A DNA stretch of 64,000 nt from Allobosea robiniae (GCF_900102525.1 NZ_FNBZ01000003.1:1-64000), one strand, 5' to 3'. Positions 1-64,000 are shown, numbered from the stretch's first letter. Notes: generated by a model not told the origin, from the letters alone. Translations and numbers: made by a program.

Positions 1-194
1 ATCCACAGGCCGAAGCCGTCGGCGCCGGCATTGTTCGAGATCACGGTGATGTTCTTCACGCCGGAATCACGGATCTGCGGGATCAGGCTCTCGGGATTGC
101 CCGACAGGCCGAAGCCCCCGGACATGATCGTCATGCCATCGAAAAGCAGCCCTTCGAGCGCCGCGCCCGGGCCGTCATAGATCTTATGCGTCAT
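1..194 (-). CDS. pcaI: 3-oxoadipate CoA-transferase subunit A (PcaI), N-terminal part
   Basis: The first 64 codons of a gene that runs off the left edge. The N-terminus contains DGMTIMSGGFGLSGNPESLI, a segment typical of the alpha subunit of class I 3-oxoacid CoA-transferases (PcaI/ScoA/AtoD). It would transfer CoA from succinyl-CoA to 3-oxoadipate together with a PcaJ subunit expected just outside the window. It lies 41 bases downstream of pcaF and is read in the same direction, so it is probably the tail of the pca operon. Assignment to 3-oxoadipate rather than acetoacetate rests on this context. Confidence 0.85.
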   Translation of the reverse strand, partial: MTHKIYDGPGAALEGLLFDGMTIMSGGFGLSGNPESLIPQIRDSGVKNITVISNNAGADGFGLW

Positions 195-235
195 TGTAGC
201 GGAACCCAGGTCAGCTTCGGACTCGAAACGATTAC

Positions 236-1444
236 TCAGGCGCGTTCCAGCGCGACGGCGATACCCTGGCCGACGCCGATGCACATGGTGGCGAGCGCGC
301 GCTTCTTGGCCGTCAGCGACAGTTCGAGCGCGGCCGTGCCGGTGATGCGGGCACCGGACATGCCGAGCGGATGGCCGAGCGCGATCGCACCGCCATTCGG
401 GTTCACATGCGCGCCGTCCTCGGCGATGCCGAGCTCGCGCAGCACCGCGATGCCCTGCGAGGCGAAGGCTTCGTTCAGCTCGACGATGTCGAAATCGGTG
501 GGTTTGAGGCCAAGCCGCTCGCAAAGCTTGCCCGTGGCGGGGATCGGGCCGAGGCCCATGACGCGCGGCGCGATGCCGCCGGTTGCGCCACCCAGAACGC
601 GCGCGATCGGCGTTAGCCCGTATTTCGCGGCGGCCTTCTCCGAGGCGATGATCAGCGCCGCGGCGCCGTCATTGACGCCCGACGCGTTGCCGGCTGTGAC
701 CGTGCCGCCTTCCTTGCGGAACGGCGTGCCGAGCTTGGCGAGCTTCTCCAGCGTGGTGTCGCCGCGCGGGTGTTCGTCGATCTCGACGCGGATCGGATCG
801 CCCTTGCGCTGCGGGATGAGGACTGGAACGATTTCCTTGGCCAACCGGCCGTTCTGCTGGGCGGCGACGGCCTTCAGTTGCGAGCGCAGCGCGAAAGCGT
901 CCTGGTCGGCCCGGCTGATCTTGCAGTCGGCGGCGACGTTCTCGCCGGTTTCCGGCATGGAATCGATGCCGTACTGGGCCTTCATCAACGGGTTGACGAA
1001 GCGCCAGCCGATGGTGGTGTCGTGGATCTCGGCATGGCGCGAGAAGGCGCTGTCGGCCTTGGGCATGACGAAGGGCGCGCGCGACATGCTCTCGACGCCG
1101 CCGGCGATCATCAGCTTGGCCTCGCCCGCCTTGATCGCGCGCGCGGCTGCGATGACGGCATCCATGCCGGAGCCGCAGAGCCGGTTGATCGTCGTGCCCG
1201 GCACTTCCTTGGGCAGACCGGCAAGCAGCAGCGACATGCGCGCGACATTGCGGTTGTCCTCGCCCGCCTGGTTGGCGCAGCCGAAGATCACATCGTCCAC
1301 GGCGCCGAAATCGACTTGCGGATGACGCTCGACCAGGGCCTTCAGCGGCACCGCGCCGAGATCGTCCGCCCGCACGGCGGCAAGCGAGCCGCCGAACCGG
1401 CCGATCGGCGTGCGGACATAGGCGCAGATGAAGGCTTCGGTCAT
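236..1444 (-). CDS. pcaF: 3-oxoadipyl-CoA thiolase
   Basis: A 402-residue thiolase, full length for the family. It cleaves 3-oxoadipyl-CoA with CoA to succinyl-CoA and acetyl-CoA, the last step of the beta-ketoadipate pathway. The N-terminus (MTEAFICAYVRTPIGRFGG) is typical of PcaF/PaaJ thiolases. The acylated Cys is in NRLCGSGMDAV near residue 90, the active-site His in GHPLGMSGAR, and the second Cys in CIGVGQG near the C-terminus. It sits between pcaG and pcaI on the same strand. It could also serve 3-oxoadipyl-CoA from the hydroxyquinol branch encoded near 14-16 kb, or from phenylacetate. Confidence 0.93.
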   Translation of the reverse strand: MTEAFICAYVRTPIGRFGGSLAAVRADDLGAVPLKALVERHPQVDFGAVDDVIFGCANQAGEDNRNVARMSLLLAGLPKEVPGTTINRLCGSGMDAVIAAARAIKAGEAKLMIAGGVESMSRAPFVMPKADSAFSRHAEIHDTTIGWRFVNPLMKAQYGIDSMPETGENVAADCKISRADQDAFALRSQLKAVAAQQNGRLAKEIVPVLIPQRKGDPIRVEIDEHPRGDTTLEKLAKLGTPFRKEGGTVTAGNASGVNDGAAALIIASEKAAAKYGLTPIARVLGGATGGIAPRVMGLGPIPATGKLCERLGLKPTDFDIVELNEAFASQGIAVLRELGIAEDGAHVNPNGGAIALGHPLGMSGARITGTAALELSLTAKKRALATMCIGVGQGIAVALERA

Positions 1445-1500
1445 GTCGTCGTTGCTCTGCTTGCTGTCTGCTCGGGTCGGGAAGGCGGCCGAGGCCGCTC

Positions 1501-2127
1501 TCAGATGTCGAAGAAGACCGTCTCGTTCTCGCCCTGCAGACGGATGTCGAAGGTGTAGACCGGCATGCCGTCCTCGTCGCCGCGCGTTGCGATCAGTGTC
1601 TGCACGCGCACGCGATGCTCGATGCGGGCGAGAAGCGGATCAGCCGTGTTGGCCTTGTCCTCGTCGCCGAAATAGAGCCGCGTATGCAGGCCGAGATTGA
1701 TGCCGCGCGCCACGATCCAGAAGGTGATGTGCGGTGCCATCGGCCGGCCGTCGAAATAGGGCACGATGCCGGGCTTGATCGTCTCAAAGCGGTAGACACC
1801 GGTCGTGCCGTCGACGGGCTGGCGGAACCAGCCGGGGAAGTGCGGATCGGCTTCGCCACGGTGCTCGCCCTGGCCGGGATAGAGCCCCTGCGCATCGGCC
1901 TGCCAGATCTCGATCAGCGCGTCCTTGATGGGCATGCCCGAGCCGTCGAAGATGCGGCCGGTGACGAGGACGCGCTCGCCCTTCACCTCCGGCGAGAGCG
2001 GCTGCGAGCCAAGATCGTGCGGATAGACGCCCTCGATGCCGGAGAAGTTCGGCGTGGCGCCGATATGGATGTAGGGGCCGGCCGTCTGCGACGGGCTTTC
2101 CCTGAGGCGGCGGAGCGATTGGACCAT
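1501..2127 (-). CDS. pcaG: protocatechuate 3,4-dioxygenase alpha subunit
   Basis: A 208-residue intradiol dioxygenase alpha chain (start [11 protein letters not shown]) that forms the (alpha-beta-Fe) unit with PcaH. It cleaves protocatechuate to 3-carboxy-cis,cis-muconate. Segments QTAGPYIHIG, IEIWQADAQGLYPG and APHITFWIVARGIN match the family; as in other alpha chains the iron ligands themselves are supplied by PcaH. An open frame extends upstream into pcaH, but the ATG at 2127 overlaps the pcaH stop as ATGA, which argues for translational coupling and fixes the start. Confidence 0.94.
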   Translation of the reverse strand: MVQSLRRLRESPSQTAGPYIHIGATPNFSGIEGVYPHDLGSQPLSPEVKGERVLVTGRIFDGSGMPIKDALIEIWQADAQGLYPGQGEHRGEADPHFPGWFRQPVDGTTGVYRFETIKPGIVPYFDGRPMAPHITFWIVARGINLGLHTRLYFGDEDKANTADPLLARIEHRVRVQTLIATRGDEDGMPVYTFDIRLQGENETVFFDI

Positions 2128-2870
2128 CAGTTGCCCTCCATCCGGTTCTCGAACAGGGTCGAGCGACGGCCGCGCAGGACGATGTCGAATTTGTAGGCCA
2201 TCGTGTCCATCGGCAGTGTCGCCTCGCGGTCGAGCGCAGCGACCAGCTGCTCCACCGCCTCGCGGCTCGGGATGCCCAAGACGATCGGGCATTGCCAGAT
2301 CATCGGGTCGCCCTCGAAATACATCTGGGTGATCAGGCGCTGCGCGAAGGCGTGGCCGAAGATCGAGAAATGGATATGCGCCGGGCGCCAGTCATTGACG
2401 CCGTTCGGCCAGGGATAGGGGCCGGGCTTGATTGTGCGGAACCAGTAGCGGCCCTCGTCATCGGTGATGGTGCGCCCGCAGCCGCCGAAATTCGGATCGA
2501 TGGCGGCGAGGTAGCTTTCCTTCTTATGGCGATAACGGCCGCCGGCATTGGCCTGCCAGAACTCGACCAGCGCACCGCGTACGGGGCGCGCATCCTCGTC
2601 CAGCACCTGGCCGTGTACGATGATGCGCGGGCCGATCGGTTCGCCCGCCTTAGCATAGTTCAGGATCAGATCGTTATCGAGTTGCCCCAACATGTTGTGG
2701 CCGAAGACCGGGCCTGTCATTTCCGAGATCGTATTGCCGAGAGACAGCAAGGCCTTCTGCGGCGATCGCAGTACCGAGGTCTTATAGGTCGGCGTAAAGG
2801 CCGGCGGATGCCAGCTGCGGTCCCTCTGATAAAAGGAGCCGCCCTGATGTGTCGAATTCTCGTTGCGCAT
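2127..2870 (-). CDS. pcaH: protocatechuate 3,4-dioxygenase beta subunit
   Basis: A 247-residue beta chain carrying the catalytic Fe(III). The ligand set is visible: a Tyr in the AGGRYRHK segment, a second Tyr in GPYPWPNG and the two His of [12 protein letters not shown]. The start at 2870 ([11 protein letters not shown]) is preferred over an in-frame ATG 28 codons upstream because GAGGAA lies 8 bases before it. It is followed by pcaG with a 4-base overlap and preceded by pcaC after a 131-base gap in which no clear second promoter was seen. Confidence 0.95.
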
Positions 2871-3001
2871 CTCGGCGCTTCCTCCCTCGAAGCTGCTGTT
2901 GCGGTATTCAATCTCTGGCGGCGAATTCGATCCGCTCTCCTTGATCCTGCTCAATTCGTGCCGCGATAGGGTTCAACGGCGGGCAAGGACACGACACATC
3001 G

Positions 3002-3394
3002 TCATGCAGATTCGTCATGGATTTCGGCGAGCGCCGCACGGGCGATTTTGAAGGCATGATTGGCTGCCGGCACGCCTGCATAAATGGCCACATGCAGTAG
3101 CGCCTCTTTGATATCTTCGGCGCTCGCGCCGGTATTGCGCGTAGCCCTCACGTGCATCGCGACCTCGTCGTGATGTCCAAGCGCGGCCAGGAGCGCGATG
3201 GTCAACATCGAGCGCTCGCGTTTGCTGATCGTCTCACGTGACCAAACGCTTCCCCAGGCGCTTTCGGTGATCAGTGTCTGAAAGTCCGCCGTGAACGCAT
3301 CAGTGGCTGACACTGCAGCATCGACATACCCCTCACCCAGAACCGATCGCCGGGTCCTCATGCCTGCAGAGAATTTGGTTTGTGTATCAGCCAT
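3002..3394 (-). CDS. pcaC: 4-carboxymuconolactone decarboxylase
   Basis: A 130-residue protein of the CMD/AhpD-like family that decarboxylates 4-carboxymuconolactone to 3-oxoadipate enol-lactone. The core (WSRETISKRERSMLTIALL, then GHHDEVAMHVRAT and EALLHVAIYAGVPAANHA) is typical of PcaC. The start MADTQTKFSAG overlaps the end of pcaD by 8 bases, consistent with coupling. The longer open frame 19 codons upstream lies wholly inside pcaD and is not needed. Confidence 0.93.
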   Translation of the reverse strand: MADTQTKFSAGMRTRRSVLGEGYVDAAVSATDAFTADFQTLITESAWGSVWSRETISKRERSMLTIALLAALGHHDEVAMHVRATRNTGASAEDIKEALLHVAIYAGVPAANHAFKIARAALAEIHDESA

Positions 3395-4181
3395 GGCCGT
3401 GTTCCCTGATGTGACCAGATACGAGCTTCGATAGCCGTTCCGGCTGCTCAATCGGCGGAATATGACCGCACTTCTCGATGAGTTCGAAGCGCGCTCGTGG
3501 AATTTTCAGTGCCATCGCCTCAACGAGTTTCGGTGGCGTGGCGAGGTCGCTGTCTCCAGCCACGACCAGCGTCGGGACGGATATTCCGGCAACGTGACTG
3601 CTCAGATCGGCAGTCCGCAGGGCGTTGCAAGTAGAGATATATCCGGCCGCCGATTGCAGGACGAAGGCGTTTCGCCACCCCGAAACCTGATCGGGCTGCG
3701 CGGCGCGAAAGCCTGGTGTGAACCACCTCTCCATGACGGGGTCGGCAATCGCCTCGAGGCCACCGCGCTCGATTGCGTGGATGCGCTCGCCCCAACTGTC
3801 GGGCGTTCCCACTTTTGGAGCGGTGTCCACCAAGACGAGCGCCGACAGGCGCTGCGGTGAGCGAGAGCCCAGGACCTGTCCGATCATACCGCCGATCGAA
3901 AGCCCGACCAGTGCGAACCGCTCGACATCAAGATGGTCGATCAGGGCAAGGAGATCGTCCGCCAAATCACTGATCGAATAGGAGCCGGCGTCAGTTTCCG
4001 AAAGCCCATGCCCACGCTTATCGTAGGCAATCACACGCCAGTGAGCTGAAAGCGCGGCGGAGACTTCATCCCAGATCCTCAGATCTGTCCCGAGCGAATT
4101 GACCATCACCACGCACGGCGCGCAGCGAGGACCATAATCGCGCCAGTGTACCAGCCGGCCCTTGATGCGTGCGAAAGCCAT
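3387..4181 (-). CDS. pcaD: 3-oxoadipate enol-lactonase
   Basis: A 264-residue alpha/beta hydrolase that opens 3-oxoadipate enol-lactone to 3-oxoadipate. The nucleophile elbow is GLSIGG (Ser near residue 96), the acid Asp lies in VAGDSDLATPP and the His in KCGHIPPIEQP. It is the first gene of the minus-strand pca operon and diverges from pcaQ across 98 AT-rich bases. The order pcaD-C-H-G is the rhizobial one, but pcaB (3-carboxymuconate cycloisomerase), which often follows pcaG, is absent here. Confidence 0.93.
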   Translation of the reverse strand: MAFARIKGRLVHWRDYGPRCAPCVVMVNSLGTDLRIWDEVSAALSAHWRVIAYDKRGHGLSETDAGSYSISDLADDLLALIDHLDVERFALVGLSIGGMIGQVLGSRSPQRLSALVLVDTAPKVGTPDSWGERIHAIERGGLEAIADPVMERWFTPGFRAAQPDQVSGWRNAFVLQSAAGYISTCNALRTADLSSHVAGISVPTLVVAGDSDLATPPKLVEAMALKIPRARFELIEKCGHIPPIEQPERLSKLVSGHIREHGHG

Positions 4182-4208
4182 ATCGGAACGCCCATGTCGA
4201 CGATGACC

Positions 4209-4238
4209 TTATATGCTACGCTTTTTTTCTTATGTTAA
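4209..4238 (-). promoter_or_regulatory. candidate promoter of the pca operon
   Basis: On the minus strand TTAACA (4238-4233) is followed after 18 bases by ATATAA (4214-4209), reasonable -35 and -10 hexamers ahead of pcaD. With a start site near 4202, the PcaQ-like palindrome centred at about 4267 lies some 65 bases upstream, the usual recognition position of LysR-type activators. The hexamers are weak, as expected for an activator-dependent promoter. Confidence 0.4.
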
Positions 4239-4259
4239 ATGGCTTTTTCTAGTTATTAA

Positions 4260-4275
4260 ATAACCTAGAGGTTAT
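4260..4275. promoter_or_regulatory. PcaQ-type operator ATAACC-N4-GGTTAT
   Basis: A perfect inverted repeat, ATAACC-TAGA-GGTTAT, in the pcaD/pcaQ intergenic region. It matches the ATAACC-N4-GGTTA(A) motif reported for PcaQ of Sinorhizobium meliloti. Its right arm ends only 4 bases before the pcaQ ATG and covers the likely pcaQ ribosome-binding site (AGAGG), so binding could activate pcaD and also interfere with pcaQ expression. Confidence 0.75.
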
Positions 4276-4279
4276 CCTA

Positions 4280-5311
4280 ATGAGCCTGAGCAGATCGCTT
4301 CAGCTCGACGGACGCATTAAGTTGCGGCACCTGTCCTGCTTCATCGAAGTTGCCCGGCAGAGAAGCGCCGTGAAGGCAGCGTCCGCGATCGGCTTGAGCC
4401 AGCCAGCCGTTTCGAAAACGATTCACGAGCTGGAGGATTTCCTGGGCACCGTCCTGTTCGAGCCGAAACGGCGGTCGATGGTGCTCACGCCGATCGGCGA
4501 GATGTTCTTGCGTTACGCGACGTCGAGCCTCGTCGCGCTGAAGCAGGGCATCAGAACCGTCGCTCAAGATGCCGGTGGCGAGCATGCCACCTTTACGGTC
4601 GGTGCACTGCCGACGGCATCAGCACGGATTTTGCCGGCGGCATTGGCGAATCTGTCGCGACATCTCCCGAATATCAGGCTTCGCGTCGTCACCGGGTCGA
4701 ACGATGTTCTGCTCTCGCAACTGCGTCTCGGCGACATCGATCTCGTGGTCGGGCGAATGGCTTCGCCTGAGGCGATGCACGGACTCGCGTTCGAATACCT
4801 CTACTCGGAACGCATCGCGCTGGCAGTGCGACCTGCGCATCCCTTGCTGGCACATGGGCAGCAGGACATAGCGGATGTTGGGCGTTACCAGTTGCTCGTC
4901 CCCCCACCGGGCTCCGTCATACACCCGATCGTCGAGCGCTATTTCATCGCCCGTTCGATCCACCCTTCGCAGGGCGAGATCGAGACGGTCTCCGACGCAT
5001 TTGCACGCAACTATCTGCTTAGAACGGATGCTATCTGGGTCATTTCCGAAGGCGTTGTGGCGGAGGATGTAGCGAGCGGTGCGCTGGCGCTACTGCCGGT
5101 CGACACCAATGACACGAACGGCCCGGTCGGCCTGACGACCCGCACCGATACAGACCTGTCCTTTCCGGCCCAGCCGGTCATGGCAGCGGTGCGGGACGTT
5201 GTTGCGGAGCGGGCCAGGGCCGCCTCTGCGCATTCCGTCGACGCCTCACGGGTCCGACAGAACAAGCGCGACAACTCTCCGAAGCCCGCCAGGAATCGGG
5301 GAGGGCCGTAA
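4280..5311 (+). CDS. pcaQ: LysR-type regulator of the protocatechuate operon
   Basis: A 343-residue LysR regulator with an N-terminal winged helix-turn-helix (LRHLSCFIEVARQRSAVKAA, then LSQPAVSKTIHELEDFLG) and a periplasmic-binding-like effector domain. The sequence and the divergent position against pcaDCHG fit PcaQ, which activates the operon in response to 3-carboxymuconate and carboxymuconolactone in related bacteria. It is about 30 residues longer than a typical LysR because of a basic, low-complexity C-terminal tail (SVDASRVRQNKRDNS...). Confidence 0.88.
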   Translation: MSLSRSLQLDGRIKLRHLSCFIEVARQRSAVKAASAIGLSQPAVSKTIHELEDFLGTVLFEPKRRSMVLTPIGEMFLRYATSSLVALKQGIRTVAQDAGGEHATFTVGALPTASARILPAALANLSRHLPNIRLRVVTGSNDVLLSQLRLGDIDLVVGRMASPEAMHGLAFEYLYSERIALAVRPAHPLLAHGQQDIADVGRYQLLVPPPGSVIHPIVERYFIARSIHPSQGEIETVSDAFARNYLLRTDAIWVISEGVVAEDVASGALALLPVDTNDTNGPVGLTTRTDTDLSFPAQPVMAAVRDVVAERARAASAHSVDASRVRQNKRDNSPKPARNRGGP

Positions 5312-5361
5312 GGCTCGTTTACCAAGGCGATGCCCCCGGCCCGAACTTGAACGGCTGCTCG

Positions 5362-6126
5362 TCACACAGCTTCGTCAAACGCGGTCGGCTGTGGCGCCAA
5401 CTGCGTCCCGCCACAGACATGGATGATGTCGCCCGTGACGAAGCTTGCCCGCGGCGACGCCAGGAAGGCGATCGCGCCGGCGACATCCTCCGCCGTACCG
5501 AGCCGGCCCAGCGGTGACATCTTGCGAAAGGATCTAGCGAGCCCCGCGTTTTCCGCGACGATCTTCTCGTTGAAGGGCGTATTGAGGAAGCTCGGGGCGA
5601 CAGCGTTGACCCGGATGTTGTCCGGGCCGAGTTGCACGGCGAGCACGCGTGTCAGCCCGATTAGCCCGGATTTACTGGAGGTATACGCGACCCCCGTACC
5701 GGCGAGGTAAACGCGCGAAGCAACATTGACGATGCTTCCGCCGCCACTGCGCTTCATCAACGGATGAGCGGCCTGGGCGAGAAGCATCGGCACCGTCAGG
5801 TTGAGCGCGAGCACGGCATTCCACACTGAAAGGTCTACTTCGCCGATGCGTGGAGCTCCGGTCATGCCGGCGTTGTTGACGACGCAATCAAGCCGACCGA
5901 ACCGTTCCGCCAAGCGGTCGATCAGGCGATTGACGGCGCCGTTCTCCAGCAGGTCGACCGGCTCAGCGGCAGCTTCGCCGCCCGCGTCGACGATCTCGCT
6001 GCAGATGCCCTGCACCCGATCGATGGCCCGATCGGCCAGAACGACGTGAAAACCATCGGCGGCCAGCATCCGCGCCGCCGCGGCCCCGACGGCGCCAGCG
6101 CCGCCGGTTACAAGCGCAACTTGCAT
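5362..6126 (-). CDS. SDR-family oxidoreductase
   Basis: A 254-residue classical short-chain dehydrogenase. It has the nucleotide-binding glycine motif (VTGGAGAVGAAAA), NNAG, a catalytic Ser in VNVASR and the Tyr-x-x-x-Lys of YTSSK. Asp in VLADRA after beta-2 suggests NAD preference. It is the last gene of the minus-strand operon with the taurine/nitrate-type ABC transporter, 10 bases after the permease, so its substrate is probably derived from the transported compound. It converges with pcaQ; no clear terminator was seen in the 50 bases between them. Confidence 0.8.
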   Translation of the reverse strand: MQVALVTGGAGAVGAAAARMLAADGFHVVLADRAIDRVQGICSEIVDAGGEAAAEPVDLLENGAVNRLIDRLAERFGRLDCVVNNAGMTGAPRIGEVDLSVWNAVLALNLTVPMLLAQAAHPLMKRSGGGSIVNVASRVYLAGTGVAYTSSKSGLIGLTRVLAVQLGPDNIRVNAVAPSFLNTPFNEKIVAENAGLARSFRKMSPLGRLGTAEDVAGAIAFLASPRASFVTGDIIHVCGGTQLAPQPTAFDEAV

Positions 6127-6136
6127 CGCCTGATCC

Positions 6137-7225
6137 TTACTTTTGCCAGGGCATCAGCCGGCGCTGCAGCCATTGCAGCGCATAGGTCAGCAGCACCCCT
6201 AGAACCATGACGACAACGAGCCCGGCATACATTTTCTCGGGATTGAGCACCTCCCAGTAGTAGAAGGTCATGTATCCCACGCCCTGTTTGGCTCGCACGA
6301 ACTCGACCGAGATGATCACAATCATCGCAGTGCCGAGCGCTATACGAAGTCCTGAAAAGATCACAGGCATTGCGCCGGGCAGAATGACGTGGCGCAGCAT
6401 CGACCAGCCCTTGGCGCCGTAGTTCTTTCCGGCCATCAAATAGACGTTGTCTATGCCGCGCACCGCCGCCATCGTGTTGATCGCCATCAGGATGAAGACC
6501 GAAAGCCCGACTACAAGAATCTTCGGCGCCTCGCCGAAGGGGTCGGCGAACATCAGCATTACAATCGGAAAGATCGCGATCTTCGGCAGCACGTAGATGG
6601 CCGAAAGTGTCGTGTCGAGCATCAGGCGTACGGTCTGGTTCAGACCCATTACTACGCCGACCAGCACGCCCGGGATGGCTCCAAGCATGAAGCCGAACAG
6701 GACGCGCCCCACCGTCGCGAGGACGTGGCTTTCTGCGGCGAGCTTCCAAACGCCAGCCCAGCCGTCCTGACTAAAGGCCTCCGGCATCAGCCAGGGCCGT
6801 CCGAGAAGTGTCGTTCCCGAAAAGCGGTCGTAGCGAGTGCTGAGATCCCAAAGCGCGACGCCGATCTTGCTCGGCGGCGGAAACCAGTTCGGGTTTATGA
6901 AACCGCTATCGGCCGCAAGCTCCCAGAGCACGAGGACGACGAGCGGGAAACCCAACGCCAGAGTACGCTCGTAGGCGCCTTTGTGCTTGACCGGGACCAG
7001 CCGACCTATGCGCTCGCAAAGCAGGACGAGCAGGACAAAGCTTAACCCGATCGCAGGCCAGGCGAAGTCGCCCCAGAGCCCGGCGGCCGCCAGCGCCAGG
7101 TTCAATGCGACCATCGCTCCGGCAAGCAAGAGGATGGCGCGTCTTTCGCCGCGGGCTATCGGAGAACGTGGCATAGCTCCGGCACTGCCGGCCGCAGCCG
7201 CGTTGTCGGCGGATACGACTGTCAT
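6137..7225 (-). CDS. ABC transporter permease (SsuC/TauC type)
   Basis: A 362-residue inner-membrane permease of the nitrate/sulfonate/taurine importer family. Several hydrophobic segments flank an EAA-like loop (GKNYGAKGWSMLRHVILPGAMPVI). The family is usually 250-280 residues; the extra length is an N-terminal stretch with two additional hydrophobic segments (AILLLAGAMVALNLAL and WPAIGLSFVLLVLL). The ATG at 7225 overlaps the stop of the ATPase gene as ATGA, supporting this start over one 16 codons upstream. Confidence 0.85.
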   Translation of the reverse strand: MTVVSADNAAAAGSAGAMPRSPIARGERRAILLLAGAMVALNLALAAAGLWGDFAWPAIGLSFVLLVLLCERIGRLVPVKHKGAYERTLALGFPLVVLVLWELAADSGFINPNWFPPPSKIGVALWDLSTRYDRFSGTTLLGRPWLMPEAFSQDGWAGVWKLAAESHVLATVGRVLFGFMLGAIPGVLVGVVMGLNQTVRLMLDTTLSAIYVLPKIAIFPIVMLMFADPFGEAPKILVVGLSVFILMAINTMAAVRGIDNVYLMAGKNYGAKGWSMLRHVILPGAMPVIFSGLRIALGTAMIVIISVEFVRAKQGVGYMTFYYWEVLNPEKMYAGLVVVMVLGVLLTYALQWLQRRLMPWQK

Positions 7226-8028
7226 GGCCGCGCCTCCATGGCGCGCGTCACCTCGGCACTGAGCTTCTCCCAAATCTGCGCCCGGTATTCGGCAAAACGG
7301 GGTGAGTTGGTCATCGCGATCGTGCGCGGGCGCGGCAGCTCTATCCTGAAGGTGGCGAGATGCCGGCCCGGCTGGGCGCTCATCAGGATAACGCGGTCAC
7401 CGAGCAGCACCGCCTCGTCGAGGCTGTGCGTGATGTAGAGCACGGTCTTGCGCGTCTCCTCCCAGATTCGCAGCAATTCCTCCTGGATAACGACGCGCGT
7501 CTGGGCGTCCAGCGCACCAAGCGGTTCGTCCATCAGCAGAACCTCCGGGTCGTTGGCGAGTGCCCGGATGATGCTGACGCGCTGCTTCATGCCGCCCGAG
7601 ATCTGATGTGGGTAATAGTCGGCGAATTTGCCGAGGCCGACCCGGTCGAGCCAGTAGCGCGCCCGGTCGAGCCGTTCTTTGCGACCGACGCCGCGCATTT
7701 GCAGACCGAAGGCGACATTCTCGATCAGCGTCTTCCAGGGAAAGATCGCATATTCCTGGAAGACGACACTATTCAATGGCCGGCCCGGCTCGCGTCCGGG
7801 CTGGATGTCGATCGAACCCAGCGAGATCGATTCCAGTCCCGCAACCATACGCAGGAAGGTCGACTTGCCGCAGCCCGAAGGGCCGACGATGCAGACGAAC
7901 TCGCCATCGGCCACTTCGAGGGAGAAATCCTCGAGCGCGACCATGGTGCCGTCCGCGGTCGGATAATGCTTGCTGACGTGGCGCGCTCCAATCTTCGGCG
8001 CAGTTGCAGCCTGCATGGAGACGCTCAT
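7222..8028 (-). CDS. ABC transporter ATPase (SsuB/TauB type)
   Basis: A 268-residue ATPase with Walker A GPSGCGKST, Q-loop VVFQEYAIFPWKT, an ABC signature written SGGMKQR, Walker B VLLMDEPLGALDA and switch His in ITHSLDEA. The EYAIFPW Q-loop is characteristic of the nitrate/sulfonate/taurine group. The start at 8028 is preceded by GGAGG with good spacing; an in-frame ATG 11 codons upstream lacks that. It energises import with the adjacent permease and binding protein. Confidence 0.9.
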   Translation of the reverse strand: MSVSMQAATAPKIGARHVSKHYPTADGTMVALEDFSLEVADGEFVCIVGPSGCGKSTFLRMVAGLESISLGSIDIQPGREPGRPLNSVVFQEYAIFPWKTLIENVAFGLQMRGVGRKERLDRARYWLDRVGLGKFADYYPHQISGGMKQRVSIIRALANDPEVLLMDEPLGALDAQTRVVIQEELLRIWEETRKTVLYITHSLDEAVLLGDRVILMSAQPGRHLATFRIELPRPRTIAMTNSPRFAEYRAQIWEKLSAEVTRAMEARP

Positions 8029-8104
8029 CGGCCGACCTCCGGGCTCGTTGGTGTGTTGCATCGATCTGTCGAGGCCCGCGAAGGCATGACGGCCGCCATG
8101 CCTC

Positions 8105-9148
8105 TCACTTCGAGGCGGCCGCCTTGCCGAGGGTCTCGACGGCCTTCATGACGAAACGCCCGTCGACGACCTTCGCCATGTCGAGGGGCTTGTCGTATTC
8201 GGTGCGGCCGTTCTCGCGATGCACGCGCTCAATGTCGGCGAGGCCAGTGGTCGGGATCGCCATATTGGGATCGAAGATCACCGAGCCGCCGGTCTTGATC
8301 GCCTCGGGCGTGGAGGCTGTGTATTTCAGATAGCCGTCCATATTGGGCTGAGCGAGGAAGTCGGCGCCCTGCATGAGACGGGCTGCTTCCGTCATCGCCA
8401 GAACGAAGCGCTCCGCCGCTTCGGGACGCTCCTTGATGAACTTGCCCGAGGCGACGAAGGCGACCGTCATCAGGCCGGGCGTGATGTCCTGCATCAACAG
8501 TTTGCCGGTGCCGGCTTTCAGGATCTGGTCGGAGTAGGGCGAGGAGGTCAGCACGGCGTCGACCGATTTCGCCTCCATCGCCGCCGGCATGTCAGCATTG
8601 CCGACGTTCAGCAGTTGCGCATCGCGCAGGCTGAGCTTGGCGCTCTCAAGCGCCTTGCTGACGAAGTACTCGCCGCCGCTACCCGGCCCACCGGCCGCCG
8701 CGATCCGCTTGCCCTTGAGGTCGGCGACCGACTTCACCGCTCCCGAATCCAGCAGGTCCTTGCGGACGATCAGCTTGGTCGGGCCGTCCGTCATCGGGTC
8801 AAGCGCTCCTGGCGCGATCACCCGGATGTCGAGCCCGCGATTCCAGGCCGACCAGAGCGACGCCACGATCGAGATGCCGCCAACGTCGACCGATCCCTTG
8901 TCGAGGAAGGCGATCGCCTCAGTGCCGGACTTGACGCTATCCAGCTTGACGTCGAGCCCATATTTCTTGAAGAGCCCACGCGCCTCGGCGACATAGGCCG
9001 TAGCGAACTTCATGATCGGCACATAGGCGACACGCACGGCCTGGGGCGGATCGAGCGGCTTCGGCGCTGGCGCCTGTGCCAAAGCCGGAGCGCCGGCGAG
9101 ACCAAAAATCATGGCAGCGCACATTCTGCGCCAGAGAGCTTCGAACAT
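8105..9148 (-). CDS. ABC transporter substrate-binding protein (NMT1/SsuA type)
   Basis: A 347-residue periplasmic binding protein. A Sec signal peptide (MFEALWRRMCAAMIFGLAGA, cleaved after ALA) precedes an NMT1-like domain with VRVAYVPIMKFATAYVAEARGL and GSVDVGGISIVA. GGGAGG lies upstream of the start. Related proteins bind sulfonates, pyrimidine precursors, nitrate or aromatic acids, so the ligand cannot be read from sequence. It lies between an FAD oxidoreductase gene and the ATPase gene in one operon. Confidence 0.85.
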   Translation of the reverse strand: MFEALWRRMCAAMIFGLAGAPALAQAPAPKPLDPPQAVRVAYVPIMKFATAYVAEARGLFKKYGLDVKLDSVKSGTEAIAFLDKGSVDVGGISIVASLWSAWNRGLDIRVIAPGALDPMTDGPTKLIVRKDLLDSGAVKSVADLKGKRIAAAGGPGSGGEYFVSKALESAKLSLRDAQLLNVGNADMPAAMEAKSVDAVLTSSPYSDQILKAGTGKLLMQDITPGLMTVAFVASGKFIKERPEAAERFVLAMTEAARLMQGADFLAQPNMDGYLKYTASTPEAIKTGGSVIFDPNMAIPTTGLADIERVHRENGRTEYDKPLDMAKVVDGRFVMKAVETLGKAAASK

Positions 9149-9255
9149 TCTATTCCTCCCTACGGAGCGGCCTGCTGCCGCCTTTCATGTTGCTTGGCAG
9201 GCTTCTTCGACCTGCTCGTTCTCGTCAACTTTGGCTAAGCCGTTTCCCGTGCGGG

Positions 9256-10683
9256 TCAGCCTTCGACCAACTCGGGAACCGTATTGAGATAGGCCCCTTG
9301 CGCCAATAAGCCTGCCCTTAGCTCCGCGATCGGCACCACGGCCGGCGCAACACCCTGGTCGGCGGCTATCGCTCCTGCAACACCTGCCGCATGGCCGGTC
9401 AACCAGCATTGCGGGATCTCGCGCATGAAGGAATGGCTCGTGGCGTCGCAGGACAGATGACGGCCAGGCGCCAACAGCCCGTCGATCTCGCGTGGCACGA
9501 TCGAGCCATAAGGAACGGAGATATTCTCGAACTTCGGCGCGAGAGATGGCGAAACGCCGATCTCGTCGGGCGCCATGCTGCCGTCCCAATTCTCTCGGGT
9601 GAGTTTGCCAAGCCCCTTCAGGCGTCGGCCATGTCTGACGCCGAGCTGGGGCGCCGACAGCATGATGAAGGCGTTTGAAAAACCAGGAGCATGAGCGCGA
9701 TAGAAGGCGAGATGCTCCAGCATGAGCTTGTGGCTCCTGATCTCGACCTCGGACAGATCCTCGACTTTCAGTGCGGAGTAACCTGCGAGTCGAGGCCCCA
9801 TGAACACCGCGATGTCGTCCCGCCACGATACGGAAGGTTTGTCGAAGAAGCGCATCGTCTCGCGTCCGCGCGCCATGAACTGTGAATACTGCTCCGGCGT
9901 CTCAGCCCGGAAGCGCAAGAACGCCTTCATGTCGGCGCCGCCGAACAGCCAGGATGTGTTCATGCAGCCGTGGATGTCGCGGCTGTCGACCTCCGTGTCG
10001 AAATCAGAGCCGGCGCCCGCGTAAAGGTCGCCGTCGCCGGTCGCGTCGATCGTCACCCGGGCGAGAATGGCGCGCCGTCCCTCCTTGCTCTCGAAAGAGC
10101 AGCCCGCAACGCGGCGCCCTTCCATCAACGGACTGGCTCCCCAGGCGTGGAAGATCGGGTGAACGCCGGCCTCCAGAACCATTGCGAGCGATTCCGCCTT
10201 GAGCCACTCCGGATCGAGGGTGGGCGCATGGGTGACGGTATTGTTGAACGCGGCATTGCGAAGCCCCCAATAGGCAACGCGCTCGGGATCGTGTGATCCC
10301 CATTCAAGCGGCTCAGGACCGGCAATCTTGTCGCGGGCCAAGCGCGACAGGAGCTCTTCGGCGATGCCTCGGATGACATGGCGACCTTGCCAATCGCTCA
10401 TGCGATCGATCCAGATAACCAATCCGCCTGTCGATAGCCCACCGAGATGGTTGTAGCGCTCTAGTAGCACGACATCGGCGCCGCGCCGGGCGGCGGCGAT
10501 GGCGGCCGCCGTTCCGGCAGGGCCGCCGCCAACCACCAGAACGTCGCATTCGGTATGGACCGGAAGCTCCCGCGCTGGCTCGGTGATCGTCTTGCCCGAC
10601 GACCTACGGCGCTCGAACTTTTCGGTCTCGAAGGTCTCGGAACGGAAGAACAGCCGCCCTCCCTCGCCGTCCATCGATCCCAT
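9256..10683 (-). CDS. FAD-dependent oxidoreductase (FAD_oxidored family)
   Basis: A 475-residue flavoprotein with an N-terminal Rossmann dinucleotide motif (VLVVGGGPAGTAAAIAAARRG, about residue 45), an acidic ribose-binding residue in VVLLERYN, and the GGLSTGGLV segment common to the PF12831 FAD_oxidored family. The start at 10683 follows AGGGGAAC; a longer frame of 36 codons has no comparable site. It is the first gene of the operon with the SsuABC-type importer and diverges from a LysR gene. It lacks the usual signatures of flavin aromatic hydroxylases, so a dehydrogenase role is more likely. The substrate is unknown. Confidence 0.75.
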   Translation of the reverse strand: MGSMDGEGGRLFFRSETFETEKFERRRSSGKTITEPARELPVHTECDVLVVGGGPAGTAAAIAAARRGADVVLLERYNHLGGLSTGGLVIWIDRMSDWQGRHVIRGIAEELLSRLARDKIAGPEPLEWGSHDPERVAYWGLRNAAFNNTVTHAPTLDPEWLKAESLAMVLEAGVHPIFHAWGASPLMEGRRVAGCSFESKEGRRAILARVTIDATGDGDLYAGAGSDFDTEVDSRDIHGCMNTSWLFGGADMKAFLRFRAETPEQYSQFMARGRETMRFFDKPSVSWRDDIAVFMGPRLAGYSALKVEDLSEVEIRSHKLMLEHLAFYRAHAPGFSNAFIMLSAPQLGVRHGRRLKGLGKLTRENWDGSMAPDEIGVSPSLAPKFENISVPYGSIVPREIDGLLAPGRHLSCDATSHSFMREIPQCWLTGHAAGVAGAIAADQGVAPAVVPIAELRAGLLAQGAYLNTVPELVEG

Positions 10684-10784
10684 GACGTGTTCCCCTGGAG
10701 TCGTGGCCAGTCGGCGCACCGCTTGGAATGCGACGAAGAGCCGGGAGCATCGATTTACGAGCAGATTGGCGCGCCGATCCTTGC

Positions 10785-10819
10785 TGTTCAAATGAATTTA
10801 AAAGCCCTATTCATGAACA
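10785..10819. promoter_or_regulatory. candidate LysR operator between divergent genes
   Basis: In the 161-base region between the FAD oxidoreductase and the LysR gene, TGTTCA (10785-10790) and ATGAAT (10792-10797) are mirrored by ATTCAT (10809-10814) and TGAACA (10814-10819). The inverted repeat is imperfect by one inserted base and has an AT-rich centre. A divergently read LysR gene usually controls its neighbour through such a site; binding is inferred. Confidence 0.4.
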
Positions 10820-10844
10820 GGATTGCTCAATCGAGGCTGATGCG

Positions 10845-11813
10845 ATGGATGTTTCCGGGCTCGAAGCCTTCATCCAGATCGCCGAATTCGGAAGCTTTCG
10901 TCGTGCAGCCGAGGCAATGCGGCTGTCGCAAACCGCCTTGAGCCACCGCATTCGCAAGCTTGAGGAAGATGTCGGCGTCACGCTGTTTCAGCGCACTACA
11001 CGCTCTCTCTCTCTGACGAGAGCGGGACAAGAGTTCTTCCCTGAGGCACGAGACACGCTGTTTCGACTGAGCACTCTATACGAGAACCTGAAACGCCAGG
11101 GCCGACAGGCGCAGCAAAAGGTTTCGGTTGGTTGTCTCGGTTCGCTCGGCGAGCATTTCCTGCCCGGGGTTCTGAGAGAATTCCGGCAGCGCTATCCGCA
11201 GGTCTCGATCACCGTTTTTGACGAGCCCGCGGCGGCTTTGCGCGAGCGTGTCTCCTCTGGCGAGGCACAGTTCGCCTTGACCATCCTAGGCGCGCAGCTC
11301 TGGACTCAGAAATCCCGCGCGCTGTTCGAGGAGGACTTCGTCGCCGCTGTGCCAATCGGGCACCCGCTCGCGGAGCGCGCGGAACTGAACTGGGCTGATC
11401 TCGTCGGCTATCCGCTGGCCCGCGTCGCCACAACGACAAGCCACGGGTTCATGCTTAGCGAAAGCCTCGGCACTTTCGGAGAGCGGTTGGATTGGGCCTA
11501 TGAGGTGCAGCGCGTCAACATGGCGGTCTGTTTCGTTGCAAACGGCATCGCCGTCACGGTGCTGCCTCGCCTGGCGATCGCGTCAGCGCCCGGCATTCGT
11601 ATTTTGCCGATCACGGCTCCGCAAATTCGACGCACTGTTGGCATTATCGCGCGCGACGGCGTTTCCCTCCCAAGACCAGCCCTGAATCTGCAGCGCATGC
11701 TGCTGCACGCGATCTCCCGACACTCCAAAGGAGCCAGCAACGATCTGCCCGCTCAGACCTCCGGCCGGGATGCGGGGACGACAACAGTCAATTCATCCCT
11801 GTCGAGCGAATAG
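10845..11813 (+). CDS. LysR-type transcriptional regulator
   Basis: A 322-residue LysR protein starting MDVSGLEAFIQIAEFGSFRR, with the N-terminal helix-turn-helix (AAEAMRLSQTALSHRIRKLE) and a type-2 periplasmic fold domain. It is read away from the FAD/ABC importer operon, which it probably controls. Its last 20 codons overlap, tail to tail, the end of the EthD-like gene on the other strand (11753-11813); the C-terminal GASNDLPAQTSGRDAG part is outside the conserved LysR core. Confidence 0.85.
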   Translation: MDVSGLEAFIQIAEFGSFRRAAEAMRLSQTALSHRIRKLEEDVGVTLFQRTTRSLSLTRAGQEFFPEARDTLFRLSTLYENLKRQGRQAQQKVSVGCLGSLGEHFLPGVLREFRQRYPQVSITVFDEPAAALRERVSSGEAQFALTILGAQLWTQKSRALFEEDFVAAVPIGHPLAERAELNWADLVGYPLARVATTTSHGFMLSESLGTFGERLDWAYEVQRVNMAVCFVANGIAVTVLPRLAIASAPGIRILPITAPQIRRTVGIIARDGVSLPRPALNLQRMLLHAISRHSKGASNDLPAQTSGRDAGTTTVNSSLSSE

Positions 11814-12451
11814 GCGAGATCGTAACCTGTCCACGCCGCGCGAGCCGGGGCAAGGCCCTCCGCGTCGAGCGCAGGATCGATCATGCCGGCAATTTCATCG
11901 AGCCGGCTTCTATCATGGCATTCGATCATGATCGCGCCGCTGTCGGCATAGGACGCACCGCCTGCGGATGGCACCGTAAATGGCACCGGGGCGACCAACG
12001 GATCCTTCTTCAGGACATGGATCGCTGTCGCCGCAGTCTCACGAAGCGCGCGCCCGGCAAGCTCTTCCCAGGCACCTGCAGGGACCGAGGCCTCATCGAA
12101 GGTTGTTGCCATCAAGGCGCTTCCGATGCCTCCGCCCTGACTTGACACTGCAAGATGGCCGACGCGAAAGAAACCGCGAAAGGACGGCCGCATGCTTTGC
12201 GACCATGGCGTTGGGTTTTCCAGCAGCGCCCGATACGGCGCGCTGCTGAGCACCGCGTTGCTTTCCAGTTCGTAGAGCGTCAAGAATTCTGGAAGTGGCC
12301 CATTGCCGCGGTGATAGCGCCGTGCGCGCATCATGCCGGGCACGGCCAGCCGTTCTGGAACATGCTCGCGCGTGTGCCATAGGTTGTATTCGTCCCGCCG
12401 GCGTGGATCGACGCCGTTCCACAGCGAGAGCAGTCCTTGCCCCTTCAGCAT
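11753..12451 (-). CDS. EthD-like dimeric alpha/beta-barrel protein, copy 1
   Basis: A 232-residue protein of unknown function. Near the N-terminus it has LWHTREHVPERLAVPGMMRA, a motif shared with the proteins at 13529-14218 and 26706-27458 and, degenerate, at 21722-22438. The pattern W-H-x-x-E-H-x-P-E-R-L-x-x-P-G resembles the EthD/ferredoxin-like fold of small cofactor-independent enzymes. A second half ends in YDLAYSLDRDE, also recurring in the relatives. It is the last gene of the hydroxyquinol operon, 2 bases after a Gfo/Idh/MocA gene. A role as decarboxylase, dehydratase or cyclase is possible, but nothing in the sequence decides it. Confidence 0.6.
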   Translation of the reverse strand: MLKGQGLLSLWNGVDPRRRDEYNLWHTREHVPERLAVPGMMRARRYHRGNGPLPEFLTLYELESNAVLSSAPYRALLENPTPWSQSMRPSFRGFFRVGHLAVSSQGGGIGSALMATTFDEASVPAGAWEELAGRALRETAATAIHVLKKDPLVAPVPFTVPSAGGASYADSGAIMIECHDRSRLDEIAGMIDPALDAEGLAPARAAWTGYDLAYSLDRDELTVVVPASRPEV

Positions 12452-12453
12452 TG

Positions 12454-13482
12454 CTACTCCGAGAGTTCTACCCACGCGCCGGTTTGCGCGCTCGCGCGAA
12501 TGGCGTCGAGCGAGTCCAGGATGTCGAGTGATTCCGCCTCGCTTGCTCCCGTCCATTGCACTGGGCCATTGCTCAAGCTTGCGGCAAAGGACTCCGCCTC
12601 GCGCAAGAAGCCATTGCCGTCCGGCACATCCAGCGGTTCGAAGGCCGCACCGAAAGCGATGCCGCGCTTAACCTGCAGGATCGCCGGCCCGCTGGCTGGC
12701 GGATGGTTCAGGAAGTTTGTCTCGATTACGCCCCCGTCCCCGCCAATCAAGGCATGGCGGTGGTAGCCCGTCTCGAAGGAACAGGACAACTGGGCGAGCA
12801 ATCCGCTCGGGAAGGCAATATTTGCGATTGTGGTGAGGTCGACACCATTTGCCGCAAAGCTTGCCGTCGCTTGAACCCGTGCTGGTCTCTCGCCGGCTAC
12901 GATGCGTATCAGGCTCATGGCGTAACTGCCTGCATCGAGCAAGGCGCCGCCGCCCAGCGAAGGACTAAGCCGGATATTGGCGGGATCGACCGAGGTTATG
13001 CCGAAGGACGATCGGATCAATTTGACCTTGCCGATTGCACCGGTGGCGATCATCTTGCGCAACTTTGCCGTCTGGACCTGAGCGAGATAGGGATAAGCCT
13101 CGACGAGCGGAACGTTGTTGGCCCTGGCCGCGGCAAACATGCGGCGGCCTTCTTTGCCTGTGACCGCTAAAGGCTTCTCGCACAGTATCGGTTTTCCGCT
13201 TTCGGCCGCTCGAATGGCCCACTCGGCGTGCAGGCTGTTGGGAAGCGGGATATAGACCGCATCGATTTCTCGATCTGCGAGCAGGGCTTCGTAGGAGCCA
13301 TGAAAGCGCGGGACGCCCGTCTCCCGGGCGAAAGCCTCCGCCTTTGCGGGATCACGGCTCGCGACCGCCGCAACGGTGAGCATTTTCGAAGGAGCCACCC
13401 CCGCGATGAAATTGCGCGCGATGTTGGCCGCGCCCAGTATTCCAATCTGAAGAGGCCGATTTCTCATGTTGAGCCTATCCAT
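12454..13482 (-). CDS. Gfo/Idh/MocA-family dehydrogenase, copy 1
   Basis: A 342-residue NAD(P)-dependent dehydrogenase. The N-terminal Rossmann fold has GILGAANIARNFI; the EKP motif (CEKPLAVTGKEG) carries the conserved Lys. The C-terminal domain begins near residue 125. The family oxidises polyols, sugars, inositols and trans-dihydrodiols of aromatics. The start MDRLNMRNRP is taken because GAGAGG lies 7 bases upstream. Within the hydroxyquinol operon it could oxidise a cyclitol or dihydrodiol-like precursor; this is inference. Confidence 0.82.
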   Translation of the reverse strand: MDRLNMRNRPLQIGILGAANIARNFIAGVAPSKMLTVAAVASRDPAKAEAFARETGVPRFHGSYEALLADREIDAVYIPLPNSLHAEWAIRAAESGKPILCEKPLAVTGKEGRRMFAAARANNVPLVEAYPYLAQVQTAKLRKMIATGAIGKVKLIRSSFGITSVDPANIRLSPSLGGGALLDAGSYAMSLIRIVAGERPARVQATASFAANGVDLTTIANIAFPSGLLAQLSCSFETGYHRHALIGGDGGVIETNFLNHPPASGPAILQVKRGIAFGAAFEPLDVPDGNGFLREAESFAASLSNGPVQWTGASEAESLDILDSLDAIRASAQTGAWVELSE

Positions 13483-13528
13483 TCGAGAGCCTCTCACAGG
13501 GAGATGAGAGGCCCGGCCATCGCCGGTT

Positions 13529-14218
13529 TTAGCCCCGGTTCATGGAATCCAGAGCAAACGCGAGATCATAGACTGCGACATCGTCCGGTGCGGGCCGGAG
13601 CTGGTGTCTCGCCAAGGCGGCGGAGATTTGCGGCAGCGCGGCCTCCAGTTCCAAGCGGCCGATGCCGTCGACGAGTATCGCTGCGTCGAACAAACCGTCC
13701 TGCGTCGTCCCTCTCAGCGCTGTCTCCCTCGTTTTCGCGCCAGTGCTCTCCGGGCGCGCCAAGCCGATGTGAACGCTGCTGATCCCGTCGAGACCGAGGA
13801 TCTGCTCGGCGACAGGGCGTGCCGCGCGGCGGAAGCCGTCCTCGCCGATCGAATCGAAGCTGATCCGGTAAGTCGCCATCGCGCCCCCAAGACCTTCTCC
13901 AAGAGAGACAAGCACCTCGCAACCACAGCGGATGAAATTATAAAAGGCCGGCTGGATTTGCTGCGACCACGGCGTCGGGTTGTTGAGCCGCTCAAGATAG
14001 GCAGGCGATCCGAAAACATCGAGATTCGGCCCCTCGTAAAGCGTCCAATAGCGATGCCTGTCCCGCTTCCAGTCCACCCCGCGCCGTCCACGCATGAAGC
14101 CCGGAATGCTAAGGCGCTCGGGCATGTGCTCGCGGGTATGCCAGCGATTGTACTCAACTTCGGACTCTGCACGGATATCGTGCCAGATGGCGACGAAGGC
14201 ATTACCTTTGATGGGCAT
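13529..14218 (-). CDS. EthD-like dimeric alpha/beta-barrel protein, copy 2
   Basis: A 229-residue paralogue of the protein at 11753-12451. It has YNRWHTREHMPERLSIPGFM near residue 22 and a matching C-terminal YDLAFALDSMN. A shared internal segment, NNPTPWSQQIQPAF, corresponds to ENPTPWSQSMRPSF in copy 1. No signal peptide or membrane segment. It lies between the dioxygenase and the Gfo/Idh/MocA gene in one operon, so a step around hydroxyquinol formation is a reasonable guess. Confidence 0.62.
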   Translation of the reverse strand: MPIKGNAFVAIWHDIRAESEVEYNRWHTREHMPERLSIPGFMRGRRGVDWKRDRHRYWTLYEGPNLDVFGSPAYLERLNNPTPWSQQIQPAFYNFIRCGCEVLVSLGEGLGGAMATYRISFDSIGEDGFRRAARPVAEQILGLDGISSVHIGLARPESTGAKTRETALRGTTQDGLFDAAILVDGIGRLELEAALPQISAALARHQLRPAPDDVAVYDLAFALDSMNRG

Positions 14219-14244
14219 CGCGGACGGCCTCCCTGCCGCTTTCT

Positions 14245-15123
14245 TCAGGCCGCCGAAGCGGAGAGCCGCTTCAAACGAAAATCGTAGCGCAGGCTGTGAA
14301 ATTCGCGGCCCATAATGCGCCCGTCTGGAGCCTCTCCCGGGAAATGCCGCACGAATTCCTGGATCAGTGAATCCTTGACGCCGAATACGACGTCAGAGTC
14401 GAGATACTCGTCTCCCGCCACGAAGACATGTGTCACAAGAGTGTCGTGGCCTTCCGCGTGAATCATGAAATGAACATGCGCCGGCCGATAGGGATGGCGG
14501 CCCTGCGCATCGAGCATCTGCCCGACTGGGCCATCATGCGGGATCGGATAGGCGGCTGGTTTGATGGTCCAGAAGTGAAACCTGCCTTGCTCATCGGTGA
14601 ACAGGCGCGCGCGCATCGAAAGCCCGCCCAATTCCTCCATCTGCTGCACGTCGTAATAGCCATCCTCATCGGAGTGCCAGACATCGACTGCCGCGCCGGC
14701 TAGCGGTGCGCCGTCAGTAGACGAGACGGTTCCGGAAACGAACAGAGGCTGGCCCTTCATTCCGTCCGAAATGTCCGACCCCAGGGGAAACACCGCTGGA
14801 TCTTGCACATAGAATGGCCCCAGCACTGTCGTATCGGTCGCACCAGCGGTGCCACGGTGATTAATGGCGTCCACCAGCATCGAAACGCCGAGCGTATCTG
14901 ACAGCAGGATGAACTCCTGACGCTTGTCGTCGCACATGTGCCCGGTTCGGGTGAGAAAGCCGATTGCCGCCTCCCACTCACCCATGCTGGGCTCGACCTC
15001 CTTCACGAAGGCGTGGAGATGTCGTACCAGTGCCTGGCTGATCTGTTGCGTGCGGCCGTCCGAGGCGTTGGCCACACGATCGAGCACTGCCATTGTGATC
15101 GAATTCTCGTCGAAGTTTCGCAC
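14245..15123 (-). CDS. hydroxyquinol 1,2-dioxygenase (intradiol)
   Basis: A 292-residue intradiol ring-cleavage dioxygenase with the N-terminal helical dimerisation domain of catechol/hydroxyquinol dioxygenases. The Fe(III) ligands are predicted at Tyr157 (DEDGYYDVQ), Tyr192 (AYPIPHDGPVG), His216 and His218 (YRPAHVHFMI). The GPVG segment and the adjacent maleylacetate reductase favour 1,2,4-trihydroxybenzene (product maleylacetate) over catechol. It starts with GTG at 15123 behind GGGAGGA. No aromatic hydroxylase that would make hydroxyquinol is seen in the operon. Confidence 0.88.
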   Translation of the reverse strand: MRNFDENSITMAVLDRVANASDGRTQQISQALVRHLHAFVKEVEPSMGEWEAAIGFLTRTGHMCDDKRQEFILLSDTLGVSMLVDAINHRGTAGATDTTVLGPFYVQDPAVFPLGSDISDGMKGQPLFVSGTVSSTDGAPLAGAAVDVWHSDEDGYYDVQQMEELGGLSMRARLFTDEQGRFHFWTIKPAAYPIPHDGPVGQMLDAQGRHPYRPAHVHFMIHAEGHDTLVTHVFVAGDEYLDSDVVFGVKDSLIQEFVRHFPGEAPDGRIMGREFHSLRYDFRLKRLSASAA

Positions 15124-15205
15124 GATCTCCTCCCTTGCGATGCGGGCAGAGGCGGCCCATCCAATGCAACGGGACGACCTACCAAGCGGCGCGGATTAGT
15201 CTTCT

Positions 15206-16273
15206 CTAAAAATCAGCTCGAGGCGCTTCCCCAGCGTAGGCGCGGCGGATCAGCTCATAAACCGCATCGCGCTCTACGGGGCGCGGGTTCCAGTATGGAT
15301 TGGCGGTAGCAAGATCCGCGGCGCGCGATATGCCGGTCTCCGGCATTCCAATCTCCGCTAAGGATCGCTTCAATTTCAAGCGCTCCAACAACGCGGACAG
15401 CCCCGACAGAGCATCCTTCGAACCGAGGGCGGAGGCGATGCACGCCATAGCACGCGGCGCTGCCTGCGCGTTGTAGGACAGTGCATGAGGTAGAACGATG
15501 GTATGGGTTTCGGCATGAGGCAGATCGAAACTGCCTCCTAGCGTGTGGCACAGCTTGTGGTGCAGCGCCATTCCCACGGCGCCCAGACATAGGCCGCAAA
15601 GCCAGGCGCCATAAAGTGCATCCGCCCGCGCCGGGCCGTTTCGCGGTTCATCGACAATACGGGGCAGTGCTGCGGCGAGGGCTCGAATTCCCTCCTGAGC
15701 GATCAGTTCGATGACGGGATTGCCGTCTCGCGCGTAAAGCGCCTCTGAGGCATGGGCGATAGCATTAATGCCGGAAACGGACGATATCGACGGTGGCAGG
15801 CTTAGCGTCAGATCAACATCGTAGATCACCGTTCCAGGCAGGACTTTCGCGGTGGTCTGTGTTCGCTTCAGGCCGCCCTCCGTCTCGCCGAGGATCGGCG
15901 TCATTTCCGATCCCGCATAGGTGGTCGGCAACACGATCTGGGGCAATCCCGTGCGCAGCGCGATCGCCTTCCCGAGTCCTGTGGTCGAGCCGCCGCCGAC
16001 TGCGACAACGCCGTCAGCCTTCGAGGCGGCGATCACGGCGAGTGCTTCCTCGGTGACCGCGACAGGCGTGTGCATAACGGCACCCGAAAAGAGACCGGTG
16101 GCCCGGCTCCCGAGAATCTCCGCGATACTGCGCCCGACGGCCTCCTGATCGGGCGTTGACAGTACGAGCAGCCGCTCCAGACCTAGGCGTTCCGCCTCAT
16201 CCGGCAAACGCTGTCTCGTGCCGCTCCCAAATAGGATCCTGGCCGGCGCCGCATTGTAGACGAACTCGCGCAT
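15206..16273 (-). CDS. maleylacetate reductase
   Basis: A 355-residue member of the iron-containing alcohol dehydrogenase family, subfamily maleylacetate reductase. It reduces maleylacetate to 3-oxoadipate with NAD(P)H. The coenzyme loop is GGGSTTGLGKAIA. The region SGINAIAHASEALYA has Asn where metal-dependent members have Asp, as usual for maleylacetate reductases, and HHKLCHTLGG carries the conserved His. The ATG at 16273 follows GGGAGG. Paired with the downstream dioxygenase it gives a complete route from hydroxyquinol to 3-oxoadipate, the substrate of the pcaI/pcaF enzymes at the left edge. Confidence 0.9.
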   Translation of the reverse strand: MREFVYNAAPARILFGSGTRQRLPDEAERLGLERLLVLSTPDQEAVGRSIAEILGSRATGLFSGAVMHTPVAVTEEALAVIAASKADGVVAVGGGSTTGLGKAIALRTGLPQIVLPTTYAGSEMTPILGETEGGLKRTQTTAKVLPGTVIYDVDLTLSLPPSISSVSGINAIAHASEALYARDGNPVIELIAQEGIRALAAALPRIVDEPRNGPARADALYGAWLCGLCLGAVGMALHHKLCHTLGGSFDLPHAETHTIVLPHALSYNAQAAPRAMACIASALGSKDALSGLSALLERLKLKRSLAEIGMPETGISRAADLATANPYWNPRPVERDAVYELIRRAYAGEAPRADF

Positions 16274-16289
16274 TGGGCCTCCCGCATTC

Positions 16290-16913
16290 TCATTCAGGCG
16301 GGCGCAGAGCCATTTCGAGCGGCTTGCCTTCAAGCCAGGCCCGCCCACGCCGGTAGAGATCTTCGACGAGCGGCCCGGTCAGGCCGGGCATGTCCGGCTT
16401 GACCTTGAACCCCAGACCGGACTGCAGATAGGCGAGGTGGCGATAGCCGATTGGGAAACTTTCGAGCCGCTGCCTATCGAGCGCTGGAGCCTGAGAGGGA
16501 TCCACGGGGTCGATCCGATCCTTCTCGTAGATCGGCTGCCGCAGCACCACGCCCCATCGCCCCTGGCGCTTCTCCAAAAAATCGTAGAATCGTCCGGTGC
16601 AAACGACATCGCAGATCACTCCATCCACGCTGGCGCGCTGGTTGATCGTCATTTTCGTCTGTGCAATCGCGCGGTTTTCCGCGATGTCGATTCCCATTCC
16701 GCCGAGGAAGTGAAGGATGCTCACACCCTTCTCGAAGCCCTCGCGGCTGACCTTTATGAACTCGTCAGCCGTTCCCTGAAACCAGGTTGCCATCATCCGT
16801 CCGTCGTCGTGCCAAACGGTGCGGAATCGCTCCCAATCCCCGGCGTCACGCCAAACAGCCCAGTTCTCCACCAACTCACGGATAAGCAGGCGTTCCTTCC
16901 AGTCGTCGCTCAT
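16290..16913 (-). CDS. SnoaL/NTF2-like protein
   Basis: A 207-residue protein with an NTF2-like cone fold: LLIRELVENWAVWRDAGDWE followed by WHDDGRMMATWFQGTADEF is typical of SnoaL-like PF13577 proteins. Such folds include LinA-type dehydrochlorinases, scytalone-like dehydratases, isomerases and dioxygenase small subunits. It is longer than the usual 130-160 residues through a C-terminal extension. As first gene of the hydroxyquinol operon it may act as a dehydratase or isomerase that helps aromatise the ring; no large dioxygenase subunit is present. The function is unproven. Confidence 0.65.
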   Translation of the reverse strand: MSDDWKERLLIRELVENWAVWRDAGDWERFRTVWHDDGRMMATWFQGTADEFIKVSREGFEKGVSILHFLGGMGIDIAENRAIAQTKMTINQRASVDGVICDVVCTGRFYDFLEKRQGRWGVVLRQPIYEKDRIDPVDPSQAPALDRQRLESFPIGYRHLAYLQSGLGFKVKPDMPGLTGPLVEDLYRRGRAWLEGKPLEMALRPPE

Positions 16914-16937
16914 TCTGAACTCCGTCGACGAGAAATT

Positions 16938-16955
16938 AGTTCTTATATGAGAACT
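16938..16955. promoter_or_regulatory. palindrome AGTTCT-N6-AGAACT
   Basis: A perfect inverted repeat in the 178-base gap between the SnoaL-like gene (minus) and an IclR regulator (plus). It ends 25 bases from the minus-strand start codon, where a repressor would act. GTTCTTA (16939-16945) followed 11 bases later by GTTCAT (16957-16962) recurs upstream of the AroE-like gene at 18.7 kb. Confidence 0.5.
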
Positions 16956-17091
16956 TGTTCATGATGCTGTGTCAACCTAGCGCTTCTCGAATGCCGCGAC
17001 ACCGGGCATAGTGAAGATGGCGAAGAGCATGTCTAAGTTGTCGGCCAGAGAGACGGGTCGTCGCAGGCGACCGAAGAAACGGGATTAATTT

Positions 17092-17862
17092 ATGCCACCT
17101 GCCGAGCTCGGCTCTGTAAAGTCCGCGATGCGGGTCCTCGACCTCTTCGAATATCTCCGCCGGTGGAATGCCGCGCAGACCCACACTCAAATTGCGGCTC
17201 AACTCGGGATCCCTAAAAGTAGCCTCACGCAGCTGCTCAAAACTTTGGTTAACCGCGGCTATCTCGAATATGACCCGATCGGAAAGGGGTATTTCCTCGG
17301 GCCGGCCGTGGTTGCCTTGGGCCAACGGAGTGCCGAGACACGCGACTTGGTCGAGGTCGCTGAAAACGTGCTCGCGGAAATCGCTAGAACGACGAGCGAG
17401 ACTTGCGCCCTGAATGTTCTCAAAGGAGACCATTCCGAAGTCATGGCGACGGCGAACGGCACCCATCGGTTGCATTATTCAATGCGCGTAGGCGACATGG
17501 CGCCGCTCTATGCGACATCGGGAGGAAAGGCTCTGCTTGCCTACCTGCCCGACGAGATGCGCCAGGATTATCTCTCTCGGGTACATTTCGAGGCGATTAC
17601 GCCTCGGACTATCGGAAGCGTGGCGGCGCTTGATAACGAGATTGCGGAGATCAGACGCGGCGGCGTCGCCTTCGTTACCGAAGAATTCACGCCGGGGATC
17701 GCGGGAATGGCCCTGCCGATCCTTAGCCGCTCAGGGTTTCCGCTTGCGGCCATCAACATCGCACTCCCGGTAGCGAGGTACGATGCGGAATTGAAGCAGC
17801 GCTGCCTCACAGCCTTGGAAATGGCCGTCAAGCTGATCAGACAACGTGCCGGAGTGGATTGA
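17092..17862 (+). CDS. IclR-family transcriptional regulator, copy 1
   Basis: A 256-residue IclR regulator. An N-terminal winged helix (AQTHTQIAAQLGIPKSSLTQ, then LLKTLVNRGYLEY) is followed by the GAF-like effector domain with LYATSGGKALLAYL. The start at 17092 has only a poor ribosome-binding site. It diverges from the hydroxyquinol operon and converges with an AroE-like gene; both promoters share a motif (16938 and 18730), suggesting it controls both. IclR regulators of aromatic catabolism such as PcaR/PcaU bind pathway acids. Confidence 0.87.
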   Translation: MPPAELGSVKSAMRVLDLFEYLRRWNAAQTHTQIAAQLGIPKSSLTQLLKTLVNRGYLEYDPIGKGYFLGPAVVALGQRSAETRDLVEVAENVLAEIARTTSETCALNVLKGDHSEVMATANGTHRLHYSMRVGDMAPLYATSGGKALLAYLPDEMRQDYLSRVHFEAITPRTIGSVAALDNEIAEIRRGGVAFVTEEFTPGIAGMALPILSRSGFPLAAINIALPVARYDAELKQRCLTALEMAVKLIRQRAGVD

Positions 17863-17888
17863 GCCTTACCCCTCCCGCAGTGAATTGT

Positions 17889-18689
17889 TCAGATCGCCTT
17901 GCCTTCGAGAAAGTCGAGCATCAATTCTCGCTGCGCCAGGAACATTCCGACGCCAGTCTGCGTGCGACAACCCATGCTTCGCGCGATTTCCAGCAAGGGA
18001 GATACCTCCGGCGCTGTGATCACGTCGCCGACGAAAATGCCGGATTTCAGCTTGTCGACCTCGACTGGCAGCGGATCGCCCGCCTTCATTCCCATCGGCG
18101 TCGCGTTGGCGACGATGTCGAACCCTGATGGATCCATCGAGCCCGCGCGAACCTTCCCGGGATGGACCTTGAGCAGCTTGGCGATCAGTCCATCGCGCCG
18201 AGCCGTGTCGCTATCGTGAATAGCCAGCTCAGCGACGCCTGAATCAAGCATTTGCAAGGCGATGGCGCTGCCTGCTCCGCCGGCGCCGATAAGCAGCGCG
18301 CGCTTCCCTTCCGGCTGGCAGCCCGTCTGCATCATGGCGCGGACAAAACCAAGCCCGTCGCTCATGTCTCCATACCAGCCTCCGTCTGGATGTCGTCTGA
18401 CGATATTCGTCGATTCAAGGAAATCCGCGCGCTCTGAAACGACTCTGCAATGCCGCCGGGCAGCGAATTTATGCGGGACGGTTGCGATGATGCCATCGAC
18501 GTTACGAATGGGCCCCAACGCATCGATGAAACGGTCGACGTCCTCCGGAAGAACGTGAATAGGGATTACGACGGCATTCCGGCCGCGTTCGGCGAAACCG
18601 CGCGTCATGCCGCCAGGTGCCTTCACCTGGGCGATAGGATGACCAATGATCACGAATACCCTTGTCTCGCCGCTGAGCATGTCCAGCAT
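17889..18689 (-). CDS. AroE-like dehydrogenase, divergent subfamily, copy 1
   Basis: A 266-residue shikimate-dehydrogenase homologue. The catalytic pair is kept: Lys74 (TVPHKF) and Asp111 (GDMSDG). The NADP loop is GAGGAGSAI. Where AroE has the shikimate-carboxylate Ser-x-Ser (HSxSP), this protein has AQVKAP (residues 20-25), and the Asn of N-V-T is lost. The start at 18689 follows AGGAG. It should oxidise a hydroxyl on an alicyclic ring, probably not shikimate itself. It shares these changes with the proteins at 35148 and 42794. Confidence 0.78.
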   Translation of the reverse strand: MLDMLSGETRVFVIIGHPIAQVKAPGGMTRGFAERGRNAVVIPIHVLPEDVDRFIDALGPIRNVDGIIATVPHKFAARRHCRVVSERADFLESTNIVRRHPDGGWYGDMSDGLGFVRAMMQTGCQPEGKRALLIGAGGAGSAIALQMLDSGVAELAIHDSDTARRDGLIAKLLKVHPGKVRAGSMDPSGFDIVANATPMGMKAGDPLPVEVDKLKSGIFVGDVITAPEVSPLLEIARSMGCRTQTGVGMFLAQRELMLDFLEGKAI

Positions 18690-18729
18690 GACGATCTCCT
18701 GTTCCGGGTCACAGCAATTGATCGCATCT

Positions 18730-18753
18730 ATGAACTGATTTATAGGTAAGAAC
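18730..18753 (-). promoter_or_regulatory. repeat of the 16.9-kb regulatory motif
   Basis: Read on the minus strand, GTTCTTA (18753-18747) is followed after exactly 11 bases by GTTCAT (18735-18730). The same two words with the same spacing occur at 16939-16962. The site sits between the AroE-like gene (minus) and the TIM-barrel gene (plus). A common regulator, most simply the IclR protein at 17092, is inferred. Confidence 0.35.
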
Positions 18754-18802
18754 AATAGAGGCGACGCGGTCAGGCGCCCTGATCGATTCTGGGAGCGCCA
18801 CG

Positions 18803-19603
18803 ATGCTGTCCCTTGCACATCTCACATTCATGCATGCAGGTCCGCTGGAGCTGATCTCGCTCGCCGAAGCAGGCGGTTTCGACGCCGTGGGGCTTCGTCT
18901 GATCGACCCCGCACCCGAGGGACGCTTCTTCCCGATCGTCACGGATGCCGACCTGCGCCGTGAGGTCAAAGCATCCTTGCAAACGAGCGGGCTCACGCTG
19001 CTGGATGTCGAGGCCGTCTGGCTATGGCCACAGACACAACCACAGCTCCTGCGGCCGGTGCTCGAAACCGGAGCGGAGTTAGGGGCTCGCAATCTGCTGG
19101 TCGCCGGCAATGATCCGGACAGGAACAGGATGACGGATCGGCTGGCTGAATGCTGCTCGATGGCGCGCGAGTACGGCATGGGCGTCGGGTTCGAGTTCAT
19201 TCCTTATACGGCGCTGAATTCGCTGCTGTATGCGAGTTCGATCCTGAAGGATGCCGGGCAGGACAATGCTGGCCTTCTCGTCGACGCTCTGCATCTCAAT
19301 CGCTCCGGAGGGGACGCTTCCGATCTTGCCGCTATAGACCCTGAGCTCGTTGCCTATGGTCATCTCTGTGATGCACCCGCTGCGTCTCCGGGCGAAGACG
19401 GCTTGCGCACCGAGGCGCGTGAAGCCAGGCTCTATCCCGGTGACGGTGGCCTTTCGCTTTCGGCCTTCCTGAGCGCTTTGCCCCCAGGAAGACCGGTCGC
19501 GCTGGAAGCTCCGAGTCGGGCCTATGGTGACAACGACCTTGAGAAGGCACGGCGCGCCGGTGCTGCGTGCAGGGCCTTGCTCGCAAGCGTCGGACGTTCC
19601 TGA
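18803..19603 (+). CDS. xylose-isomerase-like TIM-barrel protein, copy 1
   Basis: A 266-residue AP-endonuclease-2/sugar-isomerase-type TIM barrel. Likely metal ligands are Glu131 (GFEFIPY), Asp161 (LLVDALHLNRSG), His187 (YGHLCDAP) and Glu235 (ALEAPSR). The Glu-Asp-His-Glu set is typical of epimerases and isomerases; the two relatives here have Gln at the third position. It diverges from the AroE-like gene, with 113 bases between starts. It may isomerise or dehydrate a keto-polyol ring. The substrate is unknown. Confidence 0.72.
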   Translation: MLSLAHLTFMHAGPLELISLAEAGGFDAVGLRLIDPAPEGRFFPIVTDADLRREVKASLQTSGLTLLDVEAVWLWPQTQPQLLRPVLETGAELGARNLLVAGNDPDRNRMTDRLAECCSMAREYGMGVGFEFIPYTALNSLLYASSILKDAGQDNAGLLVDALHLNRSGGDASDLAAIDPELVAYGHLCDAPAASPGEDGLRTEAREARLYPGDGGLSLSAFLSALPPGRPVALEAPSRAYGDNDLEKARRAGAACRALLASVGRS

Positions 19604-19664
19604 CCTCGAAAGATCGCAAGCGCGCTGAGTGACCAGCATCGTTATGGCATGGCGAGCGCTTGCA

Positions 19665-20528
19665 TCAACCGGCTGCGGCATTGCCTGCTGCTCGCCGGGC
19701 GGCGAAGCGAACGATGTGTTCGGCGGCGCTGGCCACCTTTTCCTTCAAGGTCAGGGCCGCCTCGCTCGCCACCGGCGTTTCGATCGCCATCTGTGGCCCG
19801 TTCGGCAGGACATCCAGCAATGCGTTCAATGGGATGACGCCGTCACCCAGATGCAGGCGTCCTCCCCGCGCCTCGGTGGGAAGATCTTCAAGCCTTGGCA
19901 CCTGCGGACCAGCGTCGCACAGCTGAATATAGGCGATGCGCGATGCCGGGACCGCGGCGATCTGCTCGGGAGTTCCTCCGGTGCGATGGAAATGCAGCAC
20001 GTCGAAAATGATGCCGGCGTTGCCGACACCGGCCGCGTCGATCAGTGCTAGCGCAGCGCCGAGGTCGGGGATGTCACGATAGCGCATGAACTCGACCCCG
20101 ACATGCAGCCCGAAGCGCTTGGCCTGTTCGCAAAGCTGCGAGAACAAGTCGATCCGCTCGGCCTCGGACAGAAAAGTGTCGTTGCCAACGACCTCCGTTC
20201 CGATCGACGAGATATGCGTGGCTCCGAGCTCGGCGCCTGTTTCGAGCGCCGGGATGAAGCTCGCCGCATTGACGCCGGGCCGTAACACGAAGGCCTCGAC
20301 ATCAAACACCTTGACGCCGGTCGCTTTCGAGGCGGCCTTGACGGCCCGGATCGTCTCGGGCCGCTGGATGATTTCATGGCTCAACGGCTTGTTCATCGCC
20401 GTGCGCAGCACCAGCCCGGCCGCGCCGAACCCGCTTTCGCCTGCTGCCTCAATGAGTGCGACGGGATCGCCACCTCCCACCGTGAGGTTGGCGATGGAGA
20501 AATCATGCAGGTTCAGTGCGTGAGCCAT
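19665..20528 (-). CDS. xylose-isomerase-like TIM-barrel protein, copy 2
   Basis: A 287-residue protein of the same fold. The ligand set reads Glu (GVEFMRYRD), Asp (IIFDVLHFHRTGG), Gln (AYIQLCDAG) and Glu (AIETPVAS). Glu-Asp-Gln-Glu is, as far as I recall, the set used by 3-dehydroshikimate dehydratases AsbF and QuiC, so a dehydratase acting on a ring ketone is plausible. It ends the minus-strand operon with the iron/polyamine-type ABC transporter. A gap of 61 bases separates it from the convergent TIM-barrel gene, and no convincing terminator was found. Confidence 0.72.
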   Translation of the reverse strand: MAHALNLHDFSIANLTVGGGDPVALIEAAGESGFGAAGLVLRTAMNKPLSHEIIQRPETIRAVKAASKATGVKVFDVEAFVLRPGVNAASFIPALETGAELGATHISSIGTEVVGNDTFLSEAERIDLFSQLCEQAKRFGLHVGVEFMRYRDIPDLGAALALIDAAGVGNAGIIFDVLHFHRTGGTPEQIAAVPASRIAYIQLCDAGPQVPRLEDLPTEARGGRLHLGDGVIPLNALLDVLPNGPQMAIETPVASEAALTLKEKVASAAEHIVRFAARRAAGNAAAG

Positions 20529-20603
20529 GGGTGTCGCCCGAGTTGAACAGAGAAGGCGATCCCCGCCACGTCGGCTGTCCAGCCGCGCGGCGGAGTCGAT
20601 GCG

Positions 20604-21668
20604 TCAGCGAATGTTGAAGCCCGTGCTGGCGGACCACCATTTGAGGATCGCATCGCGGTCCTTGAGCGCCTGGACAAGGTCGAGCTTGAGCTGCTTTGCC
20701 TCCTCCAGCGACGGTAGCCCATCCGGTGATGCGAGATCCTTGCGAACCGAGTAGGCCTTCGCCTGGAGCAGGTCGGTCTGGGCCTGCTTGCCGAGCGCAT
20801 GCTCGACGAACAACTTCGCCGCGTTGGGATGCGGAGCCATCTTGCTGACCGCGACCGCATTGAACTGCGCGACAGCACCAGATTCGGGAATCTTCACCGC
20901 GACCGGAACGCCCTGACCGAGCAATCCGGCAGTGGCGTTCGAATTTGTGAAAAAGTCGATCGGGCGCTCCCCGGTCTGCAGCTTCGTGGTCAGCACACCC
21001 ATCGATGCGACGAGCTCAGTGTTGATCTTGCGCAGCCCCTTGAGGATAGCCCCGCCCTTGTCCTGGCCGTAGTGCTGGTAGAGCGCGGCGATGACAGCGA
21101 AGGTCGCCGAAGACGAGGCCGGGTTCGTGGTTGCAACGAGACCGTCCCATGCAGCGGGTGGCTCGATATAATCCGTCCAATCTCTGGGCGTCGGGTTCTT
21201 GCCGATCTGGTCTTTGTGCCAGGCGAAGAGGCAAAGCTGCCCGTTGCCGCGGAAATAATTGCCGGTGGCGGGGATCGCTGAGCTGAGCAGGCTGGCCTTC
21301 TCGCCGAAATTGATCGGGCCAAGCATGCCGGCGCCGTCCGCGGTGATGATCGTGTCTTCGGCCTGCCAGAACACATCCATGACCGGCCGCTCGGCCCGGT
21401 TTTCCGAGATAAAACGGTTGAGGATCTGCCAGGCGTCGCCCGTCGCCGTGGTGACCTTGATCTTCGGATATGCGGCGTTGAAGCTCTTCACCATGATCTG
21501 CACGGTGAAGAGATCGCCATAGATGACCAGCTGCCCTTCCTTTTCCGCGGCTTCGACGAGGGCAGCATCGGAGGTCTGCGCCACCGCCCCTCGGCCTGCG
21601 AGAGCCAACGCCGCAGATGACATCGCTGCCGTGCGAAGCAAGGTCCGGCGATCGATCTTGTAGCTCAT
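20604..21668 (-). CDS. ABC transporter substrate-binding protein (Fbp/Pot type)
   Basis: A 354-residue periplasmic binding protein with a twin-arginine signal (DRRTLLRTAAMSSAALALAG, cleavage after AVAQ). The domain starts LVEAAEKEGQLVIYGDLF, a hallmark of iron, thiamine and phosphonate-type binding proteins (AfuA/FbpA-like). It is read together with the ATPase and double permease at 22470-25170, an EthD-like gene lying between. The ligand is not evident; the operon context suggests an organic acid or cyclitol rather than iron. Confidence 0.82.
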   Translation of the reverse strand: MSYKIDRRTLLRTAAMSSAALALAGRGAVAQTSDAALVEAAEKEGQLVIYGDLFTVQIMVKSFNAAYPKIKVTTATGDAWQILNRFISENRAERPVMDVFWQAEDTIITADGAGMLGPINFGEKASLLSSAIPATGNYFRGNGQLCLFAWHKDQIGKNPTPRDWTDYIEPPAAWDGLVATTNPASSSATFAVIAALYQHYGQDKGGAILKGLRKINTELVASMGVLTTKLQTGERPIDFFTNSNATAGLLGQGVPVAVKIPESGAVAQFNAVAVSKMAPHPNAAKLFVEHALGKQAQTDLLQAKAYSVRKDLASPDGLPSLEEAKQLKLDLVQALKDRDAILKWWSASTGFNIR

Positions 21669-21721
21669 CTCATTCCTCCCTTTGGTTTCTGACGGCCGAT
21701 TGGTTCGTTGCCGTTGCGGCG

Positions 21722-22438
21722 TCAGGGTTGCTGCGGATCGACCTCATGGTCGCGGCGGTGATGACGCAAACCGGGCACCTCGGCGTAATCGAGTGCGTAG
21801 CTAAAGCCGTAGTGCCCCGCCGAGCGGATCGTCCCGGCTTGGCTGAGGATTTCGGTTATCGACGCGAATTCGCCCGCCATCCGCCAGCGCGAGAACCCTT
21901 CGACAACAGCAATGCCGAGCCGCTCGTCACCGGGCGGGCAGGGGGGTGGCACCCCGCCCGCGCGGATCGGCACCCCCCAATCGACCGCGCCGATATGGGC
22001 CGCCGTGACCGAAAGAAGGCATGTCAATCGATCGGCGATTTGTGCGGGCGCGCCGTCTTCGGCACGCAAATCGAGCAGGAAGGTCGCTACGGCACTGCCG
22101 GTTCCGGCCCCGGCGCTGCCAAGAACGCGGCAATGGTGGGCGATGCGGTCGCGATAATGCGGGCGGATGGCCTTGAAAAACTCTGTCTCGAAGACCTTGC
22201 GCTCGGCCGCACCCGGGCCGGTGAGGCGATCCAGATCCCTCATGCCGTAGAATGCGAAGTTCGGCGGCAGGATGCCTTGTCCCTCGCCATAGCGTCTCGC
22301 CCAGAGAATGCCGCCTTCACCGAGATAGGCGAGATGCTCCGCAAGGTGGTCACGCGCATGCATCAGCTCGAAAGCCGCGGCCACGTCGGGAGCGATGCCA
22401 GCCCACATGGCGAAGAAGCCGTTTCCCGCCTTCAGCAT
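21722..22438 (-). CDS. EthD-like protein, degenerate copy 3
   Basis: A 238-residue protein distantly related to the copies at 11753, 13529 and 26706. The N-terminal layout GNGFFAMWAGIAPDVAAAFE is like theirs, but the conserved motif has decayed to MHARDHLAEHLAYLGEGG (Glu-His replaced by Asp-His; Pro-Glu-Arg lost). The C-terminal YGFSYALDYAEVPG matches the terminal motif of the family. It is embedded in the ABC transporter operon between the binding protein and ATPase genes. The function is unknown and may have diverged. Confidence 0.55.
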   Translation of the reverse strand: MLKAGNGFFAMWAGIAPDVAAAFELMHARDHLAEHLAYLGEGGILWARRYGEGQGILPPNFAFYGMRDLDRLTGPGAAERKVFETEFFKAIRPHYRDRIAHHCRVLGSAGAGTGSAVATFLLDLRAEDGAPAQIADRLTCLLSVTAAHIGAVDWGVPIRAGGVPPPCPPGDERLGIAVVEGFSRWRMAGEFASITEILSQAGTIRSAGHYGFSYALDYAEVPGLRHHRRDHEVDPQQP

Positions 22439-22469
22439 GGCCTCGTATCCTCGAGCGGAAGCACGGAGA

Positions 22470-23540
22470 TCATGCAGCCTCCGCGATCAGGTGCAGGTAT
22501 TCGGGCTCGACGGTGAGGCTCAACCCTTCGCCGGTGCAGAAGCTGCGCATGCCCAGGGTCATCACAGTGAGCCGGCCGATCGGTGTTTGGACGAGCAGTT
22601 CTCGCCGGTCGCCGATGAAGGTTGTTTCCTCCACACGCCCCGTTAGTCCTTCCGCATCAACCGGGCCGATGCGCCATGCCTCCGGCCGGACCATAGCCAG
22701 AGCGCGCCCTCCGCCATCCATTCCAGACACTTGGCCGCTCGCAAGGACGTGTCCGCCGTCGGCGACGACCTCGAGCCCGCCCGCGGTCGGGCGGGCGGTG
22801 ACGGGAAACAGATTGGCCTTGCCCAGGAAGTCGGCGACGTATCGGACTTGTGGCCGGAAATAGAGTTCCTCCGGAGCGCCGCGCTGTACGATCTTGCCCT
22901 TGTCGAACAGAATGATCTCGTCGGCGAGCGACATGGCCTCTTCCTGATCGTGGGTCACAAAGAGGATCGTCGCGCCGAGCCTTCTTTGCAGTTGCCTGAT
23001 CTCATGCCGCATCTCGATGCGCAGCTTGGCGTCGAGGTTCGAGAGCGGCTCATCCATCAGGATCAACCGCGGGTCGGCCACGAGGCAGCGCGCGATGGAA
23101 ACGCGCTGCTGCTGTCCGCCGGAGAGCTGCGTCGCGCCGCGGTCGATCTGCTGACCCAGTCCGACCGAGGTCAATGTGGCGCGGGCTCGCTCCGCCACCT
23201 CGGCCGCCGGACGCTTCTTCGCCCGCAGCGGCAATGCGACGTTCTCCAGGACCGTCATATGCGGCCAGATCGCATAGGACTGAAAAACCATGCCCAGATC
23301 GCGCCGCGCCGGTGGCAGGTCGATACCGCGGGCGGAGGCGAAGACGGTCTGGCCGCCTATCGAGATCTGTCCCGAGGTCGGCTGCTCAAGTCCGGCGATA
23401 CAGCGCAGGGTGGTCGTCTTGCCGCAGCCGCTGGCTCCGAGGAGCACCGAGATCGCGCCTTCGCGGAACTCGATAGACAGATCGTCGATCGCTCGCACGG
23501 AGCCGAAATGCTTTGACAGGCTTGAGACGACGACGCTCAT
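22470..23540 (-). CDS. ABC transporter ATPase (PotA/FbpC type)
   Basis: A 356-residue ATPase with Walker A GASGCGKTT, Q-loop MVFQSYAIWPH, signature LSGGQQQR, Walker B LILMDEPLSNLDA, switch His in VTHDQEEA and a C-terminal TOBE domain from about residue 260. This is the standard architecture of the carbohydrate/iron/polyamine import group. It lies 16 bases upstream of nothing but the permease stop on the same strand and energises that permease. Confidence 0.9.
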   Translation of the reverse strand: MSVVVSSLSKHFGSVRAIDDLSIEFREGAISVLLGASGCGKTTTLRCIAGLEQPTSGQISIGGQTVFASARGIDLPPARRDLGMVFQSYAIWPHMTVLENVALPLRAKKRPAAEVAERARATLTSVGLGQQIDRGATQLSGGQQQRVSIARCLVADPRLILMDEPLSNLDAKLRIEMRHEIRQLQRRLGATILFVTHDQEEAMSLADEIILFDKGKIVQRGAPEELYFRPQVRYVADFLGKANLFPVTARPTAGGLEVVADGGHVLASGQVSGMDGGGRALAMVRPEAWRIGPVDAEGLTGRVEETTFIGDRRELLVQTPIGRLTVMTLGMRSFCTGEGLSLTVEPEYLHLIAEAA

Positions 23541-23556
23541 CCGAATGGATCCGATC

Positions 23557-25170
23557 TCATGGCACCACCATGGCTTTGCGGCGGTTGATCAGGCCCACGG
23601 CCGCCATTACCCCCACCCCCATCACGAGCTGCAGCAGCGAAAGCGCCGCGACCTGCGAAAATTGCCCGATCGACCAGGTGTCGAAGGAGAGAATCGAGAG
23701 TGTGCGTGTTTCCGCCGTGTAGAGCGGCAGAACGATCGAAAGCTCGGAAACGAAGATGCTGTAGACCATCACCCAACTGGCCACGATGCTCGGCAGGACG
23801 AGCGGCAGCGTGATCCTGCGCAGCGTGCCCGCCCAGCTCAGGCCGCAGATGCGCGCGCTCTCCTCCAGTTCGGGGTGGACCTGGATCAGGCTGCTCGAAA
23901 TCGAACGTACCGAGTAGCTGGCATAGCGCCCGATCAGCGCCACGATGATGATCCAGATCGTTCCGTAGAGTCCCCCCGGTACCCAGAGCCAGAAGAAGAA
24001 GACACCGAGCGCGAAAGCGAGACTGGGGACCGACATCGGCAGCAGGACCACGTCTTCGATCAGCTGCTTGCCCAGCATGCGTGAGCGGGTCGTCACCCAC
24101 GCGATCAGGATTCCGAGGACCGTCGTTGCCGTCGCCGCGACCACGGTGATGATCAGCGAGTTGGCGAGAGTGGTGCGAACGTCGACGGTCTCGACCAGAA
24201 ACTGCATATGCTTCCAGGTGAAGATCCCGGACCATGCGTAGGTCGAGAAGGCCGCGGCCGTGATCAGCGCCACAGGTGCCAGCACCGTCAGAACGAGATA
24301 GAGCCAGATCACCGCCGCGACCGCGATGCGCAAGCTGCCGAGCATCACGAGCCGGGACTTGAACCCCTTGCCGCTGAGCGTGACGTAGGACCGGCCGCGC
24401 AGCATGCGGCGCTGAATCGCGTTGGCACAGACGGAGAGCAGCATCAGGTAGATCGCCAGAACAGCAACGATGCCGGCGTCCGGCGGATATTGTTGCAGTT
24501 CGAGATAGATGCGCGAGGTGACGAGATAGATCTCGCGGGCCATGCCGAGCAGGACCGGCGTCCCGAAGAGTCCGATGCCCACGACGAAGGCGAGGACCGC
24601 GCCCGACAGGATCGCTGGCGCGACGACGGGCAAGGTTATCACCAGCATGGTGCGCAGGCGGCTCAAGCCGGCGACCTGGCCCGCCTCCTCAAGGGTCGGA
24701 TCCATATTCCGGAGCGCGCCGGCGACGATCATCATCACGTAAGGGGCGATGTAGATGCCCATCACCCAGATGATTCCGAGATAGGAATAGACGTTGAAGG
24801 GCTGACCGAGGTCGAGCCAGCGGAAGGACAGATTCAGGAGACCGATGCGCGGTGCGCCGATGAGGATCCAGGCGAAAGCGCCGATGAAAGGCGGGATGAA
24901 AATCGGCATCGCCGCCGCCTTTTCGAGGAATTGACGGCCCGGCACATCCGTGCGCACCAGGCACCAGGCCAGCAGCGTGCCGATGACGGCCGCGAGCAGC
25001 ATCGAACCGATCGAGACAACGAGCGTATTGCCCATCGCGACCCAATAGCTCGCATCGCCCAGCACCTTCTGAAAGGACCCCAGGCTGGCGGATGATCGTC
25101 CGCCCTCCACCGCGACGAAACCTCGCAAGATGAGCGCGAGCAAGGGCAGCACGACCAGGACGGCCAGCAC
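23557..25170 (-). CDS. ABC transporter double permease (FbpB type); start uncertain
   Basis: A permease of at least 537 residues with two tandem MetI-like units, each with an EAA loop (LEEAGQVAGLSRLRTM and LEESARICGLSWAGTL), as in FbpB/SfuB-type iron and 2-aminoethylphosphonate permeases. The first usable start is GTG at 25170, inside a hydrophobic helix. The frame stays open for another 40-odd codons toward 25299 and encodes a plausible cytoplasmic lead (PHRSWSPRLAQRLGW), but contains no ATG, GTG or TTG. A CTG near 25299 is the only near-cognate candidate, so the true N-terminus is probably upstream. Confidence 0.83.
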   Translation of the reverse strand: MLAVLVVLPLLALILRGFVAVEGGRSSASLGSFQKVLGDASYWVAMGNTLVVSIGSMLLAAVIGTLLAWCLVRTDVPGRQFLEKAAAMPIFIPPFIGAFAWILIGAPRIGLLNLSFRWLDLGQPFNVYSYLGIIWVMGIYIAPYVMMIVAGALRNMDPTLEEAGQVAGLSRLRTMLVITLPVVAPAILSGAVLAFVVGIGLFGTPVLLGMAREIYLVTSRIYLELQQYPPDAGIVAVLAIYLMLLSVCANAIQRRMLRGRSYVTLSGKGFKSRLVMLGSLRIAVAAVIWLYLVLTVLAPVALITAAAFSTYAWSGIFTWKHMQFLVETVDVRTTLANSLIITVVAATATTVLGILIAWVTTRSRMLGKQLIEDVVLLPMSVPSLAFALGVFFFWLWVPGGLYGTIWIIIVALIGRYASYSVRSISSSLIQVHPELEESARICGLSWAGTLRRITLPLVLPSIVASWVMVYSIFVSELSIVLPLYTAETRTLSILSFDTWSIGQFSQVAALSLLQLVMGVGVMAAVGLINRRKAMVVP

Positions 25171-25295
25171 CGCCAGTAGAAGCGCAAGCCAGCCAAGCCT
25201 CTGCGCCAGCCGAGGTGACCAGGAGCGATGAGGCGGCTCGGCCGCGACAGGGAGTGCGCTCTGAGAGATGGCTTCGTTTCCTGTACGGGGTTCAG

Positions 25296-26561
25296 TCAGG
25301 CCGAGCGCCTGAGTGCCGCGATTTCATCCTGGTAAGGCGATGCGCTGCCGTTCAAAATTTCGTCCATCGTCACGGCCCGGCCCAGCCTGCCGGACTCCAC
25401 TGGCGCATAGGCCAAGGCGACATCCGCCATTGCTTCGGCACCCGTGACCTCGGGCGCCGTGCCCTGCCGGATGCAATCGGCGAGCTCGTGAAGTTGAAGT
25501 GCCAGCAGCTTTTGGTCGACGTCGTTGAATCCGAAGTCGTAGCGCCAGGGCCGCGCATCGCCGAACAGCGTCGCGGCAACGGGGTTCAATCGGTAGCTCG
25601 GAGCAAAATCGAGGATGCGCTCGTCCGTGATGGACAGGCCGCCGTCGAGGTGCAGCACTACCGGTCTGCCATTGCGGTCACCTGGGGCGGCAATCGAGCC
25701 TTTGGCTCCGTAGATCACGCGTTCGTCGCGCGGCAGACCATGGCCGGCGCGGTCCAGCACCCACTGGCAAATGGCGCCGGATGCGAAGCGGATCTGCGCA
25801 TAGATGGCGTCCTCGCCGGTCGCCTTCGTAATGGCCGGAAGCTGTGAACGGGCGCCCCACCAGCTGTCCCGCTGGGCTGCTGCGGCATCCACCTGCGGCT
25901 GTGGCCGCCGCAGAGGCTCGTGCAGCCTGCTTTCGCCGTAAACGCTGACAATCTCGCCGAGGTAGAACCGAATGATGTCGGCGTTGTGCACGCCGGAATC
26001 GACGATGACCGTCCCGGTATGCTTGAAGTGGCGCCATGGCGCCGTCACGATGAGGTCGGTACCGCCGATCGACTCCTCTCGCATCAGGCGAGGGGCGCCG
26101 ATTGCACCGTCATCGATCAGAGCTTTGACCAGCCGGTTCATCGGGTCCCGGCGAAAGTTTTCCGCGACCGACACAATCCGACCTGCCGTCCGGCCAGCCT
26201 CAATGATTTCGCGACACTCGGCGACGGTCAGGCCAAGTGGTTTCTCGCAGAGGACATGCAAGCCGGCTCCCAAGCAGGCACGTGAAACCGACAGATGAGA
26301 GCCCGCGTCGGTTGTAATGTCGGCTGCCTCCAGCCCGGGCACCGAGGCGACCATCTCCGCCACGCTGGTGAAGGCAGGCGGGCGAGAGCCCGTTAGCGAG
26401 CCGGCTTCGTCGGCCAGGGCATTTGCAAGGCTGGCGTCGAGATCGCAAACAGCAGCTAGCTCGATATTGCCGTGACCGCTGTCCCGGAGCTTTGCATAGC
26501 CGTGGAGATGGCGACGCCCCATCCCGCTGCAGCCCACCGCAGCATACTTCACTCGCTGCAT
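25296..26561 (-). CDS. Gfo/Idh/MocA-family dehydrogenase, copy 2
   Basis: A 421-residue NAD(P)-dependent oxidoreductase. N-terminal Rossmann motif AAVGCSGMGRRHLHGYAKL; the EKP motif is CEKPLGLTVAEC. The dimerisation/substrate domain contains HKHTGT-like segment HFKHTGTVIVDSGVHNADI, with His-Asn as possible catalytic residues. The start at 26561 has GGGAGG 7 bases upstream. It is the first gene of the minus-strand importer operon and diverges from an EthD-like gene across an IclR-type box. Likely role: oxidation of the imported polyol or ring compound. Confidence 0.8.
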   Translation of the reverse strand: MQRVKYAAVGCSGMGRRHLHGYAKLRDSGHGNIELAAVCDLDASLANALADEAGSLTGSRPPAFTSVAEMVASVPGLEAADITTDAGSHLSVSRACLGAGLHVLCEKPLGLTVAECREIIEAGRTAGRIVSVAENFRRDPMNRLVKALIDDGAIGAPRLMREESIGGTDLIVTAPWRHFKHTGTVIVDSGVHNADIIRFYLGEIVSVYGESRLHEPLRRPQPQVDAAAAQRDSWWGARSQLPAITKATGEDAIYAQIRFASGAICQWVLDRAGHGLPRDERVIYGAKGSIAAPGDRNGRPVVLHLDGGLSITDERILDFAPSYRLNPVAATLFGDARPWRYDFGFNDVDQKLLALQLHELADCIRQGTAPEVTGAEAMADVALAYAPVESGRLGRAVTMDEILNGSASPYQDEIAALRRSA

Positions 26562-26635
26562 CACGAACCTCCCGGGCGGCTCCTTGGCCGACGGGAGAAA
26601 CGTGAACACATCCTTGAACCGATTTCAATATGAAA

Positions 26636-26653
26636 ACTGGTATGGTATTCCGG
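26636..26653. promoter_or_regulatory. IclR-type box 1 (ACTGGT-N6-TTCCGG)
   Basis: One of five similar sites. It lies 75 bases upstream of the Gfo/Idh/MocA start on the minus strand and 53 bases upstream of the EthD-like start on the plus strand. AAAAC and GTTTT flank the core symmetrically. A second perfect repeat, TTTCA-ATA-TGAAA (26623-26635), abuts it. This is the weakest of the five matches at the inner positions. Confidence 0.5.
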
Positions 26654-26705
26654 TTTTGTGTTTTATCCTGACTTGGGTCGCACGAGACCGAGAAAGCGCT
26701 CCGCC

Positions 26706-27458
26706 ATGCCTTCAGCTTCGGCGACCACGGCCCTGCTTGGCATCTGGCACGATGTCGAGGACAGCTATGTCGAGGAATATCTGCGTTGGCATAGCTTCGA
26801 GCATCTGCCGGAACGCCTCGCATTGCCGGGTTTCGTCTCGGCGGAGCGTCACGAACTGATCGAGGGACCGGGCCAACGCTTCTGTTGCTTCCTGGACGTC
26901 AGGGATCGCGAAGCTTTCCGGTCGCCGGACTACCAAGCCCGCCTCGACTCGCCAACCGAATGGACACGCCGCTTGATGCCGCGCTACTCGCGCATTCACC
27001 GTGCCCTGTGCGAGAAGCGATGGGAAATGGGAACTGGCCTGTCAGGCGTTAGTGCGTGCATCCGCATTGCAAGCAACGGCGACGAAACACTAAGGACCCA
27101 GCTCCATACAATCTGTTCTGGCTTACTGGAACAGCAGGCGATTGCGCGGGCGCGGCTTGGCGAGATTGATCAAGTACTGACGAATATCGAAAGCGAGGAA
27201 AAGCGTCTTCGCCGTAACGAGGACGCCGGCGGCTACGACCTTGTCCTGCTCGTGGAAGGGCTGTCAGTCCCAGCCATGCGCAGCACAGTGCATAGCCTTG
27301 CGGCAGTGCCGCTGGCACAAAAACTTCGCCATGAGGCGTCGATCTACAGCCTATCCTTTTCGCTACGCAGTGCTGGTCAATTTGCGCCATGGCCCGCATC
27401 CAATAGCAGGCCATTCGACAGCGAATGGTTTTGTCACCAAGGCCGGCTAACCTACTAA
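26706..27458 (+). CDS. EthD-like dimeric alpha/beta-barrel protein, copy 4
   Basis: A 250-residue paralogue with YLRWHSFEHLPERLALPGFV near residue 28 and a C-terminal IYSLSFSLRSAG that corresponds to the terminal motif of the other copies. About 25 residues follow that motif and have no counterpart. Single gene on the plus strand, divergent from the importer operon and convergent with the operon ending at 27520. It is controlled from the same intergenic box as the Gfo/Idh/MocA gene, if the box is real. Enzymatic role unknown. Confidence 0.6.
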   Translation: MPSASATTALLGIWHDVEDSYVEEYLRWHSFEHLPERLALPGFVSAERHELIEGPGQRFCCFLDVRDREAFRSPDYQARLDSPTEWTRRLMPRYSRIHRALCEKRWEMGTGLSGVSACIRIASNGDETLRTQLHTICSGLLEQQAIARARLGEIDQVLTNIESEEKRLRRNEDAGGYDLVLLVEGLSVPAMRSTVHSLAAVPLAQKLRHEASIYSLSFSLRSAGQFAPWPASNSRPFDSEWFCHQGRLTY

Positions 27459-27519
27459 CGTTCGTCGCCACCCGGCCTTCAGGCGCGGATCGGTTTCGCA
27501 TTATCGTTTGCGGCGCCAG

Positions 27520-28254
27520 TCAATATGTAGCGCGGCCACCGGACACATCGAAAGTGAAGCCCGTCGTAAAGCTGCATTCGCGGCTGGCTGCGAATGCAGC
27601 TGTGGCAGCGATCTCCTCGACCGTGAGAAAGCGGTTCATCGGAATCTTCGCTCTGGCCGCCGCGGTGAACTCGGGAGTCTGCTGCTTCAGAAGGTCCGTC
27701 TCGGCGATGACCGGAGCGATGCAATTCGCAAGCACACCGCTTTCGACCAGTTCGCGGGCCAGCGATTTGGTGAAGCCGATGACCCCGGCCTTTGCCGCCG
27801 AGTAGGCGCTCAGCCCCGCTCCCCCTTCTTTGCCGGCGATCGAGGCGATGTTGACGATGCGGCCATAGCGTCGCTCGATCATATGCGGAACAGCTGCCCT
27901 GCAGCAGAAGAAGACCGAGTTCAGATCCACTGCCAGCACCTTGTGCCAGGCGTCGACGGGGTAGTTCCAACTCTTCTCGATCGGCCCATTGATGCCGGCG
28001 TTGTTGACGAGAATATCGACTTGGCCGAGTTTCTCCAACGACGCTGCGAACGCTGCCTCGATCGAGGAAAGATCCGAAACGTCGGCCTCCCGAAGATCGG
28101 CTGGCTCGAAGCCCGCCATATGTCGGTCGAAGCTACTCCAGTCCAGGTCCCAGAGTGCTACGCGCGCTCCCTCGGCTGCCAGCCGCTTGGCGATTCCGAG
28201 CCCGATTCCGCGCGCCGCACCGGTGACGATCGCCGTCTGCCCTTCGAACCTCAC
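27520..28254 (-). CDS. SDR-family oxidoreductase
   Basis: A 244-residue classical SDR with VTGAARGIGLGIA, NNAGI, Ser in VNIASIAG and YSAAK. Asp in LWDLDW suggests NAD. It is the last gene of the minus-strand operon starting at 32377. Its start overlaps the stop of the flavoprotein gene as ATGA, so the two are coupled and may act in succession: alcohol oxidation and ring desaturation. Confidence 0.83.
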   Translation of the reverse strand: MRFEGQTAIVTGAARGIGLGIAKRLAAEGARVALWDLDWSSFDRHMAGFEPADLREADVSDLSSIEAAFAASLEKLGQVDILVNNAGINGPIEKSWNYPVDAWHKVLAVDLNSVFFCCRAAVPHMIERRYGRIVNIASIAGKEGGAGLSAYSAAKAGVIGFTKSLARELVESGVLANCIAPVIAETDLLKQQTPEFTAAARAKIPMNRFLTVEEIAATAAFAASRECSFTTGFTFDVSGGRATY

Positions 28255-29984
28255 GATCGAGCCCTCGCTTTTTCGCTCTTGAATTTTTGCGCGGCATCGC
28301 GCCCGACGACATAACCGAACGTCATGGCTGGCCCAAGATTGATGCCGCCGGCGGGATAAGTACCCCCCATTATGCTCGCCATATCGGCACCGACGGCGAA
28401 TAGCCCGGGAATCGTGCGGCCTTCTGCGTCGAGGACATTCGCTCGCGCGTCAGTCTTCAATCCGGCGAATGTCCCGAGACTGCCCGGCACGATCCTGACG
28501 GCGTAGAAAGGACCCCGCTCGATCGGCGCCACGGAAGGATTGGGTTTGACGGTCGCGTCGCCACCCATCCGATTATACGGAGTCTCACCGCGGTGAAACT
28601 GCGGATCGCGGCCGTGCGCGGCCGTCTTGTTGTAGCGCGCCACCGTTTCAGCCAGCCCGTCCCGGTCGATGCCGCAGTTATGTGCGAGTTCGGAAAGCGT
28701 CTTCCCGCGCTTGAGGTAGCCGCTGGCGATGTAGGGAGCGAGCGGCAGCGGCGCAGGCTTTGCGAAGCCAAGGCCGTAGCGGCGCTGAAAGCGGTGGTCG
28801 CAAATGAGCCAAGAGATCGGCTCCGCACCCGCCGGAATGGCCTTCAACAGCGCATCGACATAGTCGTAATAGCTGTCTGCCTCATTGACGAACCGACGGC
28901 CATCGGCCGTGACGGCGATCAGACCCGGCTTCGCCCGCTCCGCCAAGTGGGGAAAATGACCGAATGAACCGTCCTTACGCGGCACGAGCGAAACCGGTGC
29001 CCAGGCGCAAGGCGCGGCGAGCCGAGCATCAACCAGCGCGCCAACGCTTTCGCCGAGCCGTAAGCCGTCGCCCGTATTGGTGGACGGCGCTGCCGACCAA
29101 TGTGCGCGACCTTCGGGATTGTGAGGCACGAGCTGTTTCAATCGCTCATAGTCATGCGGGAAGCCTCCACAGGCCAGAACAACCCCCGCCCGTGCCCTGA
29201 TGCGGATTTCCTGGCCATCCTGTTCGACGGCAGCGCCTGTCACAACGCCGTCCCGGCTCAGCAAGCGACGGGCCGGCGCTTGCGTCCGCAAGTCCACGCC
29301 GAGATCATCGGCCGACTTGAGGAGCCGCGCCGCCAGCGCGTTGCCGTTGACGAGCTGTGCCCCCCGGCCCTGAAGCGCAAGATCCAGAGCATGCCGGCCG
29401 ATGCGCCGAGCGACGTGAGCGAAAGACTTCCACGAGCGAGCTGCATTGAGGAAGTGCGCGAAATCGGCACCTGAGGCGATGCCCATGCCAAGCAGCGAGA
29501 TCTCCGGCAGCGGTGGTCGCAATTTGCCGGCCAGCGGCCCGAGCTCCCGTCCATCGTAAGGAGCGGCGCAGACTGAGCGCCCGCCCTGTGCAGCACCCGG
29601 AGTGTTGCCGTGCATGTCCGGAATCTTGTTGCCATCGATGAACTGGACGACGGTGTGTTGGCGGAAAAAGGCGACCATCTCGGGCGCCGCAGCGAGGAAG
29701 GCGTCGATGCGGGCCTCCTCGTAGTGGTTGCCAAGCTCGTGGCGCAGATAGGTCCGAATGGTTTGCTGATCCTCCGCTATTCCGGCCTCTTGGGCGAGTG
29801 GGTTGCGCGGCACCCACATCCAGCCGCCGGACCAGGCGGTGGTGCCACCGAAGACCGGCTCTTTCTCGACCACGATAACCTCAAGCCCGTGCCAGGCTGC
29901 GGCGACGGCGGCCGAAAGGCCACCGGCCCCGGAGCCGATGACCAAAAGGTCGCAAGCCTCCTCGGAAAGAACGCTCATATCCAT
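28251..29984 (-). CDS. FAD-binding ring dehydrogenase (KstD/fumarate-reductase-like), copy 1
   Basis: A 577-residue flavoprotein of the FAD_binding_2 group. N-terminal FAD loop VIGSGAGGLSAAVAA with Glu in VVEKEPVFGGTTAWSGG; C-terminal GTYPAGGINLGPAMTFGYVV is typical of 3-ketosteroid-delta1-dehydrogenase and related desaturases. No signal peptide or heme motif. Such enzymes take hydride from carbons next to a ring ketone, giving enones and, after repeated steps, aromatic rings. A second copy is divergently encoded at 32585. The substrate here is unlikely to be a steroid because no other steroid genes are present. Confidence 0.78.
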   Translation of the reverse strand: MDMSVLSEEACDLLVIGSGAGGLSAAVAAAWHGLEVIVVEKEPVFGGTTAWSGGWMWVPRNPLAQEAGIAEDQQTIRTYLRHELGNHYEEARIDAFLAAAPEMVAFFRQHTVVQFIDGNKIPDMHGNTPGAAQGGRSVCAAPYDGRELGPLAGKLRPPLPEISLLGMGIASGADFAHFLNAARSWKSFAHVARRIGRHALDLALQGRGAQLVNGNALAARLLKSADDLGVDLRTQAPARRLLSRDGVVTGAAVEQDGQEIRIRARAGVVLACGGFPHDYERLKQLVPHNPEGRAHWSAAPSTNTGDGLRLGESVGALVDARLAAPCAWAPVSLVPRKDGSFGHFPHLAERAKPGLIAVTADGRRFVNEADSYYDYVDALLKAIPAGAEPISWLICDHRFQRRYGLGFAKPAPLPLAPYIASGYLKRGKTLSELAHNCGIDRDGLAETVARYNKTAAHGRDPQFHRGETPYNRMGGDATVKPNPSVAPIERGPFYAVRIVPGSLGTFAGLKTDARANVLDAEGRTIPGLFAVGADMASIMGGTYPAGGINLGPAMTFGYVVGRDAAQKFKSEKARARS

Positions 29985-30017
29985 CTGATCTCGAACCTGA
30001 TGATGGCGAACGATGCT

Positions 30018-30848
30018 TCAGGCGGGCGCGCTGACCGCGACTGCTTGAAGCATCGCCTCGGTCCTTTCCCGCAGCATCCGCGCGCGCGCCACGGCGGGCA
30101 TCGTTTTCGCGAGCTCTGCCATGGGGATCTCAACGCTGATCGGCAGATCAGGGGGAATAGCCTTTAGCATCCCAGTCAGATCAAGACCGCCGTCGCCAGG
30201 GGGCAGCCGCGCCTGTCGCGCCTGGTAGATCATCGTTTCGGCGTCCTTCGGGCGCTCCGCCGGCAAGTCGCAGATCTGAAAATAGCAATGCAGATGCTTC
30301 GGCATCGCCGCCACATCCGCAGCCGTTTCACCGGCGCGGTCAACATGGATCGCATCGACGATGATGTAGCCGTTTGCCGGATTCGTCGCCTCGACGATGC
30401 GCCGAGCGGATGCCAGCGTTTTGACCCCGGTCCATGGCATGAACTCCAAACCCATGCCGATCCCGAAGGGGGCCCCGAGCTCACAGATCTCGGCGAAGCG
30501 GTCGGTCATGAACGGCTCGTCCTCGACATCGCCGGCGACCAGCACGAATTTGCCGCCCAGCTTCGCACCTGTCTCGATCACCGGCAGGAAATCGGTCAGG
30601 AGCGTGTCGCGGTTGATACGGAGGATCTCGAAATCGAACAGGCCGACGCCGGTCTCGGCGATCCGCCGCTGCGTCTCGCGAAACATCGTTGTGTCGCCAA
30701 TCATCGGGAACTGCGCCTCCTTGCCCGGCGACGCAGGGGACAGGCGCAGGCTGGCATGGCTGTAACCAGCTTCGGCGGCGGCGCTGATCACGTCCGGTGG
30801 GTCGAGCTCGATGACGGTCAGGTGAGCAAGCGAAATCGGGCGATTCAT
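30018..30848 (-). CDS. xylose-isomerase-like TIM-barrel protein, copy 3
   Basis: A 276-residue TIM barrel like those at 18803 and 19665. Predicted metal ligands are Glu (GLEFMPWTG), Asp (IIVDAIHVDRAG), Gln (CYFQICDLP) and Glu (SVEIPMAE). The Gln at position three again matches 3-dehydroshikimate-dehydratase-type enzymes. PGDGGLDLTG near the C-terminus is shared with copy 1 (PGDGGLSLSA) and copy 2 (LGDGVIPLNA), so the three form a local subfamily. Its start overlaps the epimerase stop as ATGA. Confidence 0.73.
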   Translation of the reverse strand: MNRPISLAHLTVIELDPPDVISAAAEAGYSHASLRLSPASPGKEAQFPMIGDTTMFRETQRRIAETGVGLFDFEILRINRDTLLTDFLPVIETGAKLGGKFVLVAGDVEDEPFMTDRFAEICELGAPFGIGMGLEFMPWTGVKTLASARRIVEATNPANGYIIVDAIHVDRAGETAADVAAMPKHLHCYFQICDLPAERPKDAETMIYQARQARLPPGDGGLDLTGMLKAIPPDLPISVEIPMAELAKTMPAVARARMLRERTEAMLQAVAVSAPA

Positions 30849-31750
30849 GCCTTGATGTCCTGGTTGCGGTAATAGGCGAGGGTGGCGGCGATCCCCTCCG
30901 CGAGCCTGGTTTCGGGGAGGCCGGGCAGAAGCGAGGCAATGTCGTCTGGCGCAAGCTCGGGTGCGATAGGCATCGGCTGCCCTCGCGAACCGATCTTGGC
31001 TCCGGGTACCTGCCGCGTGATTTCGGCGATAACCTCGTCGATGGTCACGGTCCTGCCCGCAAGGGTGAAGACGTGGGCGCCCGACGAGGTGCTCATGAGC
31101 GCCGCCTCGAATGCCGCCGCCACATCGTCGACGTAGACGAGTCCGGACGGGCCGACATAGTCGATCTCGTAAGGCAGGCCTTGCACCGCTGCCCGACAGG
31201 CCAAGGTAGGCCCTGCACTCGCACCGGCCTCGCCGCGGCCCGGCCCATAGACGATGTAGGGCCGGAAGCCGACGCTCGGCATGCTGTGATCCGCCCAGTA
31301 CGCCCTGGCGCTGCCCTCGCAGGCGAGCTTGAACGCACCGTAATGGGTTGTTGGAAAGGGAGTACTGCCGCTGTCAGGACCGAAGACGCCGGCCGAGCTC
31401 GCATAAACGACGCGTACCATGCGCTGGCGCAAGGCCGCCTCGAAGACGTTAAGCGTGCCGATCAGGTTGATCTCGGCACCTCGAACTGGATCGGCCCGGC
31501 AGGCCGGCGTCAGGATGCCGGCCATCGCAATCGCGCGGTCACATCCCTCGGCCGCGGAATGCACGAGAGTGCCATCGCGCACGTCGCCGACCCGCCATTC
31601 CACGCGGGCAGCGAGATCTCCCAGAATGTTCCGCACGGCGCCGCTGTCAGAGGCAATGTCGAGAACCCGTACCTCCGCGCCCCGCGCCAGAAGTCGACGG
31701 ATCAGCCATGCGGCTATGAAGCCGGTGCCGCCGGTCATGAACACTCGCAT
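30845..31750 (-). CDS. NAD-dependent epimerase/dehydratase, copy 1
   Basis: A 301-residue extended SDR: MTGGTGFIAAWLIRRLL at the N-terminus, Ser-Ser in VYASSAGVFG and the Tyr-x-x-x-Lys of YGAFK. It belongs to the NAD(P)-binding epimerase group that handles nucleotide sugars, but also free sugar acids and aromatic alcohols. It is coupled by ATGA to the downstream TIM-barrel gene and follows the NIPSNAP gene by 12 bases. A second epimerase lies at 49619. Confidence 0.78.
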   Translation of the reverse strand: MRVFMTGGTGFIAAWLIRRLLARGAEVRVLDIASDSGAVRNILGDLAARVEWRVGDVRDGTLVHSAAEGCDRAIAMAGILTPACRADPVRGAEINLIGTLNVFEAALRQRMVRVVYASSAGVFGPDSGSTPFPTTHYGAFKLACEGSARAYWADHSMPSVGFRPYIVYGPGRGEAGASAGPTLACRAAVQGLPYEIDYVGPSGLVYVDDVAAAFEAALMSTSSGAHVFTLAGRTVTIDEVIAEITRQVPGAKIGSRGQPMPIAPELAPDDIASLLPGLPETRLAEGIAATLAYYRNQDIKA

Positions 31751-31762
31751 GACGCCGCGCCC

Positions 31763-32377
31763 TCAGCTCAATGGGGAAAAGGCGGTCGGCAGATAGATGG
31801 CCGAGCTCAGGCTGGTCAGATGCGCCGGCCCGCCCTTCGGCGGCCAAATGCCTCGCTCGACGGATTCGGCCCGCTTGGCCATGCGCTCGTCGAGCGAAGC
31901 GAACGGCCAGATATGGAGGAAGCGCGGCAGTGAGCCATCGATGGCATACATGGCCCCAAGCAGAGGCGACACCTTTGCGCGCTCCGGTACCGCATCTCTC
32001 CAGAGATCCATCGTCGGCTTGAGGCCCGATGCCTTCACGCCGTATACGCGGATTTCATAGACGGGGCCGTGCTTGCCGGGCTCGATCGGCGGAACGAAGT
32101 CGAACGGCATATAGGTCGTTGTCTCGAATTCGCGAAAATGCTCGGCCGCCCCGAAGAGGCTGCCATCCACGAGAGCCCGCGAGCGGTCCTCCGCTAGCGC
32201 AGCGTCTTCGTCGTAAGACTGGAGGATCAAAATCTGATTCAGCACGCCGATCTCGGCGGTAAAGCAGCCTAGCAGCCTTCCCGAAAGACTCTTGCCGGTG
32301 AGCGACGCCTCGATTCCAGCGAGAACCTTCGGCAGGCCTCCAACTTCCGGCGTGATCCTGGTGACAGCGTAGCGCAT
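31763..32377 (-). CDS. NIPSNAP-family protein
   Basis: A 204-residue protein with two ferredoxin-like halves. The C-terminal half (YEIRVYGVKASGLKPTMDLW, then FLHIWPFASLDERMAKR) is a clear NIPSNAP domain. GGGAGGAAG precedes the ATG at 32377. It is the first gene of the operon with the ring dehydrogenase and TIM barrel. NIPSNAP and EthD domains share a fold, so this is the sixth dimeric alpha/beta-barrel protein in the locus. Function unknown. Confidence 0.75.
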   Translation of the reverse strand: MRYAVTRITPEVGGLPKVLAGIEASLTGKSLSGRLLGCFTAEIGVLNQILILQSYDEDAALAEDRSRALVDGSLFGAAEHFREFETTTYMPFDFVPPIEPGKHGPVYEIRVYGVKASGLKPTMDLWRDAVPERAKVSPLLGAMYAIDGSLPRFLHIWPFASLDERMAKRAESVERGIWPPKGGPAHLTSLSSAIYLPTAFSPLS

Positions 32378-32439
32378 CGGCTTCCTCCCAATCCATGGCG
32401 ACAGGACATAGCCGGATCGCGCCAACAATGAAAGTTCAT

Positions 32440-32457
32440 TCTGGAATTCTATTTCAG
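32440..32457. promoter_or_regulatory. IclR-type box 2 (TCTGGA-N6-TTTCAG)
   Basis: Located in the 207-base region between the divergent operons starting at 32377 (minus) and 32585 (plus), 63 bases from the minus-strand start. It keeps the CTGGA-N6-TTnCA pattern with one mismatch in each arm. AATATAC follows 6 bases after it on the plus strand and could be a weak -10 element. Confidence 0.5.
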
Positions 32458-32584
32458 ATTTGAATATACGACTGACAAGACCCTGGTTCGCAGGGCGAGA
32501 GTCGGCGGGCAGTTCCGGCCGCCTCGACGCAAATTTGCGCTTGGCCGAAAGGGACCAGGCGCCGCCAAGGAGAGGAAGTCAGTC

Positions 32585-34300
32585 GTGGCCAGATCATCTG
32601 GATCAATCGCGTTGGCGAAAGGGGAAACCGAAAAGCTCTACGACCTGATCGTGATTGGCGGCGGCGGAGCTGGGTTGTCAGCGGCGCTGTTCGGTGTCCT
32701 TCGCGGCGCACGCGTGCTGTTGCTCGAAAGCACCGAGTATGTCGGGGGGACCACGGCCTTTTCAGGCGGTACGATCTGGATCCCTAACACGCTCCACGCC
32801 GCTGCGGTCGGCGCCCAAGATAGTGTCGAACAGGCCGAAATCTTTCTCCATAATGCGCTCGGGAACTATGCGTCCGGCGATGCGATCCGCGCGTTCCTGA
32901 CTGCCGGCCCCCGTGCTGTCGAAGTGCTCGACCGCGAGACGGACGTGAAGCTGCGGCCTCATCCCTTGCATCCGGATTACCTGTCCGAACTACCGGGCGC
33001 GACGATGAAAGGTCGGGCCCTGGAGCCAATCCCCTTTGACGGCCGGCTGCTCGGCGACAATCTTGATTTGGTTCGCCCGCCGATTCCGGAGTTCACCATC
33101 CTTGGTGGGCTGATGGTCGACCGCGTGGATATCGGCCATCTGCTCAGTATGAAGAAATCTTGGGCGTCGTTGCGGTATTCGGCCTCTCTGGTCGCCCGCT
33201 ACGCTCGCGATAGGCTTGGCCACAAACGTGGCGTCAGGCTCACGATGGGCAACGCTTTGATCGGGCGGCTCCTGCACTCCTTCCTAAAGCGAGGCGGCAC
33301 GGTCTGGACGCAAGCGCGCGTTGATCAGCTGATCGAAGAAAAGGGGAAGATTGCAGGCGTCAGCCTGACCCGAAACGGCAAGCGTGAGAACATTCGCGCT
33401 GCCCAAGGCGTCATCCTCGCCTCAGGCGGCTTCAACCGGAACCCGACGCTGCGCAAGGAGCTCGTGCCCGATGTCGAGATTCACACACCTGGCGCGCCCG
33501 GTCATAAGGGCGCGGCAATCGAGCTTGCACTGGGCGTAGGCGCTCGCATTGGCGATCGCAATATGGAGAACGTGTTTTGGGCGCCGGTATCGATCCGAAA
33601 GCGGTCCGACGGCAGCACCGCGGTATTCCCGCATTTCGTCTTCGACCGGGCCAAGCCTGGAACGCTGATCGTCAATAAGGCCGGCCGGCGCTTTTTCAAC
33701 GAAAGCACCTCCTATCATCTCACCGGCAAGGCTATGATCGAGGCGAACCGCACCGACCCCTGCATTCCTGCCTACCTCATTGCGGATCATCAAGCGATCA
33801 AGACCTACGGCCTTGGGATGGTCCGCCCCGGCGGTAGCGGCATGTCCTTCCTTATAAAGGACGGATATCTGCTGAAGGGCGAAACGCTGGTCGAACTGGC
33901 ACAGCGGCTCGGCATCGACGCGACCCAGTTGCAGAAGACGGTTGAGACCTTCAACGGCCATGCGGCCGCCGGTTTGGATCCGGATTTCGGCCGTGGCACG
34001 ACCGCGTACGAGCGCAATCTGGGTGACCCGAAGAACGGCCCCAACCCGACCATGCGGCCACTGCAAAACGGACCGTTTTACGCCGTGAAGCTCTATCCCG
34101 GTGACATCGGAGCCAGCGCGGGGCTGGTTACGGATGCCCATGCCCGGGTGCTTGGCAAGAGTGGGCCGATCGGCGGCCTTTACGCCGTGGGCAACGACCA
34201 GAATTCGATCATGGCCGGCACCTATCCGGCGCCCGGGATCACGCTCGGCCCAGCGATCGCGTTTGCCTTCATCGCAGTCGAAGACGCGCTCGCTGCCTGA
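32585..34300 (+). CDS. FAD-binding ring dehydrogenase (KstD/fumarate-reductase-like), copy 2
   Basis: A 571-residue flavoprotein homologous to that at 28251. FAD loop VIGGGGAGLSAALFG, LLESTEYVGGTTAFSGGTIW, and C-terminal GTYPAPGITLGPAIAFAFIA. It starts with GTG at 32585 behind GGAGAGGAAG. The two copies lie on opposite strands on either side of an IclR-type box and may desaturate different bonds or successive intermediates. It is followed by enoyl-CoA hydratase and two AroE homologues in one operon. Confidence 0.78.
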   Translation: MARSSGSIALAKGETEKLYDLIVIGGGGAGLSAALFGVLRGARVLLLESTEYVGGTTAFSGGTIWIPNTLHAAAVGAQDSVEQAEIFLHNALGNYASGDAIRAFLTAGPRAVEVLDRETDVKLRPHPLHPDYLSELPGATMKGRALEPIPFDGRLLGDNLDLVRPPIPEFTILGGLMVDRVDIGHLLSMKKSWASLRYSASLVARYARDRLGHKRGVRLTMGNALIGRLLHSFLKRGGTVWTQARVDQLIEEKGKIAGVSLTRNGKRENIRAAQGVILASGGFNRNPTLRKELVPDVEIHTPGAPGHKGAAIELALGVGARIGDRNMENVFWAPVSIRKRSDGSTAVFPHFVFDRAKPGTLIVNKAGRRFFNESTSYHLTGKAMIEANRTDPCIPAYLIADHQAIKTYGLGMVRPGGSGMSFLIKDGYLLKGETLVELAQRLGIDATQLQKTVETFNGHAAAGLDPDFGRGTTAYERNLGDPKNGPNPTMRPLQNGPFYAVKLYPGDIGASAGLVTDAHARVLGKSGPIGGLYAVGNDQNSIMAGTYPAPGITLGPAIAFAFIAVEDALAA

Positions 34301-34346
34301 TCGACTTGCGCGGCCTCGCGCTCCTTCTCGCTGCTTCGGAGTCATT

Positions 34347-35132
34347 ATGTCAGAGCTGAAATTCACCAAGGTCTCGGCCGAAAACGGCATCCTGACCGTC
34401 ACGATCAATCGCCCCCACGTGCTGAACGCGCTGAGCAACGACGCACACCATGAGCTGGCCGGCATCTTCGACCGCTTCGCCTCAGACCCCGTACTGCGGG
34501 TCGCGATCCTGACCGCCGCCGGCGAACGTGCCTTCTGCGTGGGGAGCGACCTCAAGGCCAAGGCGGAAGCTGGTACATCCGTCGAAGCCTCGCCGGCCAC
34601 CGGTTTCGCCGGTCTCTGCATGCGCTTCGACCTCAACAAGCCTGTGATCGCTGCCGTCAACGGTCAAGCCTTCGGCGGCGGTGTCGAGATCGTGCTCGCA
34701 TGCGATCTCGCGATAGCGGCTGAGCACGCAGTCTTCAGCCTGCCCGAGCCGCTAGTCGGTCTGGCTGCACTGGGCGGCGGCGGCCTGCAACGCCTTGCCC
34801 GGCAGGTGCCGCTGAAACAGGCTATGCGCCTCATCCTCACCGGGGAGCGCATTAGCGCTCAGCGTGCCGCAGAAATCGGCCTTATCAACGAGGTGGTGCC
34901 GGCGACCGAGCTGATGACGAAGGCCCAGGAGCTCGCGCGGCAGATCGTTCGCTGCGCGCCTCTTGCGATCGAAGCCTCCAAGGCCGTCGCGCTCTCGAGC
35001 CTCTCCTCCTCGCTGGAGCGCAGTATCCTCGACCAGCACCCGACCGCTGTCCGGCTGTGGGCTAGCCAGGATGCGATCGAGGGACCGAAGGCCTTCGCTG
35101 AAAAGCGACAGCCGGTCTGGCAGGGTCGCTGA
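34347..35132 (+). CDS. enoyl-CoA hydratase/isomerase family protein
   Basis: A 261-residue crotonase-fold protein. Oxyanion-hole regions are FCVGSDLKAKA and AFGGGVEIVLACDLA; the catalytic Glu of the second pair lies in SLPEPLVGL. Start at 34347 with CGGAG upstream. It hydrates or isomerises an unsaturated acyl-CoA, so at least one branch of this locus runs on CoA thioesters. Together with the CoA-transferases and MaoC hydratase at 46-49.6 kb it could degrade an opened or still cyclic carboxylic acid. Confidence 0.85.
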   Translation: MSELKFTKVSAENGILTVTINRPHVLNALSNDAHHELAGIFDRFASDPVLRVAILTAAGERAFCVGSDLKAKAEAGTSVEASPATGFAGLCMRFDLNKPVIAAVNGQAFGGGVEIVLACDLAIAAEHAVFSLPEPLVGLAALGGGGLQRLARQVPLKQAMRLILTGERISAQRAAEIGLINEVVPATELMTKAQELARQIVRCAPLAIEASKAVALSSLSSSLERSILDQHPTAVRLWASQDAIEGPKAFAEKRQPVWQGR

Positions 35133-35147
35133 AACGAGGATCGACCG

Positions 35148-35948
35148 ATGCTCGAAAATTTCAGTGGCGCGACGCGCGTCTACTTCATTATCGGCCACCC
35201 CATCGCCCAGGTGAAATCTCCGTATGGCATGACCCGCCTGTTCGAGGAGAACGGCAAGGACGCTATTATGGTGCCGGTCGACATCCTGCCGGATGACGTG
35301 CCGGAATTTGTGACGCTGGCCAGCCGCCTCCTCAATTGCGACGGCATCTGCATCACCGTGCCGCACAAGTTTGCCGTGGTTCCGCATTGCCGCACGATGT
35401 CCAAGACCACCAAGGTGCTTGGCTCAGCGAATGTAATGCGGCGCAATGCAGATCATTCATGGCATGGCGACATGTTCGACGGGCCCGGCCATGTCGGGGC
35501 GATGCGGAAGAACGGGGCCAGGTTGGAGGGACAGCGTTCCTTGCTGATCGGAGCCGGTGGGGCCGGAAGCGCCATTGGCCTGGCGCTGCTTGACGCCGGG
35601 GTCCGCGAACTCGCTGTCCACGACACCGACGCGCGGCGACGGGATGCGCTGATTGCCAAGCTCGACGGCGCACACAGGGGCAAAGTGATAGCCGGTTCCT
35701 CCAACCCAGCCGGATTCGATACCGTCTCCAACGCATCGCCTGCCGGAATGAAGCCAGGCGACGGATCGCCGTTCGACATCGGCGGCCTGAAGTCCGCGAC
35801 CTTCGTCAGCGATGTGGTGACCAAGCCGGCCCTAACGCCCTTGATAGAGGCGGCGCGCCGGATCGGCTGCCAGACCTCGACCGGCATCGAGATGTTCGAA
35901 GCCGAGACCTCGCTCATGCTCGACTTCTGGCTCGAAACCGCTGCCTGA
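35148..35948 (+). CDS. AroE-like dehydrogenase, divergent subfamily, copy 2
   Basis: A 266-residue homologue of the proteins at 17889 and 42794. Lys74 (TVPHKF) and Asp111 (GDMFDG) match the AroE catalytic pair; the NADP loop is GAGGAGSAI. The shikimate Ser-x-Ser is replaced by AQVKSP (residues 20-25). It is directly followed, 23 bases on, by a canonical AroE (35972), so the operon encodes both types side by side and the divergent one is unlikely to be a spare AroE. Confidence 0.78.
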   Translation: MLENFSGATRVYFIIGHPIAQVKSPYGMTRLFEENGKDAIMVPVDILPDDVPEFVTLASRLLNCDGICITVPHKFAVVPHCRTMSKTTKVLGSANVMRRNADHSWHGDMFDGPGHVGAMRKNGARLEGQRSLLIGAGGAGSAIGLALLDAGVRELAVHDTDARRRDALIAKLDGAHRGKVIAGSSNPAGFDTVSNASPAGMKPGDGSPFDIGGLKSATFVSDVVTKPALTPLIEAARRIGCQTSTGIEMFEAETSLMLDFWLETAA

Positions 35949-35971
35949 CGGCGCCATACAGGACACCGAGT

Positions 35972-36808
35972 ATGACGACAAAATTGACGGGTGCCGGTCG
36001 TCTCGCCGGCGTGATCGGCTGGCCTGTCACACATTCGCGGTCGCCGCTTTTGCACGGTTACTGGCTCGAGCGCTACGGCATCGACGGAGCCTATGTCCCG
36101 CTCGCCGCCGAGCGGGATTTCGAGGGCGTGGTGCGCGGCTTGAGGGCAGCGGGATTTCGTGGCGCGAACGTCACAAAGCCCTGGAAGGAGGCGGCTTTCG
36201 CCCTCTGCGACGTTGTAGAAACCTCAGCGCGCCGGATCGGCGCCATCAACACCCTGGTCTTCGACGAGCGCGGCGTCGTCGGCAGCAATACGGACGGCTT
36301 CGGCTTCTTGGCAGGCCTCGGCGAAGCCGGCATCGCCGTGAGCGGCCAGCGCGCACTCGTTCTCGGGGCGGGCGGGGGCTCGCGTGCCGTGTGCCACGCC
36401 CTCGATGAGGCTGGTGCTCATGTAACCGTTACAAACAGGAGTCGCCGGCGCGCCGAGCAGGTCGCCGAGAATTTGCCGGGAATTGCTGTCATCGACTGGG
36501 AGCGGCGCAGCCAGGCTATTGGCAACTGCGATCTCCTTGTGAACACGACCTCGCTCGGCATGGCGGGCTCTGAGCCACTCGATATCGACCTGTCGAGGGG
36601 GAGGGCCACGCTATGCGTCTCCGACATCGTTTATGTGCCGCTAGAAACACCTCTGCTGCGCCAGGCCAGGCAAAGCGGCTACAAGACCGTCGACGGGGTC
36701 GCAATGCTCCTCCACCAGGCCCGCCCCGGTTTCAAGGCCTGGTTTGGGGTTGACCCCAGCGTCGACGACACTCTTCGTTCGCTCGTTCTCGCCACCCTCG
36801 GCCGCTGA
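35972..36808 (+). CDS. shikimate dehydrogenase-type enzyme with canonical motifs
   Basis: A 278-residue AroE homologue that keeps the substrate site: Ser22 and Ser24 (THSRSPLLH), Asn67 and Lys72 (ANVTKPWK), Asn93 and Asp108 (SNTDGFG). The cofactor loop is GAGGGSRAV, followed by NRSRRRAE with the Arg residues that usually bind the NADP phosphate. Its place in a catabolic operon suggests shikimate or quinate oxidation to 3-dehydroshikimate rather than biosynthesis. A housekeeping aroE is expected elsewhere in the genome. Confidence 0.82.
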   Translation: MTTKLTGAGRLAGVIGWPVTHSRSPLLHGYWLERYGIDGAYVPLAAERDFEGVVRGLRAAGFRGANVTKPWKEAAFALCDVVETSARRIGAINTLVFDERGVVGSNTDGFGFLAGLGEAGIAVSGQRALVLGAGGGSRAVCHALDEAGAHVTVTNRSRRRAEQVAENLPGIAVIDWERRSQAIGNCDLLVNTTSLGMAGSEPLDIDLSRGRATLCVSDIVYVPLETPLLRQARQSGYKTVDGVAMLLHQARPGFKAWFGVDPSVDDTLRSLVLATLGR

Positions 36809-36851
36809 CGCGGCCCGGCTTCTCGCTCGCGGTGTTCCAAGAGCTGCAGGC

Positions 36852-37694
36852 TCAGGCGAAGATGTTAGGACGGGGCTCCCCCGGCTTATCAGCAGGCGGT
36901 CGAGGCGGCGGGCTGAGCTGACCCAATTCCTTCGTTGCTTCAAGCAACAACGGGCCGATCTGCTGCATGCGTTCTTCCGTCAAGCGAATGAACGGCCCTG
37001 CAACACTGATCGTCCCTGTGACTCGGGCATCCAAGGAGGATCGTATCGGAGCGGCTACCGCATTCATCCATTGCGAGAAGGTCTGCTGAGTCACGACGTA
37101 ACCGAGCAACCGCGCTTCGCGAAGCCGCCTTCGGATGGCTTGGGCTGTTTGCGGAGCGTTGGGCCCGTACTCTTCCTTGGACCCATAGCCCTGCTTCTCG
37201 ACCAAGGCGATCGCGTCCTCATCGGACATCGTTGAAAGCCAGGCCAATCCAGACGACGAGCATGAGAGCTTCGCCTCCTGTCCAGCCTCCGGATCGTAAC
37301 GAAGACCGGCCGTGGCTCCTTGCGCCTTGGAGACGAAGATAAGCCGATCTTCATCAAGGATCGCGACACGAACCAGCTCGCCGCACTCCCGAGCGAGCCG
37401 GTCCAGCACAGGTTGCATCAGATCAGTGATGCCGTGAGCCTGGAGATAGCGCAGTCCCAGCGACGCAATCTTGGCCGTGAGTACATAGGAGCCGAACTCT
37501 CTGTCCTGCCGAACATAGCCTTCGTCAACCAGGCTCGCCAGAAGACGATGCGTTGCGCTGCGCGGGATTCTGATGGCGTCCGCCAGCTCATAAAACGGCA
37601 TGCCACCAGGATGGCCAGCCAGAATCTCGATGATCCGCAAAGTGCGCTTCAGAATGCCATCCGGCCCGGCGTCCTTTTCCTTCGTCCTGGGCAT
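36852..37694 (-). CDS. IclR-family transcriptional regulator, copy 2
   Basis: A 280-residue IclR regulator. Winged helix: LRIIEILAGHPGGMPFYELA and RIPRSATHRLLASLVDEGYV; effector domain with SCSSSGLAWLSTMSDEDA. Of two adjacent ATG codons (37697 and 37694) the second has the better spacing from GGAG. It diverges from the livK-like gene across a 17-bp perfect inverted repeat that contains the box ACTGGA-N6-TTCCAG, which recurs at four other operon starts. It is the best candidate for the master regulator of the central locus. Confidence 0.88.
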   Translation of the reverse strand: MPRTKEKDAGPDGILKRTLRIIEILAGHPGGMPFYELADAIRIPRSATHRLLASLVDEGYVRQDREFGSYVLTAKIASLGLRYLQAHGITDLMQPVLDRLARECGELVRVAILDEDRLIFVSKAQGATAGLRYDPEAGQEAKLSCSSSGLAWLSTMSDEDAIALVEKQGYGSKEEYGPNAPQTAQAIRRRLREARLLGYVVTQQTFSQWMNAVAAPIRSSLDARVTGTISVAGPFIRLTEERMQQIGPLLLEATKELGQLSPPPRPPADKPGEPRPNIFA

Positions 37695-37849
37695 CATTTT
37701 CTCCGAGGGGCCAAGAGGTCTCATCATAGCTTAGGCCCGGCCCAATTCACAGGCAGCTGGACCGTCATCCACCGCGATCGCATTCAACGGAGCATCCTAA
37801 CGCCTTGTGAAGAAGCGAATTTGCTCCATAGAAAACGACAACATAAAAT

Positions 37850-37890
37850 CGGTATCGTAAACTGGACTTTCGTTCCAGTTTACGATACCG
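37850..37890. promoter_or_regulatory. 17-bp perfect inverted repeat with IclR-type box 3
   Basis: CGGTATCGTAAACTGGA (37850-37866) and its exact complement (37874-37890) flank a 7-base centre. The core ACTGGA-CTTTCG-TTCCAG (37861-37878) is the best form of the recurring box. It lies between the IclR gene (starting 37694, minus) and the livK-like gene (starting 37954, plus). A rho-independent terminator is unlikely because no T-run follows and no gene end is near. An autoregulatory operator fits best. Confidence 0.7.
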
Positions 37891-37953
37891 CTTAACGCAA
37901 GCGCTGCACAAGACGGTGCCGAAAAAGGAATGCCAACAATCGGAGGAGACCGA

Positions 37954-39228
37954 ATGACCCCAGAAAATCAAAAAGGCGGGAAGAAGAGCGGGACGTCGCG
38001 CCGATCGCTCCTGGCCGGAGCGGGCGGCCTTGCCGCGACGCAGTTTGCCGCGAGCAATTTCGGCATGCCCTATATCGGCAATGCGGCGGCGGCTGAGCCG
38101 ATCAAAATCGGCATGCTTTGGGCCAAAACGGGCGCCATCGTCGACCAGGCGACCTATCTCGCCCAGGGCGGCTTCTTCGCCGCCGAACAGCGCAACAACC
38201 AGCTCCTCGGACGCCCCATCGAGATCGTCTGGCTGGACGAGCCCAACCCGCAGGGCGCGCAGCTCAATGCACAGCGCCTGATCGACGAGCACAAGGTCTG
38301 CGCCCTGATCGGTGGCGCCCAGAGCTCGCTCGCGCTGGCGATCTCGGCCGTCGCGAAGAAGTCCAAGATCCCTTATGTCGCAGCCAATGCCGCGGCCCTC
38401 GATCTCACCGGCAAGCTCTGCAACAAATATACCTTCCGCCTGCAGCCGCCCGTCGACGTCCACACGCGCGTCCTCGCTCCCTATTGCGAGAAGCTCGGCA
38501 AGAAGTGGTACACGATCACGGGCGCTTTCGCTTTCGGCCAGGACATCAAGGCGAGCTTCACCGACTACATCACCAAAGCCGGCGGCTCGGTCGTCGGCTC
38601 GGATGAGGTGCCCGTCAGCACCGCTGACTACAGCTCCTTCATTCTCAAGATCCGTGCGGCAAAGCCGGATGTCGTCATCGGCGGCCTCTCGGCGAGCGAC
38701 CTGACGACCTTCCTGAAGCAGTGGAGCGAACTCGGCATGAAGGGCAAGATTCCCTTCGCCGAGATCTCGATCGGCAATACCGATATCTGGGGCGTCGGCC
38801 CGGAAGCCGCGACCGGCATCTACACCATGGTTTGGGTTTACAATAACCCGGGCAATACGGCCGAGGACAAGGCCTTCGTCGACGCCTACATGAAGAAGTT
38901 CAACGAACCTCCGGCTGACAAGGCCTGGATGGGATGGTTCGGCATGCGGTCGCTGCTGGAGTCGATCGAACTCGCGAAGTCGACGGAGCCAGCCGCTATC
39001 GTTAAGGCGCTTGAGACATGGCGCGTCAAGGAAGGCGACCTCGACGTCGGCTATCGTGACTTCGATCACCAGATGAAGCGCCGGACCGTGATCTGCAAGG
39101 TCAAGGACAAGATCCCGAACAAATGGGATTATGTCGACGTGCTGGAAAATGCGCCCAAAACCGCCGCCGAGATCGACGAGGCTTTCGGTTCAGCTGCAAG
39201 CAGCGCGTGCAAGATGGACAGCATCTAA
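37954..39228 (+). CDS. ABC transporter substrate-binding protein (branched-chain/LivK type)
   Basis: A 424-residue periplasmic binding protein with a twin-arginine signal (SRRSLLAGAGGLAATQFAAS) and a type-1 periplasmic fold starting EPIKIGMLWAKTGAIVDQA. The start at 37954 has GGAGGAG upstream. In catabolic loci this family often binds aromatic acids, shikimate, urea or amides rather than amino acids. It is the first gene of the liv-type operon, under the 17-bp inverted repeat. Confidence 0.87.
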   Translation: MTPENQKGGKKSGTSRRSLLAGAGGLAATQFAASNFGMPYIGNAAAAEPIKIGMLWAKTGAIVDQATYLAQGGFFAAEQRNNQLLGRPIEIVWLDEPNPQGAQLNAQRLIDEHKVCALIGGAQSSLALAISAVAKKSKIPYVAANAAALDLTGKLCNKYTFRLQPPVDVHTRVLAPYCEKLGKKWYTITGAFAFGQDIKASFTDYITKAGGSVVGSDEVPVSTADYSSFILKIRAAKPDVVIGGLSASDLTTFLKQWSELGMKGKIPFAEISIGNTDIWGVGPEAATGIYTMVWVYNNPGNTAEDKAFVDAYMKKFNEPPADKAWMGWFGMRSLLESIELAKSTEPAAIVKALETWRVKEGDLDVGYRDFDHQMKRRTVICKVKDKIPNKWDYVDVLENAPKTAAEIDEAFGSAASSACKMDSI

Positions 39229-39280
39229 TACCTCGGGCCGAGCGCTGGGCCTGCTTCGAAGGTCCGGCTCCATCGAAGAA

Positions 39281-39309
39281 CGCTGCGGCAGACCGAAGTC
39301 TCCGCAGCG
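39281..39309 (+). other. intercistronic stem-loop after the binding-protein gene
   Basis: CGCTGCGG (39281-39288) pairs with CCGCAGCG (39302-39309); inside, AGAC and GTCT extend the stem across a one-base bulge around a CGAA loop. No T-run follows, and the permease genes continue on the same strand. Such hairpins typically stabilise the 5' part of the mRNA so that binding protein is made in excess over permease. Confidence 0.6.
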
Positions 39310-39400
39310 CTCCCATCCGACACGTCAATTCCGCGCCGCATGAATGCGGCGCCTTCCCCGCGCGGCAGGCAACGTGTGCCGGCGCGGGAGGGACCATGCC

Positions 39401-40270
39401 ATGCTCGACATGATCATCTCCCAGGCGGCGAACGGTCTCGTCCTGGGCTTTCTCTACGTTCTGATCGCGATCGGGCTGTCGATCATCTTCGGCATGCTCG
39501 GCATCGTGAATTTCGCCCATGGCTCGTTCTTCGCTATCGGCGCCTATCTGGCGCTGGTGCTGGCCCGGGACTTCGGCTGGCCGGCTGCGCTCCTGTCTCC
39601 GATCATCGTCGGAGCCATCGGCATGATCGTCGAGATGACGCTCATCCGACACCTCTACGGCAAGGAACCGCTGCTCGGCCTGATCCTGACCTTTGCCCTC
39701 GCGCTTCTGGCCGAGGCGATCCTCAGGCTCATATTTGGGGGAGCGCCGGTTCCATTCAATCCGCCGAGCATCTTCGCCGGCTTCATCGAATACGGCCCGA
39801 TCCTGATCACGAAATACCGTATGACGGTCCTGTTGGTTACGGTCCTGGCTCTCGTCAGCTTCTGGGCGTTCCTGCGCTTCACGCCCTTCGGCCGTATCAT
39901 CCGGGCGGGTTCGCGTGATGCCGAGATGGTCGGACTGCTCGGAATCAACCTGCCGATCCTGCTCTCCGGCGTCTTCGGCATCGGTTGCTTGCTGGCCGGG
40001 CTCGCCGGCATGCTTGCCGGCCCCCTTTGGACCGTCATTCCCAGCATGGCATCGGGCGCGATCATGCCCGCCTTCGTCATCGTTACGATCGGCGGCCTCG
40101 GATCGTACTCCGGAGCGATCATCGCCGGCCTCCTCGTCGGCATTACCACCGCCATGAGCATCCAGTTCGCCCCGGCCTGGTCCGGCGCCGCGATGTACGT
40201 GCTGATGGCTGCCATCCTGCTCATCCGTCCGCGCGGCCTGTTTGGCGAGCGCTGGGAGAGGTTCGAATGA
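39401..40270 (+). CDS. ABC transporter permease (LivH type)
   Basis: A 289-residue inner-membrane permease with about eight hydrophobic segments and the family signature IIFGMLGIVNFAHGSFFAIG near residue 28. The start MLDMIISQAANG at 39401 follows GGGAGGG. Its stop overlaps the start of the next gene as ATGA. It pairs with the LivM part of the downstream fusion protein. Confidence 0.9.
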   Translation: MLDMIISQAANGLVLGFLYVLIAIGLSIIFGMLGIVNFAHGSFFAIGAYLALVLARDFGWPAALLSPIIVGAIGMIVEMTLIRHLYGKEPLLGLILTFALALLAEAILRLIFGGAPVPFNPPSIFAGFIEYGPILITKYRMTVLLVTVLALVSFWAFLRFTPFGRIIRAGSRDAEMVGLLGINLPILLSGVFGIGCLLAGLAGMLAGPLWTVIPSMASGAIMPAFVIVTIGGLGSYSGAIIAGLLVGITTAMSIQFAPAWSGAAMYVLMAAILLIRPRGLFGERWERFE

Positions 40271-42786
40271 GAAGCCGTTCCATCCTGACCAATCCGATCC
40301 TCTGGATCGCGGTCGTTTTCGCAGCGCTCACCTTGGCCTGGGTCGGCCAGGGCGCCCCGGTAAACTTGATCACTCAGATCGCGATCTACACGCTCTACGG
40401 AGCGGGCGTGAACCTCCTTGTCGGATACACAGGACTGGTTCCGTTCGGCGCTTCGGTCTTCTTCGGCTGCGCGAGCTACTTCGCAGCGCTGCTTCTGCTC
40501 GGCCCGGTCAAGCAAGACCTCCTCGCGCTCGTCCTGTCCGTGGTGATCTCGATGGCGATGGCCGTCGTGCTCGGAGCACTCATCCTGCGCCGACGCGGAC
40601 TGTATTTCTCGCTGCTGACGCTCGCATGTTCCCAGATCGCGTTCGAAATCGCCTACAAGTGGACGGCCGTCACGGGAGGCGAGAACGGACTCCAGGGCGT
40701 GCCGCGCCCGAGCTTTCACACGGAAATGCAGTTCCACCTGTTCGCCCTGGCCTCGGTGCTGCTGTGCCTGTGGTTGCTGTGGCGGCTGGTCCATGCGCCA
40801 TTCGGCAGAGCACTGCAGGCCATCCGCGACAACGAGCAACGGGCAAGCAGCCTGGGTTACAACACCTATCTGGTGAAGCTCGGCGGCTTCGTGCTCATGG
40901 CCGGCCTCGTCGCCTTTGCTGGCTCGCTGCTGACGCTGATGCTGCAGGGCGTCTACGCCAACAATCTCGGCTGGCAACGCGCCGGCGACTCGCTGCTGAT
41001 GACCGTCCTCGGGGGCGTGCACCACTTCCTCGGACCGCTCTGGGGTGCAATCGCCTTCATCATCCTGGAGAACCGGCTTTCGGCGATTACTGAAAACTGG
41101 TGGCTGATCTTCGCGCCGATCATCATCGTCTTCGCGCTGTTCTCGCCCGAAGGGATGCAGGGGCTGGCGCAACGCCTGCTCCGGAACGAGCGCTGGACGC
41201 TCACACGCAACACCATCCCGCCGCGACCGCAGGTGATCAAGCCCTATGAAAGCGCGGGGCAGGCGATGGATCCGGACAAGCCGATCCTGGAGACCCGCAA
41301 ACTCAGCAAGAGTTTCGGCAGCCTGGTGACCGCCAAGGAGATCGATCTCCAGGTACGGCCGTTCGTGCTGCATTCGATCATCGGCCCCAATGGCGCTGGC
41401 AAGACCACGTTCTACAACATGCTGACCGGCGTCCTGCCGCCGAGCGGGGGCACGATCCTGTTCGAAGGCAAGGAGATCACCAAGCTGCCAATGTATGCCC
41501 GTGCCCGGCTCGGCATAAGCCGCTCCTTCCAGATTCTCTCGATCTTTCCGAACCTTTCGGTCTTCGAGAACGTCCGCATCGCGGTGCAGGCGCAGAGGCA
41601 CGGTGCTCTCGGCTTCTTCCGGGATGCCCATGACATCGAAGCACTGAATGAGCGCACTTGGTCGATCCTCGATGCGGTTGGACTCGCGGACCGGGCGGCC
41701 GACCCGTGTATGAATCTGCCGCACGGCGCCAAGCGGTTGCTCGAAATCGCAGTGACGCTCGCGATCGACTCCAAGCTGCTGCTTTTAGACGAGCCACTCG
41801 CCGGCTTGGCCGAGGCGGATCGGCAGATCGTCGCGGAGTTGATCCGCAGCCTGGCGAAGAAGCACGCAGTGCTGTTGATCGAGCACGACATTGATCGCGT
41901 CCTGGCGATATCGGACCGCATTTCCGTCCTTCATCAGGGCAGAATGATAGCGGACGGCAAGCCGGCCGACGTGGCTCACAACCCCGAGGTGATCGCCGCC
42001 TATCTCGGCGCCGCCAAAGGCGATTCCAAGGCGCCCCCGGCGGTCGAACGCATCGCACACGCTTCTGCCAAGCCGCTGCTGGAGGCGAAGGGGCTGGCCG
42101 TCGGCTATGGCGGCAGCACGGTTCTGAACGGCGTCGATGTCACCGTGCATGTCGGCGAGGCGGTCGCTCTGCTTGGCCGCAATGGCGTTGGAAAGACGAC
42201 CTTGCTACGGGCCCTTACGGGCACGCTGCCGTTGAATGCCGGAACGGTCGACTTCGCGGACGCCGATATAGGTTCCCGCAAGCCTTATGAGATCAATCGG
42301 CTGGGCATTGCGCTGGTGCCCGAAGGCCGCCGCCTCTTTCCGAATTTGACGGTGGTCGAGAATCTTCAGATCGCCCAGCGCGCGGGAGGGCTCAGCATCG
42401 AGGAGTGCTTCGACCTCTTTCCGCGTCTGCGAGCCCGTCAGAAGGCAAAGGCCGAGAATCTATCGGGCGGTGAGCGCCAGATGGTCGCGATCGCCCGTGC
42501 CCTTGTCGTCCCCAGCAAGTTGATCCTGCTGGACGAACCCTTCGAAGGCCTCGCGCCGGCGGTGGTCGAGGAGGTGATGGCAGCGCTGGTCAAGCTGCGG
42601 GGCAAGGTCGCGATGATCATCGTCGAACACCATGCGGAGACCGTTCTGCCAATCGTCGACAGAGCCCTCGTGCTGGTCAATGGCCGCATCGCGTTTTCGG
42701 GCGACGCTGGCGACCTTGAGAAGGATCATGCCTTGCAAGCAAAGCTGCTGGGCGTGGTCCAGGCAGACGAAATCGCGGCGGCCTGA
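40267..42786 (+). CDS. fused LivM-LivG-LivF: ABC permease plus two ATPases
   Basis: A single 839-residue frame that encodes what are normally three genes. Residues 1 to about 325 are a LivM permease (NLLVGYTGLVPFGASVFFGC). Residues about 334-590 are LivG, with Walker A GPNGAGKTT near 375 and LLLLDEPLAGLAEADRQ. Residues about 605-839 are LivF, with Walker A GRNGVGKTT near 637, signature LSGGERQM and LILLDEPFEGLAP. In LivG the ABC signature region reads LPHGAKRLLE, with His in place of the usual Ser-Gly, as in other LivG-type ATPases. A hydrophilic linker (NTIPPRPQVIKPYESAGQAM) joins permease and first ATPase. No frameshift is needed to explain it. Confidence 0.9.
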   Translation: MRSRSILTNPILWIAVVFAALTLAWVGQGAPVNLITQIAIYTLYGAGVNLLVGYTGLVPFGASVFFGCASYFAALLLLGPVKQDLLALVLSVVISMAMAVVLGALILRRRGLYFSLLTLACSQIAFEIAYKWTAVTGGENGLQGVPRPSFHTEMQFHLFALASVLLCLWLLWRLVHAPFGRALQAIRDNEQRASSLGYNTYLVKLGGFVLMAGLVAFAGSLLTLMLQGVYANNLGWQRAGDSLLMTVLGGVHHFLGPLWGAIAFIILENRLSAITENWWLIFAPIIIVFALFSPEGMQGLAQRLLRNERWTLTRNTIPPRPQVIKPYESAGQAMDPDKPILETRKLSKSFGSLVTAKEIDLQVRPFVLHSIIGPNGAGKTTFYNMLTGVLPPSGGTILFEGKEITKLPMYARARLGISRSFQILSIFPNLSVFENVRIAVQAQRHGALGFFRDAHDIEALNERTWSILDAVGLADRAADPCMNLPHGAKRLLEIAVTLAIDSKLLLLDEPLAGLAEADRQIVAELIRSLAKKHAVLLIEHDIDRVLAISDRISVLHQGRMIADGKPADVAHNPEVIAAYLGAAKGDSKAPPAVERIAHASAKPLLEAKGLAVGYGGSTVLNGVDVTVHVGEAVALLGRNGVGKTTLLRALTGTLPLNAGTVDFADADIGSRKPYEINRLGIALVPEGRRLFPNLTVVENLQIAQRAGGLSIEECFDLFPRLRARQKAKAENLSGGERQMVAIARALVVPSKLILLDEPFEGLAPAVVEEVMAALVKLRGKVAMIIVEHHAETVLPIVDRALVLVNGRIAFSGDAGDLEKDHALQAKLLGVVQADEIAAA

Positions 42787-42793
42787 GCGAACG

Positions 42794-43621
42794 ATGACCA
42801 GTCCTTCTTTAACAGCGAACCTCAACGGCGCAACGCGGCTCCACCTGATCATTGGCGACCCAATCGCTCAGGTGAAGTCGCCTTCGGGCATGACACCCAA
42901 ATTCGTTGAGGCAGGCAGAAACGACATCGTCGTGCCGGTCCGCGTGACCAGCGCGGATCTGGCCGCGTTCCTGGCGGGCGTCAGCCTGGCCCAGAACGTC
43001 GACAGCATTATCATCACCGTGCCCCACAAGTTCGCTTGCTTCGACCACTGCGAAACTGTTTCGGATCGCGCCCGGCTACTGGGCGCGGTTCAGCACATGC
43101 GGCGGACCGCTTCCGGTCGTTGGCATGGGGAAAACTTCGACGGAATGAGCTTCGTCGCGGCGGCCAAGGTCCGGGGTGCGGCCTTCCAGGGTGCGCGAGC
43201 GCTGCTCGTTGGCGCCGGCGGCGCAGGCTCGGCCATCGCCCTCGCAATGGTGGAGGCCGGTGTCGCGGAGCTCGCCATCCACGATACCGACGAGCAACGC
43301 TTGGCCAAATTGCTCGACAAGATCGCAGGCGCAACGGCCACGCCTGTCCGGCGAGGTTCGCCGGATCCGTCCGGCTTCGATATCATCGTCAACGCCACGC
43401 CTTTGGGCATGCGAGCCGAGGATCCGTTGCCCGTTGATGTCGGACGCCTCAAGCCCGAGAGCTTTGTCGGATGTGTCGTCACAGCGCCTGCCATCTCACC
43501 CCTCATCGAGGCGGCGCGAAAAGCGGGCTGCCGCACCTCGACCGGCCTCGATATGACCGAAGCCGCCCAGAAGCTCGGGCTCAACTTCGTTCTTTCCAGC
43601 CCATCCTCACAAAATGACTGA
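42794..43621 (+). CDS. AroE-like dehydrogenase, divergent subfamily, copy 3
   Basis: A 275-residue homologue of the proteins at 17889 and 35148. Catalytic Lys79 (TVPHKF) and Asp116 (GENFDG) are kept, the cofactor loop is GAGGAGSAI, and the substrate region reads AQVKSP (residues 25-30) in place of HSxSP. The C-terminal VTAPAISPLIEAARKAGCRT parallels the others. It begins 7 bases after the transporter fusion, so import and first oxidation appear to be co-expressed. Confidence 0.78.
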   Translation: MTSPSLTANLNGATRLHLIIGDPIAQVKSPSGMTPKFVEAGRNDIVVPVRVTSADLAAFLAGVSLAQNVDSIIITVPHKFACFDHCETVSDRARLLGAVQHMRRTASGRWHGENFDGMSFVAAAKVRGAAFQGARALLVGAGGAGSAIALAMVEAGVAELAIHDTDEQRLAKLLDKIAGATATPVRRGSPDPSGFDIIVNATPLGMRAEDPLPVDVGRLKPESFVGCVVTAPAISPLIEAARKAGCRTSTGLDMTEAAQKLGLNFVLSSPSSQND

Positions 43622-43664
43622 CGGACGCGCACCACCCGGTTCTGGGAATGCCGTGGAGCACGCC

Positions 43665-44276
43665 ATGTTCAAACGCATGTCGATTCTGGAAAAGCGGCCG
43701 GGGGACGAGCAGGCCTTTTTCTCCCGGTATTGGGAGGAACGGCACGGGCCACTTGTAGCCCGCCTGCCTTTCATTCGCGCTTACGTCCAAAACCATGTGG
43801 AACAGCAGTACGAGCCTAGTTCATTTCGCGTGGGCGGCATTGTCGAACTCCAGTTCGATGACGCCAGCGCGATGGACGAAGCGTTTTCGGCCGAAGGATC
43901 GAAGGCCGTCATCGCGGATGAGGCGAATTTCCTCGGCAACGCGGCGGGCTACATCATTGGCGATTCAACTGTCCGCATGGCAGGCGAATTGGGTAAGCTC
44001 GTCGTTCTCTTAAGCCACGACGACCGTCGGGCCGGGACGAAAGAATTCGAGACGGCCGTCCGTCAACTGCCCGGTTTCGTGCAGTTCATTCGAGATGACG
44101 TCGCATCGACGATCACGCGGCCGGGCTCAGCACAGCCAGGCCAGCGGGTCGACAGCTTCTTCCATATTTACTTCGACGGCACCGCAGACGCTGACCGGGC
44201 CGGACCAAAGGTCGCCAGGATGGCCGACACATTCAAGCTCGGTGTCTTCCGAATGCGCACCACTCGTATCGTCTAG
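43665..44276 (+). CDS. EthD-domain protein
   Basis: A 203-residue protein with two EthD-like halves: MSILEKRPGDEQAFFSRYWE, then ERHGPLVARLPFIRAYVQNH, is the common EthD pattern (K-R-...-F-...-Y-W-...-H-G-P). The second half around KLVVLLSHDDRRAG and SFFHIYFDG repeats the fold. The ATG at 43665 has GGAG upstream; an alternative ATG at 43614 overlaps the AroE-like stop without a ribosome site. EthD proteins are small enzymes or accessory factors; no function can be fixed here. Confidence 0.68.
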   Translation: MFKRMSILEKRPGDEQAFFSRYWEERHGPLVARLPFIRAYVQNHVEQQYEPSSFRVGGIVELQFDDASAMDEAFSAEGSKAVIADEANFLGNAAGYIIGDSTVRMAGELGKLVVLLSHDDRRAGTKEFETAVRQLPGFVQFIRDDVASTITRPGSAQPGQRVDSFFHIYFDGTADADRAGPKVARMADTFKLGVFRMRTTRIV

Positions 44277-44325
44277 CGCCGTCGGATCAAGCTGGCAGCC
44301 CAGGCATGAGACAAGGAACCCTCCC

Positions 44326-45114
44326 ATGAAAGCGCTTGTAGTCGGCGCGAGCCGCGGTATCGGCGCCGCCATAGCCTTGCGCCTCGCCAAGGACGGCATC
44401 GCCAGATCCGGCTTTGCTCAAATCGTGATCACGGCGCGCGCCCCGTCGCCGGCGCTAACGGAGGTGGCGTCTGGTATCACCAGACTTGGTGCCCAGCCGC
44501 ATATCGTCACTGGCGATATCGGCGACGCGACCGTTCCCGCTCGCATCGGTGCCGAGGCAATCGAAGCCTGTGGCGGCCTCGACCTGGTCGTGGCCAATGC
44601 CGGCATCACATCACCTGGCCCGCTTGCGACCCTGTCGATCGAAAGCTGGGAGCGACTGTTCGCCGTCAACACCCGCGGCCCCTGGCTTCTCGCGCAATCG
44701 GTTTACGAGGCTTTGCGTGCCACGAAGGGTAGCTTCGTGGCCGTGGCGTCTATGTCGGGCATGTTTCCCCACCCGGGCTCGGGTTCCTACTCCTCGACCA
44801 AGGCGGCGCTGATCATGATGTGCCAGCAGCTCGCCCAGGAGTGGGGCCCGGACGGCGTCCGGGTCAACGCGGTCTGCCCTGGAATGATCCGAACTCCCAT
44901 GACCGAGTCCATCTATGCCGACCCCGCCATTGCGGCACGGCGCGACGAGATCGTGCCGCTTAAGCGCGTGGGACAGCCCGATGACATCGCGCGGGTCGTC
45001 TCCTTCCTCGGCAGCGATGACGCACGCTACGTCACCGGTGAGGCGATCCGGGCCGATGGTGGTTTCTCCTCCTCTATCCTTTCCTACGTGCCGGGGCTTG
45101 CGAAGTCCCGCTAG
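44326..45114 (+). CDS. SDR-family oxidoreductase
   Basis: A 262-residue classical SDR: VVGASRGIGAAIALRLA, NAGITSPG, Ser in VASMSG and Tyr-x-x-x-Lys in YSSTK. It is the last gene of the liv-type operon, 49 bases after the EthD gene. The 133-base gap that follows carries a new promoter with an IclR-type box. It probably oxidises or reduces a hydroxyl/keto group of a pathway intermediate. Confidence 0.82.
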   Translation: MKALVVGASRGIGAAIALRLAKDGIARSGFAQIVITARAPSPALTEVASGITRLGAQPHIVTGDIGDATVPARIGAEAIEACGGLDLVVANAGITSPGPLATLSIESWERLFAVNTRGPWLLAQSVYEALRATKGSFVAVASMSGMFPHPGSGSYSSTKAALIMMCQQLAQEWGPDGVRVNAVCPGMIRTPMTESIYADPAIAARRDEIVPLKRVGQPDDIARVVSFLGSDDARYVTGEAIRADGGFSSSILSYVPGLAKSR

Positions 45115-45197
45115 CTACCATCGGTCAGCCTGAACGACCGACAGGAAGTGCCCCGCAGTTCACCAGGGGCAGGGCGGATATGCAGGATCGTTCTTAG

Positions 45198-45221
45198 ACT
45201 GGAATATCATTCCAATATAAT
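45198..45221 (+). promoter_or_regulatory. promoter with IclR-type box 4 in the spacer
   Basis: ACTGGA-ATATCA-TTCCAA (45198-45215) contains the perfect repeat TGGAAT-ATC-ATTCCA. It is followed at once by TATAAT (45216-45221), a consensus -10 element; TTAGAC (45194-45199), 16 bases upstream of it, is a weak -35. An operator lying in the spacer should block RNA polymerase, so repression is expected. The downstream gene starts at 45248 behind GGGAGG. Confidence 0.65.
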
Positions 45222-45247
45222 GTTCTACAAAATCTGGGAGGAACATC

Positions 45248-46315
45248 ATGGCGCGCGCAAGGATTGGGATCATCGGGCTCGGGGTGATCGGCAAATCCCA
45301 TCTTTCCGTGTTGCAGGAGACGGAAAACGCCGACGTCGCCGCTATCTCCGACCCTACGCAAGCAGCCCGCGACCACGCCGCCGGTCGCAACGTAAAGGCC
45401 TATGACGATTATCGCACGATGATCGAAACGGAGCGCCTCGATGGCGTCGTCGTCGCGACGCCGAACGACCAGCATGTACCTGTCGCGCTCGATTGCATCT
45501 CTCGCGACATCGCGGTCCTGGTCGAGAAGCCGATTGCGGAAAGCGTCGAGGCCGCGCGCCGGCTCTGCGAGGCGGCAGAGGCCAAGAACATCCCGATCCT
45601 CGTCGGCCACCATCGCCGACACAATCCCGCTGTCAGGGCAGTGCGCAAAGCCATTGCAGATGGAGTTATCGGCAAGCCCGCCATCGCGACCGTGATCTAT
45701 ACGCAGCTCAAGCCGGACAGCTACTTCAACCTTGGCTGGCGGCGCGACAAGGCCAGCGGCGGTCCGATCCTTATCAACCTTATTCACGAGATCGACCTGA
45801 TCCGCTTTGTCTTCGGCGAAATCGAGAGCCTGCAGGCATCAACCTCCTCGGCGGTCCGTGGCTTCCCGGTAGAGGACACGGCTGGCGTCCTGCTGCGTTT
45901 CCGCAACGGCGCGCTCGGCACGATCAGCCTCTCCGACACGGCTGCCTCGCCCTTCAGCTGGGATCTGACTTCCGGCGAATTCGACCAGATGGCCGGCACC
46001 ACCGACAAGCTGAAGCGTCAGCAAGTCTCCTCGCACATTTTTGCGGGCTCGGAAGGTTCGCTCACTTTGCCGGATGTCCGACACTTCAGCTATCGCGGCG
46101 ATACCGAGCCGGGGTGGTTGAGCGAATTGAGTGAGGACAGGCTCGCCCTGACCCCCGAAAGCGCCTATCGCCGGCAGGCCCGACATTTCGCGGCCGTTTC
46201 CCTGAGGGAGGAAGAACCCGTTATCAACGGCCGCGATGGCCTGCGCACGCTGGAGGCCACGCTCGCGGTCAAGGCGGCCTCCGAAAGCGGCGGCACCGTC
46301 CGGCTTTCGGCCTGA
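45248..46315 (+). CDS. Gfo/Idh/MocA-family dehydrogenase, copy 3
   Basis: A 355-residue NAD(P)-dependent dehydrogenase: GIIGLGVIGKSHLSVLQ, VEKPIAESVEAA with the conserved Lys, and GHHRRHNPAVRAVRKAI, a segment frequent in inositol- and scyllo-inositol-type members. INLIHEIDLIRFVFGE provides the conserved His-Asp pattern of the active site. It opens the operon with two CoA-transferases and a MaoC hydratase. A cyclitol or hydroxylated-ring dehydrogenase is plausible. Confidence 0.82.
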   Translation: MARARIGIIGLGVIGKSHLSVLQETENADVAAISDPTQAARDHAAGRNVKAYDDYRTMIETERLDGVVVATPNDQHVPVALDCISRDIAVLVEKPIAESVEAARRLCEAAEAKNIPILVGHHRRHNPAVRAVRKAIADGVIGKPAIATVIYTQLKPDSYFNLGWRRDKASGGPILINLIHEIDLIRFVFGEIESLQASTSSAVRGFPVEDTAGVLLRFRNGALGTISLSDTAASPFSWDLTSGEFDQMAGTTDKLKRQQVSSHIFAGSEGSLTLPDVRHFSYRGDTEPGWLSELSEDRLALTPESAYRRQARHFAAVSLREEEPVINGRDGLRTLEATLAVKAASESGGTVRLSA

Positions 46316-46329
46316 CGGTGGGACGGGCC

Positions 46330-47856
46330 ATGCCTTTGAACAAATTCATGAGCGCGGATGATGCCGTCGCGCTTATCCGCGACGGCGACACCGTCGGCTT
46401 GGTGGGCGGCGGCGGCGGATTGATGGAGGCGTCTTGCCTGTTCTCCGCGGTCGAAAAGCGCTTTCTCGAAACCGGCCATCCGCGCAACCTGACTGCCGTG
46501 CACTCGCTCGGGATCGGCGACAAGAAGACGCGAGGCATGAATTGCTTCGCCCACCAGGGCATGGTCCGCAAGGTGATCGGCGGCCACTGGCCCTGGTCGC
46601 CGCGCATGCAGCAGATGGCACGCGACAACGAGATCGAAGCCTACGTTCTGCCCGGCGGCGTCGTCATGCAACTCTATCGCGAGATCGCAGCCAAGCGACC
46701 GGGCCTGCTGACGCATGTCGGACTCGGCACCTTCGTCGACCCGCGACGCGAGGGCGGCCGGATGAACGAAGCCGCACATGAGGAATTGGTCGAGCACATC
46801 ACGATCGAAGGACGCGACTATCTTCGCTACAAACCCTTTCCGGTGAATGTGGCGATTATCCGCGGCTCCTATGCCGACGCCCACGGCAATGTCAGCCTCG
46901 ATCAGGAGGCCGCCAATGTGGACATCTACGCCGTGGCGCTCGCAGCCCATAATTGTGGCGGCAAGGTCATCGTGCAGGTCCGTACCGCGGTCGATGTCGG
47001 CACTCTGCCCGCCCGCTCTGTACGCATCCCCGGGGCGATCGTCGATGCCGTCGTCGTCGATCCCGAGCAGCGCATGGGCTACGATACTGTCTACGATCCG
47101 CTGATGTCGGGGGAGCGCCGCGGTCCCGCCCTGGCACATCCCCCGCAGCCGATGACGGCCCGTCAAGTGATTGCCCGCCGCGCCGCGCAGGAGCTCACCG
47201 ATGGCGCGGTGCTGAATTACGGATTTGGTATCCCGGACGCCGTGGCCCGGCTCGTCGAACTGCGTGGCGACGGCGAACGCTACTATCAGACAATCGAGCA
47301 TGGCACCTATGGTGGCGAGCTTTTGGTCGGGACGCTCTTCGGCTTTGCCCGCAACGCCTCGGCGATGATCGACGGCCCCTCCCAGTTCGACTTCTATTCA
47401 GGCGGTGGCCTCGATCTCGCGTTCCTTGGCTTCGGCGAGCTCGACCGCGAGGGAAACGTCAACGTCTCCAAGCTGGGGGGCGTGCCAGTCGGTCCAGGCG
47501 GCTTCATCGACATCGCCCAGAACGCCCGAAAGGTCGTCTTCTGCGGAACCTTCGACACCAAAGGCACGGAGATCGAGATCGGTGCTGGCCGGCTCGCAAT
47601 TCGGCGTCAAGGCGAGGTGCTGAAGCTGGTGCCATCCGTCGAGCAGATCACCTTCTCGGGCGAGCAGTCGCGTGCCTCGGGGCAGGAGGTGATCTACGTC
47701 ACCGAGCGCGCCGTCTTCCGGCTTGGCGAGGCCGGGCTCGTCCTGACCGATATGGCGCCGGGCGTCGATATCCGCAGCGACATCCTCGAGCGCATCGCCT
47801 TCACGCCGGTGATTCCGAGCGATCCGAAGCCCTATTCGGCCGATTGCTTCGGTTAA
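46330..47856 (+). CDS. acyl-CoA:acetate/3-ketoacid CoA-transferase (fused alpha-beta)
   Basis: A 508-residue class I CoA-transferase with both subunits in one chain, as in YdiF and propionate CoA-transferases. The first half contains VGLVGGGGGLMEAS; the second half contains the active-site Glu323 in TIEHGTYGG, where the classic motif is ENG. The ATG at 46330 follows GGGACGG; a GTG four codons earlier is possible. It would activate a carboxylic acid of the pathway by CoA transfer. Confidence 0.86.
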   Translation: MPLNKFMSADDAVALIRDGDTVGLVGGGGGLMEASCLFSAVEKRFLETGHPRNLTAVHSLGIGDKKTRGMNCFAHQGMVRKVIGGHWPWSPRMQQMARDNEIEAYVLPGGVVMQLYREIAAKRPGLLTHVGLGTFVDPRREGGRMNEAAHEELVEHITIEGRDYLRYKPFPVNVAIIRGSYADAHGNVSLDQEAANVDIYAVALAAHNCGGKVIVQVRTAVDVGTLPARSVRIPGAIVDAVVVDPEQRMGYDTVYDPLMSGERRGPALAHPPQPMTARQVIARRAAQELTDGAVLNYGFGIPDAVARLVELRGDGERYYQTIEHGTYGGELLVGTLFGFARNASAMIDGPSQFDFYSGGGLDLAFLGFGELDREGNVNVSKLGGVPVGPGGFIDIAQNARKVVFCGTFDTKGTEIEIGAGRLAIRRQGEVLKLVPSVEQITFSGEQSRASGQEVIYVTERAVFRLGEAGLVLTDMAPGVDIRSDILERIAFTPVIPSDPKPYSADCFG

Positions 47857-47886
47857 CGCCCGCTCGACGAAACTACGGAGAACAGC

Positions 47887-49143
47887 ATGTCATCCGCAGC
47901 CCCTCTCGCTGGCATCAAGGTGGTCGACTACAGCCATTTCCTCGCCGGTCCGTATCTCTCGCGCTGCTTGGCGGGCATGGGTGCCGAGGTCGTCAAGGTC
48001 GAGCGTCCAACCGTCGGTGATGCTGGGCGACATCATCCTTATTTCGTCGGCGACGAGAGCGGCTTCTTCTTGCAGCAGAACATGGGCAAGCGCGGCATCT
48101 GCGTCGACGTCAAGAAGCCGGCGGGGATGGAGTTAGTCCGCCAGCTGGTCTCCACGGCTGATGTCTTCGTCGAAAACTATCGGCCCGGCGCACTAGTTCG
48201 GCTCGGCCTAGGATATGACGATCTTGCCCGTCTTAATCCCAGACTGGTTTACTGTTCGCTCTCTGCCTATGGCCATACCGGTCCGAAATCCGCCAAGGCT
48301 GGCTTTGGATTGATTGCCGAGGCGATGTCAGGTGCCATGGCGCAACTCGGCGTGCCGGGCGAACCTCCGCCATTGCTGCGGATCCCGATCGCCGACATGT
48401 ATGCCGGCATCCATGGTGCGGCCGCGGTCTGTGCAGCTCTGCTCGGGCGCGCGACCTCTGGCAAGGGCCAGCATATCGATCTCGCACTCTACGACTGCAT
48501 GGTCTCGATGCACGACTATGCGATCCAGTGCTTCACCTTGAGCAACGGCGCCATCCTCCCGCAGCAAGTCGGATATGACCTGCCGGATTCAACCGTCTAC
48601 GGCGTCTTTCCCGCCCCGGACGGATATCTCGTCATCGCCGCGCAGGTTGACGATGCCTGGCGCCGCCTTGCCGGCCTGGTCGGCGGAAGTGAATTGGCGA
48701 GCGACATGCGTTTCCACACGGCAGCAGGCCGCAATGCCAATCGCGAGGAGGCTCTGCGTCGCGTGCGGGATTGGACCGCGACGCAATCCTCCGTCGCGGC
48801 CTGCATTGCCGCATTGGAAGCTGTCGACGTGCCCTGCGCGCCGGTCCAGCGCATCGACGAGGTGCTTGCCGATCCTCAGCTCGTCGCACGCGGCATGATG
48901 ATCGAACAACAGCATCCTACCCTTGGCCCAATCAGATTGCCCAACTTGCCGTTCCATTTTTCGAACTACCAGCCCGAGCCCATGCGGATCGCGCCTGGCC
49001 TCGGCGAACACAACGCCGAGATCGCTGCCAGTCTCGGATATTCGCCGGAGGAGATCGCGAACCTGGCGCGCGATGGCGTGCTGTATCAGGCCCCCGTCCA
49101 CTCGTCCGAACCCGCAAAAACTGCACAGGGAGCAGCAACATGA
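47887..49143 (+). CDS. CaiB/BaiF-family (class III) CoA-transferase
   Basis: A 418-residue class III CoA-transferase. The N-terminal GIKVVDYSHFLAGPYLSRCL and the segment with the catalytic Asp (LLRIPIADMYAGIHGAAAV) fit the family. Relatives move CoA between organic acids such as benzylsuccinate, carnitine, mesaconate or itaconate. Having class I and class III transferases in one operon suggests two different acids are activated, or activation and product release by separate enzymes. Its stop overlaps the MaoC start as ATGA. Confidence 0.87.
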   Translation: MSSAAPLAGIKVVDYSHFLAGPYLSRCLAGMGAEVVKVERPTVGDAGRHHPYFVGDESGFFLQQNMGKRGICVDVKKPAGMELVRQLVSTADVFVENYRPGALVRLGLGYDDLARLNPRLVYCSLSAYGHTGPKSAKAGFGLIAEAMSGAMAQLGVPGEPPPLLRIPIADMYAGIHGAAAVCAALLGRATSGKGQHIDLALYDCMVSMHDYAIQCFTLSNGAILPQQVGYDLPDSTVYGVFPAPDGYLVIAAQVDDAWRRLAGLVGGSELASDMRFHTAAGRNANREEALRRVRDWTATQSSVAACIAALEAVDVPCAPVQRIDEVLADPQLVARGMMIEQQHPTLGPIRLPNLPFHFSNYQPEPMRIAPGLGEHNAEIAASLGYSPEEIANLARDGVLYQAPVHSSEPAKTAQGAAT

Positions 49144-49577
49144 GTCAGTTTCACGTAAGCCTCGGCCAGAAGGCACAGTTTGCGAAGACGGTGTCGGAGA
49201 GCGATGTCTATCTGTTCGCCGGCATTACTGGGGACCTCGCACCCAATCACGTCAACAAGGCTTACATGGAAAAGTCGAGCTACGGCCGCCTACAGGCCCA
49301 TGGCGCACTCATCATAGGCTACATGTCAGCAGCCTCGAGCATAGTGACTGCGACCGCGCGCGACGGTGACGAGACGCCAGTGTCGCTAGGCTACGACCGG
49401 ATCAGGATCGTCGGCCCAGTCTTCTTCGGGGACACGGTTACCGTCGATTACGAGATCGATACGATCGACGCCGAGCGCAGGCGAGCGACCGGCGCGATCC
49501 GGGTCACGAACCAGGATGGCGAACTGGTCGCGGTCGCAACCCATATTCTGAAGTGGGTTCCCAATACGAAGCATTGA
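49140..49577 (+). CDS. MaoC-like (R)-specific enoyl-CoA hydratase
   Basis: A 145-residue hot-dog-fold hydratase. The segment GDLAPNHVNKAYMEKSSYGR, ending in LQAHG, carries the Asp and His of the (R)-hydratase motif. GYDRIRIVGPVFFGDTVTVD is typical of MaoC. It hydrates a trans-2-enoyl-CoA, probably a product of the two CoA-transferases. Its start lies within the stop of the previous gene (ATGA), and a strong hairpin follows its end. Confidence 0.87.
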   Translation: MSQFHVSLGQKAQFAKTVSESDVYLFAGITGDLAPNHVNKAYMEKSSYGRLQAHGALIIGYMSAASSIVTATARDGDETPVSLGYDRIRIVGPVFFGDTVTVDYEIDTIDAERRRATGAIRVTNQDGELVAVATHILKWVPNTKH

Positions 49578-49584
49578 CGAAAAC

Positions 49585-49604
49585 GGGCGCGCGTCGGCGC
49601 GCCC
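49585..49604. terminator. bidirectional terminator
   Basis: GGGCGCGC-GTCG-GCGCGCCC forms an 8-bp all-GC stem with a four-base loop between the convergent MaoC (ends 49577) and epimerase (ends 49619) genes. On the minus strand it is followed by GTTTTCG; on the plus strand by TTCCCT. The T-stretches are short but the position supports termination in both directions. Confidence 0.7.
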
Positions 49605-49618
49605 TTCCCTGTCCGCCT

Positions 49619-50587
49619 TTAGAGGCCTGCCCCATCGAGGCGCCCCGGTTCGGCCAGCAGCCAGGTAGCGTAGGCCCCGATCCCCTGTTCCAGATCGAAG
49701 CGCGTGCGGAAGCCGGTGTCGGCGATGAAGTGCCGACCATCCATCGGCCCGCGAATAGGCGTGAACGTATTCCACGGCATCGCACCCGGGCCGATCGCGA
49801 TCACCGCTTTGGGAACCGCGGTCCTGACCGCATCTGCTATCTCGAAAGTTGTGTAATTCCGGGGCGGGGCGAGGTGGTAGGTGGAGCGGTTGAGCTGCGG
49901 CGCATCGACTGCTGCGATCAGCCCCGCAACAACGTCATCGATGTAGGTGAAGCCTGCCGAGAAGTCCCCGCCGCTGGCGTCGTCGCGCGGGACGCCACGG
50001 ATGGCATCTATCAATATCGGAGGGATCGGGCCGCGGGCGAAAGTGTAGTTCACGACCGGAGGCCCATAGATCCAGGAGATGCGGACTGTCGCCGCATCGA
50101 CGCCGAATTGGGCTCGGAAAGCCCGGACCATCATCTCGCCGCAAGCCTTCGTCGTGCCGTAAAGACCGTCGGCATCCGGAGGTTGATCTTCGGTGATTGG
50201 CAGGCTGGGGTCGACATCCTTGAAGACGCTTCCGGTGCTGCCATAGATCATTCGGCGCCACTCTTGGCGTCGGGCAACGTCAAGAAGATTCACGACGGCG
50301 CCGACATTGGTTTGGAAGGCCGCCACAGGATCGGGCCGGCAATACATTTCGTTGGCCATGGCGGCGAGGTGGATGCAAGAATCCACGCCATTGTCTCGAC
50401 AAAGGCGCTCGACTGAACCCAGATCCGTCAGGTCGCACGTGGCCCAAGTCACATGGGCGCCGAGCGCCTCCGCATCTGCAGCACGGAACGTCCGGTTATA
50501 TTGCGCGATGATCGGCCGCTCGCGCGCCAGGCTGCGCACGATTTCGTAGCCGACATGCCCCATCGCACCCGTAACCAGCAATGTCAT
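49619..50587 (-). CDS. NAD-dependent epimerase/dehydratase, copy 2
   Basis: A 322-residue extended SDR: LVTGAMGHVGYEIVRSL, Ser-Thr in YGSTGSVF and Tyr-x-x-x-Lys in YGTTK. A longer frame upstream is an artefact of the overlapping EamA gene; the ATG at 50587 overlaps the EamA stop (ATGA). It is the last gene of the minus-strand operon 54.0-49.6 kb. It resembles the protein at 30845 in general layout only. Confidence 0.8.
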   Translation of the reverse strand: MTLLVTGAMGHVGYEIVRSLARERPIIAQYNRTFRAADAEALGAHVTWATCDLTDLGSVERLCRDNGVDSCIHLAAMANEMYCRPDPVAAFQTNVGAVVNLLDVARRQEWRRMIYGSTGSVFKDVDPSLPITEDQPPDADGLYGTTKACGEMMVRAFRAQFGVDAATVRISWIYGPPVVNYTFARGPIPPILIDAIRGVPRDDASGGDFSAGFTYIDDVVAGLIAAVDAPQLNRSTYHLAPPRNYTTFEIADAVRTAVPKAVIAIGPGAMPWNTFTPIRGPMDGRHFIADTGFRTRFDLEQGIGAYATWLLAEPGRLDGAGL

Positions 50588-51507
50588 CGCCGCCTGCCTC
50601 CTCTTCTTGGTGAAACTGCTGCCGCCGGTCCGCGTCCGGCGAGCTTGAGGGAAACCAGCCCTCCAGCGACGATGAGCCCCGCTCCAAACACGCTGAACAC
50701 ATCCGGCACCTCGTCGAATACGGCGAAGCCGATCAGCGTGGCGGTCAAAAGTTGCGCGTAAGAATAGGGGGCGATACGCGAGGCACCCGCCCGAAGATAG
50801 GCGGCGATCATGCACGCCTGGCCGACGGCCTGGCACAGCCCGGACATGGCCAGGAACAACCATTGCCGCGAGGTCGGGGCCTGCCAGACAAAGGGGAGCG
50901 CCAGGGTCGACAGCAGCAACGCTACGAGCATGGTATAGACAACCAGCGAACGCGGCGGAGCCTGCTGCGCCACGACGCGCGTCAAAACCTGGGCGATGGC
51001 AGTGAAAATCCCGCCCAGAGCCGGGAGAAGCAGCACCCACGAAAAACGGCCGTCGAAGGGGCGCGTGATCGTCACCACCCCAAGCAAGCCAAGCGCGACG
51101 GCAAACCAGCCCCAACGATTGACCGTCTCTCCCAGCACCGTACGCCCGAGGGCCATGCTGATAAGCGGCGCCACGAACAAGACTGTCGTCAGCTGTGCCA
51201 AAGGCACATAGGCCATCGATATGATGATGCAGACGCCTCCCAGAAATGGAAAAAGCGAACGAAGCAGCACGAGGCGCACCGGCACATCCAGCAACAGCGA
51301 CCGCCAATGCCGCGGGCGCACGAGAGTCAGCATCACGACCGCGAACGCCACGCTGCGTCCCCAGAGCGCCATACCCGCATTGCTTTCGGCGACGACCAGC
51401 TTCGAGGCAGCATCCCCGACGGCAAAGAGACTGAAGGCAGCAACAGCGAGACCGAGCGCGGCAACACCGGTTTCCGCCCGGAGAGGATGGCCCGGCGCTT
51501 GGTTCAC
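50584..51507 (-). CDS. EamA-family transporter
   Basis: A 307-residue membrane protein with ten predicted helices in two EamA repeats (VAALGLAVAAFSLFAVGDAA and LLLPALGGIFTAIAQVLTRV). The family includes metabolite exporters and some importers. Starts and stops overlap both neighbours by 4 bases, so it belongs to the catabolic operon. It may export a toxic or overflow intermediate; the direction and substrate are not shown by sequence. Confidence 0.82.
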   Translation of the reverse strand: MNQAPGHPLRAETGVAALGLAVAAFSLFAVGDAASKLVVAESNAGMALWGRSVAFAVVMLTLVRPRHWRSLLLDVPVRLVLLRSLFPFLGGVCIIISMAYVPLAQLTTVLFVAPLISMALGRTVLGETVNRWGWFAVALGLLGVVTITRPFDGRFSWVLLLPALGGIFTAIAQVLTRVVAQQAPPRSLVVYTMLVALLLSTLALPFVWQAPTSRQWLFLAMSGLCQAVGQACMIAAYLRAGASRIAPYSYAQLLTATLIGFAVFDEVPDVFSVFGAGLIVAGGLVSLKLAGRGPAAAVSPRRGGRRR

Positions 51508-52412
51508 CGGGTACGTTCCACCTCGACCCCTGCCGAGCGCTCCAGATCGCGAACCAACTCCGTCTGGTCAGCTTGGGCCGAAACGCCGTTCGCGATCGCG
51601 CGCTCGAACATTGCCGTCACCGCTCGAGTCATCGCTACGGGTACGCCAAGCCGATCGGCTTCGGCGATTGCCGCCCCCATATCTTTCAGAATGACCGCCA
51701 TGGGCGAACCGAAATCAAAACGCCGCGTCAGAACGTTCTGTGGGATGACGGTGAGTGAAGCATCGTTCTTGCCGGTGCCGTTGTTGATCACGTCCAGCAT
51801 CGCCTCCGGATCGAGCCCTGCCTTGGAACCGAAGACGAGCGCCTCGGCGGCGATCGCGAAGTTGACCGCCGACATGACGTTGTTGACGAGCTTCATCACC
51901 TGGGCACGCCCCGCCAATTCGCCAAAGTGCACGATCCGGCCGGCGTAGCAGCGCAACACCGGCTCGACCGCGGCGGTGGCATCCTCCGGCCCCGACAGCA
52001 TCACCGTCAGCGTACCGGCAGCGGCGCGAACGCGCCCGCCCGTCATCGGAGCGTCCACGAGCGCAATCCCCCGTGCCGCGAGGCCGATTTGCATTCTTGC
52101 AACCAACTCCGGGCCTGTCGTGCTCGTGATGACGCAGATGCGTGCCGCGCCGCCGGCGACAATGCCGTCGGCCCCTAGGACTACCGTGTCATGAGCCGGC
52201 AGGCTGGCGAGACAAACGAAGACGATCTGTGCGCCGTCGGCGACCTCGCGGGCGGAGCGTGCCAGCCGAGCGCTGCCGGCGAAGACCCCCAGGGCGGGCT
52301 CGCTGATATCGTACACGACGAGCTCGTATCCGGCATCGATGAGGCGTCGCGCCATGGGCGACCCGATCGCCCCCAGGCCGATGAACCCGATTGTCGGTCG
52401 CGATCCGTCCAT
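51504..52412 (-). CDS. beta-hydroxyacid dehydrogenase (HIBADH family)
   Basis: A 302-residue NAD(P)-dependent dehydrogenase of the 3-hydroxyisobutyrate/tartronate-semialdehyde type. GFIGLGAIGSPMARRLIDAG is the cofactor motif; VDAPMTGGRVRAAAGTLTVM is the substrate-binding signature (normally D-A-P-V-S-G-G, here T-G-G); the catalytic Lys is in KLVNNVMSAVNF. The ATG at 52412 is chosen by family alignment over one 14 codons upstream. It likely oxidises a hydroxyacid released after ring opening. Confidence 0.85.
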   Translation of the reverse strand: MDGSRPTIGFIGLGAIGSPMARRLIDAGYELVVYDISEPALGVFAGSARLARSAREVADGAQIVFVCLASLPAHDTVVLGADGIVAGGAARICVITSTTGPELVARMQIGLAARGIALVDAPMTGGRVRAAAGTLTVMLSGPEDATAAVEPVLRCYAGRIVHFGELAGRAQVMKLVNNVMSAVNFAIAAEALVFGSKAGLDPEAMLDVINNGTGKNDASLTVIPQNVLTRRFDFGSPMAVILKDMGAAIAEADRLGVPVAMTRAVTAMFERAIANGVSAQADQTELVRDLERSAGVEVERTR

Positions 52413-52425
52413 GGTCGGGGCGCGC

Positions 52426-53214
52426 TCAGTACAGGCCAGGCGTCGCGCCGCCATCGACGGCGATCGCCACGCCCTGAATGTGGCGCGCGTCCTCGCCGCA
52501 GAGGAACAGGGCCAGTGCGGCGATGTCCTCGGGGCGCCCCAGCCGCCGCAAGCCCTCCCGGGCGATCAATTCTTCGCGAATCTCCGCAGGACTTTTCCCT
52601 GCTACCCTGGCGCGCTGCTCAAAGAGCTGCTCGACCCTCTCCGTCTCGGTCATGCCCGGATAGATTGCGTTGACGTTTACGCCCGCGCGCTTGCCCAGCC
52701 CCGACAGCCCCTTGGTGAAGTTCGCCATCGCCGCGTTGACAGACCCGCCTATTAGGAAGCCGGGATCAGGGGTCCGCGCCGCGCCGCCGATAATGTTGAG
52801 GACATGCCCGTGCCGCTCGGAGAGGGATGGCCAGAACAACCGGCACAGCCTGACACAGGCGAAAAACTTGAGATCGAAACCATCCTGCCAGTCATTGTCG
52901 GGGAGAGTGAGGAAATCTCCCGCCTTCGTCGCACCCGCAGAGTTGACGAGAATGTCGCAGCCGCCAAAGCGCGACATCACGCCCTCGAACACGGCCTTGC
53001 ACCCCGCTTCCGAGCGCAAATCCACCGCCACCGTCGCCGGCCGCCGGCCATGGCTGTCCGCGATGGCTGCCGCTGCCGTCGCGAGCGTCTTGTCGGAGGA
53101 CGCGGCGAGGACCAGCTCGGCCCCGGCAGCGGCAAAAGCCTGCCCGATTCCGAAGCCGATGCCCCGGCTTCCGCCAGATATGACGACCACCTTTCCGCTG
53201 AGAGGCGACATCAT
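52426..53214 (-). CDS. atypical SDR-family protein lacking the catalytic Tyr
   Basis: A 262-residue SDR-fold protein. The cofactor loop (ISGGSRGIGFGIG) and NSAG are present. At the expected Tyr-x-x-x-Lys position the sequence reads FLIGGSVNAAMANFTK: there is no Tyr and the residue four positions on is not Lys. It may use another acid/base residue, or bind cofactor without classical SDR chemistry. The ATG at 53214 has AAGGAG upstream. It follows the hydratase gene in the operon. Confidence 0.75.
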   Translation of the reverse strand: MMSPLSGKVVVISGGSRGIGFGIGQAFAAAGAELVLAASSDKTLATAAAAIADSHGRRPATVAVDLRSEAGCKAVFEGVMSRFGGCDILVNSAGATKAGDFLTLPDNDWQDGFDLKFFACVRLCRLFWPSLSERHGHVLNIIGGAARTPDPGFLIGGSVNAAMANFTKGLSGLGKRAGVNVNAIYPGMTETERVEQLFEQRARVAGKSPAEIREELIAREGLRRLGRPEDIAALALFLCGEDARHIQGVAIAVDGGATPGLY

Positions 53215-53224
53215 GCTACTCTCC

Positions 53225-54001
53225 TTAGACAAGCGTCACACGAAGCTGACAAATGCCCCCGAAGCGCGCGTCAAAAGGCTGCCCGCGTCGGAGCTGAAGT
53301 GGCACGCAGAGCGAACCGGTTGATAGATAATCGCCCGCCGAGAGCGCGACCCCGCGCCGCAAAAGGCCGTCGATCATCTCGGCCAGCACCGTCACGACAT
53401 CCCCGCGCTGGGAACCGCGATAAAGATCGACAGGCGCCCCCGGCATACCGGCCTCAATCGATAGGCCGTTGAGATCCAGTGTCTGCCAATCGGCGACATC
53501 TTCCCCGAATATGAAAGCGCCTCCGCTGCCGTTGTCGGCTATCGCCAGTAAGGTCTTGGCATCGGTGCTTCGGATGTCGATCCGGCTACCGGCGACTTCA
53601 ATCCCTGGGGCGAGATTGACCGCAGAGGCGACCTCATCCCGCGAATAAGGCGTGCCGCGCGCAGGCAGGGCGTGTTTAAGGCGGAAGGCATATTCTAGCT
53701 CGGCGTTGTATCCGGCATAGAGCGCATGGGGCAGTTCAGCCGCACCGACGAAAATGCGATCCCGCATGATCCGGCCCGGGATCGGCCCATCGTGACCCTC
53801 GGCTATCTGAACCGCGCGCAGGGCCGCGCCGATCTTCCAGCCGCCGACACCCGTGCCTAGGAGCTCAGCCATCCTGTCTTGGACCCAATAGGCCTCATTG
53901 CGGCTTTGCGGACGATTGAGGCCCGTCGGCTCGTCAATTCGGGTTCCAGCCTCCCAAGCCAGCGCCAACGAACTGGCCAGGCGCTCAAGTTCAGCCCGCA
54001 T
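53225..54001 (-). CDS. 2-keto-4-pentenoate hydratase-like protein (MhpD family)
   Basis: A 258-residue protein of the FAH/MhpD group. Motifs include GVGGWKIGAALRAVQ, metal-binding Glu residues in NAELEYAFRL and PGIEVAGSR, and SAGDYLSTGSLCVPL near the C-terminus. Relatives hydrate 2-hydroxypenta-2,4-dienoates or decarboxylate 4-oxalocrotonate after meta cleavage; no extradiol dioxygenase is seen here. The start at 54001 is set by similarity, since the open frame runs 85 codons further upstream through the promoter region. It is the first gene of its operon. Confidence 0.8.
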   Translation of the reverse strand: MRAELERLASSLALAWEAGTRIDEPTGLNRPQSRNEAYWVQDRMAELLGTGVGGWKIGAALRAVQIAEGHDGPIPGRIMRDRIFVGAAELPHALYAGYNAELEYAFRLKHALPARGTPYSRDEVASAVNLAPGIEVAGSRIDIRSTDAKTLLAIADNGSGGAFIFGEDVADWQTLDLNGLSIEAGMPGAPVDLYRGSQRGDVVTVLAEMIDGLLRRGVALSAGDYLSTGSLCVPLQLRRGQPFDARFGGICQLRVTLV

Positions 54002-54053
54002 CGTGCCTGCTCCAACACAAGAACCAACCCAGTTTTCTGAATTGGATCTCACA

Positions 54054-54071
54054 ACCGGAACATTATTCCAA
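54054..54071. promoter_or_regulatory. IclR-type box 5 (ACCGGA-N6-TTCCAA)
   Basis: It lies 53 bases upstream of the hydratase start codon on the minus strand. The site differs from the best form (37861) at one position in each arm and keeps the N6 spacing. It is the only strong symmetrical element near this operon start. The rest of the 357-base region 54002-54358 holds no gene; a second, different palindrome occurs at 54255. Confidence 0.55.
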
Positions 54072-54254
54072 CATTTCTGGTGATCGTAAGGGCGGTGATG
54101 GGCAGCGGGGGTTGCGCTCAGCGCTTGTCTCAAGACCGATGTGGCGGATCGTGCGAAGTAGCCCTGGGCTCGCACGAATGGAGGTCGGTACTGCAAATGA
54201 GCCGGCCGCTCGCGCCCCCTAGCCTCAATGGGTGATCGAGGCGCCGAACTTCTC

Positions 54255-54269
54255 ATGCAAAATTTGCAT
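54255..54269. promoter_or_regulatory. LysR-type palindrome ATGCA-N5-TGCAT (site 1)
   Basis: ATGCAAA-A-TTTGCAT is a perfect 15-base palindrome with the T-N11-A layout of LysR boxes. It is 90 bases upstream of the PLP-enzyme gene start at 54359. A matching site, ATGCG-N5-CGCAT, lies just upstream of the LysR gene at 57015, which links the two genes in one circuit. Confidence 0.6.
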
Positions 54270-54358
54270 ATAGTTCTTTCCTGATCCCTGCCTTTGCATT
54301 GGACGGCCGAACTCTGCTGGCGCTAGAAATACCCGAGAACAACAAGGTGGTCCTCTCG

Positions 54359-55363
54359 ATGAATCTTGCCCGCTTTCCCCGCGTCTCGCTCGCCCATTTG
54401 CCTACTCCCCTGGAGCGTCTCGACAACCTGACGCGGGTGCTCAACGGCCCGGAGATCTGGATCAAACGCGACGATTGCACGGGCCTTTCGACCGGCGGCA
54501 ACAAAACCCGCAAGCTCGAATACCTGATGGCCGCGGCGCAGGCTGAGGGGGCCGATACGGTCATCACGCAGGGGGCGACCCAGTCCAACCATGCGCGCCA
54601 GACGGCGGCTGCGGCGGCCAGACTCGGCATGGCCTGTCATGTGTTGCTGGAGGACCGTACCGGCAAGACGGATTTCGATTACACGCAGAACGCCAACGTG
54701 CTGCTCGACGTTCTCCACGGTGCCGTCATCGAGCGCTGCGGGCCGAATCCGGACATGAACGGCGAGCTGGCGAAGCTTGGCGAAAAGCTCACCGCCTCCG
54801 GCCGCAAGGTCTATGCCATCCCCGGCGGAGGCTCCAATCCGACCGGTGCGCTCGGTTACGTCAACGCGGCGCTGGAACTGGTGATGCAAGCCAACACGGC
54901 CAGCCTCAAGATCGATCACCTCGTCCATGCGACGGGGAGCGCCGGCACGCAGGCCGGCCTGGTCACCGGGCTCGTCGGCGTCCACAGCGACATCAAGCTG
55001 CTCGGCATCGGCGTGCGGGCGCCGAAGGACAAGCAGGAGGACAACGTCTTCAAGCTGGCCAGCGCCACGGCGCAGCTTCTCGGCATGCCCGATGCCGTCA
55101 AGCGCGAGCATGTCGTGGCGAATTGCGACTATGTCGGCGAAGGATACGGCCTCCCGGCGCCGAGCACGATCGAGGCGATCCGTATGCTGGCCGAGCTCGA
55201 AGGCATCCTGCTCGACCCGGTCTATTCCGGAAAGGGCATGGCCGGATTGATCGACCTTGTCCGGAACGGGCGGTTCCGCAAGGGCGAGACGATCGTCTTC
55301 CTTCATACCGGCGGCCAGATCGGACTCACGGCCTATCCACGGGAATTCCTGACCAATGGCTGA
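54359..55363 (+). CDS. PLP enzyme: D-cysteine desulfhydrase / L-cysteate sulfo-lyase family
   Basis: A 334-residue fold-type II PLP enzyme. The cofactor Lys is in [13 protein letters not shown] near residue 50, with [14 protein letters not shown] after it. The N-terminus ([20 protein letters not shown]) resembles both D-cysteine desulfhydrases and CuyA, the L-cysteate sulfo-lyase that releases sulfite; sequence alone does not separate them. The start at 54359 follows AAGGTGG. The adjacent Asp/Glu racemase gene, overlapping by 8 bases, fits amino acids that need stereo-inversion. Confidence 0.82.
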
Positions 55364-56072
55364 GCCGCTCGGGCCGGAGTCACGGCCCGTCGTGGGCATT
55401 CTCGGCGGGATGGGACCCGAAGCGACGGTGGACCTGATGCGCCGCGTGATCGCGGCGACACCCGCCCAGGACGACGCCGACCATATCCGCATGCTCGTCG
55501 ACAACAATCCGGCGGTGCCCTCGCGCATCGCCGCGCTGATCGAGGGAACGGGGCCGAGCCCGCTTCCGGAGCTGGTTCGCATGGCCAGGGGCCTTGCCGC
55601 CGGCGGCGCGACGATGCTCGCGATGCCGTGCAACACCGCGCATTACTATGCTGGCGGCATTGTCGAAGCCGTGCCGCTGCCGTTCCTCAACATGATCGCA
55701 CTGACGGTGGAGCGTGTCGCTGCGATGGTCCCGGCTGGCACGCAGGTGGGTCTGCTTGCCTCGACCGCCGTCTTCAAGATCGGCCTCTACGAGCAGGCCT
55801 TCGCCGATCACGGTCTGCCGATCCTCGCGCCCGAGCGTCAGGACGAGGTCATGGCGTTGATACGCGCCGTCAAGACCGGCGACACCGGGGCTGCCCGGCG
55901 CGGCGCGCTCGCGGCCATCGCGGAGCGGCTCGTGCAAGGCGGTGCGGGGATCATCCTCGTCGCCTGTACGGAGCTGTCGATCATGGCGGACGCCATCGCC
56001 GGAACGGTGCCCGTGCTCGATGCGATGGACGTGCTTGCCGAGGAAATCGTCGTCCAGGCGAAGGGGCGATAG
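55356..56072 (+). CDS. aspartate/glutamate racemase family protein
   Basis: A 238-residue cofactor-independent racemase. [19 protein letters not shown] is the N-terminal signature; the two catalytic Cys lie in [10 protein letters not shown] and VACTELSIM. It overlaps the PLP-enzyme gene by 8 bases and is translationally coupled. It would interconvert D- and L-forms of an acidic or sulfonated amino acid such as aspartate or cysteate, feeding or bypassing the lyase. Substrate unproven. Confidence 0.88.
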
Positions 56073-56085
56073 CCGCGACGTCCGT

Positions 56086-57000
56086 CTATCGCTCCGCACC
56101 TCGCCGGTCGATCAGCGCCTGCAGGTCGACGGAGCGCAAGTGGTCCAGCACGCTCGGCGTCAGCGCGTGCGAATCCTGAGGACAGGCATAGATCGCCACG
56201 CCCATCGGGTGAATCAGCGTCGTTTCGTCGATCTGGACGATCCGTCGCCTTTCCAGGTCGTCGAGCACGAGGCTGCGCGGCAGCCAGGCGAAGCCCAGCC
56301 CTGCCAGCAGCATCTCGCGCAGCGCGCTGCTGAGCGAATTCACGCAGATCGTTTCGCAGCGGTAGCGCTGGATCAGCCGCGGCATGACCTCCTGCCAAAT
56401 GACCTCGCCGAAGAAGCTGCGCTGGGGATAGGTCAGGAGCGGCATGGCCTGCCCTTCGTCCGGTGCGAGGGCGGCCGGGCCGACCAGAATCATGTCGTCC
56501 TGTGCGCTCGCGACGCGCATGGCGGTCGTCGAGCCGATCGGCTCGATCGACGGGCTGAGCTCGTAGCAGATCATCAGGTCGACCTCGCCGCGGATCGCCA
56601 TTTCAACGCATTCGGCCCGGTTGGCGCAATTCAGGTGATAGGCCGGCTGATAGCCCTGCTGCCGCAGGATCTCGACGAAACGCGGAAAGATCGAGAATGC
56701 CAGCGAATGCTGGATGGCGACCGTCAGGCGTGAACTCCGCGTCTGCTCGCCGCGCAACTGGCTGCGCAGCTCATAGAGCTGGTTGAGGGTGCGCTGGAAA
56801 TCGCCGTAGTTTTCCGTTGCGACGGGGGTGAAGCGGTGTGGCCTCACGCTTCTGTCGATCAGGGTGACGCCAAGCCAATCCTCGAGCGACTGGATGCGTC
56901 GCGAGAATGCCGACTGGCTGATGTTGCGGCGCTCGGCGGCGGCGGTGAAGCTGCCGAGCTCGCGCAGCGCCAGGAAATCCTCCAACCATCCCAGCTCCAT
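56086..57000 (-). CDS. LysR-type transcriptional regulator
   Basis: A 304-residue LysR protein: LEDFLALRELGSFTAAAERR, then NISQSAFSRRIQSLEDWLGV, with an effector domain of normal length. The ATG at 57000 is preferred over a frame that continues 82 codons upstream and shows no LysR homology. It is convergent with the PLP-enzyme/racemase genes, 13 bases apart. Palindromes of the same type precede its own start (57015) and that of the PLP gene (54255). Confidence 0.87.
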   Translation of the reverse strand: MELGWLEDFLALRELGSFTAAAERRNISQSAFSRRIQSLEDWLGVTLIDRSVRPHRFTPVATENYGDFQRTLNQLYELRSQLRGEQTRSSRLTVAIQHSLAFSIFPRFVEILRQQGYQPAYHLNCANRAECVEMAIRGEVDLMICYELSPSIEPIGSTTAMRVASAQDDMILVGPAALAPDEGQAMPLLTYPQRSFFGEVIWQEVMPRLIQRYRCETICVNSLSSALREMLLAGLGFAWLPRSLVLDDLERRRIVQIDETTLIHPMGVAIYACPQDSHALTPSVLDHLRSVDLQALIDRRGAER

Positions 57001-57014
57001 CGCCAAGCTCCTGC

Positions 57015-57029
57015 ATGCGTTTTGCGCAT
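57015..57029. promoter_or_regulatory. LysR-type palindrome ATGCG-N5-CGCAT (site 2)
   Basis: A perfect inverted repeat, ATGCG-TTTTG-CGCAT, 14 bases upstream of the LysR start codon. Arms and spacing match site 1 at 54255 (ATGCR-N5-YGCAT). Position suggests negative autoregulation. The surrounding stretch 57001-57087 otherwise contains no gene. Confidence 0.6.
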
Positions 57030-57087
57030 TGTATACGCCGTTCTTCGAATTTGGTCCGGCGCTGTTTTTCCCGCCGGTATCTGCGCG

Positions 57088-57387
57088 ATGAAGACGCGAA
57101 TTCAACGCGCATGCCTCGGCCCGTCCGGGTTGCTCGTGGTCGGCGCCGCAATGCCGATGACGCCCGGTCTTGCTCAGGCACCCTTGCCTGCCGCCAGCGG
57201 TAGCCGGCAATCTCCGCCACGCCGACCGGGTGGGTCGCATTTGCACTTGTGCTGCCCGGACATCCTATGCCCTCTTCATGCACACGCCCGATCGTATCGT
57301 GAGCCCGGGATCAATCGCGCGGAGTCCGATCTCCCACCGCTCCGCGACCCGTATCGACCACGCCAGCCTGGCAAGGAGAGACGATGA
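57088..57387 (+). CDS. possible small secreted protein
   Basis: A 99-codon frame starting MKTRIQRACLGPSGLLVVGA, which looks like a signal peptide ending near GLAQA, followed by a Pro/Arg/His-rich stretch with three Cys. Its stop overlaps the ATG of the lipoprotein gene as ATGA, the arrangement of coupled genes. Against it: no clear ribosome-binding site and no recognised domain. It may be spurious; the region 57001-57383 would then be non-coding. Confidence 0.3.
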   Translation: MKTRIQRACLGPSGLLVVGAAMPMTPGLAQAPLPAASGSRQSPPRRPGGSHLHLCCPDILCPLHAHARSYREPGINRAESDLPPLRDPYRPRQPGKERR

Positions 57388-57887
57388 CACCGAGAGCCGG
57401 CACCCCTCGCAACATGAAGCGCTTTCCCCTCGCCGCATTGGCTTGCGGTCTCCTGCCTCTGGTCCTCGCGGGTTGTGGCGGTGGCGCGAGCATGTCGTCG
57501 TCAGACGCGCCAGCGGCGCGGGCGCCTGCCCCGGCCGGGGTCTCGCGCGACGCCTTGGTCGGGCGCTGGGGCATCGCGTCCTTCCACACGGAGAAGGACC
57601 GCAAGCGGACCGAGGCGGAGGCGCGGGCGCAATGCAAGCAGCCCTACACGATCACGAAAGGCCCCGGCGACGGCGTGATGATGCATGTCGCCGACGATCC
57701 GAAACCCTATGAGCTTCGCTTGAAGGCCGGCTCCGGCGGCAGGACCTATCTCGGCTTCGAGGCCCCGGCCGGCGACCCGCAGGATCGCGAATTGCTCTCG
57801 GTGAAGCCTAAGGAACTGGTGATGCGCTTCGTCGATCCCGATGCGCATGCGCGCTACGGCACCTTCATCTACAGCCGGTGCGGCTGA
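57384..57887 (+). CDS. hypothetical lipoprotein
   Basis: A 167-residue protein. A lipoprotein signal peptide ends in the lipobox LVLAGC (Cys near residue 31), followed by a Gly/Ser/Ala-rich linker and a domain from about residue 53 (ALVGRWGIASFHTE) that ends GTFIYSRCG. GRWGIASF and the beta-rich pattern recall lipocalin or protease-inhibitor-like barrels, but no family is recognised. AAGGAGAG precedes the ATG at 57384; MKRF at 57414 is the alternative start. It precedes the L,D-transpeptidase by 14 bases. Confidence 0.7.
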   Translation: MTPRAGTPRNMKRFPLAALACGLLPLVLAGCGGGASMSSSDAPAARAPAPAGVSRDALVGRWGIASFHTEKDRKRTEAEARAQCKQPYTITKGPGDGVMMHVADDPKPYELRLKAGSGGRTYLGFEAPAGDPQDRELLSVKPKELVMRFVDPDAHARYGTFIYSRCG

Positions 57888-57901
57888 GCGGAGGCGATGA
57901 G

Positions 57902-58540
57902 ATGAGCATCACCATCCACACCACCCTGCGCGGCCTGTTCGTGTCCGGCTTCGGACTGGCCTCGCTTCTCGCCCTGTCGGGCGCCACGTCGGCGCAGCCG
58001 CGTCCGCCGGCGGCGATCCAGGAGACGATGGATATCGGCGACGAACCGGGCCGTGTCTCGACCGAGGAAGCCACCATCACCGACGGGCCCTATGCCCGCC
58101 AGATGGTGCTGTTCCGCTCGAGCGAGGCGCCGGGCACTGTCGTGATCCATTCGGCGGAGCGCTTCCTCTATGTGGTGCAGGGCAACGGCCGCGCCCTGCG
58201 CTATGGCATCGGGGTCGGGCGCGAGGGCTTCACCTGGTCCGGCCAGGTCAAGGTCAGCCGCAAGGCCGAGTGGCCGGACTGGCGCCCACCGCCGGAAATG
58301 CTGCAGCGCCAGCCCTATCTGCCGCGTTTCATGGCCGGCGGACCTGGCAATCCTATGGGCGCGCGCGCGCTCTATCTCGGCTCGACGGTCTTCCGCATCC
58401 ACGGCACCAACCAGCCGGAGACGATCGGCCAGGCGATCTCGTCCGGCTGTTTCCGCCTGGCCAACGGCGACATCGCCGATCTCTACGACCGCGTCCCGGT
58501 CGGGACCAAGGTCGTCATCCGCCACAAGGCGACGCTGTGA
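57902..58540 (+). CDS. L,D-transpeptidase (YkuD domain)
   Basis: A 212-residue exported protein with a signal peptide (cleavage after TSAQ) and a YkuD domain. The catalytic motif is FRIHGTNQP with His, then ISSGCFRLAN with the nucleophilic Cys and Arg. It makes or remodels 3-3 peptidoglycan cross-links or anchors proteins to peptidoglycan in the periplasm. The start at 57902 has GGAGG upstream. MGARALYLG is typical of the family. Hyphomicrobiales usually carry many such genes. Confidence 0.88.
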   Translation: MSITIHTTLRGLFVSGFGLASLLALSGATSAQPRPPAAIQETMDIGDEPGRVSTEEATITDGPYARQMVLFRSSEAPGTVVIHSAERFLYVVQGNGRALRYGIGVGREGFTWSGQVKVSRKAEWPDWRPPPEMLQRQPYLPRFMAGGPGNPMGARALYLGSTVFRIHGTNQPETIGQAISSGCFRLANGDIADLYDRVPVGTKVVIRHKATL

Positions 58541-58581
58541 CCGACACCGCATCCTCCGAATTGCAGAAGGAACGGACAGAC

Positions 58582-59607
58582 ATGTCTAAGACGTCCTGGA
58601 TTCGCCGCAGCGGTCTCAGCCTCGCTGCCCTCGCAGGCTTCGTCCTGCCAGCCGCAGCCGGTACGCTCGACACGGTGAAGCAGCGCGGTGCGCTGCAATG
58701 CGGCGTCAGCGAGGGGGTGGCCGGCTTCTCGGAGAAGGATGCCCAAGGCAACTGGCGCGGCTTCGATGTCGACTTTTGCCGTGCCGTTGCGGCCGTCGTG
58801 CTTGGCGACGCGGACAAGGTCGCCTTCACGCCGCTGTCGGCGAGCCAGCGTTTCGAGGCGCTGAAGGGCGGCAAGGTCGATCTGCTGGCGCGCAACTCGA
58901 GCTGGACGCTCGGTCGCGAGGCCGAACTGGGCCTGGCCTTCGCCGGCATCACCTATCACGACGGCCAGGGCTTCCTGGCGAAGCGCGCGCTCAAGGTCGA
59001 TACGGCGCTGTCGCTCGACAAGGCGAAGATCTGCGTCGAGGCGGGCACCACGACGCAGCTCAACCTCGCCGATTTCTTCAAGGCCAATTCCATGACCTAT
59101 GAGGAGAAGGTCTATCCGAGCGGCGCGGAGGCCTTCGCCGCCTTCGAGGGCGGACAGTGCGACGTGCTGACCCGCGACCAGTCGGCCCTGCATGGCGAGC
59201 GGCTCAGGCTCGCCAAACCGGCCGAGGCGATCGTGCTGCCGGACGTGATCTCGAAAGAGCCGCTCGGGCCGGTCGTGCGCAGCGACGACTTCCCCTGGTT
59301 CACGCTGGTGAAATGGGTGAACTTCGCGCTGGTCAATGCCGAGGAACTCGGGATTTCCAGTGCAAATCTCGACGAGGCCCTGAAATCCACGAAGCCGGAT
59401 GTGCGGCGCTTCACCGGAGCGGAGGGCGGCTTCGGCAAGGCGCTTGGCCTCGATGCGGACTGGGCGATCCGCGCCGTCAAGGCGGGCGGAAACTATGCCG
59501 AGATCTACGAACGCAACCTCGGCACCGGCTCGAAGCTCGGCATCCCGCGCGGCCTCAACCAACTCTGGAGCATGGGCGGCGTCCTCTACGCACCGCCGTT
59601 GCGATAG
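58582..59607 (+). CDS. amino-acid ABC transporter substrate-binding protein (AapJ-like)
   Basis: A 341-residue periplasmic binding protein, family 3. A signal peptide (ending PAAAG) precedes GTLDTVKQRGALQCGVSEGV and GFDVDFCRAVAAVVLGDADK, typical of the general L-amino-acid binding protein AapJ/BztA. It ends in SMGGVLYAPPLR. No permease or ATPase genes accompany it, so it may be an orphan receptor using a shared transporter, or serve the cysteate/aspartate genes nearby. Confidence 0.87.
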   Translation: MSKTSWIRRSGLSLAALAGFVLPAAAGTLDTVKQRGALQCGVSEGVAGFSEKDAQGNWRGFDVDFCRAVAAVVLGDADKVAFTPLSASQRFEALKGGKVDLLARNSSWTLGREAELGLAFAGITYHDGQGFLAKRALKVDTALSLDKAKICVEAGTTTQLNLADFFKANSMTYEEKVYPSGAEAFAAFEGGQCDVLTRDQSALHGERLRLAKPAEAIVLPDVISKEPLGPVVRSDDFPWFTLVKWVNFALVNAEELGISSANLDEALKSTKPDVRRFTGAEGGFGKALGLDADWAIRAVKAGGNYAEIYERNLGTGSKLGIPRGLNQLWSMGGVLYAPPLR

Positions 59608-60001
59608 AACGCAGGCGCCGCGGCCATCGGGAAACCTTCCTGTCTCGCAGGCTGCGGCGCTATGCGCACGCAGGCTGCGGGCGAGCCGCCGTTGTTCCTG
59701 CGAAGTTTTCCGATCGCCTCTCCGGGCCCGGTGCCGCTCTTCTCCATCCCCACATCCTCGACGCAGGCCCGTGCCTGCACAGCCGATGGGATGACGATGA
59801 CGATGACGACAGCCCGCGCGGCTTCGTCTCGCCGAGGCTTCTGCTCAAATTGACATCAATGCAATTCAATCAACCGAGTTTGCTCAAGAAATAAGCAGAT
59901 CTCGGCCATTCAGTGCGGCTTGCGCAGCGCCTCAGGCTCTCGACGGTCCACCGCTCTGGCAAAAGGGCTGCCGTACCGGCACGAACCGGCTTCGCAGCAG
60001 G

Positions 60002-60017
60002 TTGGCACATCACTTGC
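60002..60017 (+). promoter_or_regulatory. sigma-54 (-24/-12) promoter of the urt operon
   Basis: TTGGCAC-ATCAC-TTGC carries the invariant GG (60004-60005) and GC (60016-60017) ten bases apart, a full match to the sigma-54 consensus. Transcription would start near 60029, about 64 bases before the urtA start. Nitrogen control through NtrC is known for urea transporters in related bacteria. Confidence 0.75.
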
Positions 60018-60030
60018 GAGGCTTCGGTTC

Positions 60031-60048
60031 ACGGGCCGTGCGGCCCGT
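60031..60048 (+). other. 5' stem-loop of the urt transcript
   Basis: ACGGGCC-GTGC-GGCCCGT forms a perfect 7-bp stem with a four-base loop directly downstream of the predicted sigma-54 start site. A hairpin at the very 5' end often protects mRNA from decay. No riboswitch architecture was seen. Confidence 0.45.
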
Positions 60049-60092
60049 CGGCGTCGAGGGGGCGCCGCCAGCAATCCTTCGGGGAGATGGCC

Positions 60093-61388
60093 GTGAACAG
60101 CAACCGTCGCGAATTCCTCGGCACCGCTCTGGCCGGTGCCGCTTTCCTCGGATCGTCCTACCTGCCGGCGGCGGCGCAGCAGGACACCATCAAAGTCGGC
60201 ATCCTTCATTCGCTCTCGGGCACGATGGCGATCTCCGAGACGACGCTGAAGGACGTCATGCTCATGCTCATCGAGGAGCAGAACAAGAAGGGCGGCCTGC
60301 TCGGCAAGAAGCTCGAGGCCGTCGTCGTCGATCCCGCCTCGAACTGGCCGCTCTTCGCCGAGAAGGCGCGCGAACTCATCACCAAGGACAAGGTCGCGGC
60401 CACCTTCGGCTGCTGGACCTCGGTCTCGCGCAAGTCGGTGCTGCCGGTCTTCAAGGAGCTCAACAACATCCTGTTCTATCCCGTCCAGTACGAGGGCGAG
60501 GAGAGCGAGCGCAACGTGTTCTACACCGGCGCCGCGCCGAACCAGCAGGCGATCCCGGCCGTCGACTATCTCGCCAAGGAGGAGAAGGTCGAGCGCTGGG
60601 TGCTGGCCGGCACCGACTATGTCTACCCGCGCACGACCAACAAGATCCTCGAGGCGTATCTGAAGTCCAAGGGCGTGAAGCCCGAGGACATCATGATCAA
60701 CTACACGCCCTTCGGTCACTCTGATTGGCAGACCATCGTTTCCGACATCAAGAAGTTCGGCTCCGCCGGCAAGAAGACCGCCGTGGTCTCGACCATCAAC
60801 GGCGATGCCAACGTGCCGTTCTACAAGGAGCTCGGCAACCAGGGCATCAAGGCGACCGACATTCCGGTCGTGGCCTTCTCGGTCGGCGAGGAGGAGCTGG
60901 CCGGCATCGACACCAAGCCGCTCGTCGGCCATCTCGCCGCCTGGAACTACTTCCAGTCGATCAAGACGCCGGAGAACGAGGCCTTCATCAAGCAGTGGCA
61001 GACCTTCACCAAGAACCCGAAGCGCGTCACCAACGACCCGATGGAAGCCCATGTCGTCGGCTTCGCCATGTGGGTGAAGGCGGTCGAGAAGGCCGGGACC
61101 ACCGATCCGGACAAGGTTATCGACGCGCTGCCCGGCATCGAGGCGCCGAACCTGACCGGCGGCATCTCGAAGATGCTCCCGAACCACCACATCACCAAGC
61201 CGGTCTTCATCGGCGAGATCAAGGATGACGGCCAGTTCGACGTGGTCTGGAAGACCGCGGGTCTCGTCCCCGGCGACGCCTGGTCGAAGGAGCTCGACGG
61301 TTCCAAGGACCTGATCGGCGACTGGGTCGAGAAGAAGTGCGGCAACTTCAACGTCAAGACCGGCAAATGCGGCGGTGGCGGCGCGTGA
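60093..61388 (+). CDS. urtA: urea ABC transporter substrate-binding protein
   Basis: A 431-residue periplasmic binding protein with a twin-arginine signal (NRREFLGTALAGAAFLG). GILHSLSGTMAISETTLKD, FGCWTSVSRKSVLPVF, NILFYPVQYEGEES and AAWNYFQSI are typical of UrtA. The GTG at 60093 has GGGGAG 6 bases upstream; an ATG two codons earlier is too close to that site. A sigma-54 promoter lies upstream. It captures urea for the UrtBCDE transporter. Confidence 0.94.
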   Translation: MNSNRREFLGTALAGAAFLGSSYLPAAAQQDTIKVGILHSLSGTMAISETTLKDVMLMLIEEQNKKGGLLGKKLEAVVVDPASNWPLFAEKARELITKDKVAATFGCWTSVSRKSVLPVFKELNNILFYPVQYEGEESERNVFYTGAAPNQQAIPAVDYLAKEEKVERWVLAGTDYVYPRTTNKILEAYLKSKGVKPEDIMINYTPFGHSDWQTIVSDIKKFGSAGKKTAVVSTINGDANVPFYKELGNQGIKATDIPVVAFSVGEEELAGIDTKPLVGHLAAWNYFQSIKTPENEAFIKQWQTFTKNPKRVTNDPMEAHVVGFAMWVKAVEKAGTTDPDKVIDALPGIEAPNLTGGISKMLPNHHITKPVFIGEIKDDGQFDVVWKTAGLVPGDAWSKELDGSKDLIGDWVEKKCGNFNVKTGKCGGGGA

Positions 61389-61403
61389 GGTCATGAGGGG
61401 GAA

Positions 61404-61432
61404 GGGCGGCACGGGAAAGATCCCGGCCGCCC
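61404..61432 (+). other. intercistronic stem-loop urtA-urtB
   Basis: GGGCGGC pairs with GCCGCCC and, past a one-base bulge, CGGGA with TCCCG around an AAGA loop: a 12-bp GC-rich stem 16 bases after the urtA stop. No T-run follows and urtB is on the same strand, so partial termination or mRNA stabilisation favouring urtA is likely. Confidence 0.65.
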
Positions 61433-61481
61433 TCCATTCGCCGCGCTGCGGCATGGCTTTTCCAGGCAATCATCAGCCGCA

Positions 61482-63098
61482 ATGCGAACCGGATCGATGC
61501 CGATCTTGCACCGCCTGAAGCATGGGCTCGTCATCCTGGTCGCGCTGGTCGCGGCCTCGGTCGCGTCCTTCGCGCAGACCGCTGATGAAGCCTTCACACG
61601 GTTGGCGGCCGACAGCTATTCGGATACCTCCCGCGCCATCGAGCTTCTCGTTTCGACGGCCCATCCGAATGCGGCGCTGATCGTCGAGGCGCTCAGTGAT
61701 GGACGGTTGCTCTCTGGGCCCGGCGGCGTGGCGGTGAAGACCTCTTCCGGCGCTTTCGTCGACGCCCGCACGGGCCAGCCGCTGGCCGTCGCACCCGAGG
61801 GCCTGAAGGCGGTGCGCCTCAACAATGCTGTGCGCCGCGCGGTGCAGGCCGCGCTCGGTGGCCTCGGCCTGCTCAATCCCGATCCGGCGAAGCGTACGGC
61901 CGCGGCCGAGGCCGTGTTCAAGTCGCGCGACGCCGGCCTGCTGCCGATCGTCGAAACCGCGATCGGCAAGGAAGCCGATCCGCGTGCGCTCGCCGCCTTG
62001 CGGCAGGCCCAGGCCGCGATCCTGATCGCCAAGCCGGATGCCCAACCGCTCGATCGGCTTGCCGCCATCGAGGTATTGCATGAGCGCGGGGATCAGGACG
62101 CTCTGGCGACGCTGCGCGCCTTGCCGGGTGACGCGACGCCGGCCCTCAAGGAAGCGCAGGCCAAGGCGATCACCGCGATCGAAGGCCGATTGAAGCTTTG
62201 GGCCGTTGCGCAGAACCTCTGGTACGGGCTCTCGCTCGGTTCGGTGCTGCTGCTCGCCGCCATCGGCCTCGCCATCACCTTCGGCGTGATGGGCGTGATC
62301 AACATGGCTCATGGCGAAATGGTCATGCTCGGCGCTTACACCACCTTCGTGGTGCAGGAGCTGATCCGCACCAATGCACCCTGGCTGTTCGACTGGTCGC
62401 TGGCCATCGCGCTGCCGGCTGCTTTCATCGTCGCTGGCGCGATCGGCATCGCGATCGAGCGCGGCGTCATCCGCTTCCTCTACGGGCGCCCGCTGGAGAC
62501 GCTGCTCGCCACCTGGGGCATCAGCCTGATCCTGCAGCAGGCGGTGCGCACCGCCTTCGGTCCGACCAATCGCGAGGTCGGCGCACCGTCCTTCATGTCG
62601 GGCGCCTTCGAGCTCGGCGGTCTGGCGATCACCTATAACCGGCTCTGGATCATCGTCTTCGCGGCGCTGGTCTTCGCGGCGCTGCTCGCCATCCTCAAAC
62701 TCACTCCCATGGGCCTGCAGATGCGCGCGGTCACCCAGAACCGGCGCATGGCCTCGGCCATGGGCATCCGTACCGGGCGCATCGACGCGCTGACCTTCGG
62801 GCTCGGCTCGGGCGTGGCGGGATTGGCCGGCGTCGCTCTCTCGCAGATCGACAATGTCAGCCCCAATCTTGGCCAGAGCTACATCATCGACTCGTTCATG
62901 GTTGTGGTCTTCGGCGGCGTCGGCAATTTGTGGGGCACGCTGGTCGGCGCGATGACGCTCGGCGTCGCGAACAAGCTGCTCGAGCCCTATGCCGGCGCCG
63001 TGCTCGGCAAGATCGCGCTGCTTGTCTGTATCATCCTCTTCATCCAGAAGCGCCCGCGCGGCCTGTTCGCGCTCAAGGGCCGGGCGGTGGAAGCATGA
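61482..63098 (+). CDS. urtB: urea ABC transporter permease UrtB
   Basis: A 538-residue protein with a signal-like N-terminus, a long periplasmic domain of about 220 residues containing HEAT-like helical repeats (AVEAVFKS..., LAAIEVLHERGDQDALATLR), then a LivH-type permease (GVMGVINMAHGEMVMLGAYT). This architecture is characteristic of UrtB. A start at 61497 (MPILHRLK) is equally possible. Its stop overlaps the urtC start. Confidence 0.93.
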   Translation: MRTGSMPILHRLKHGLVILVALVAASVASFAQTADEAFTRLAADSYSDTSRAIELLVSTAHPNAALIVEALSDGRLLSGPGGVAVKTSSGAFVDARTGQPLAVAPEGLKAVRLNNAVRRAVQAALGGLGLLNPDPAKRTAAAEAVFKSRDAGLLPIVETAIGKEADPRALAALRQAQAAILIAKPDAQPLDRLAAIEVLHERGDQDALATLRALPGDATPALKEAQAKAITAIEGRLKLWAVAQNLWYGLSLGSVLLLAAIGLAITFGVMGVINMAHGEMVMLGAYTTFVVQELIRTNAPWLFDWSLAIALPAAFIVAGAIGIAIERGVIRFLYGRPLETLLATWGISLILQQAVRTAFGPTNREVGAPSFMSGAFELGGLAITYNRLWIIVFAALVFAALLAILKLTPMGLQMRAVTQNRRMASAMGIRTGRIDALTFGLGSGVAGLAGVALSQIDNVSPNLGQSYIIDSFMVVVFGGVGNLWGTLVGAMTLGVANKLLEPYAGAVLGKIALLVCIILFIQKRPRGLFALKGRAVEA

Positions 63099-64000
63099 TC
63101 ACCCGCTTCCTCCTCCAGAACATGGACAAGCGCGGCGGCATCTTCCTCGCGATCCTGCTGGGGCTCGCCGTGCTGGTTCCGCTCTCGAACCTGTTCCTGC
63201 CGGCATCCTCGCCCTTCCATGTCCCGACCTCGACCATGTCGCTCTGGGGCAAATATCTCTGCTACGCGCTGCTGGCGGTCTCGCTCGATCTGGTCTGGGG
63301 CTATTGCGGGATCCTGAGCCTCGGCCATGGCGCCTTTTTCGCGCTCGGCGGCTACGCCATGGGCCTCTACCTGATGCGCCAGATCGGCTCGCGCGGCGTC
63401 TATGGCAACCCGATCCTCCCGGATTTCATGGTGTTCCTGAACTGGCAGGAGCTGCCCTGGTACTGGTGGGGCTTCTCCTCCTTCCCCTTCGCCATGCTGA
63501 TGGTGCTGGCGGTGCCGGGGCTGCTCGCCTTCGTCTTCGGCTGGTTCGCCTTCCGCTCGCGCGTCACCGGCGTCTATCTCTCGATCATCACGCAGGCCCT
63601 GACCTATGCGCTGCTGCTCGCCTTCTTCCGCAACGACATGGGCTTCGGCGGCAATAACGGCCTGACCGATTTCAAGGACATTCTCGGCTTCAACATCCAG
63701 GCGCAGACGACGCGCGCCGCTCTGTTTTCCATGACCTGCGTCATGCTGGCGGCCGGCTTCCTGATCGCGCGCGGCATCGTCGTCTCGAAGCTCGGCAAGG
63801 TCGTGATCGCGATCCGCGACGCCGAGTCCCGTACGCGCTTCCTGGGCTACCGGGTCGATCGCTTCAAGCTCTTCGTCTTCACCGTCTCGGCCTGCATGGC
63901 GGGCGTGGCCGGCGCGCTCTACGTCCCGCAGGTCGGCATCATTAATCCCAGCGAGTTCGCTCCGGCCAACTCGATCGAGACCGTGATCTGGGTCGCGGTC
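63095..64000 (+). CDS. urtC: urea ABC transporter permease UrtC, N-terminal part
   Basis: The first 302 codons of a LivM-type permease that continues beyond the window. MITRFLLQNMDKRGG, DLVWGYCGILSLGHGAFFAL and DMGFGGNNGLTDFKD match UrtC. The ATG overlaps the urtB stop as ATGA. urtD and urtE, the two ATPases, are expected next. Here, unlike in the liv-type operon at 40 kb, the permease is a separate gene. Confidence 0.93.
   Translation, partial: MITRFLLQNMDKRGGIFLAILLGLAVLVPLSNLFLPASSPFHVPTSTMSLWGKYLCYALLAVSLDLVWGYCGILSLGHGAFFALGGYAMGLYLMRQIGSRGVYGNPILPDFMVFLNWQELPWYWWGFSSFPFAMLMVLAVPGLLAFVFGWFAFRSRVTGVYLSIITQALTYALLLAFFRNDMGFGGNNGLTDFKDILGFNIQAQTTRAALFSMTCVMLAAGFLIARGIVVSKLGKVVIAIRDAESRTRFLGYRVDRFKLFVFTVSACMAGVAGALYVPQVGIINPSEFAPANSIETVIWVAV

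Follow-up and report, generated by a model that had tools for sequence, protein, structure and literature searches.

Gene content of the locus

The window, i.e., the whole stretch of 64,000 nucleotides that was analysed, comes from Allobosea robiniae (GCF_900102525.1, NZ_FNBZ01000003.1:1-64000). Genes were called with a codon-usage script, their start positions being approximate, and were assigned to families with Pfam and NCBIfam. Pfam covered 38 of the 40 proteins g13-g52, all except g39 and g40, which were assigned from the permease and ATP-binding/permease annotations of their tblastn relatives; g08 and g09, outside the family scan, were named from position and tblastn. The following features can be found:

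6..4181, -, protocatechuate branch and 3-oxoadipyl-CoA thiolase (NCBIfam over cut-off for pcaF, G, H, C and D)
6-188, -, 5' part of pcaI, a fragment cut by the contig end, score under cut-off
236-1444, -, pcaF
1501-2127, -, pcaG
2127-2870, -, pcaH
3002-3361, -, pcaC
3387-4181, -, pcaD
4280..5311, +, PcaQ regulator (TIGR02424, 367 bits, cut-off 304)
5362..11813, mixed, left part of the hydroxyquinol module: g07 SDR (-), g08-g10 SsuABC-type ABC transporter (-), g11 PF12831 FAD oxidoreductase (-), g12 LysR (+)
11753..12451, -, g13, EthD-like protein, predicted tandem alpha+beta barrel (by alignment to the g15 family)
12454..13482, -, g14, Gfo/Idh/MocA dehydrogenase (PF01408)
13529..14218, -, g15, EthD-like protein, predicted tandem alpha+beta barrel (structure model)
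14245..15123, -, g16, hydroxyquinol 1,2-dioxygenase (PF00775 and PF04444)
15206..16273, -, g17, maleylacetate reductase (3jzd, 3w5s and 3hl0 at 399-412 bits)
16290..16913, -, g18, putative AGDC1-like cofactor-free decarboxylase (Pfam call SnoaL_4; profile, residues, model)
17092..17862, +, g19, IclR regulator of the hydroxyquinol module (Pfam)
17889..18689, -, g20, AroE-like dehydrogenase (PF08501; AroE model 120 bits, cut-off 200)
18803..19603, +, g21, TIM barrel, distantly QuiC-like, putative aromatising dehydratase (PF01261)
19665..20528, -, g22, TIM-barrel protein (Pfam and profile)
20604..28254, -, second module: g23 SBP, g24 EthD-like, g25-g26 ABC transporter, g27 Gfo/Idh, g28 SDR
28251..29984, -, g29, ChcC2/KstD-like flavoprotein dehydrogenase (PRK06134, 918 bits, over cut-off)
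30018..32377, -, g30 TIM barrel, g31 epimerase-type SDR, g32 NIPSNAP (Pfam; conserved cassette)
32612..36808, +, g33 ChcC/KstD-like flavoprotein, g34 enoyl-CoA hydratase, g35 AroE-like, g36 canonical AroE (Pfam/NCBIfam)
36852..37697, -, g37, IclR regulator (Pfam)
37954..46315, +, right half of the conserved cassette: g38-g40 LIV-type ABC transporter, g41 AroE-like, g42 EthD, g43 SDR, g44 Gfo/Idh

These assignments bear out the gene list of a first-pass annotation of the same DNA (hydroxyquinol dioxygenase, maleylacetate reductase, AroE-like, TIM-barrel, Gfo/Idh, flavoprotein, SnoaL-like and EthD/NIPSNAP proteins), whose members are present according to Pfam, NCBIfam or structure-chain matches. 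Three AroE-like proteins (g20, g35, g41) occur together with one canonical AroE (g36), which alone passes the AroE cut-off, as well as three TIM barrels (g21, g22, g30), three Gfo/Idh/MocA dehydrogenases (g14, g27, g44), two ChcC/KstD-like flavoproteins (g29, g33) and the SnoaL_4 protein g18. Five proteins are of the EthD/NIPSNAP type, namely g32 (NIPSNAP), g42 (EthD) and g13, g15 and g24, the last three having zero Pfam or NCBIfam matches and being assigned by motif and the g15 model. The remark that no aromatic hydroxylase is recognised at the locus agrees with the scan, no such family being matched among the scanned proteins (38 of the 40 from g13 to g52). Nearly full-length PF01494 hydroxylases are present on other contigs of the same genome. 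Both pcaI (partial) and pcaF lie at the window edge as had been noted, to which can be added the protocatechuate branch pcaD-C-H-G with PcaQ (6-5311). Relatives of the AroE-like, TIM, flavoprotein, NIPSNAP, g18, hydroxyquinol dioxygenase and maleylacetate reductase families were found in 0 of 19 control regions at 80 bits, so that this collection of genes exceeds chance; what the controls did contain were widespread genes of the ABC and SDR sort and, in one case, a short EthD-like match of 70-80 bits.

Regarding the dehydrogenases, g20, g35 and g41 share 51-55% identity with one another as against 26-30% with the canonical g36. The three do not reach the AroE cut-offs, and the position of Ser14, which we take to be the carboxylate residue of AroE (shikimate dehydrogenase), is Val in each of them, while Ser14 is present in g36; Lys65 and Asp102, presumably the catalytic residues, are present in g20, g35 and g41. 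For the TIM barrel g21, a profile search (A3) places Lmo2234 and IolI first, then QuiC1 (5hmq, E 6e-16) and AsbF (5e-4). The likeness to QuiC is one of profile only, g21, g22 and g30 scoring 27-31 bits against a family cut-off of 1200 bits. Relatives of g22 with 54-57% identity can be found in Bosea vaviloviae and Microvirga. Two QuiC-like clusters are present elsewhere in the genome. Against the ChcC2 model (cut-off 900 bits), g29 and g33 score 543 and 426 bits, and each passes one unnamed FAD-dependent oxidoreductase NCBIfam model; g29 also matches 7p18 at 311 bits.

Ring-cleavage enzymes and the decarboxylase candidate g18

Strong homology assigns g16 by family to the hydroxyquinol 1,2-dioxygenases. 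It has both the catechol-dioxygenase N domain (PF04444) and the intradiol catalytic domain (PF00775), and among proteins of solved structure it comes closest to a 6-chlorohydroxyquinol and a hydroxyquinol dioxygenase (295 and 283 bits), with the best catechol dioxygenase at 135 bits. Among the 28 g18-linked dioxygenase rows listed, some of them from the same organism, Asp83 (1tmx position) is kept in all 28 and Phe108 is replaced by Leu in 19; both residues are presumed to have a functional role in hydroxyquinol dioxygenase. The adjacent g17 belongs to the Fe-ADH family, known maleylacetate reductases being its closest relatives.

Known AGDC1 substrates yield pyrogallol or catechol, not hydroxyquinol. 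The g18 profile matches the fungal decarboxylases AGDC1 and PP2 over full length (E 9e-34 and 3e-36; 30-34% identity), and its model gives a TM of 0.91 to 6w54, 0.92-0.93 to PP2 and 0.86-0.90 to the 7kd9 chains shown, the next fold being a bile-acid dehydratase (TM 0.58). Eight active-site residues reported for AGDC1/PP2 are kept (W35, R39, D40, T60, W61, H86, Y150 and Q192), and each is conserved in 80 of 80 g18-family loci, except R39 (79 of 80). In the portion of the AGDC1 study drawn on here, H86 and D40 form a dyad, W35 and W61 a clamp, R39 anchors the carboxylate, and T60, Y150 and Q192 bind hydroxyls; the potassium-binding E88 is given there as essential (PMC7862292). At the E88 position g18 carries a leucine (Leu70); across the 80 loci this residue is Leu in 79 and Gln in the other. 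For this reason g18 is labelled AGDC1-like and not a full member. The Y146 position is Arg in g18 and in 80 of 80 loci. On these data g18 is a full-length relative of AGDC1/PP2-type decarboxylases, decarboxylation itself being predicted. From the homology and the kept residues, hydroxyquinol would most likely form when a carboxylated ring loses its carboxyl group, and not from a neutral cyclitol.

Neighbourhoods in other genomes

The g18-family neighbourhoods comprise 80 loci, some of them short stretches. A hydroxyquinol dioxygenase gene lies near g18 in 22, in 20 of these within 2 kb, and is absent from the other 58 within the stretch covered. The tandem g18, maleylacetate reductase, hydroxyquinol dioxygenase occurs in 8 of the 80, and the dioxygenase immediately follows g18 in 9 further loci. 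A gentisate-dioxygenase-like gene can be found in 8 of 80, one of them also with hydroxyquinol dioxygenase, and IclR relatives in 22 of 80. At genome level, 25 of the 31 g18-bearing genomes of the order have the dioxygenase, with 7.1 expected from 79 of 347 overall, and by genus 7 of 10 (p 0.004); both counts ignore shared ancestry and genome size. Conversely, g18 is nearby in 3 of 45 loci fetched by the dioxygenase, so that the majority of these dioxygenases would appear to belong to other routes. TIM relatives occur in 9 of the 22 dioxygenase-bearing g18 loci versus 7 of the other 58 (p 0.0096), and AroE-like genes in 6 of 80, three of these with the dioxygenase. In support of the first-pass annotation, TIM-barrel, g18-type and hydroxyquinol dioxygenase genes are found together in several genera, and in some loci AroE-like, EthD-like and flavoprotein genes join them. 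A compact version is found in a Chelativorans MAG (L064), where g18 and the dioxygenase are closely surrounded by TIM, AroE-like, flavoprotein and EthD-like genes, a g07 relative (70%) is present, and AroQ and a QuiC-like gene adjoin. In Sinorhizobium and Mesorhizobium, too, AroQ is no more than 10 kb away from g18 relatives.

In the near relative Bosea sp. UNC402CLCol (L028), g07-g12 are syntenic, and g11 relatives adjoin g18 relatives in three other loci (L037, L094, L107). As judged from such synteny, the conserved hydroxyquinol module extends left to about 5.4 kb (g07-g12), beyond the earlier boundary at 11753. The L028 locus is without g14, g15 or g17; its g22 adjoins g29, g23-g28 not being found between them, and the order g22-g29-g30-g33 is uninterrupted. 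Elsewhere the second module g23-g28 is mostly conserved with g22 and g29.

The claim that the 42 kb form one pathway is not supported, the right-hand AroE-like/flavoprotein/NIPSNAP/TIM cassette being conserved on its own: hydroxyquinol dioxygenase was found in 0 of 35 loci (about 10 kb, some shortened by contig ends, one from the own genome) fetched by AroE-like genes. IclR relatives occur in 10 of 20 AroE-like loci. Co-occurrence of AroE-like genes with the dioxygenase is weak (9 of 20 AroE-like genomes, p 0.02; p 0.04 without the own genome; p 0.14 by genus), ancestry and genome size being ignored. The segment g30-g44 is best read as a module of its own, akin to the hydroxyquinol part yet separable from it and presumably acting on a similar substrate. 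Genes g48-g52 were not seen as a conserved block with g18; g50-type relatives recur near hydroxyquinol dioxygenase in a different context.

Candidate routes to hydroxyquinol

The favoured reading, held tentatively and somewhat short of an even chance, is that the genes on the left side (about 5.4-20.5 kb, and on to g29) encode an upper pathway in which a carboxylated alicyclic ring is aromatised and then decarboxylated to hydroxyquinol. A ring hydroxyl would be oxidised to a ketone by the AroE-like protein g20, by an enzyme of the Gfo/Idh or SDR type, or by both, water eliminated by the distantly QuiC-like g21 or g22, and two hydrogens removed by g29, g33 (ChcC/KstD-like) or g11, these roles being suggested by family. 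Then g18 would form hydroxyquinol by releasing CO2; its homology and its active-site residues are observed, and the substrate is a supposition. The EthD-like proteins are given no step in this scheme. Ring cleavage by g16 and reduction of maleylacetate to 3-oxoadipate by g17 are predicted by strong homology, and pcaIJ/pcaF, a known branch, would complete the route. A carboxylated, quinate-like C7 ring is suggested by the decarboxylase type of g18 and by the AroQ and QuiC-like genes that lie beside related clusters, the best guess being a C7 hydroxy acid of the quinate or shikimate kind. Of the earlier proposal that an alicyclic compound is aromatised to hydroxyquinol, the co-localised genes and the balanced oxygenase-free chemistry stand; a carboxylated ring is now preferred to the neutral cyclitol, and decarboxylation had been missed, "quinate-like" having been one option.

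In the textbook AroQ/QuiC route the tertiary hydroxyl of quinate is discarded and the carboxyl retained to give protocatechuate. An oxygenase-free conversion of quinate itself (oxidation, elimination of a single water, desaturation by a flavoprotein, AGDC1-like decarboxylation) would keep the tertiary hydroxyl and lose the carboxyl. The formula adds up exactly (C7H12O6 - H2O - 4H - CO2 = C6H6O3), and the quinate oxygens at C1, C3 and C4 match the 1,2,4 pattern of hydroxyquinol. This specific version is rather unlikely. Against the favoured reading count the changes at E88 and Y146, the pyrogallol and catechol products of AGDC1, the 58 g18 loci in which the dioxygenase is missing, the 8 with a gentisate-dioxygenase-like gene, the low numbers of g18 near the dioxygenase and of AroE-like genes near g18, and the missing g14, g15 and g17 in L028. 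The two QuiC-like clusters of the genome also speak against it, since one more way of using quinate would be superfluous if the substrate were the same. A hydroxyl group could also be supplied by an EthD-like oxygenase or by one of the PF01494 hydroxylases encoded on other contigs.

Other explanations have to be weighed against the favoured carboxylated-ring reading. The genes may form a loose catabolic island, with g18-g17-g16 as a general lower module for external or hydroxylase-made trihydroxybenzoate or hydroxyquinol, and the AroE-like, TIM and flavoprotein genes serving other substrates. This is unlikely, although it accommodates the conservation of g30-g44 apart from the dioxygenase, the PF01494 genes on other contigs and the weakly PF01494-like 471-474 aa protein in two Paraburkholderia/Caballeronia loci with g18, maleylacetate reductase and dioxygenase; the compact packing in L064, another genus, and the contiguity in L028 speak against it. 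In favour of the carboxylated-ring reading, PF01494 was matched by only 4 of 127 unassigned neighbour proteins scanned in 21 loci with g18 and dioxygenase. Quite unlikely is that g13, g15 and g24 are cofactor-free monooxygenases that introduce the third hydroxyl after g18 has released a dihydroxybenzene, hydroxyquinol then being an oxygenase product. EthD-like genes do lie near hydroxyquinol dioxygenase in Sinorhizobium (g15 relative, 61%), Chelativorans and Bosea, and the g15 model (pLDDT 88.7, tandem ferredoxin-like) best matches the anthrone oxidase-like 5f9p, the putative monooxygenases 3mcs and 3f44, with PenE further down the list. However, the 5f9p match is moderate (TM 0.63, 12% identity, rmsd 5.0), the list also has sulfur oxygenase reductase, chlorite dismutase-like, coproheme decarboxylase and chalcone isomerase entries, and an EthD-like relative occurs in only 9 of 80 g18 loci.

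Formation of gallate from a dehydroquinate/dehydroshikimate-type acid, its decarboxylation by g18 to pyrogallol and cleavage by g16 to 2-hydroxymuconate, as in the yeast Blastobotrys, is distinctly unlikely: g16 belongs to the hydroxyquinol dioxygenase family, and pyrogallol cleavage would not yield maleylacetate, whose reductase gene stands in tandem between those of g18 and the dioxygenase in 8 of 80 loci. Yet AGDC1 has higher affinity for gallate, its Y146 touching the third hydroxyl by docking (PMC7862292), the yeast enzyme is paired with an intradiol dioxygenase cleaving both pyrogallol and hydroxyquinol (PMC9204233), and plant gallate formation is tied to SDH-family enzymes. Improbable, finally, is a neutral inositol or quercitol oxidised and dehydrated to hydroxyquinol with no carboxyl involved, g18 acting as a scytalone dehydratase-like enzyme. 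The formulae allow it (inositol - 3 H2O, or quercitol - 2 H2O - 2H, = C6H6O3), inositol use typically involves Gfo/Idh enzymes and TIM barrels of the IolI/IolE kind, and the His-Asp dyad is described as common to NTF2-fold lyases such as scytalone dehydratase (PMC7862292), but g18 has the carboxylate-anchoring R39 and Trp clamp, its decarboxylase match is far above dehydratases, and in relatives the genes nearby are those of AroQ and QuiC-like proteins, not iol genes, one iolG near the Rm41 cluster aside.

Hydroxyquinol is one of the few rings cleaved by microbes, and to our knowledge its known routes all pass through aromatic hydroxylases. In the resorcinol/gamma-resorcylate route (GraF-GraDA-GraB-GraC), which likewise has a decarboxylase, hydroxyquinol dioxygenase and maleylacetate reductase, GraF is an amidohydrolase-type decarboxylase and hydroxyquinol is made by a flavin hydroxylase; neither type was recognised at this locus. 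Quinate/shikimate catabolism, in which quinate dehydrogenase, AroQ and QuiC lead to protocatechuate, shares with this locus an AroE-family dehydrogenase, pca genes and a TIM barrel distantly like QuiC, and relatives of the locus have AroQ nearby, whereas here the TIM proteins are far from QuiC (26-31 bits, cut-off 1200) and are joined by flavoproteins, a decarboxylase and hydroxyquinol dioxygenase. The desaturases ChcC1/ChcC2 of cyclohexanecarboxylate aromatisation (NF053676/NF053677) are both related to g29 and g33, which score under the cut-offs and would act on a polyhydroxylated ring. The yeast tannin route (AGDC1 and Acdo1p) similarly couples a decarboxylase to intradiol cleavage of a polyhydroxybenzene; it runs through pyrogallol and catechol, and the portion of its account cited here mentions no maleylacetate reductase and no alicyclic upper steps (PMC9204233). 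Fungal oxidative decarboxylation of protocatechuate also gives hydroxyquinol with loss of CO2, an oxidative enzyme being supposed in the section cited (PMC10406623), while such a hydroxylase was not recognised at this locus.

While g18 shares fold, dyad, Trp clamp, Arg, Thr, Tyr and Gln with AGDC1/PP2 (6w54, 7jmr), fungal gallate/protocatechuate decarboxylases, it is bacterial, differs at Glu88 and Tyr146 and is often linked to maleylacetate reductase. Cofactor-free hydroxybenzoate decarboxylases are sought for catechol, pyrogallol and muconate production, and the g18 family would extend them into bacteria. Homologues earlier proposed in lactic bacteria are reported to be seemingly without the catalytic histidine (PMC7862292), which is kept in 80 of 80 g18-family loci. 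If true, a dehydrogenase/dehydratase/decarboxylase route would change the view of how alicyclic plant acids enter aromatic metabolism in rhizobia-type bacteria.

Block structure of the locus

The window is the 64-kb start of a contig of 615 kb, from a genome of 5.28 Mb, and 60 genes were called in it. The genes named in the first-pass annotation are present and were confirmed by Pfam and NCBIfam; it gave pcaF and pcaI and made no mention of pcaDCHG and PcaQ, which lie at the left end of the window and adjoin pcaF and the start of pcaI. By comparison with annotated plasmids, the region splits into three conserved blocks:

Block 1, hydroxyquinol (HQ) module: g18 (AGDC1-like decarboxylase, formerly called SnoaL-like), g16 (HQ 1,2-dioxygenase), g17 (maleylacetate reductase), g21 (TIM barrel), g19 (IclR), g13 and g15 (EthD-like), g20 (AroE-like), and leftward g07-g12
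Block 2, g22-g29: TIM barrel, ABC transporter, EthD-like protein, SDR, flavoprotein
Block 3, g30-g44: TIM barrel, SDR, NIPSNAP, flavoprotein, AroE-like protein, IclR, transporter, Gfo/Idh protein

Clusters related to block 1, each a partial set, can be found in Sinorhizobium meliloti Rm41 (L020), S. americanum (L024) and Caballeronia sp. NK8 (L023). Bosea vaviloviae and Microvirga sp. VF16 carry most of block 2, at identities of 42-68%, and block 3 is represented, completely or partially, in Rhizobium sullae, Paracoccus, Limimaricola and Paraburkholderia. Among named loci, the closest in synteny is that of Bosea sp. UNC402CLCol (L028), at 77-95% for the HQ-module genes it has; it has no own copy of g14 (Gfo/Idh/MocA), g15, g17 or g23-g28, and block 1 runs there directly into block 3, with g22 adjoining g29. 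Three further segments are of note:

40267-42786: LIV-type permease and ATP-binding parts in one 839-residue protein
46330-49577 (g45-g47): FadX-like CoA transferase, CaiB-type CoA transferase, MaoC dehydratase
49619-54001 (g48-g52): epimerase, EamA, HIBADH-like protein, SDR, and a 2-keto-4-pentenoate hydratase-like protein far under all cut-offs

In Rhizobium sullae, Paracoccus and Paraburkholderia, the annotation of relatives of the 839-residue protein reads ATP-binding protein/permease. Relatives of all of g45-g47 lie alongside in one AroE-like locus (L145). As a block, g48-g52 was not seen near any g18 relative; g50-type relatives do recur in other HQ loci.

The whole 42 kb (11753..54001) had been read as a single pathway aromatising an alicyclic polyol to HQ. 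A single pathway is rejected by the neighbourhoods of the AroE-like and HQ-dioxygenase genes, none of the 35 loci fetched with the divergent AroE-like genes (g20, g35, g41) containing an HQ dioxygenase. Twenty of these loci (19 order genomes and the class genome G036) hold flavoprotein (11), NIPSNAP (10) and IclR (10) relatives; the other 15 (14 class loci and one from the own genome, some ten weaker class matches being left out) hold one flavoprotein and two IclR relatives. A search for co-occurrence of AroE-like, EthD-like and TIM-barrel genes in other genomes had also been proposed. TIM-barrel relatives are present in 13 of the first 20 AroE-like loci and in 16 of the 80 g18 loci (best 80 of 381), EthD-like genes in 2 of the 15 further AroE-like loci and 9 of those 80 g18 loci, and AroE-like genes in 6 of the 80.

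Conversely, the 45 loci fetched with the HQ dioxygenase (the best 30 places in the order and 15 in the class, not counting the own locus) contain g18 in three cases and a TIM relative in two, and a 3-hydroxyisobutyrate-dehydrogenase-type gene is found instead in 10 of the 30 order loci. A distinct HQ-dioxygenase context (L021, L022, L026, L148-L157) comprises a maleylacetate reductase and often such a dehydrogenase-type gene; annotated records also list a sugar-type ABC transporter, an amidohydrolase, and a Dabb or ThuA protein. In 19 control regions from the same genome sets, no TIM, flavoprotein, NIPSNAP, AroE-like, g18, HQ-dioxygenase or maleylacetate-reductase relative was found at 80 bits.

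The putative g18 decarboxylase and its association with HQ dioxygenase

Searched against the PDB, a four-member g18 profile matches over its whole length the fungal decarboxylases PP2 (E 3e-36) and AGDC1 (gallate decarboxylase, E 9e-34), reaching just one more chain, weakly. The AlphaFold model of g18 (pLDDT 92.3) superimposes on PP2 with a TM of 0.92-0.93 and on AGDC1 (6w54) with 0.91, the next fold being bile-acid 7-alpha-dehydratase at 0.58. In the AGDC1 structure paper (PMC7862292), activity is abolished by mutating W35, R39, T60, H86 or Q192; D40 is the dyad partner, W61 forms the other half of the clamp and Y150 is a hydroxyl ligand, while docking places Y146 in contact with gallate's third hydroxyl and E88, which binds potassium, is essential. 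W35, R39, T60, H86, Q192, D40, W61 and Y150 align with W18, R22, T43, H68, Q164, D23, W44 and Y129 of g18, and all eight positions are kept in 80/80 g18 loci, save R39 in 79/80 (best 80 of 381). Unlike AGDC1, the same loci have Arg at the Y146 position (80/80) and Leu at the E88 position (79/80). Judged from the alignment, g18 resembles AGDC1 in its substrate-handling residues and differs in one feature essential in AGDC1, hence the designation AGDC1-like.

Among these best 80 of 381 loci, an HQ-dioxygenase relative is found in 22, within 2 kb in 20 of them, and the tandem g18, maleylacetate reductase, HQ dioxygenase occurs in eight (L055, L064, L071, L087, L094, L096, L100, L106). TIM relatives accompany g18 in 9 of the 22 loci with HQ dioxygenase and in 7 of the 58 without it (p 0.0096). 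A gentisate-dioxygenase-like gene is present in 8/80 (one also with HQ dioxygenase), five of the eight at just 33-34% to the marker, and it is conceivable that these g18 relatives perform a hydroxyphthalate-type decarboxylation ahead of gentisate; the other 51 have neither dioxygenase within the stretch examined. The gentisate-type loci (L031, L035, L053, L054, L058, L062, L069, L072) likewise have Arg where AGDC1 has Tyr146. No g18 position differs largely between HQ-linked and other loci, so that a separating residue was rejected. A dioxygenase signature tied to the g18 context was likewise discarded, Val-Leu-Gly-Pro-Phe occurring in 18/28 rows with g18 and 42/47 without.

At the genome level, where the statistics take no account of common ancestry or genome size, g18 relatives are present in 31 and HQ dioxygenase in 79 of 347 order genomes, and both in 25 (7.1 expected; by genus 7/10, p 0.004). 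AroE-like genes coincide with g18 in nine order genomes (p 1e-5; genus level 0.0013) and with HQ dioxygenase in 9 of the 20 AroE-like genomes (p 0.02, or 0.04 with the own genome removed; 0.14 at genus level). Among 289 class genomes, 25 have AroE-like genes, 16 HQ dioxygenase and five both, including the own genome.

Origin of hydroxyquinol and candidate substrate

That no aromatic hydroxylase is recognised in the window was borne out, none being matched by family among the scanned window proteins. A scan of the genome limited to the PF01494 family found in the window just the 35-residue FAD site of g11, a PF12831 protein, and nearly full-length genes on other contigs. In 21 loci (17 of the 22 g18 and HQ loci plus four others), 136 neighbour proteins of 110 aa or more are unassigned; 127 of them were scanned, and four match PF01494, including one in L072 and two, weakly indicated, in L100 and L106. 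The scan left aside six proteins of 111-153 aa, two longer ones (292 and 1039 aa) and the AroQ of Rm41, which was scanned separately. Such a scan can miss genes since ORF calling in the fetched loci is crude (no ORF over g18 in 2/80 loci, a g18 cluster of 58, some wrong frames). Because its model resembles anthrone-oxidase-like proteins (TM 0.63), an EthD-like protein may act as a cofactor-free oxygenase; a profile search of the PDB with its sequence gave no sensible match.

Aromatisation of an alicyclic ring to HQ is partly supported by the association of AGDC1-like decarboxylase, HQ dioxygenase and TIM barrel; the remaining steps and the starting compound we infer. The formula C6H6O3 is reached from quinate by loss of H2O, 4H and CO2, from inositol by loss of three waters, and from quercitol by loss of two waters and 2H. 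Quinate would be converted to HQ by two dehydrogenations, one dehydration and one decarboxylation, for which matching enzyme types are all present in the locus. Were the intermediate a true trihydroxybenzoate, the 2,4,5-isomer would give HQ and would retain the para-hydroxyl found in AGDC1 substrates. A p-quinol acid would easily lose CO2 spontaneously, which makes a dedicated enzyme less needed and thus weakens the quinate version.

Quinate-type genes can be found beside g18 relatives, as in the following locus.

Gene order in L064 (Chelativorans MAG)
1: TRAP transporter, AroQ, QuiC-like fusion, TctC-type protein, flavoprotein (53% to g33), TIM
2: g18, maleylacetate reductase, HQ dioxygenase, EthD-like, AroE-like (62% to g35), IclR
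3: another TIM-type protein, aldo/keto reductase, tripartite transporter, SDR (70% to g07)

Here AroQ is over the cut-off of some models, the QuiC-like fusion scores 674 bits, under its 1200-bit cut-off, and the transporter and TctC names come partly from the look of the sequence. In S. meliloti Rm41 and in Mesorhizobium, AroQ likewise lies within 10 kb of g18 relatives; it is also annotated near those of S. americanum and of Sagittula, in the latter without HQ dioxygenase. These AroQ and QuiC-like genes point to a quinate/shikimate-type C7 acid as the substrate feeding the g18 decarboxylase. The own genome has two further QuiC-like clusters with divergent AroE-like genes, one with AroQ (G000:C15:268925-277657) and one with pcaHG-like genes and a FadX-like CoA transferase 70% identical to g45 (G000:C16:4343-14674), and the substrate of the window locus is therefore probably a different one or an additional one. 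The absence of Ser14 from the AroE-like proteins was rejected as a sign of a carboxyl-free substrate, as AroE-like genes beside same-genome QuiC-like genes also lack it. By profile search, the TIM proteins are distant relatives of QuiC1 and AsbF, and also of Lmo2234, IolI and ketose epimerases.

No description of this gene set was found in the open-licence PMC literature, judged from titles and the starts of abstracts among the matches listed. The most defensible new statement concerns an AGDC1-like bacterial decarboxylase with a conserved active site and Arg at the gallate-recognition position: here and in other genomes, it is statistically associated with HQ dioxygenase and, at some of its loci, also with a TIM barrel that distantly resembles QuiC.
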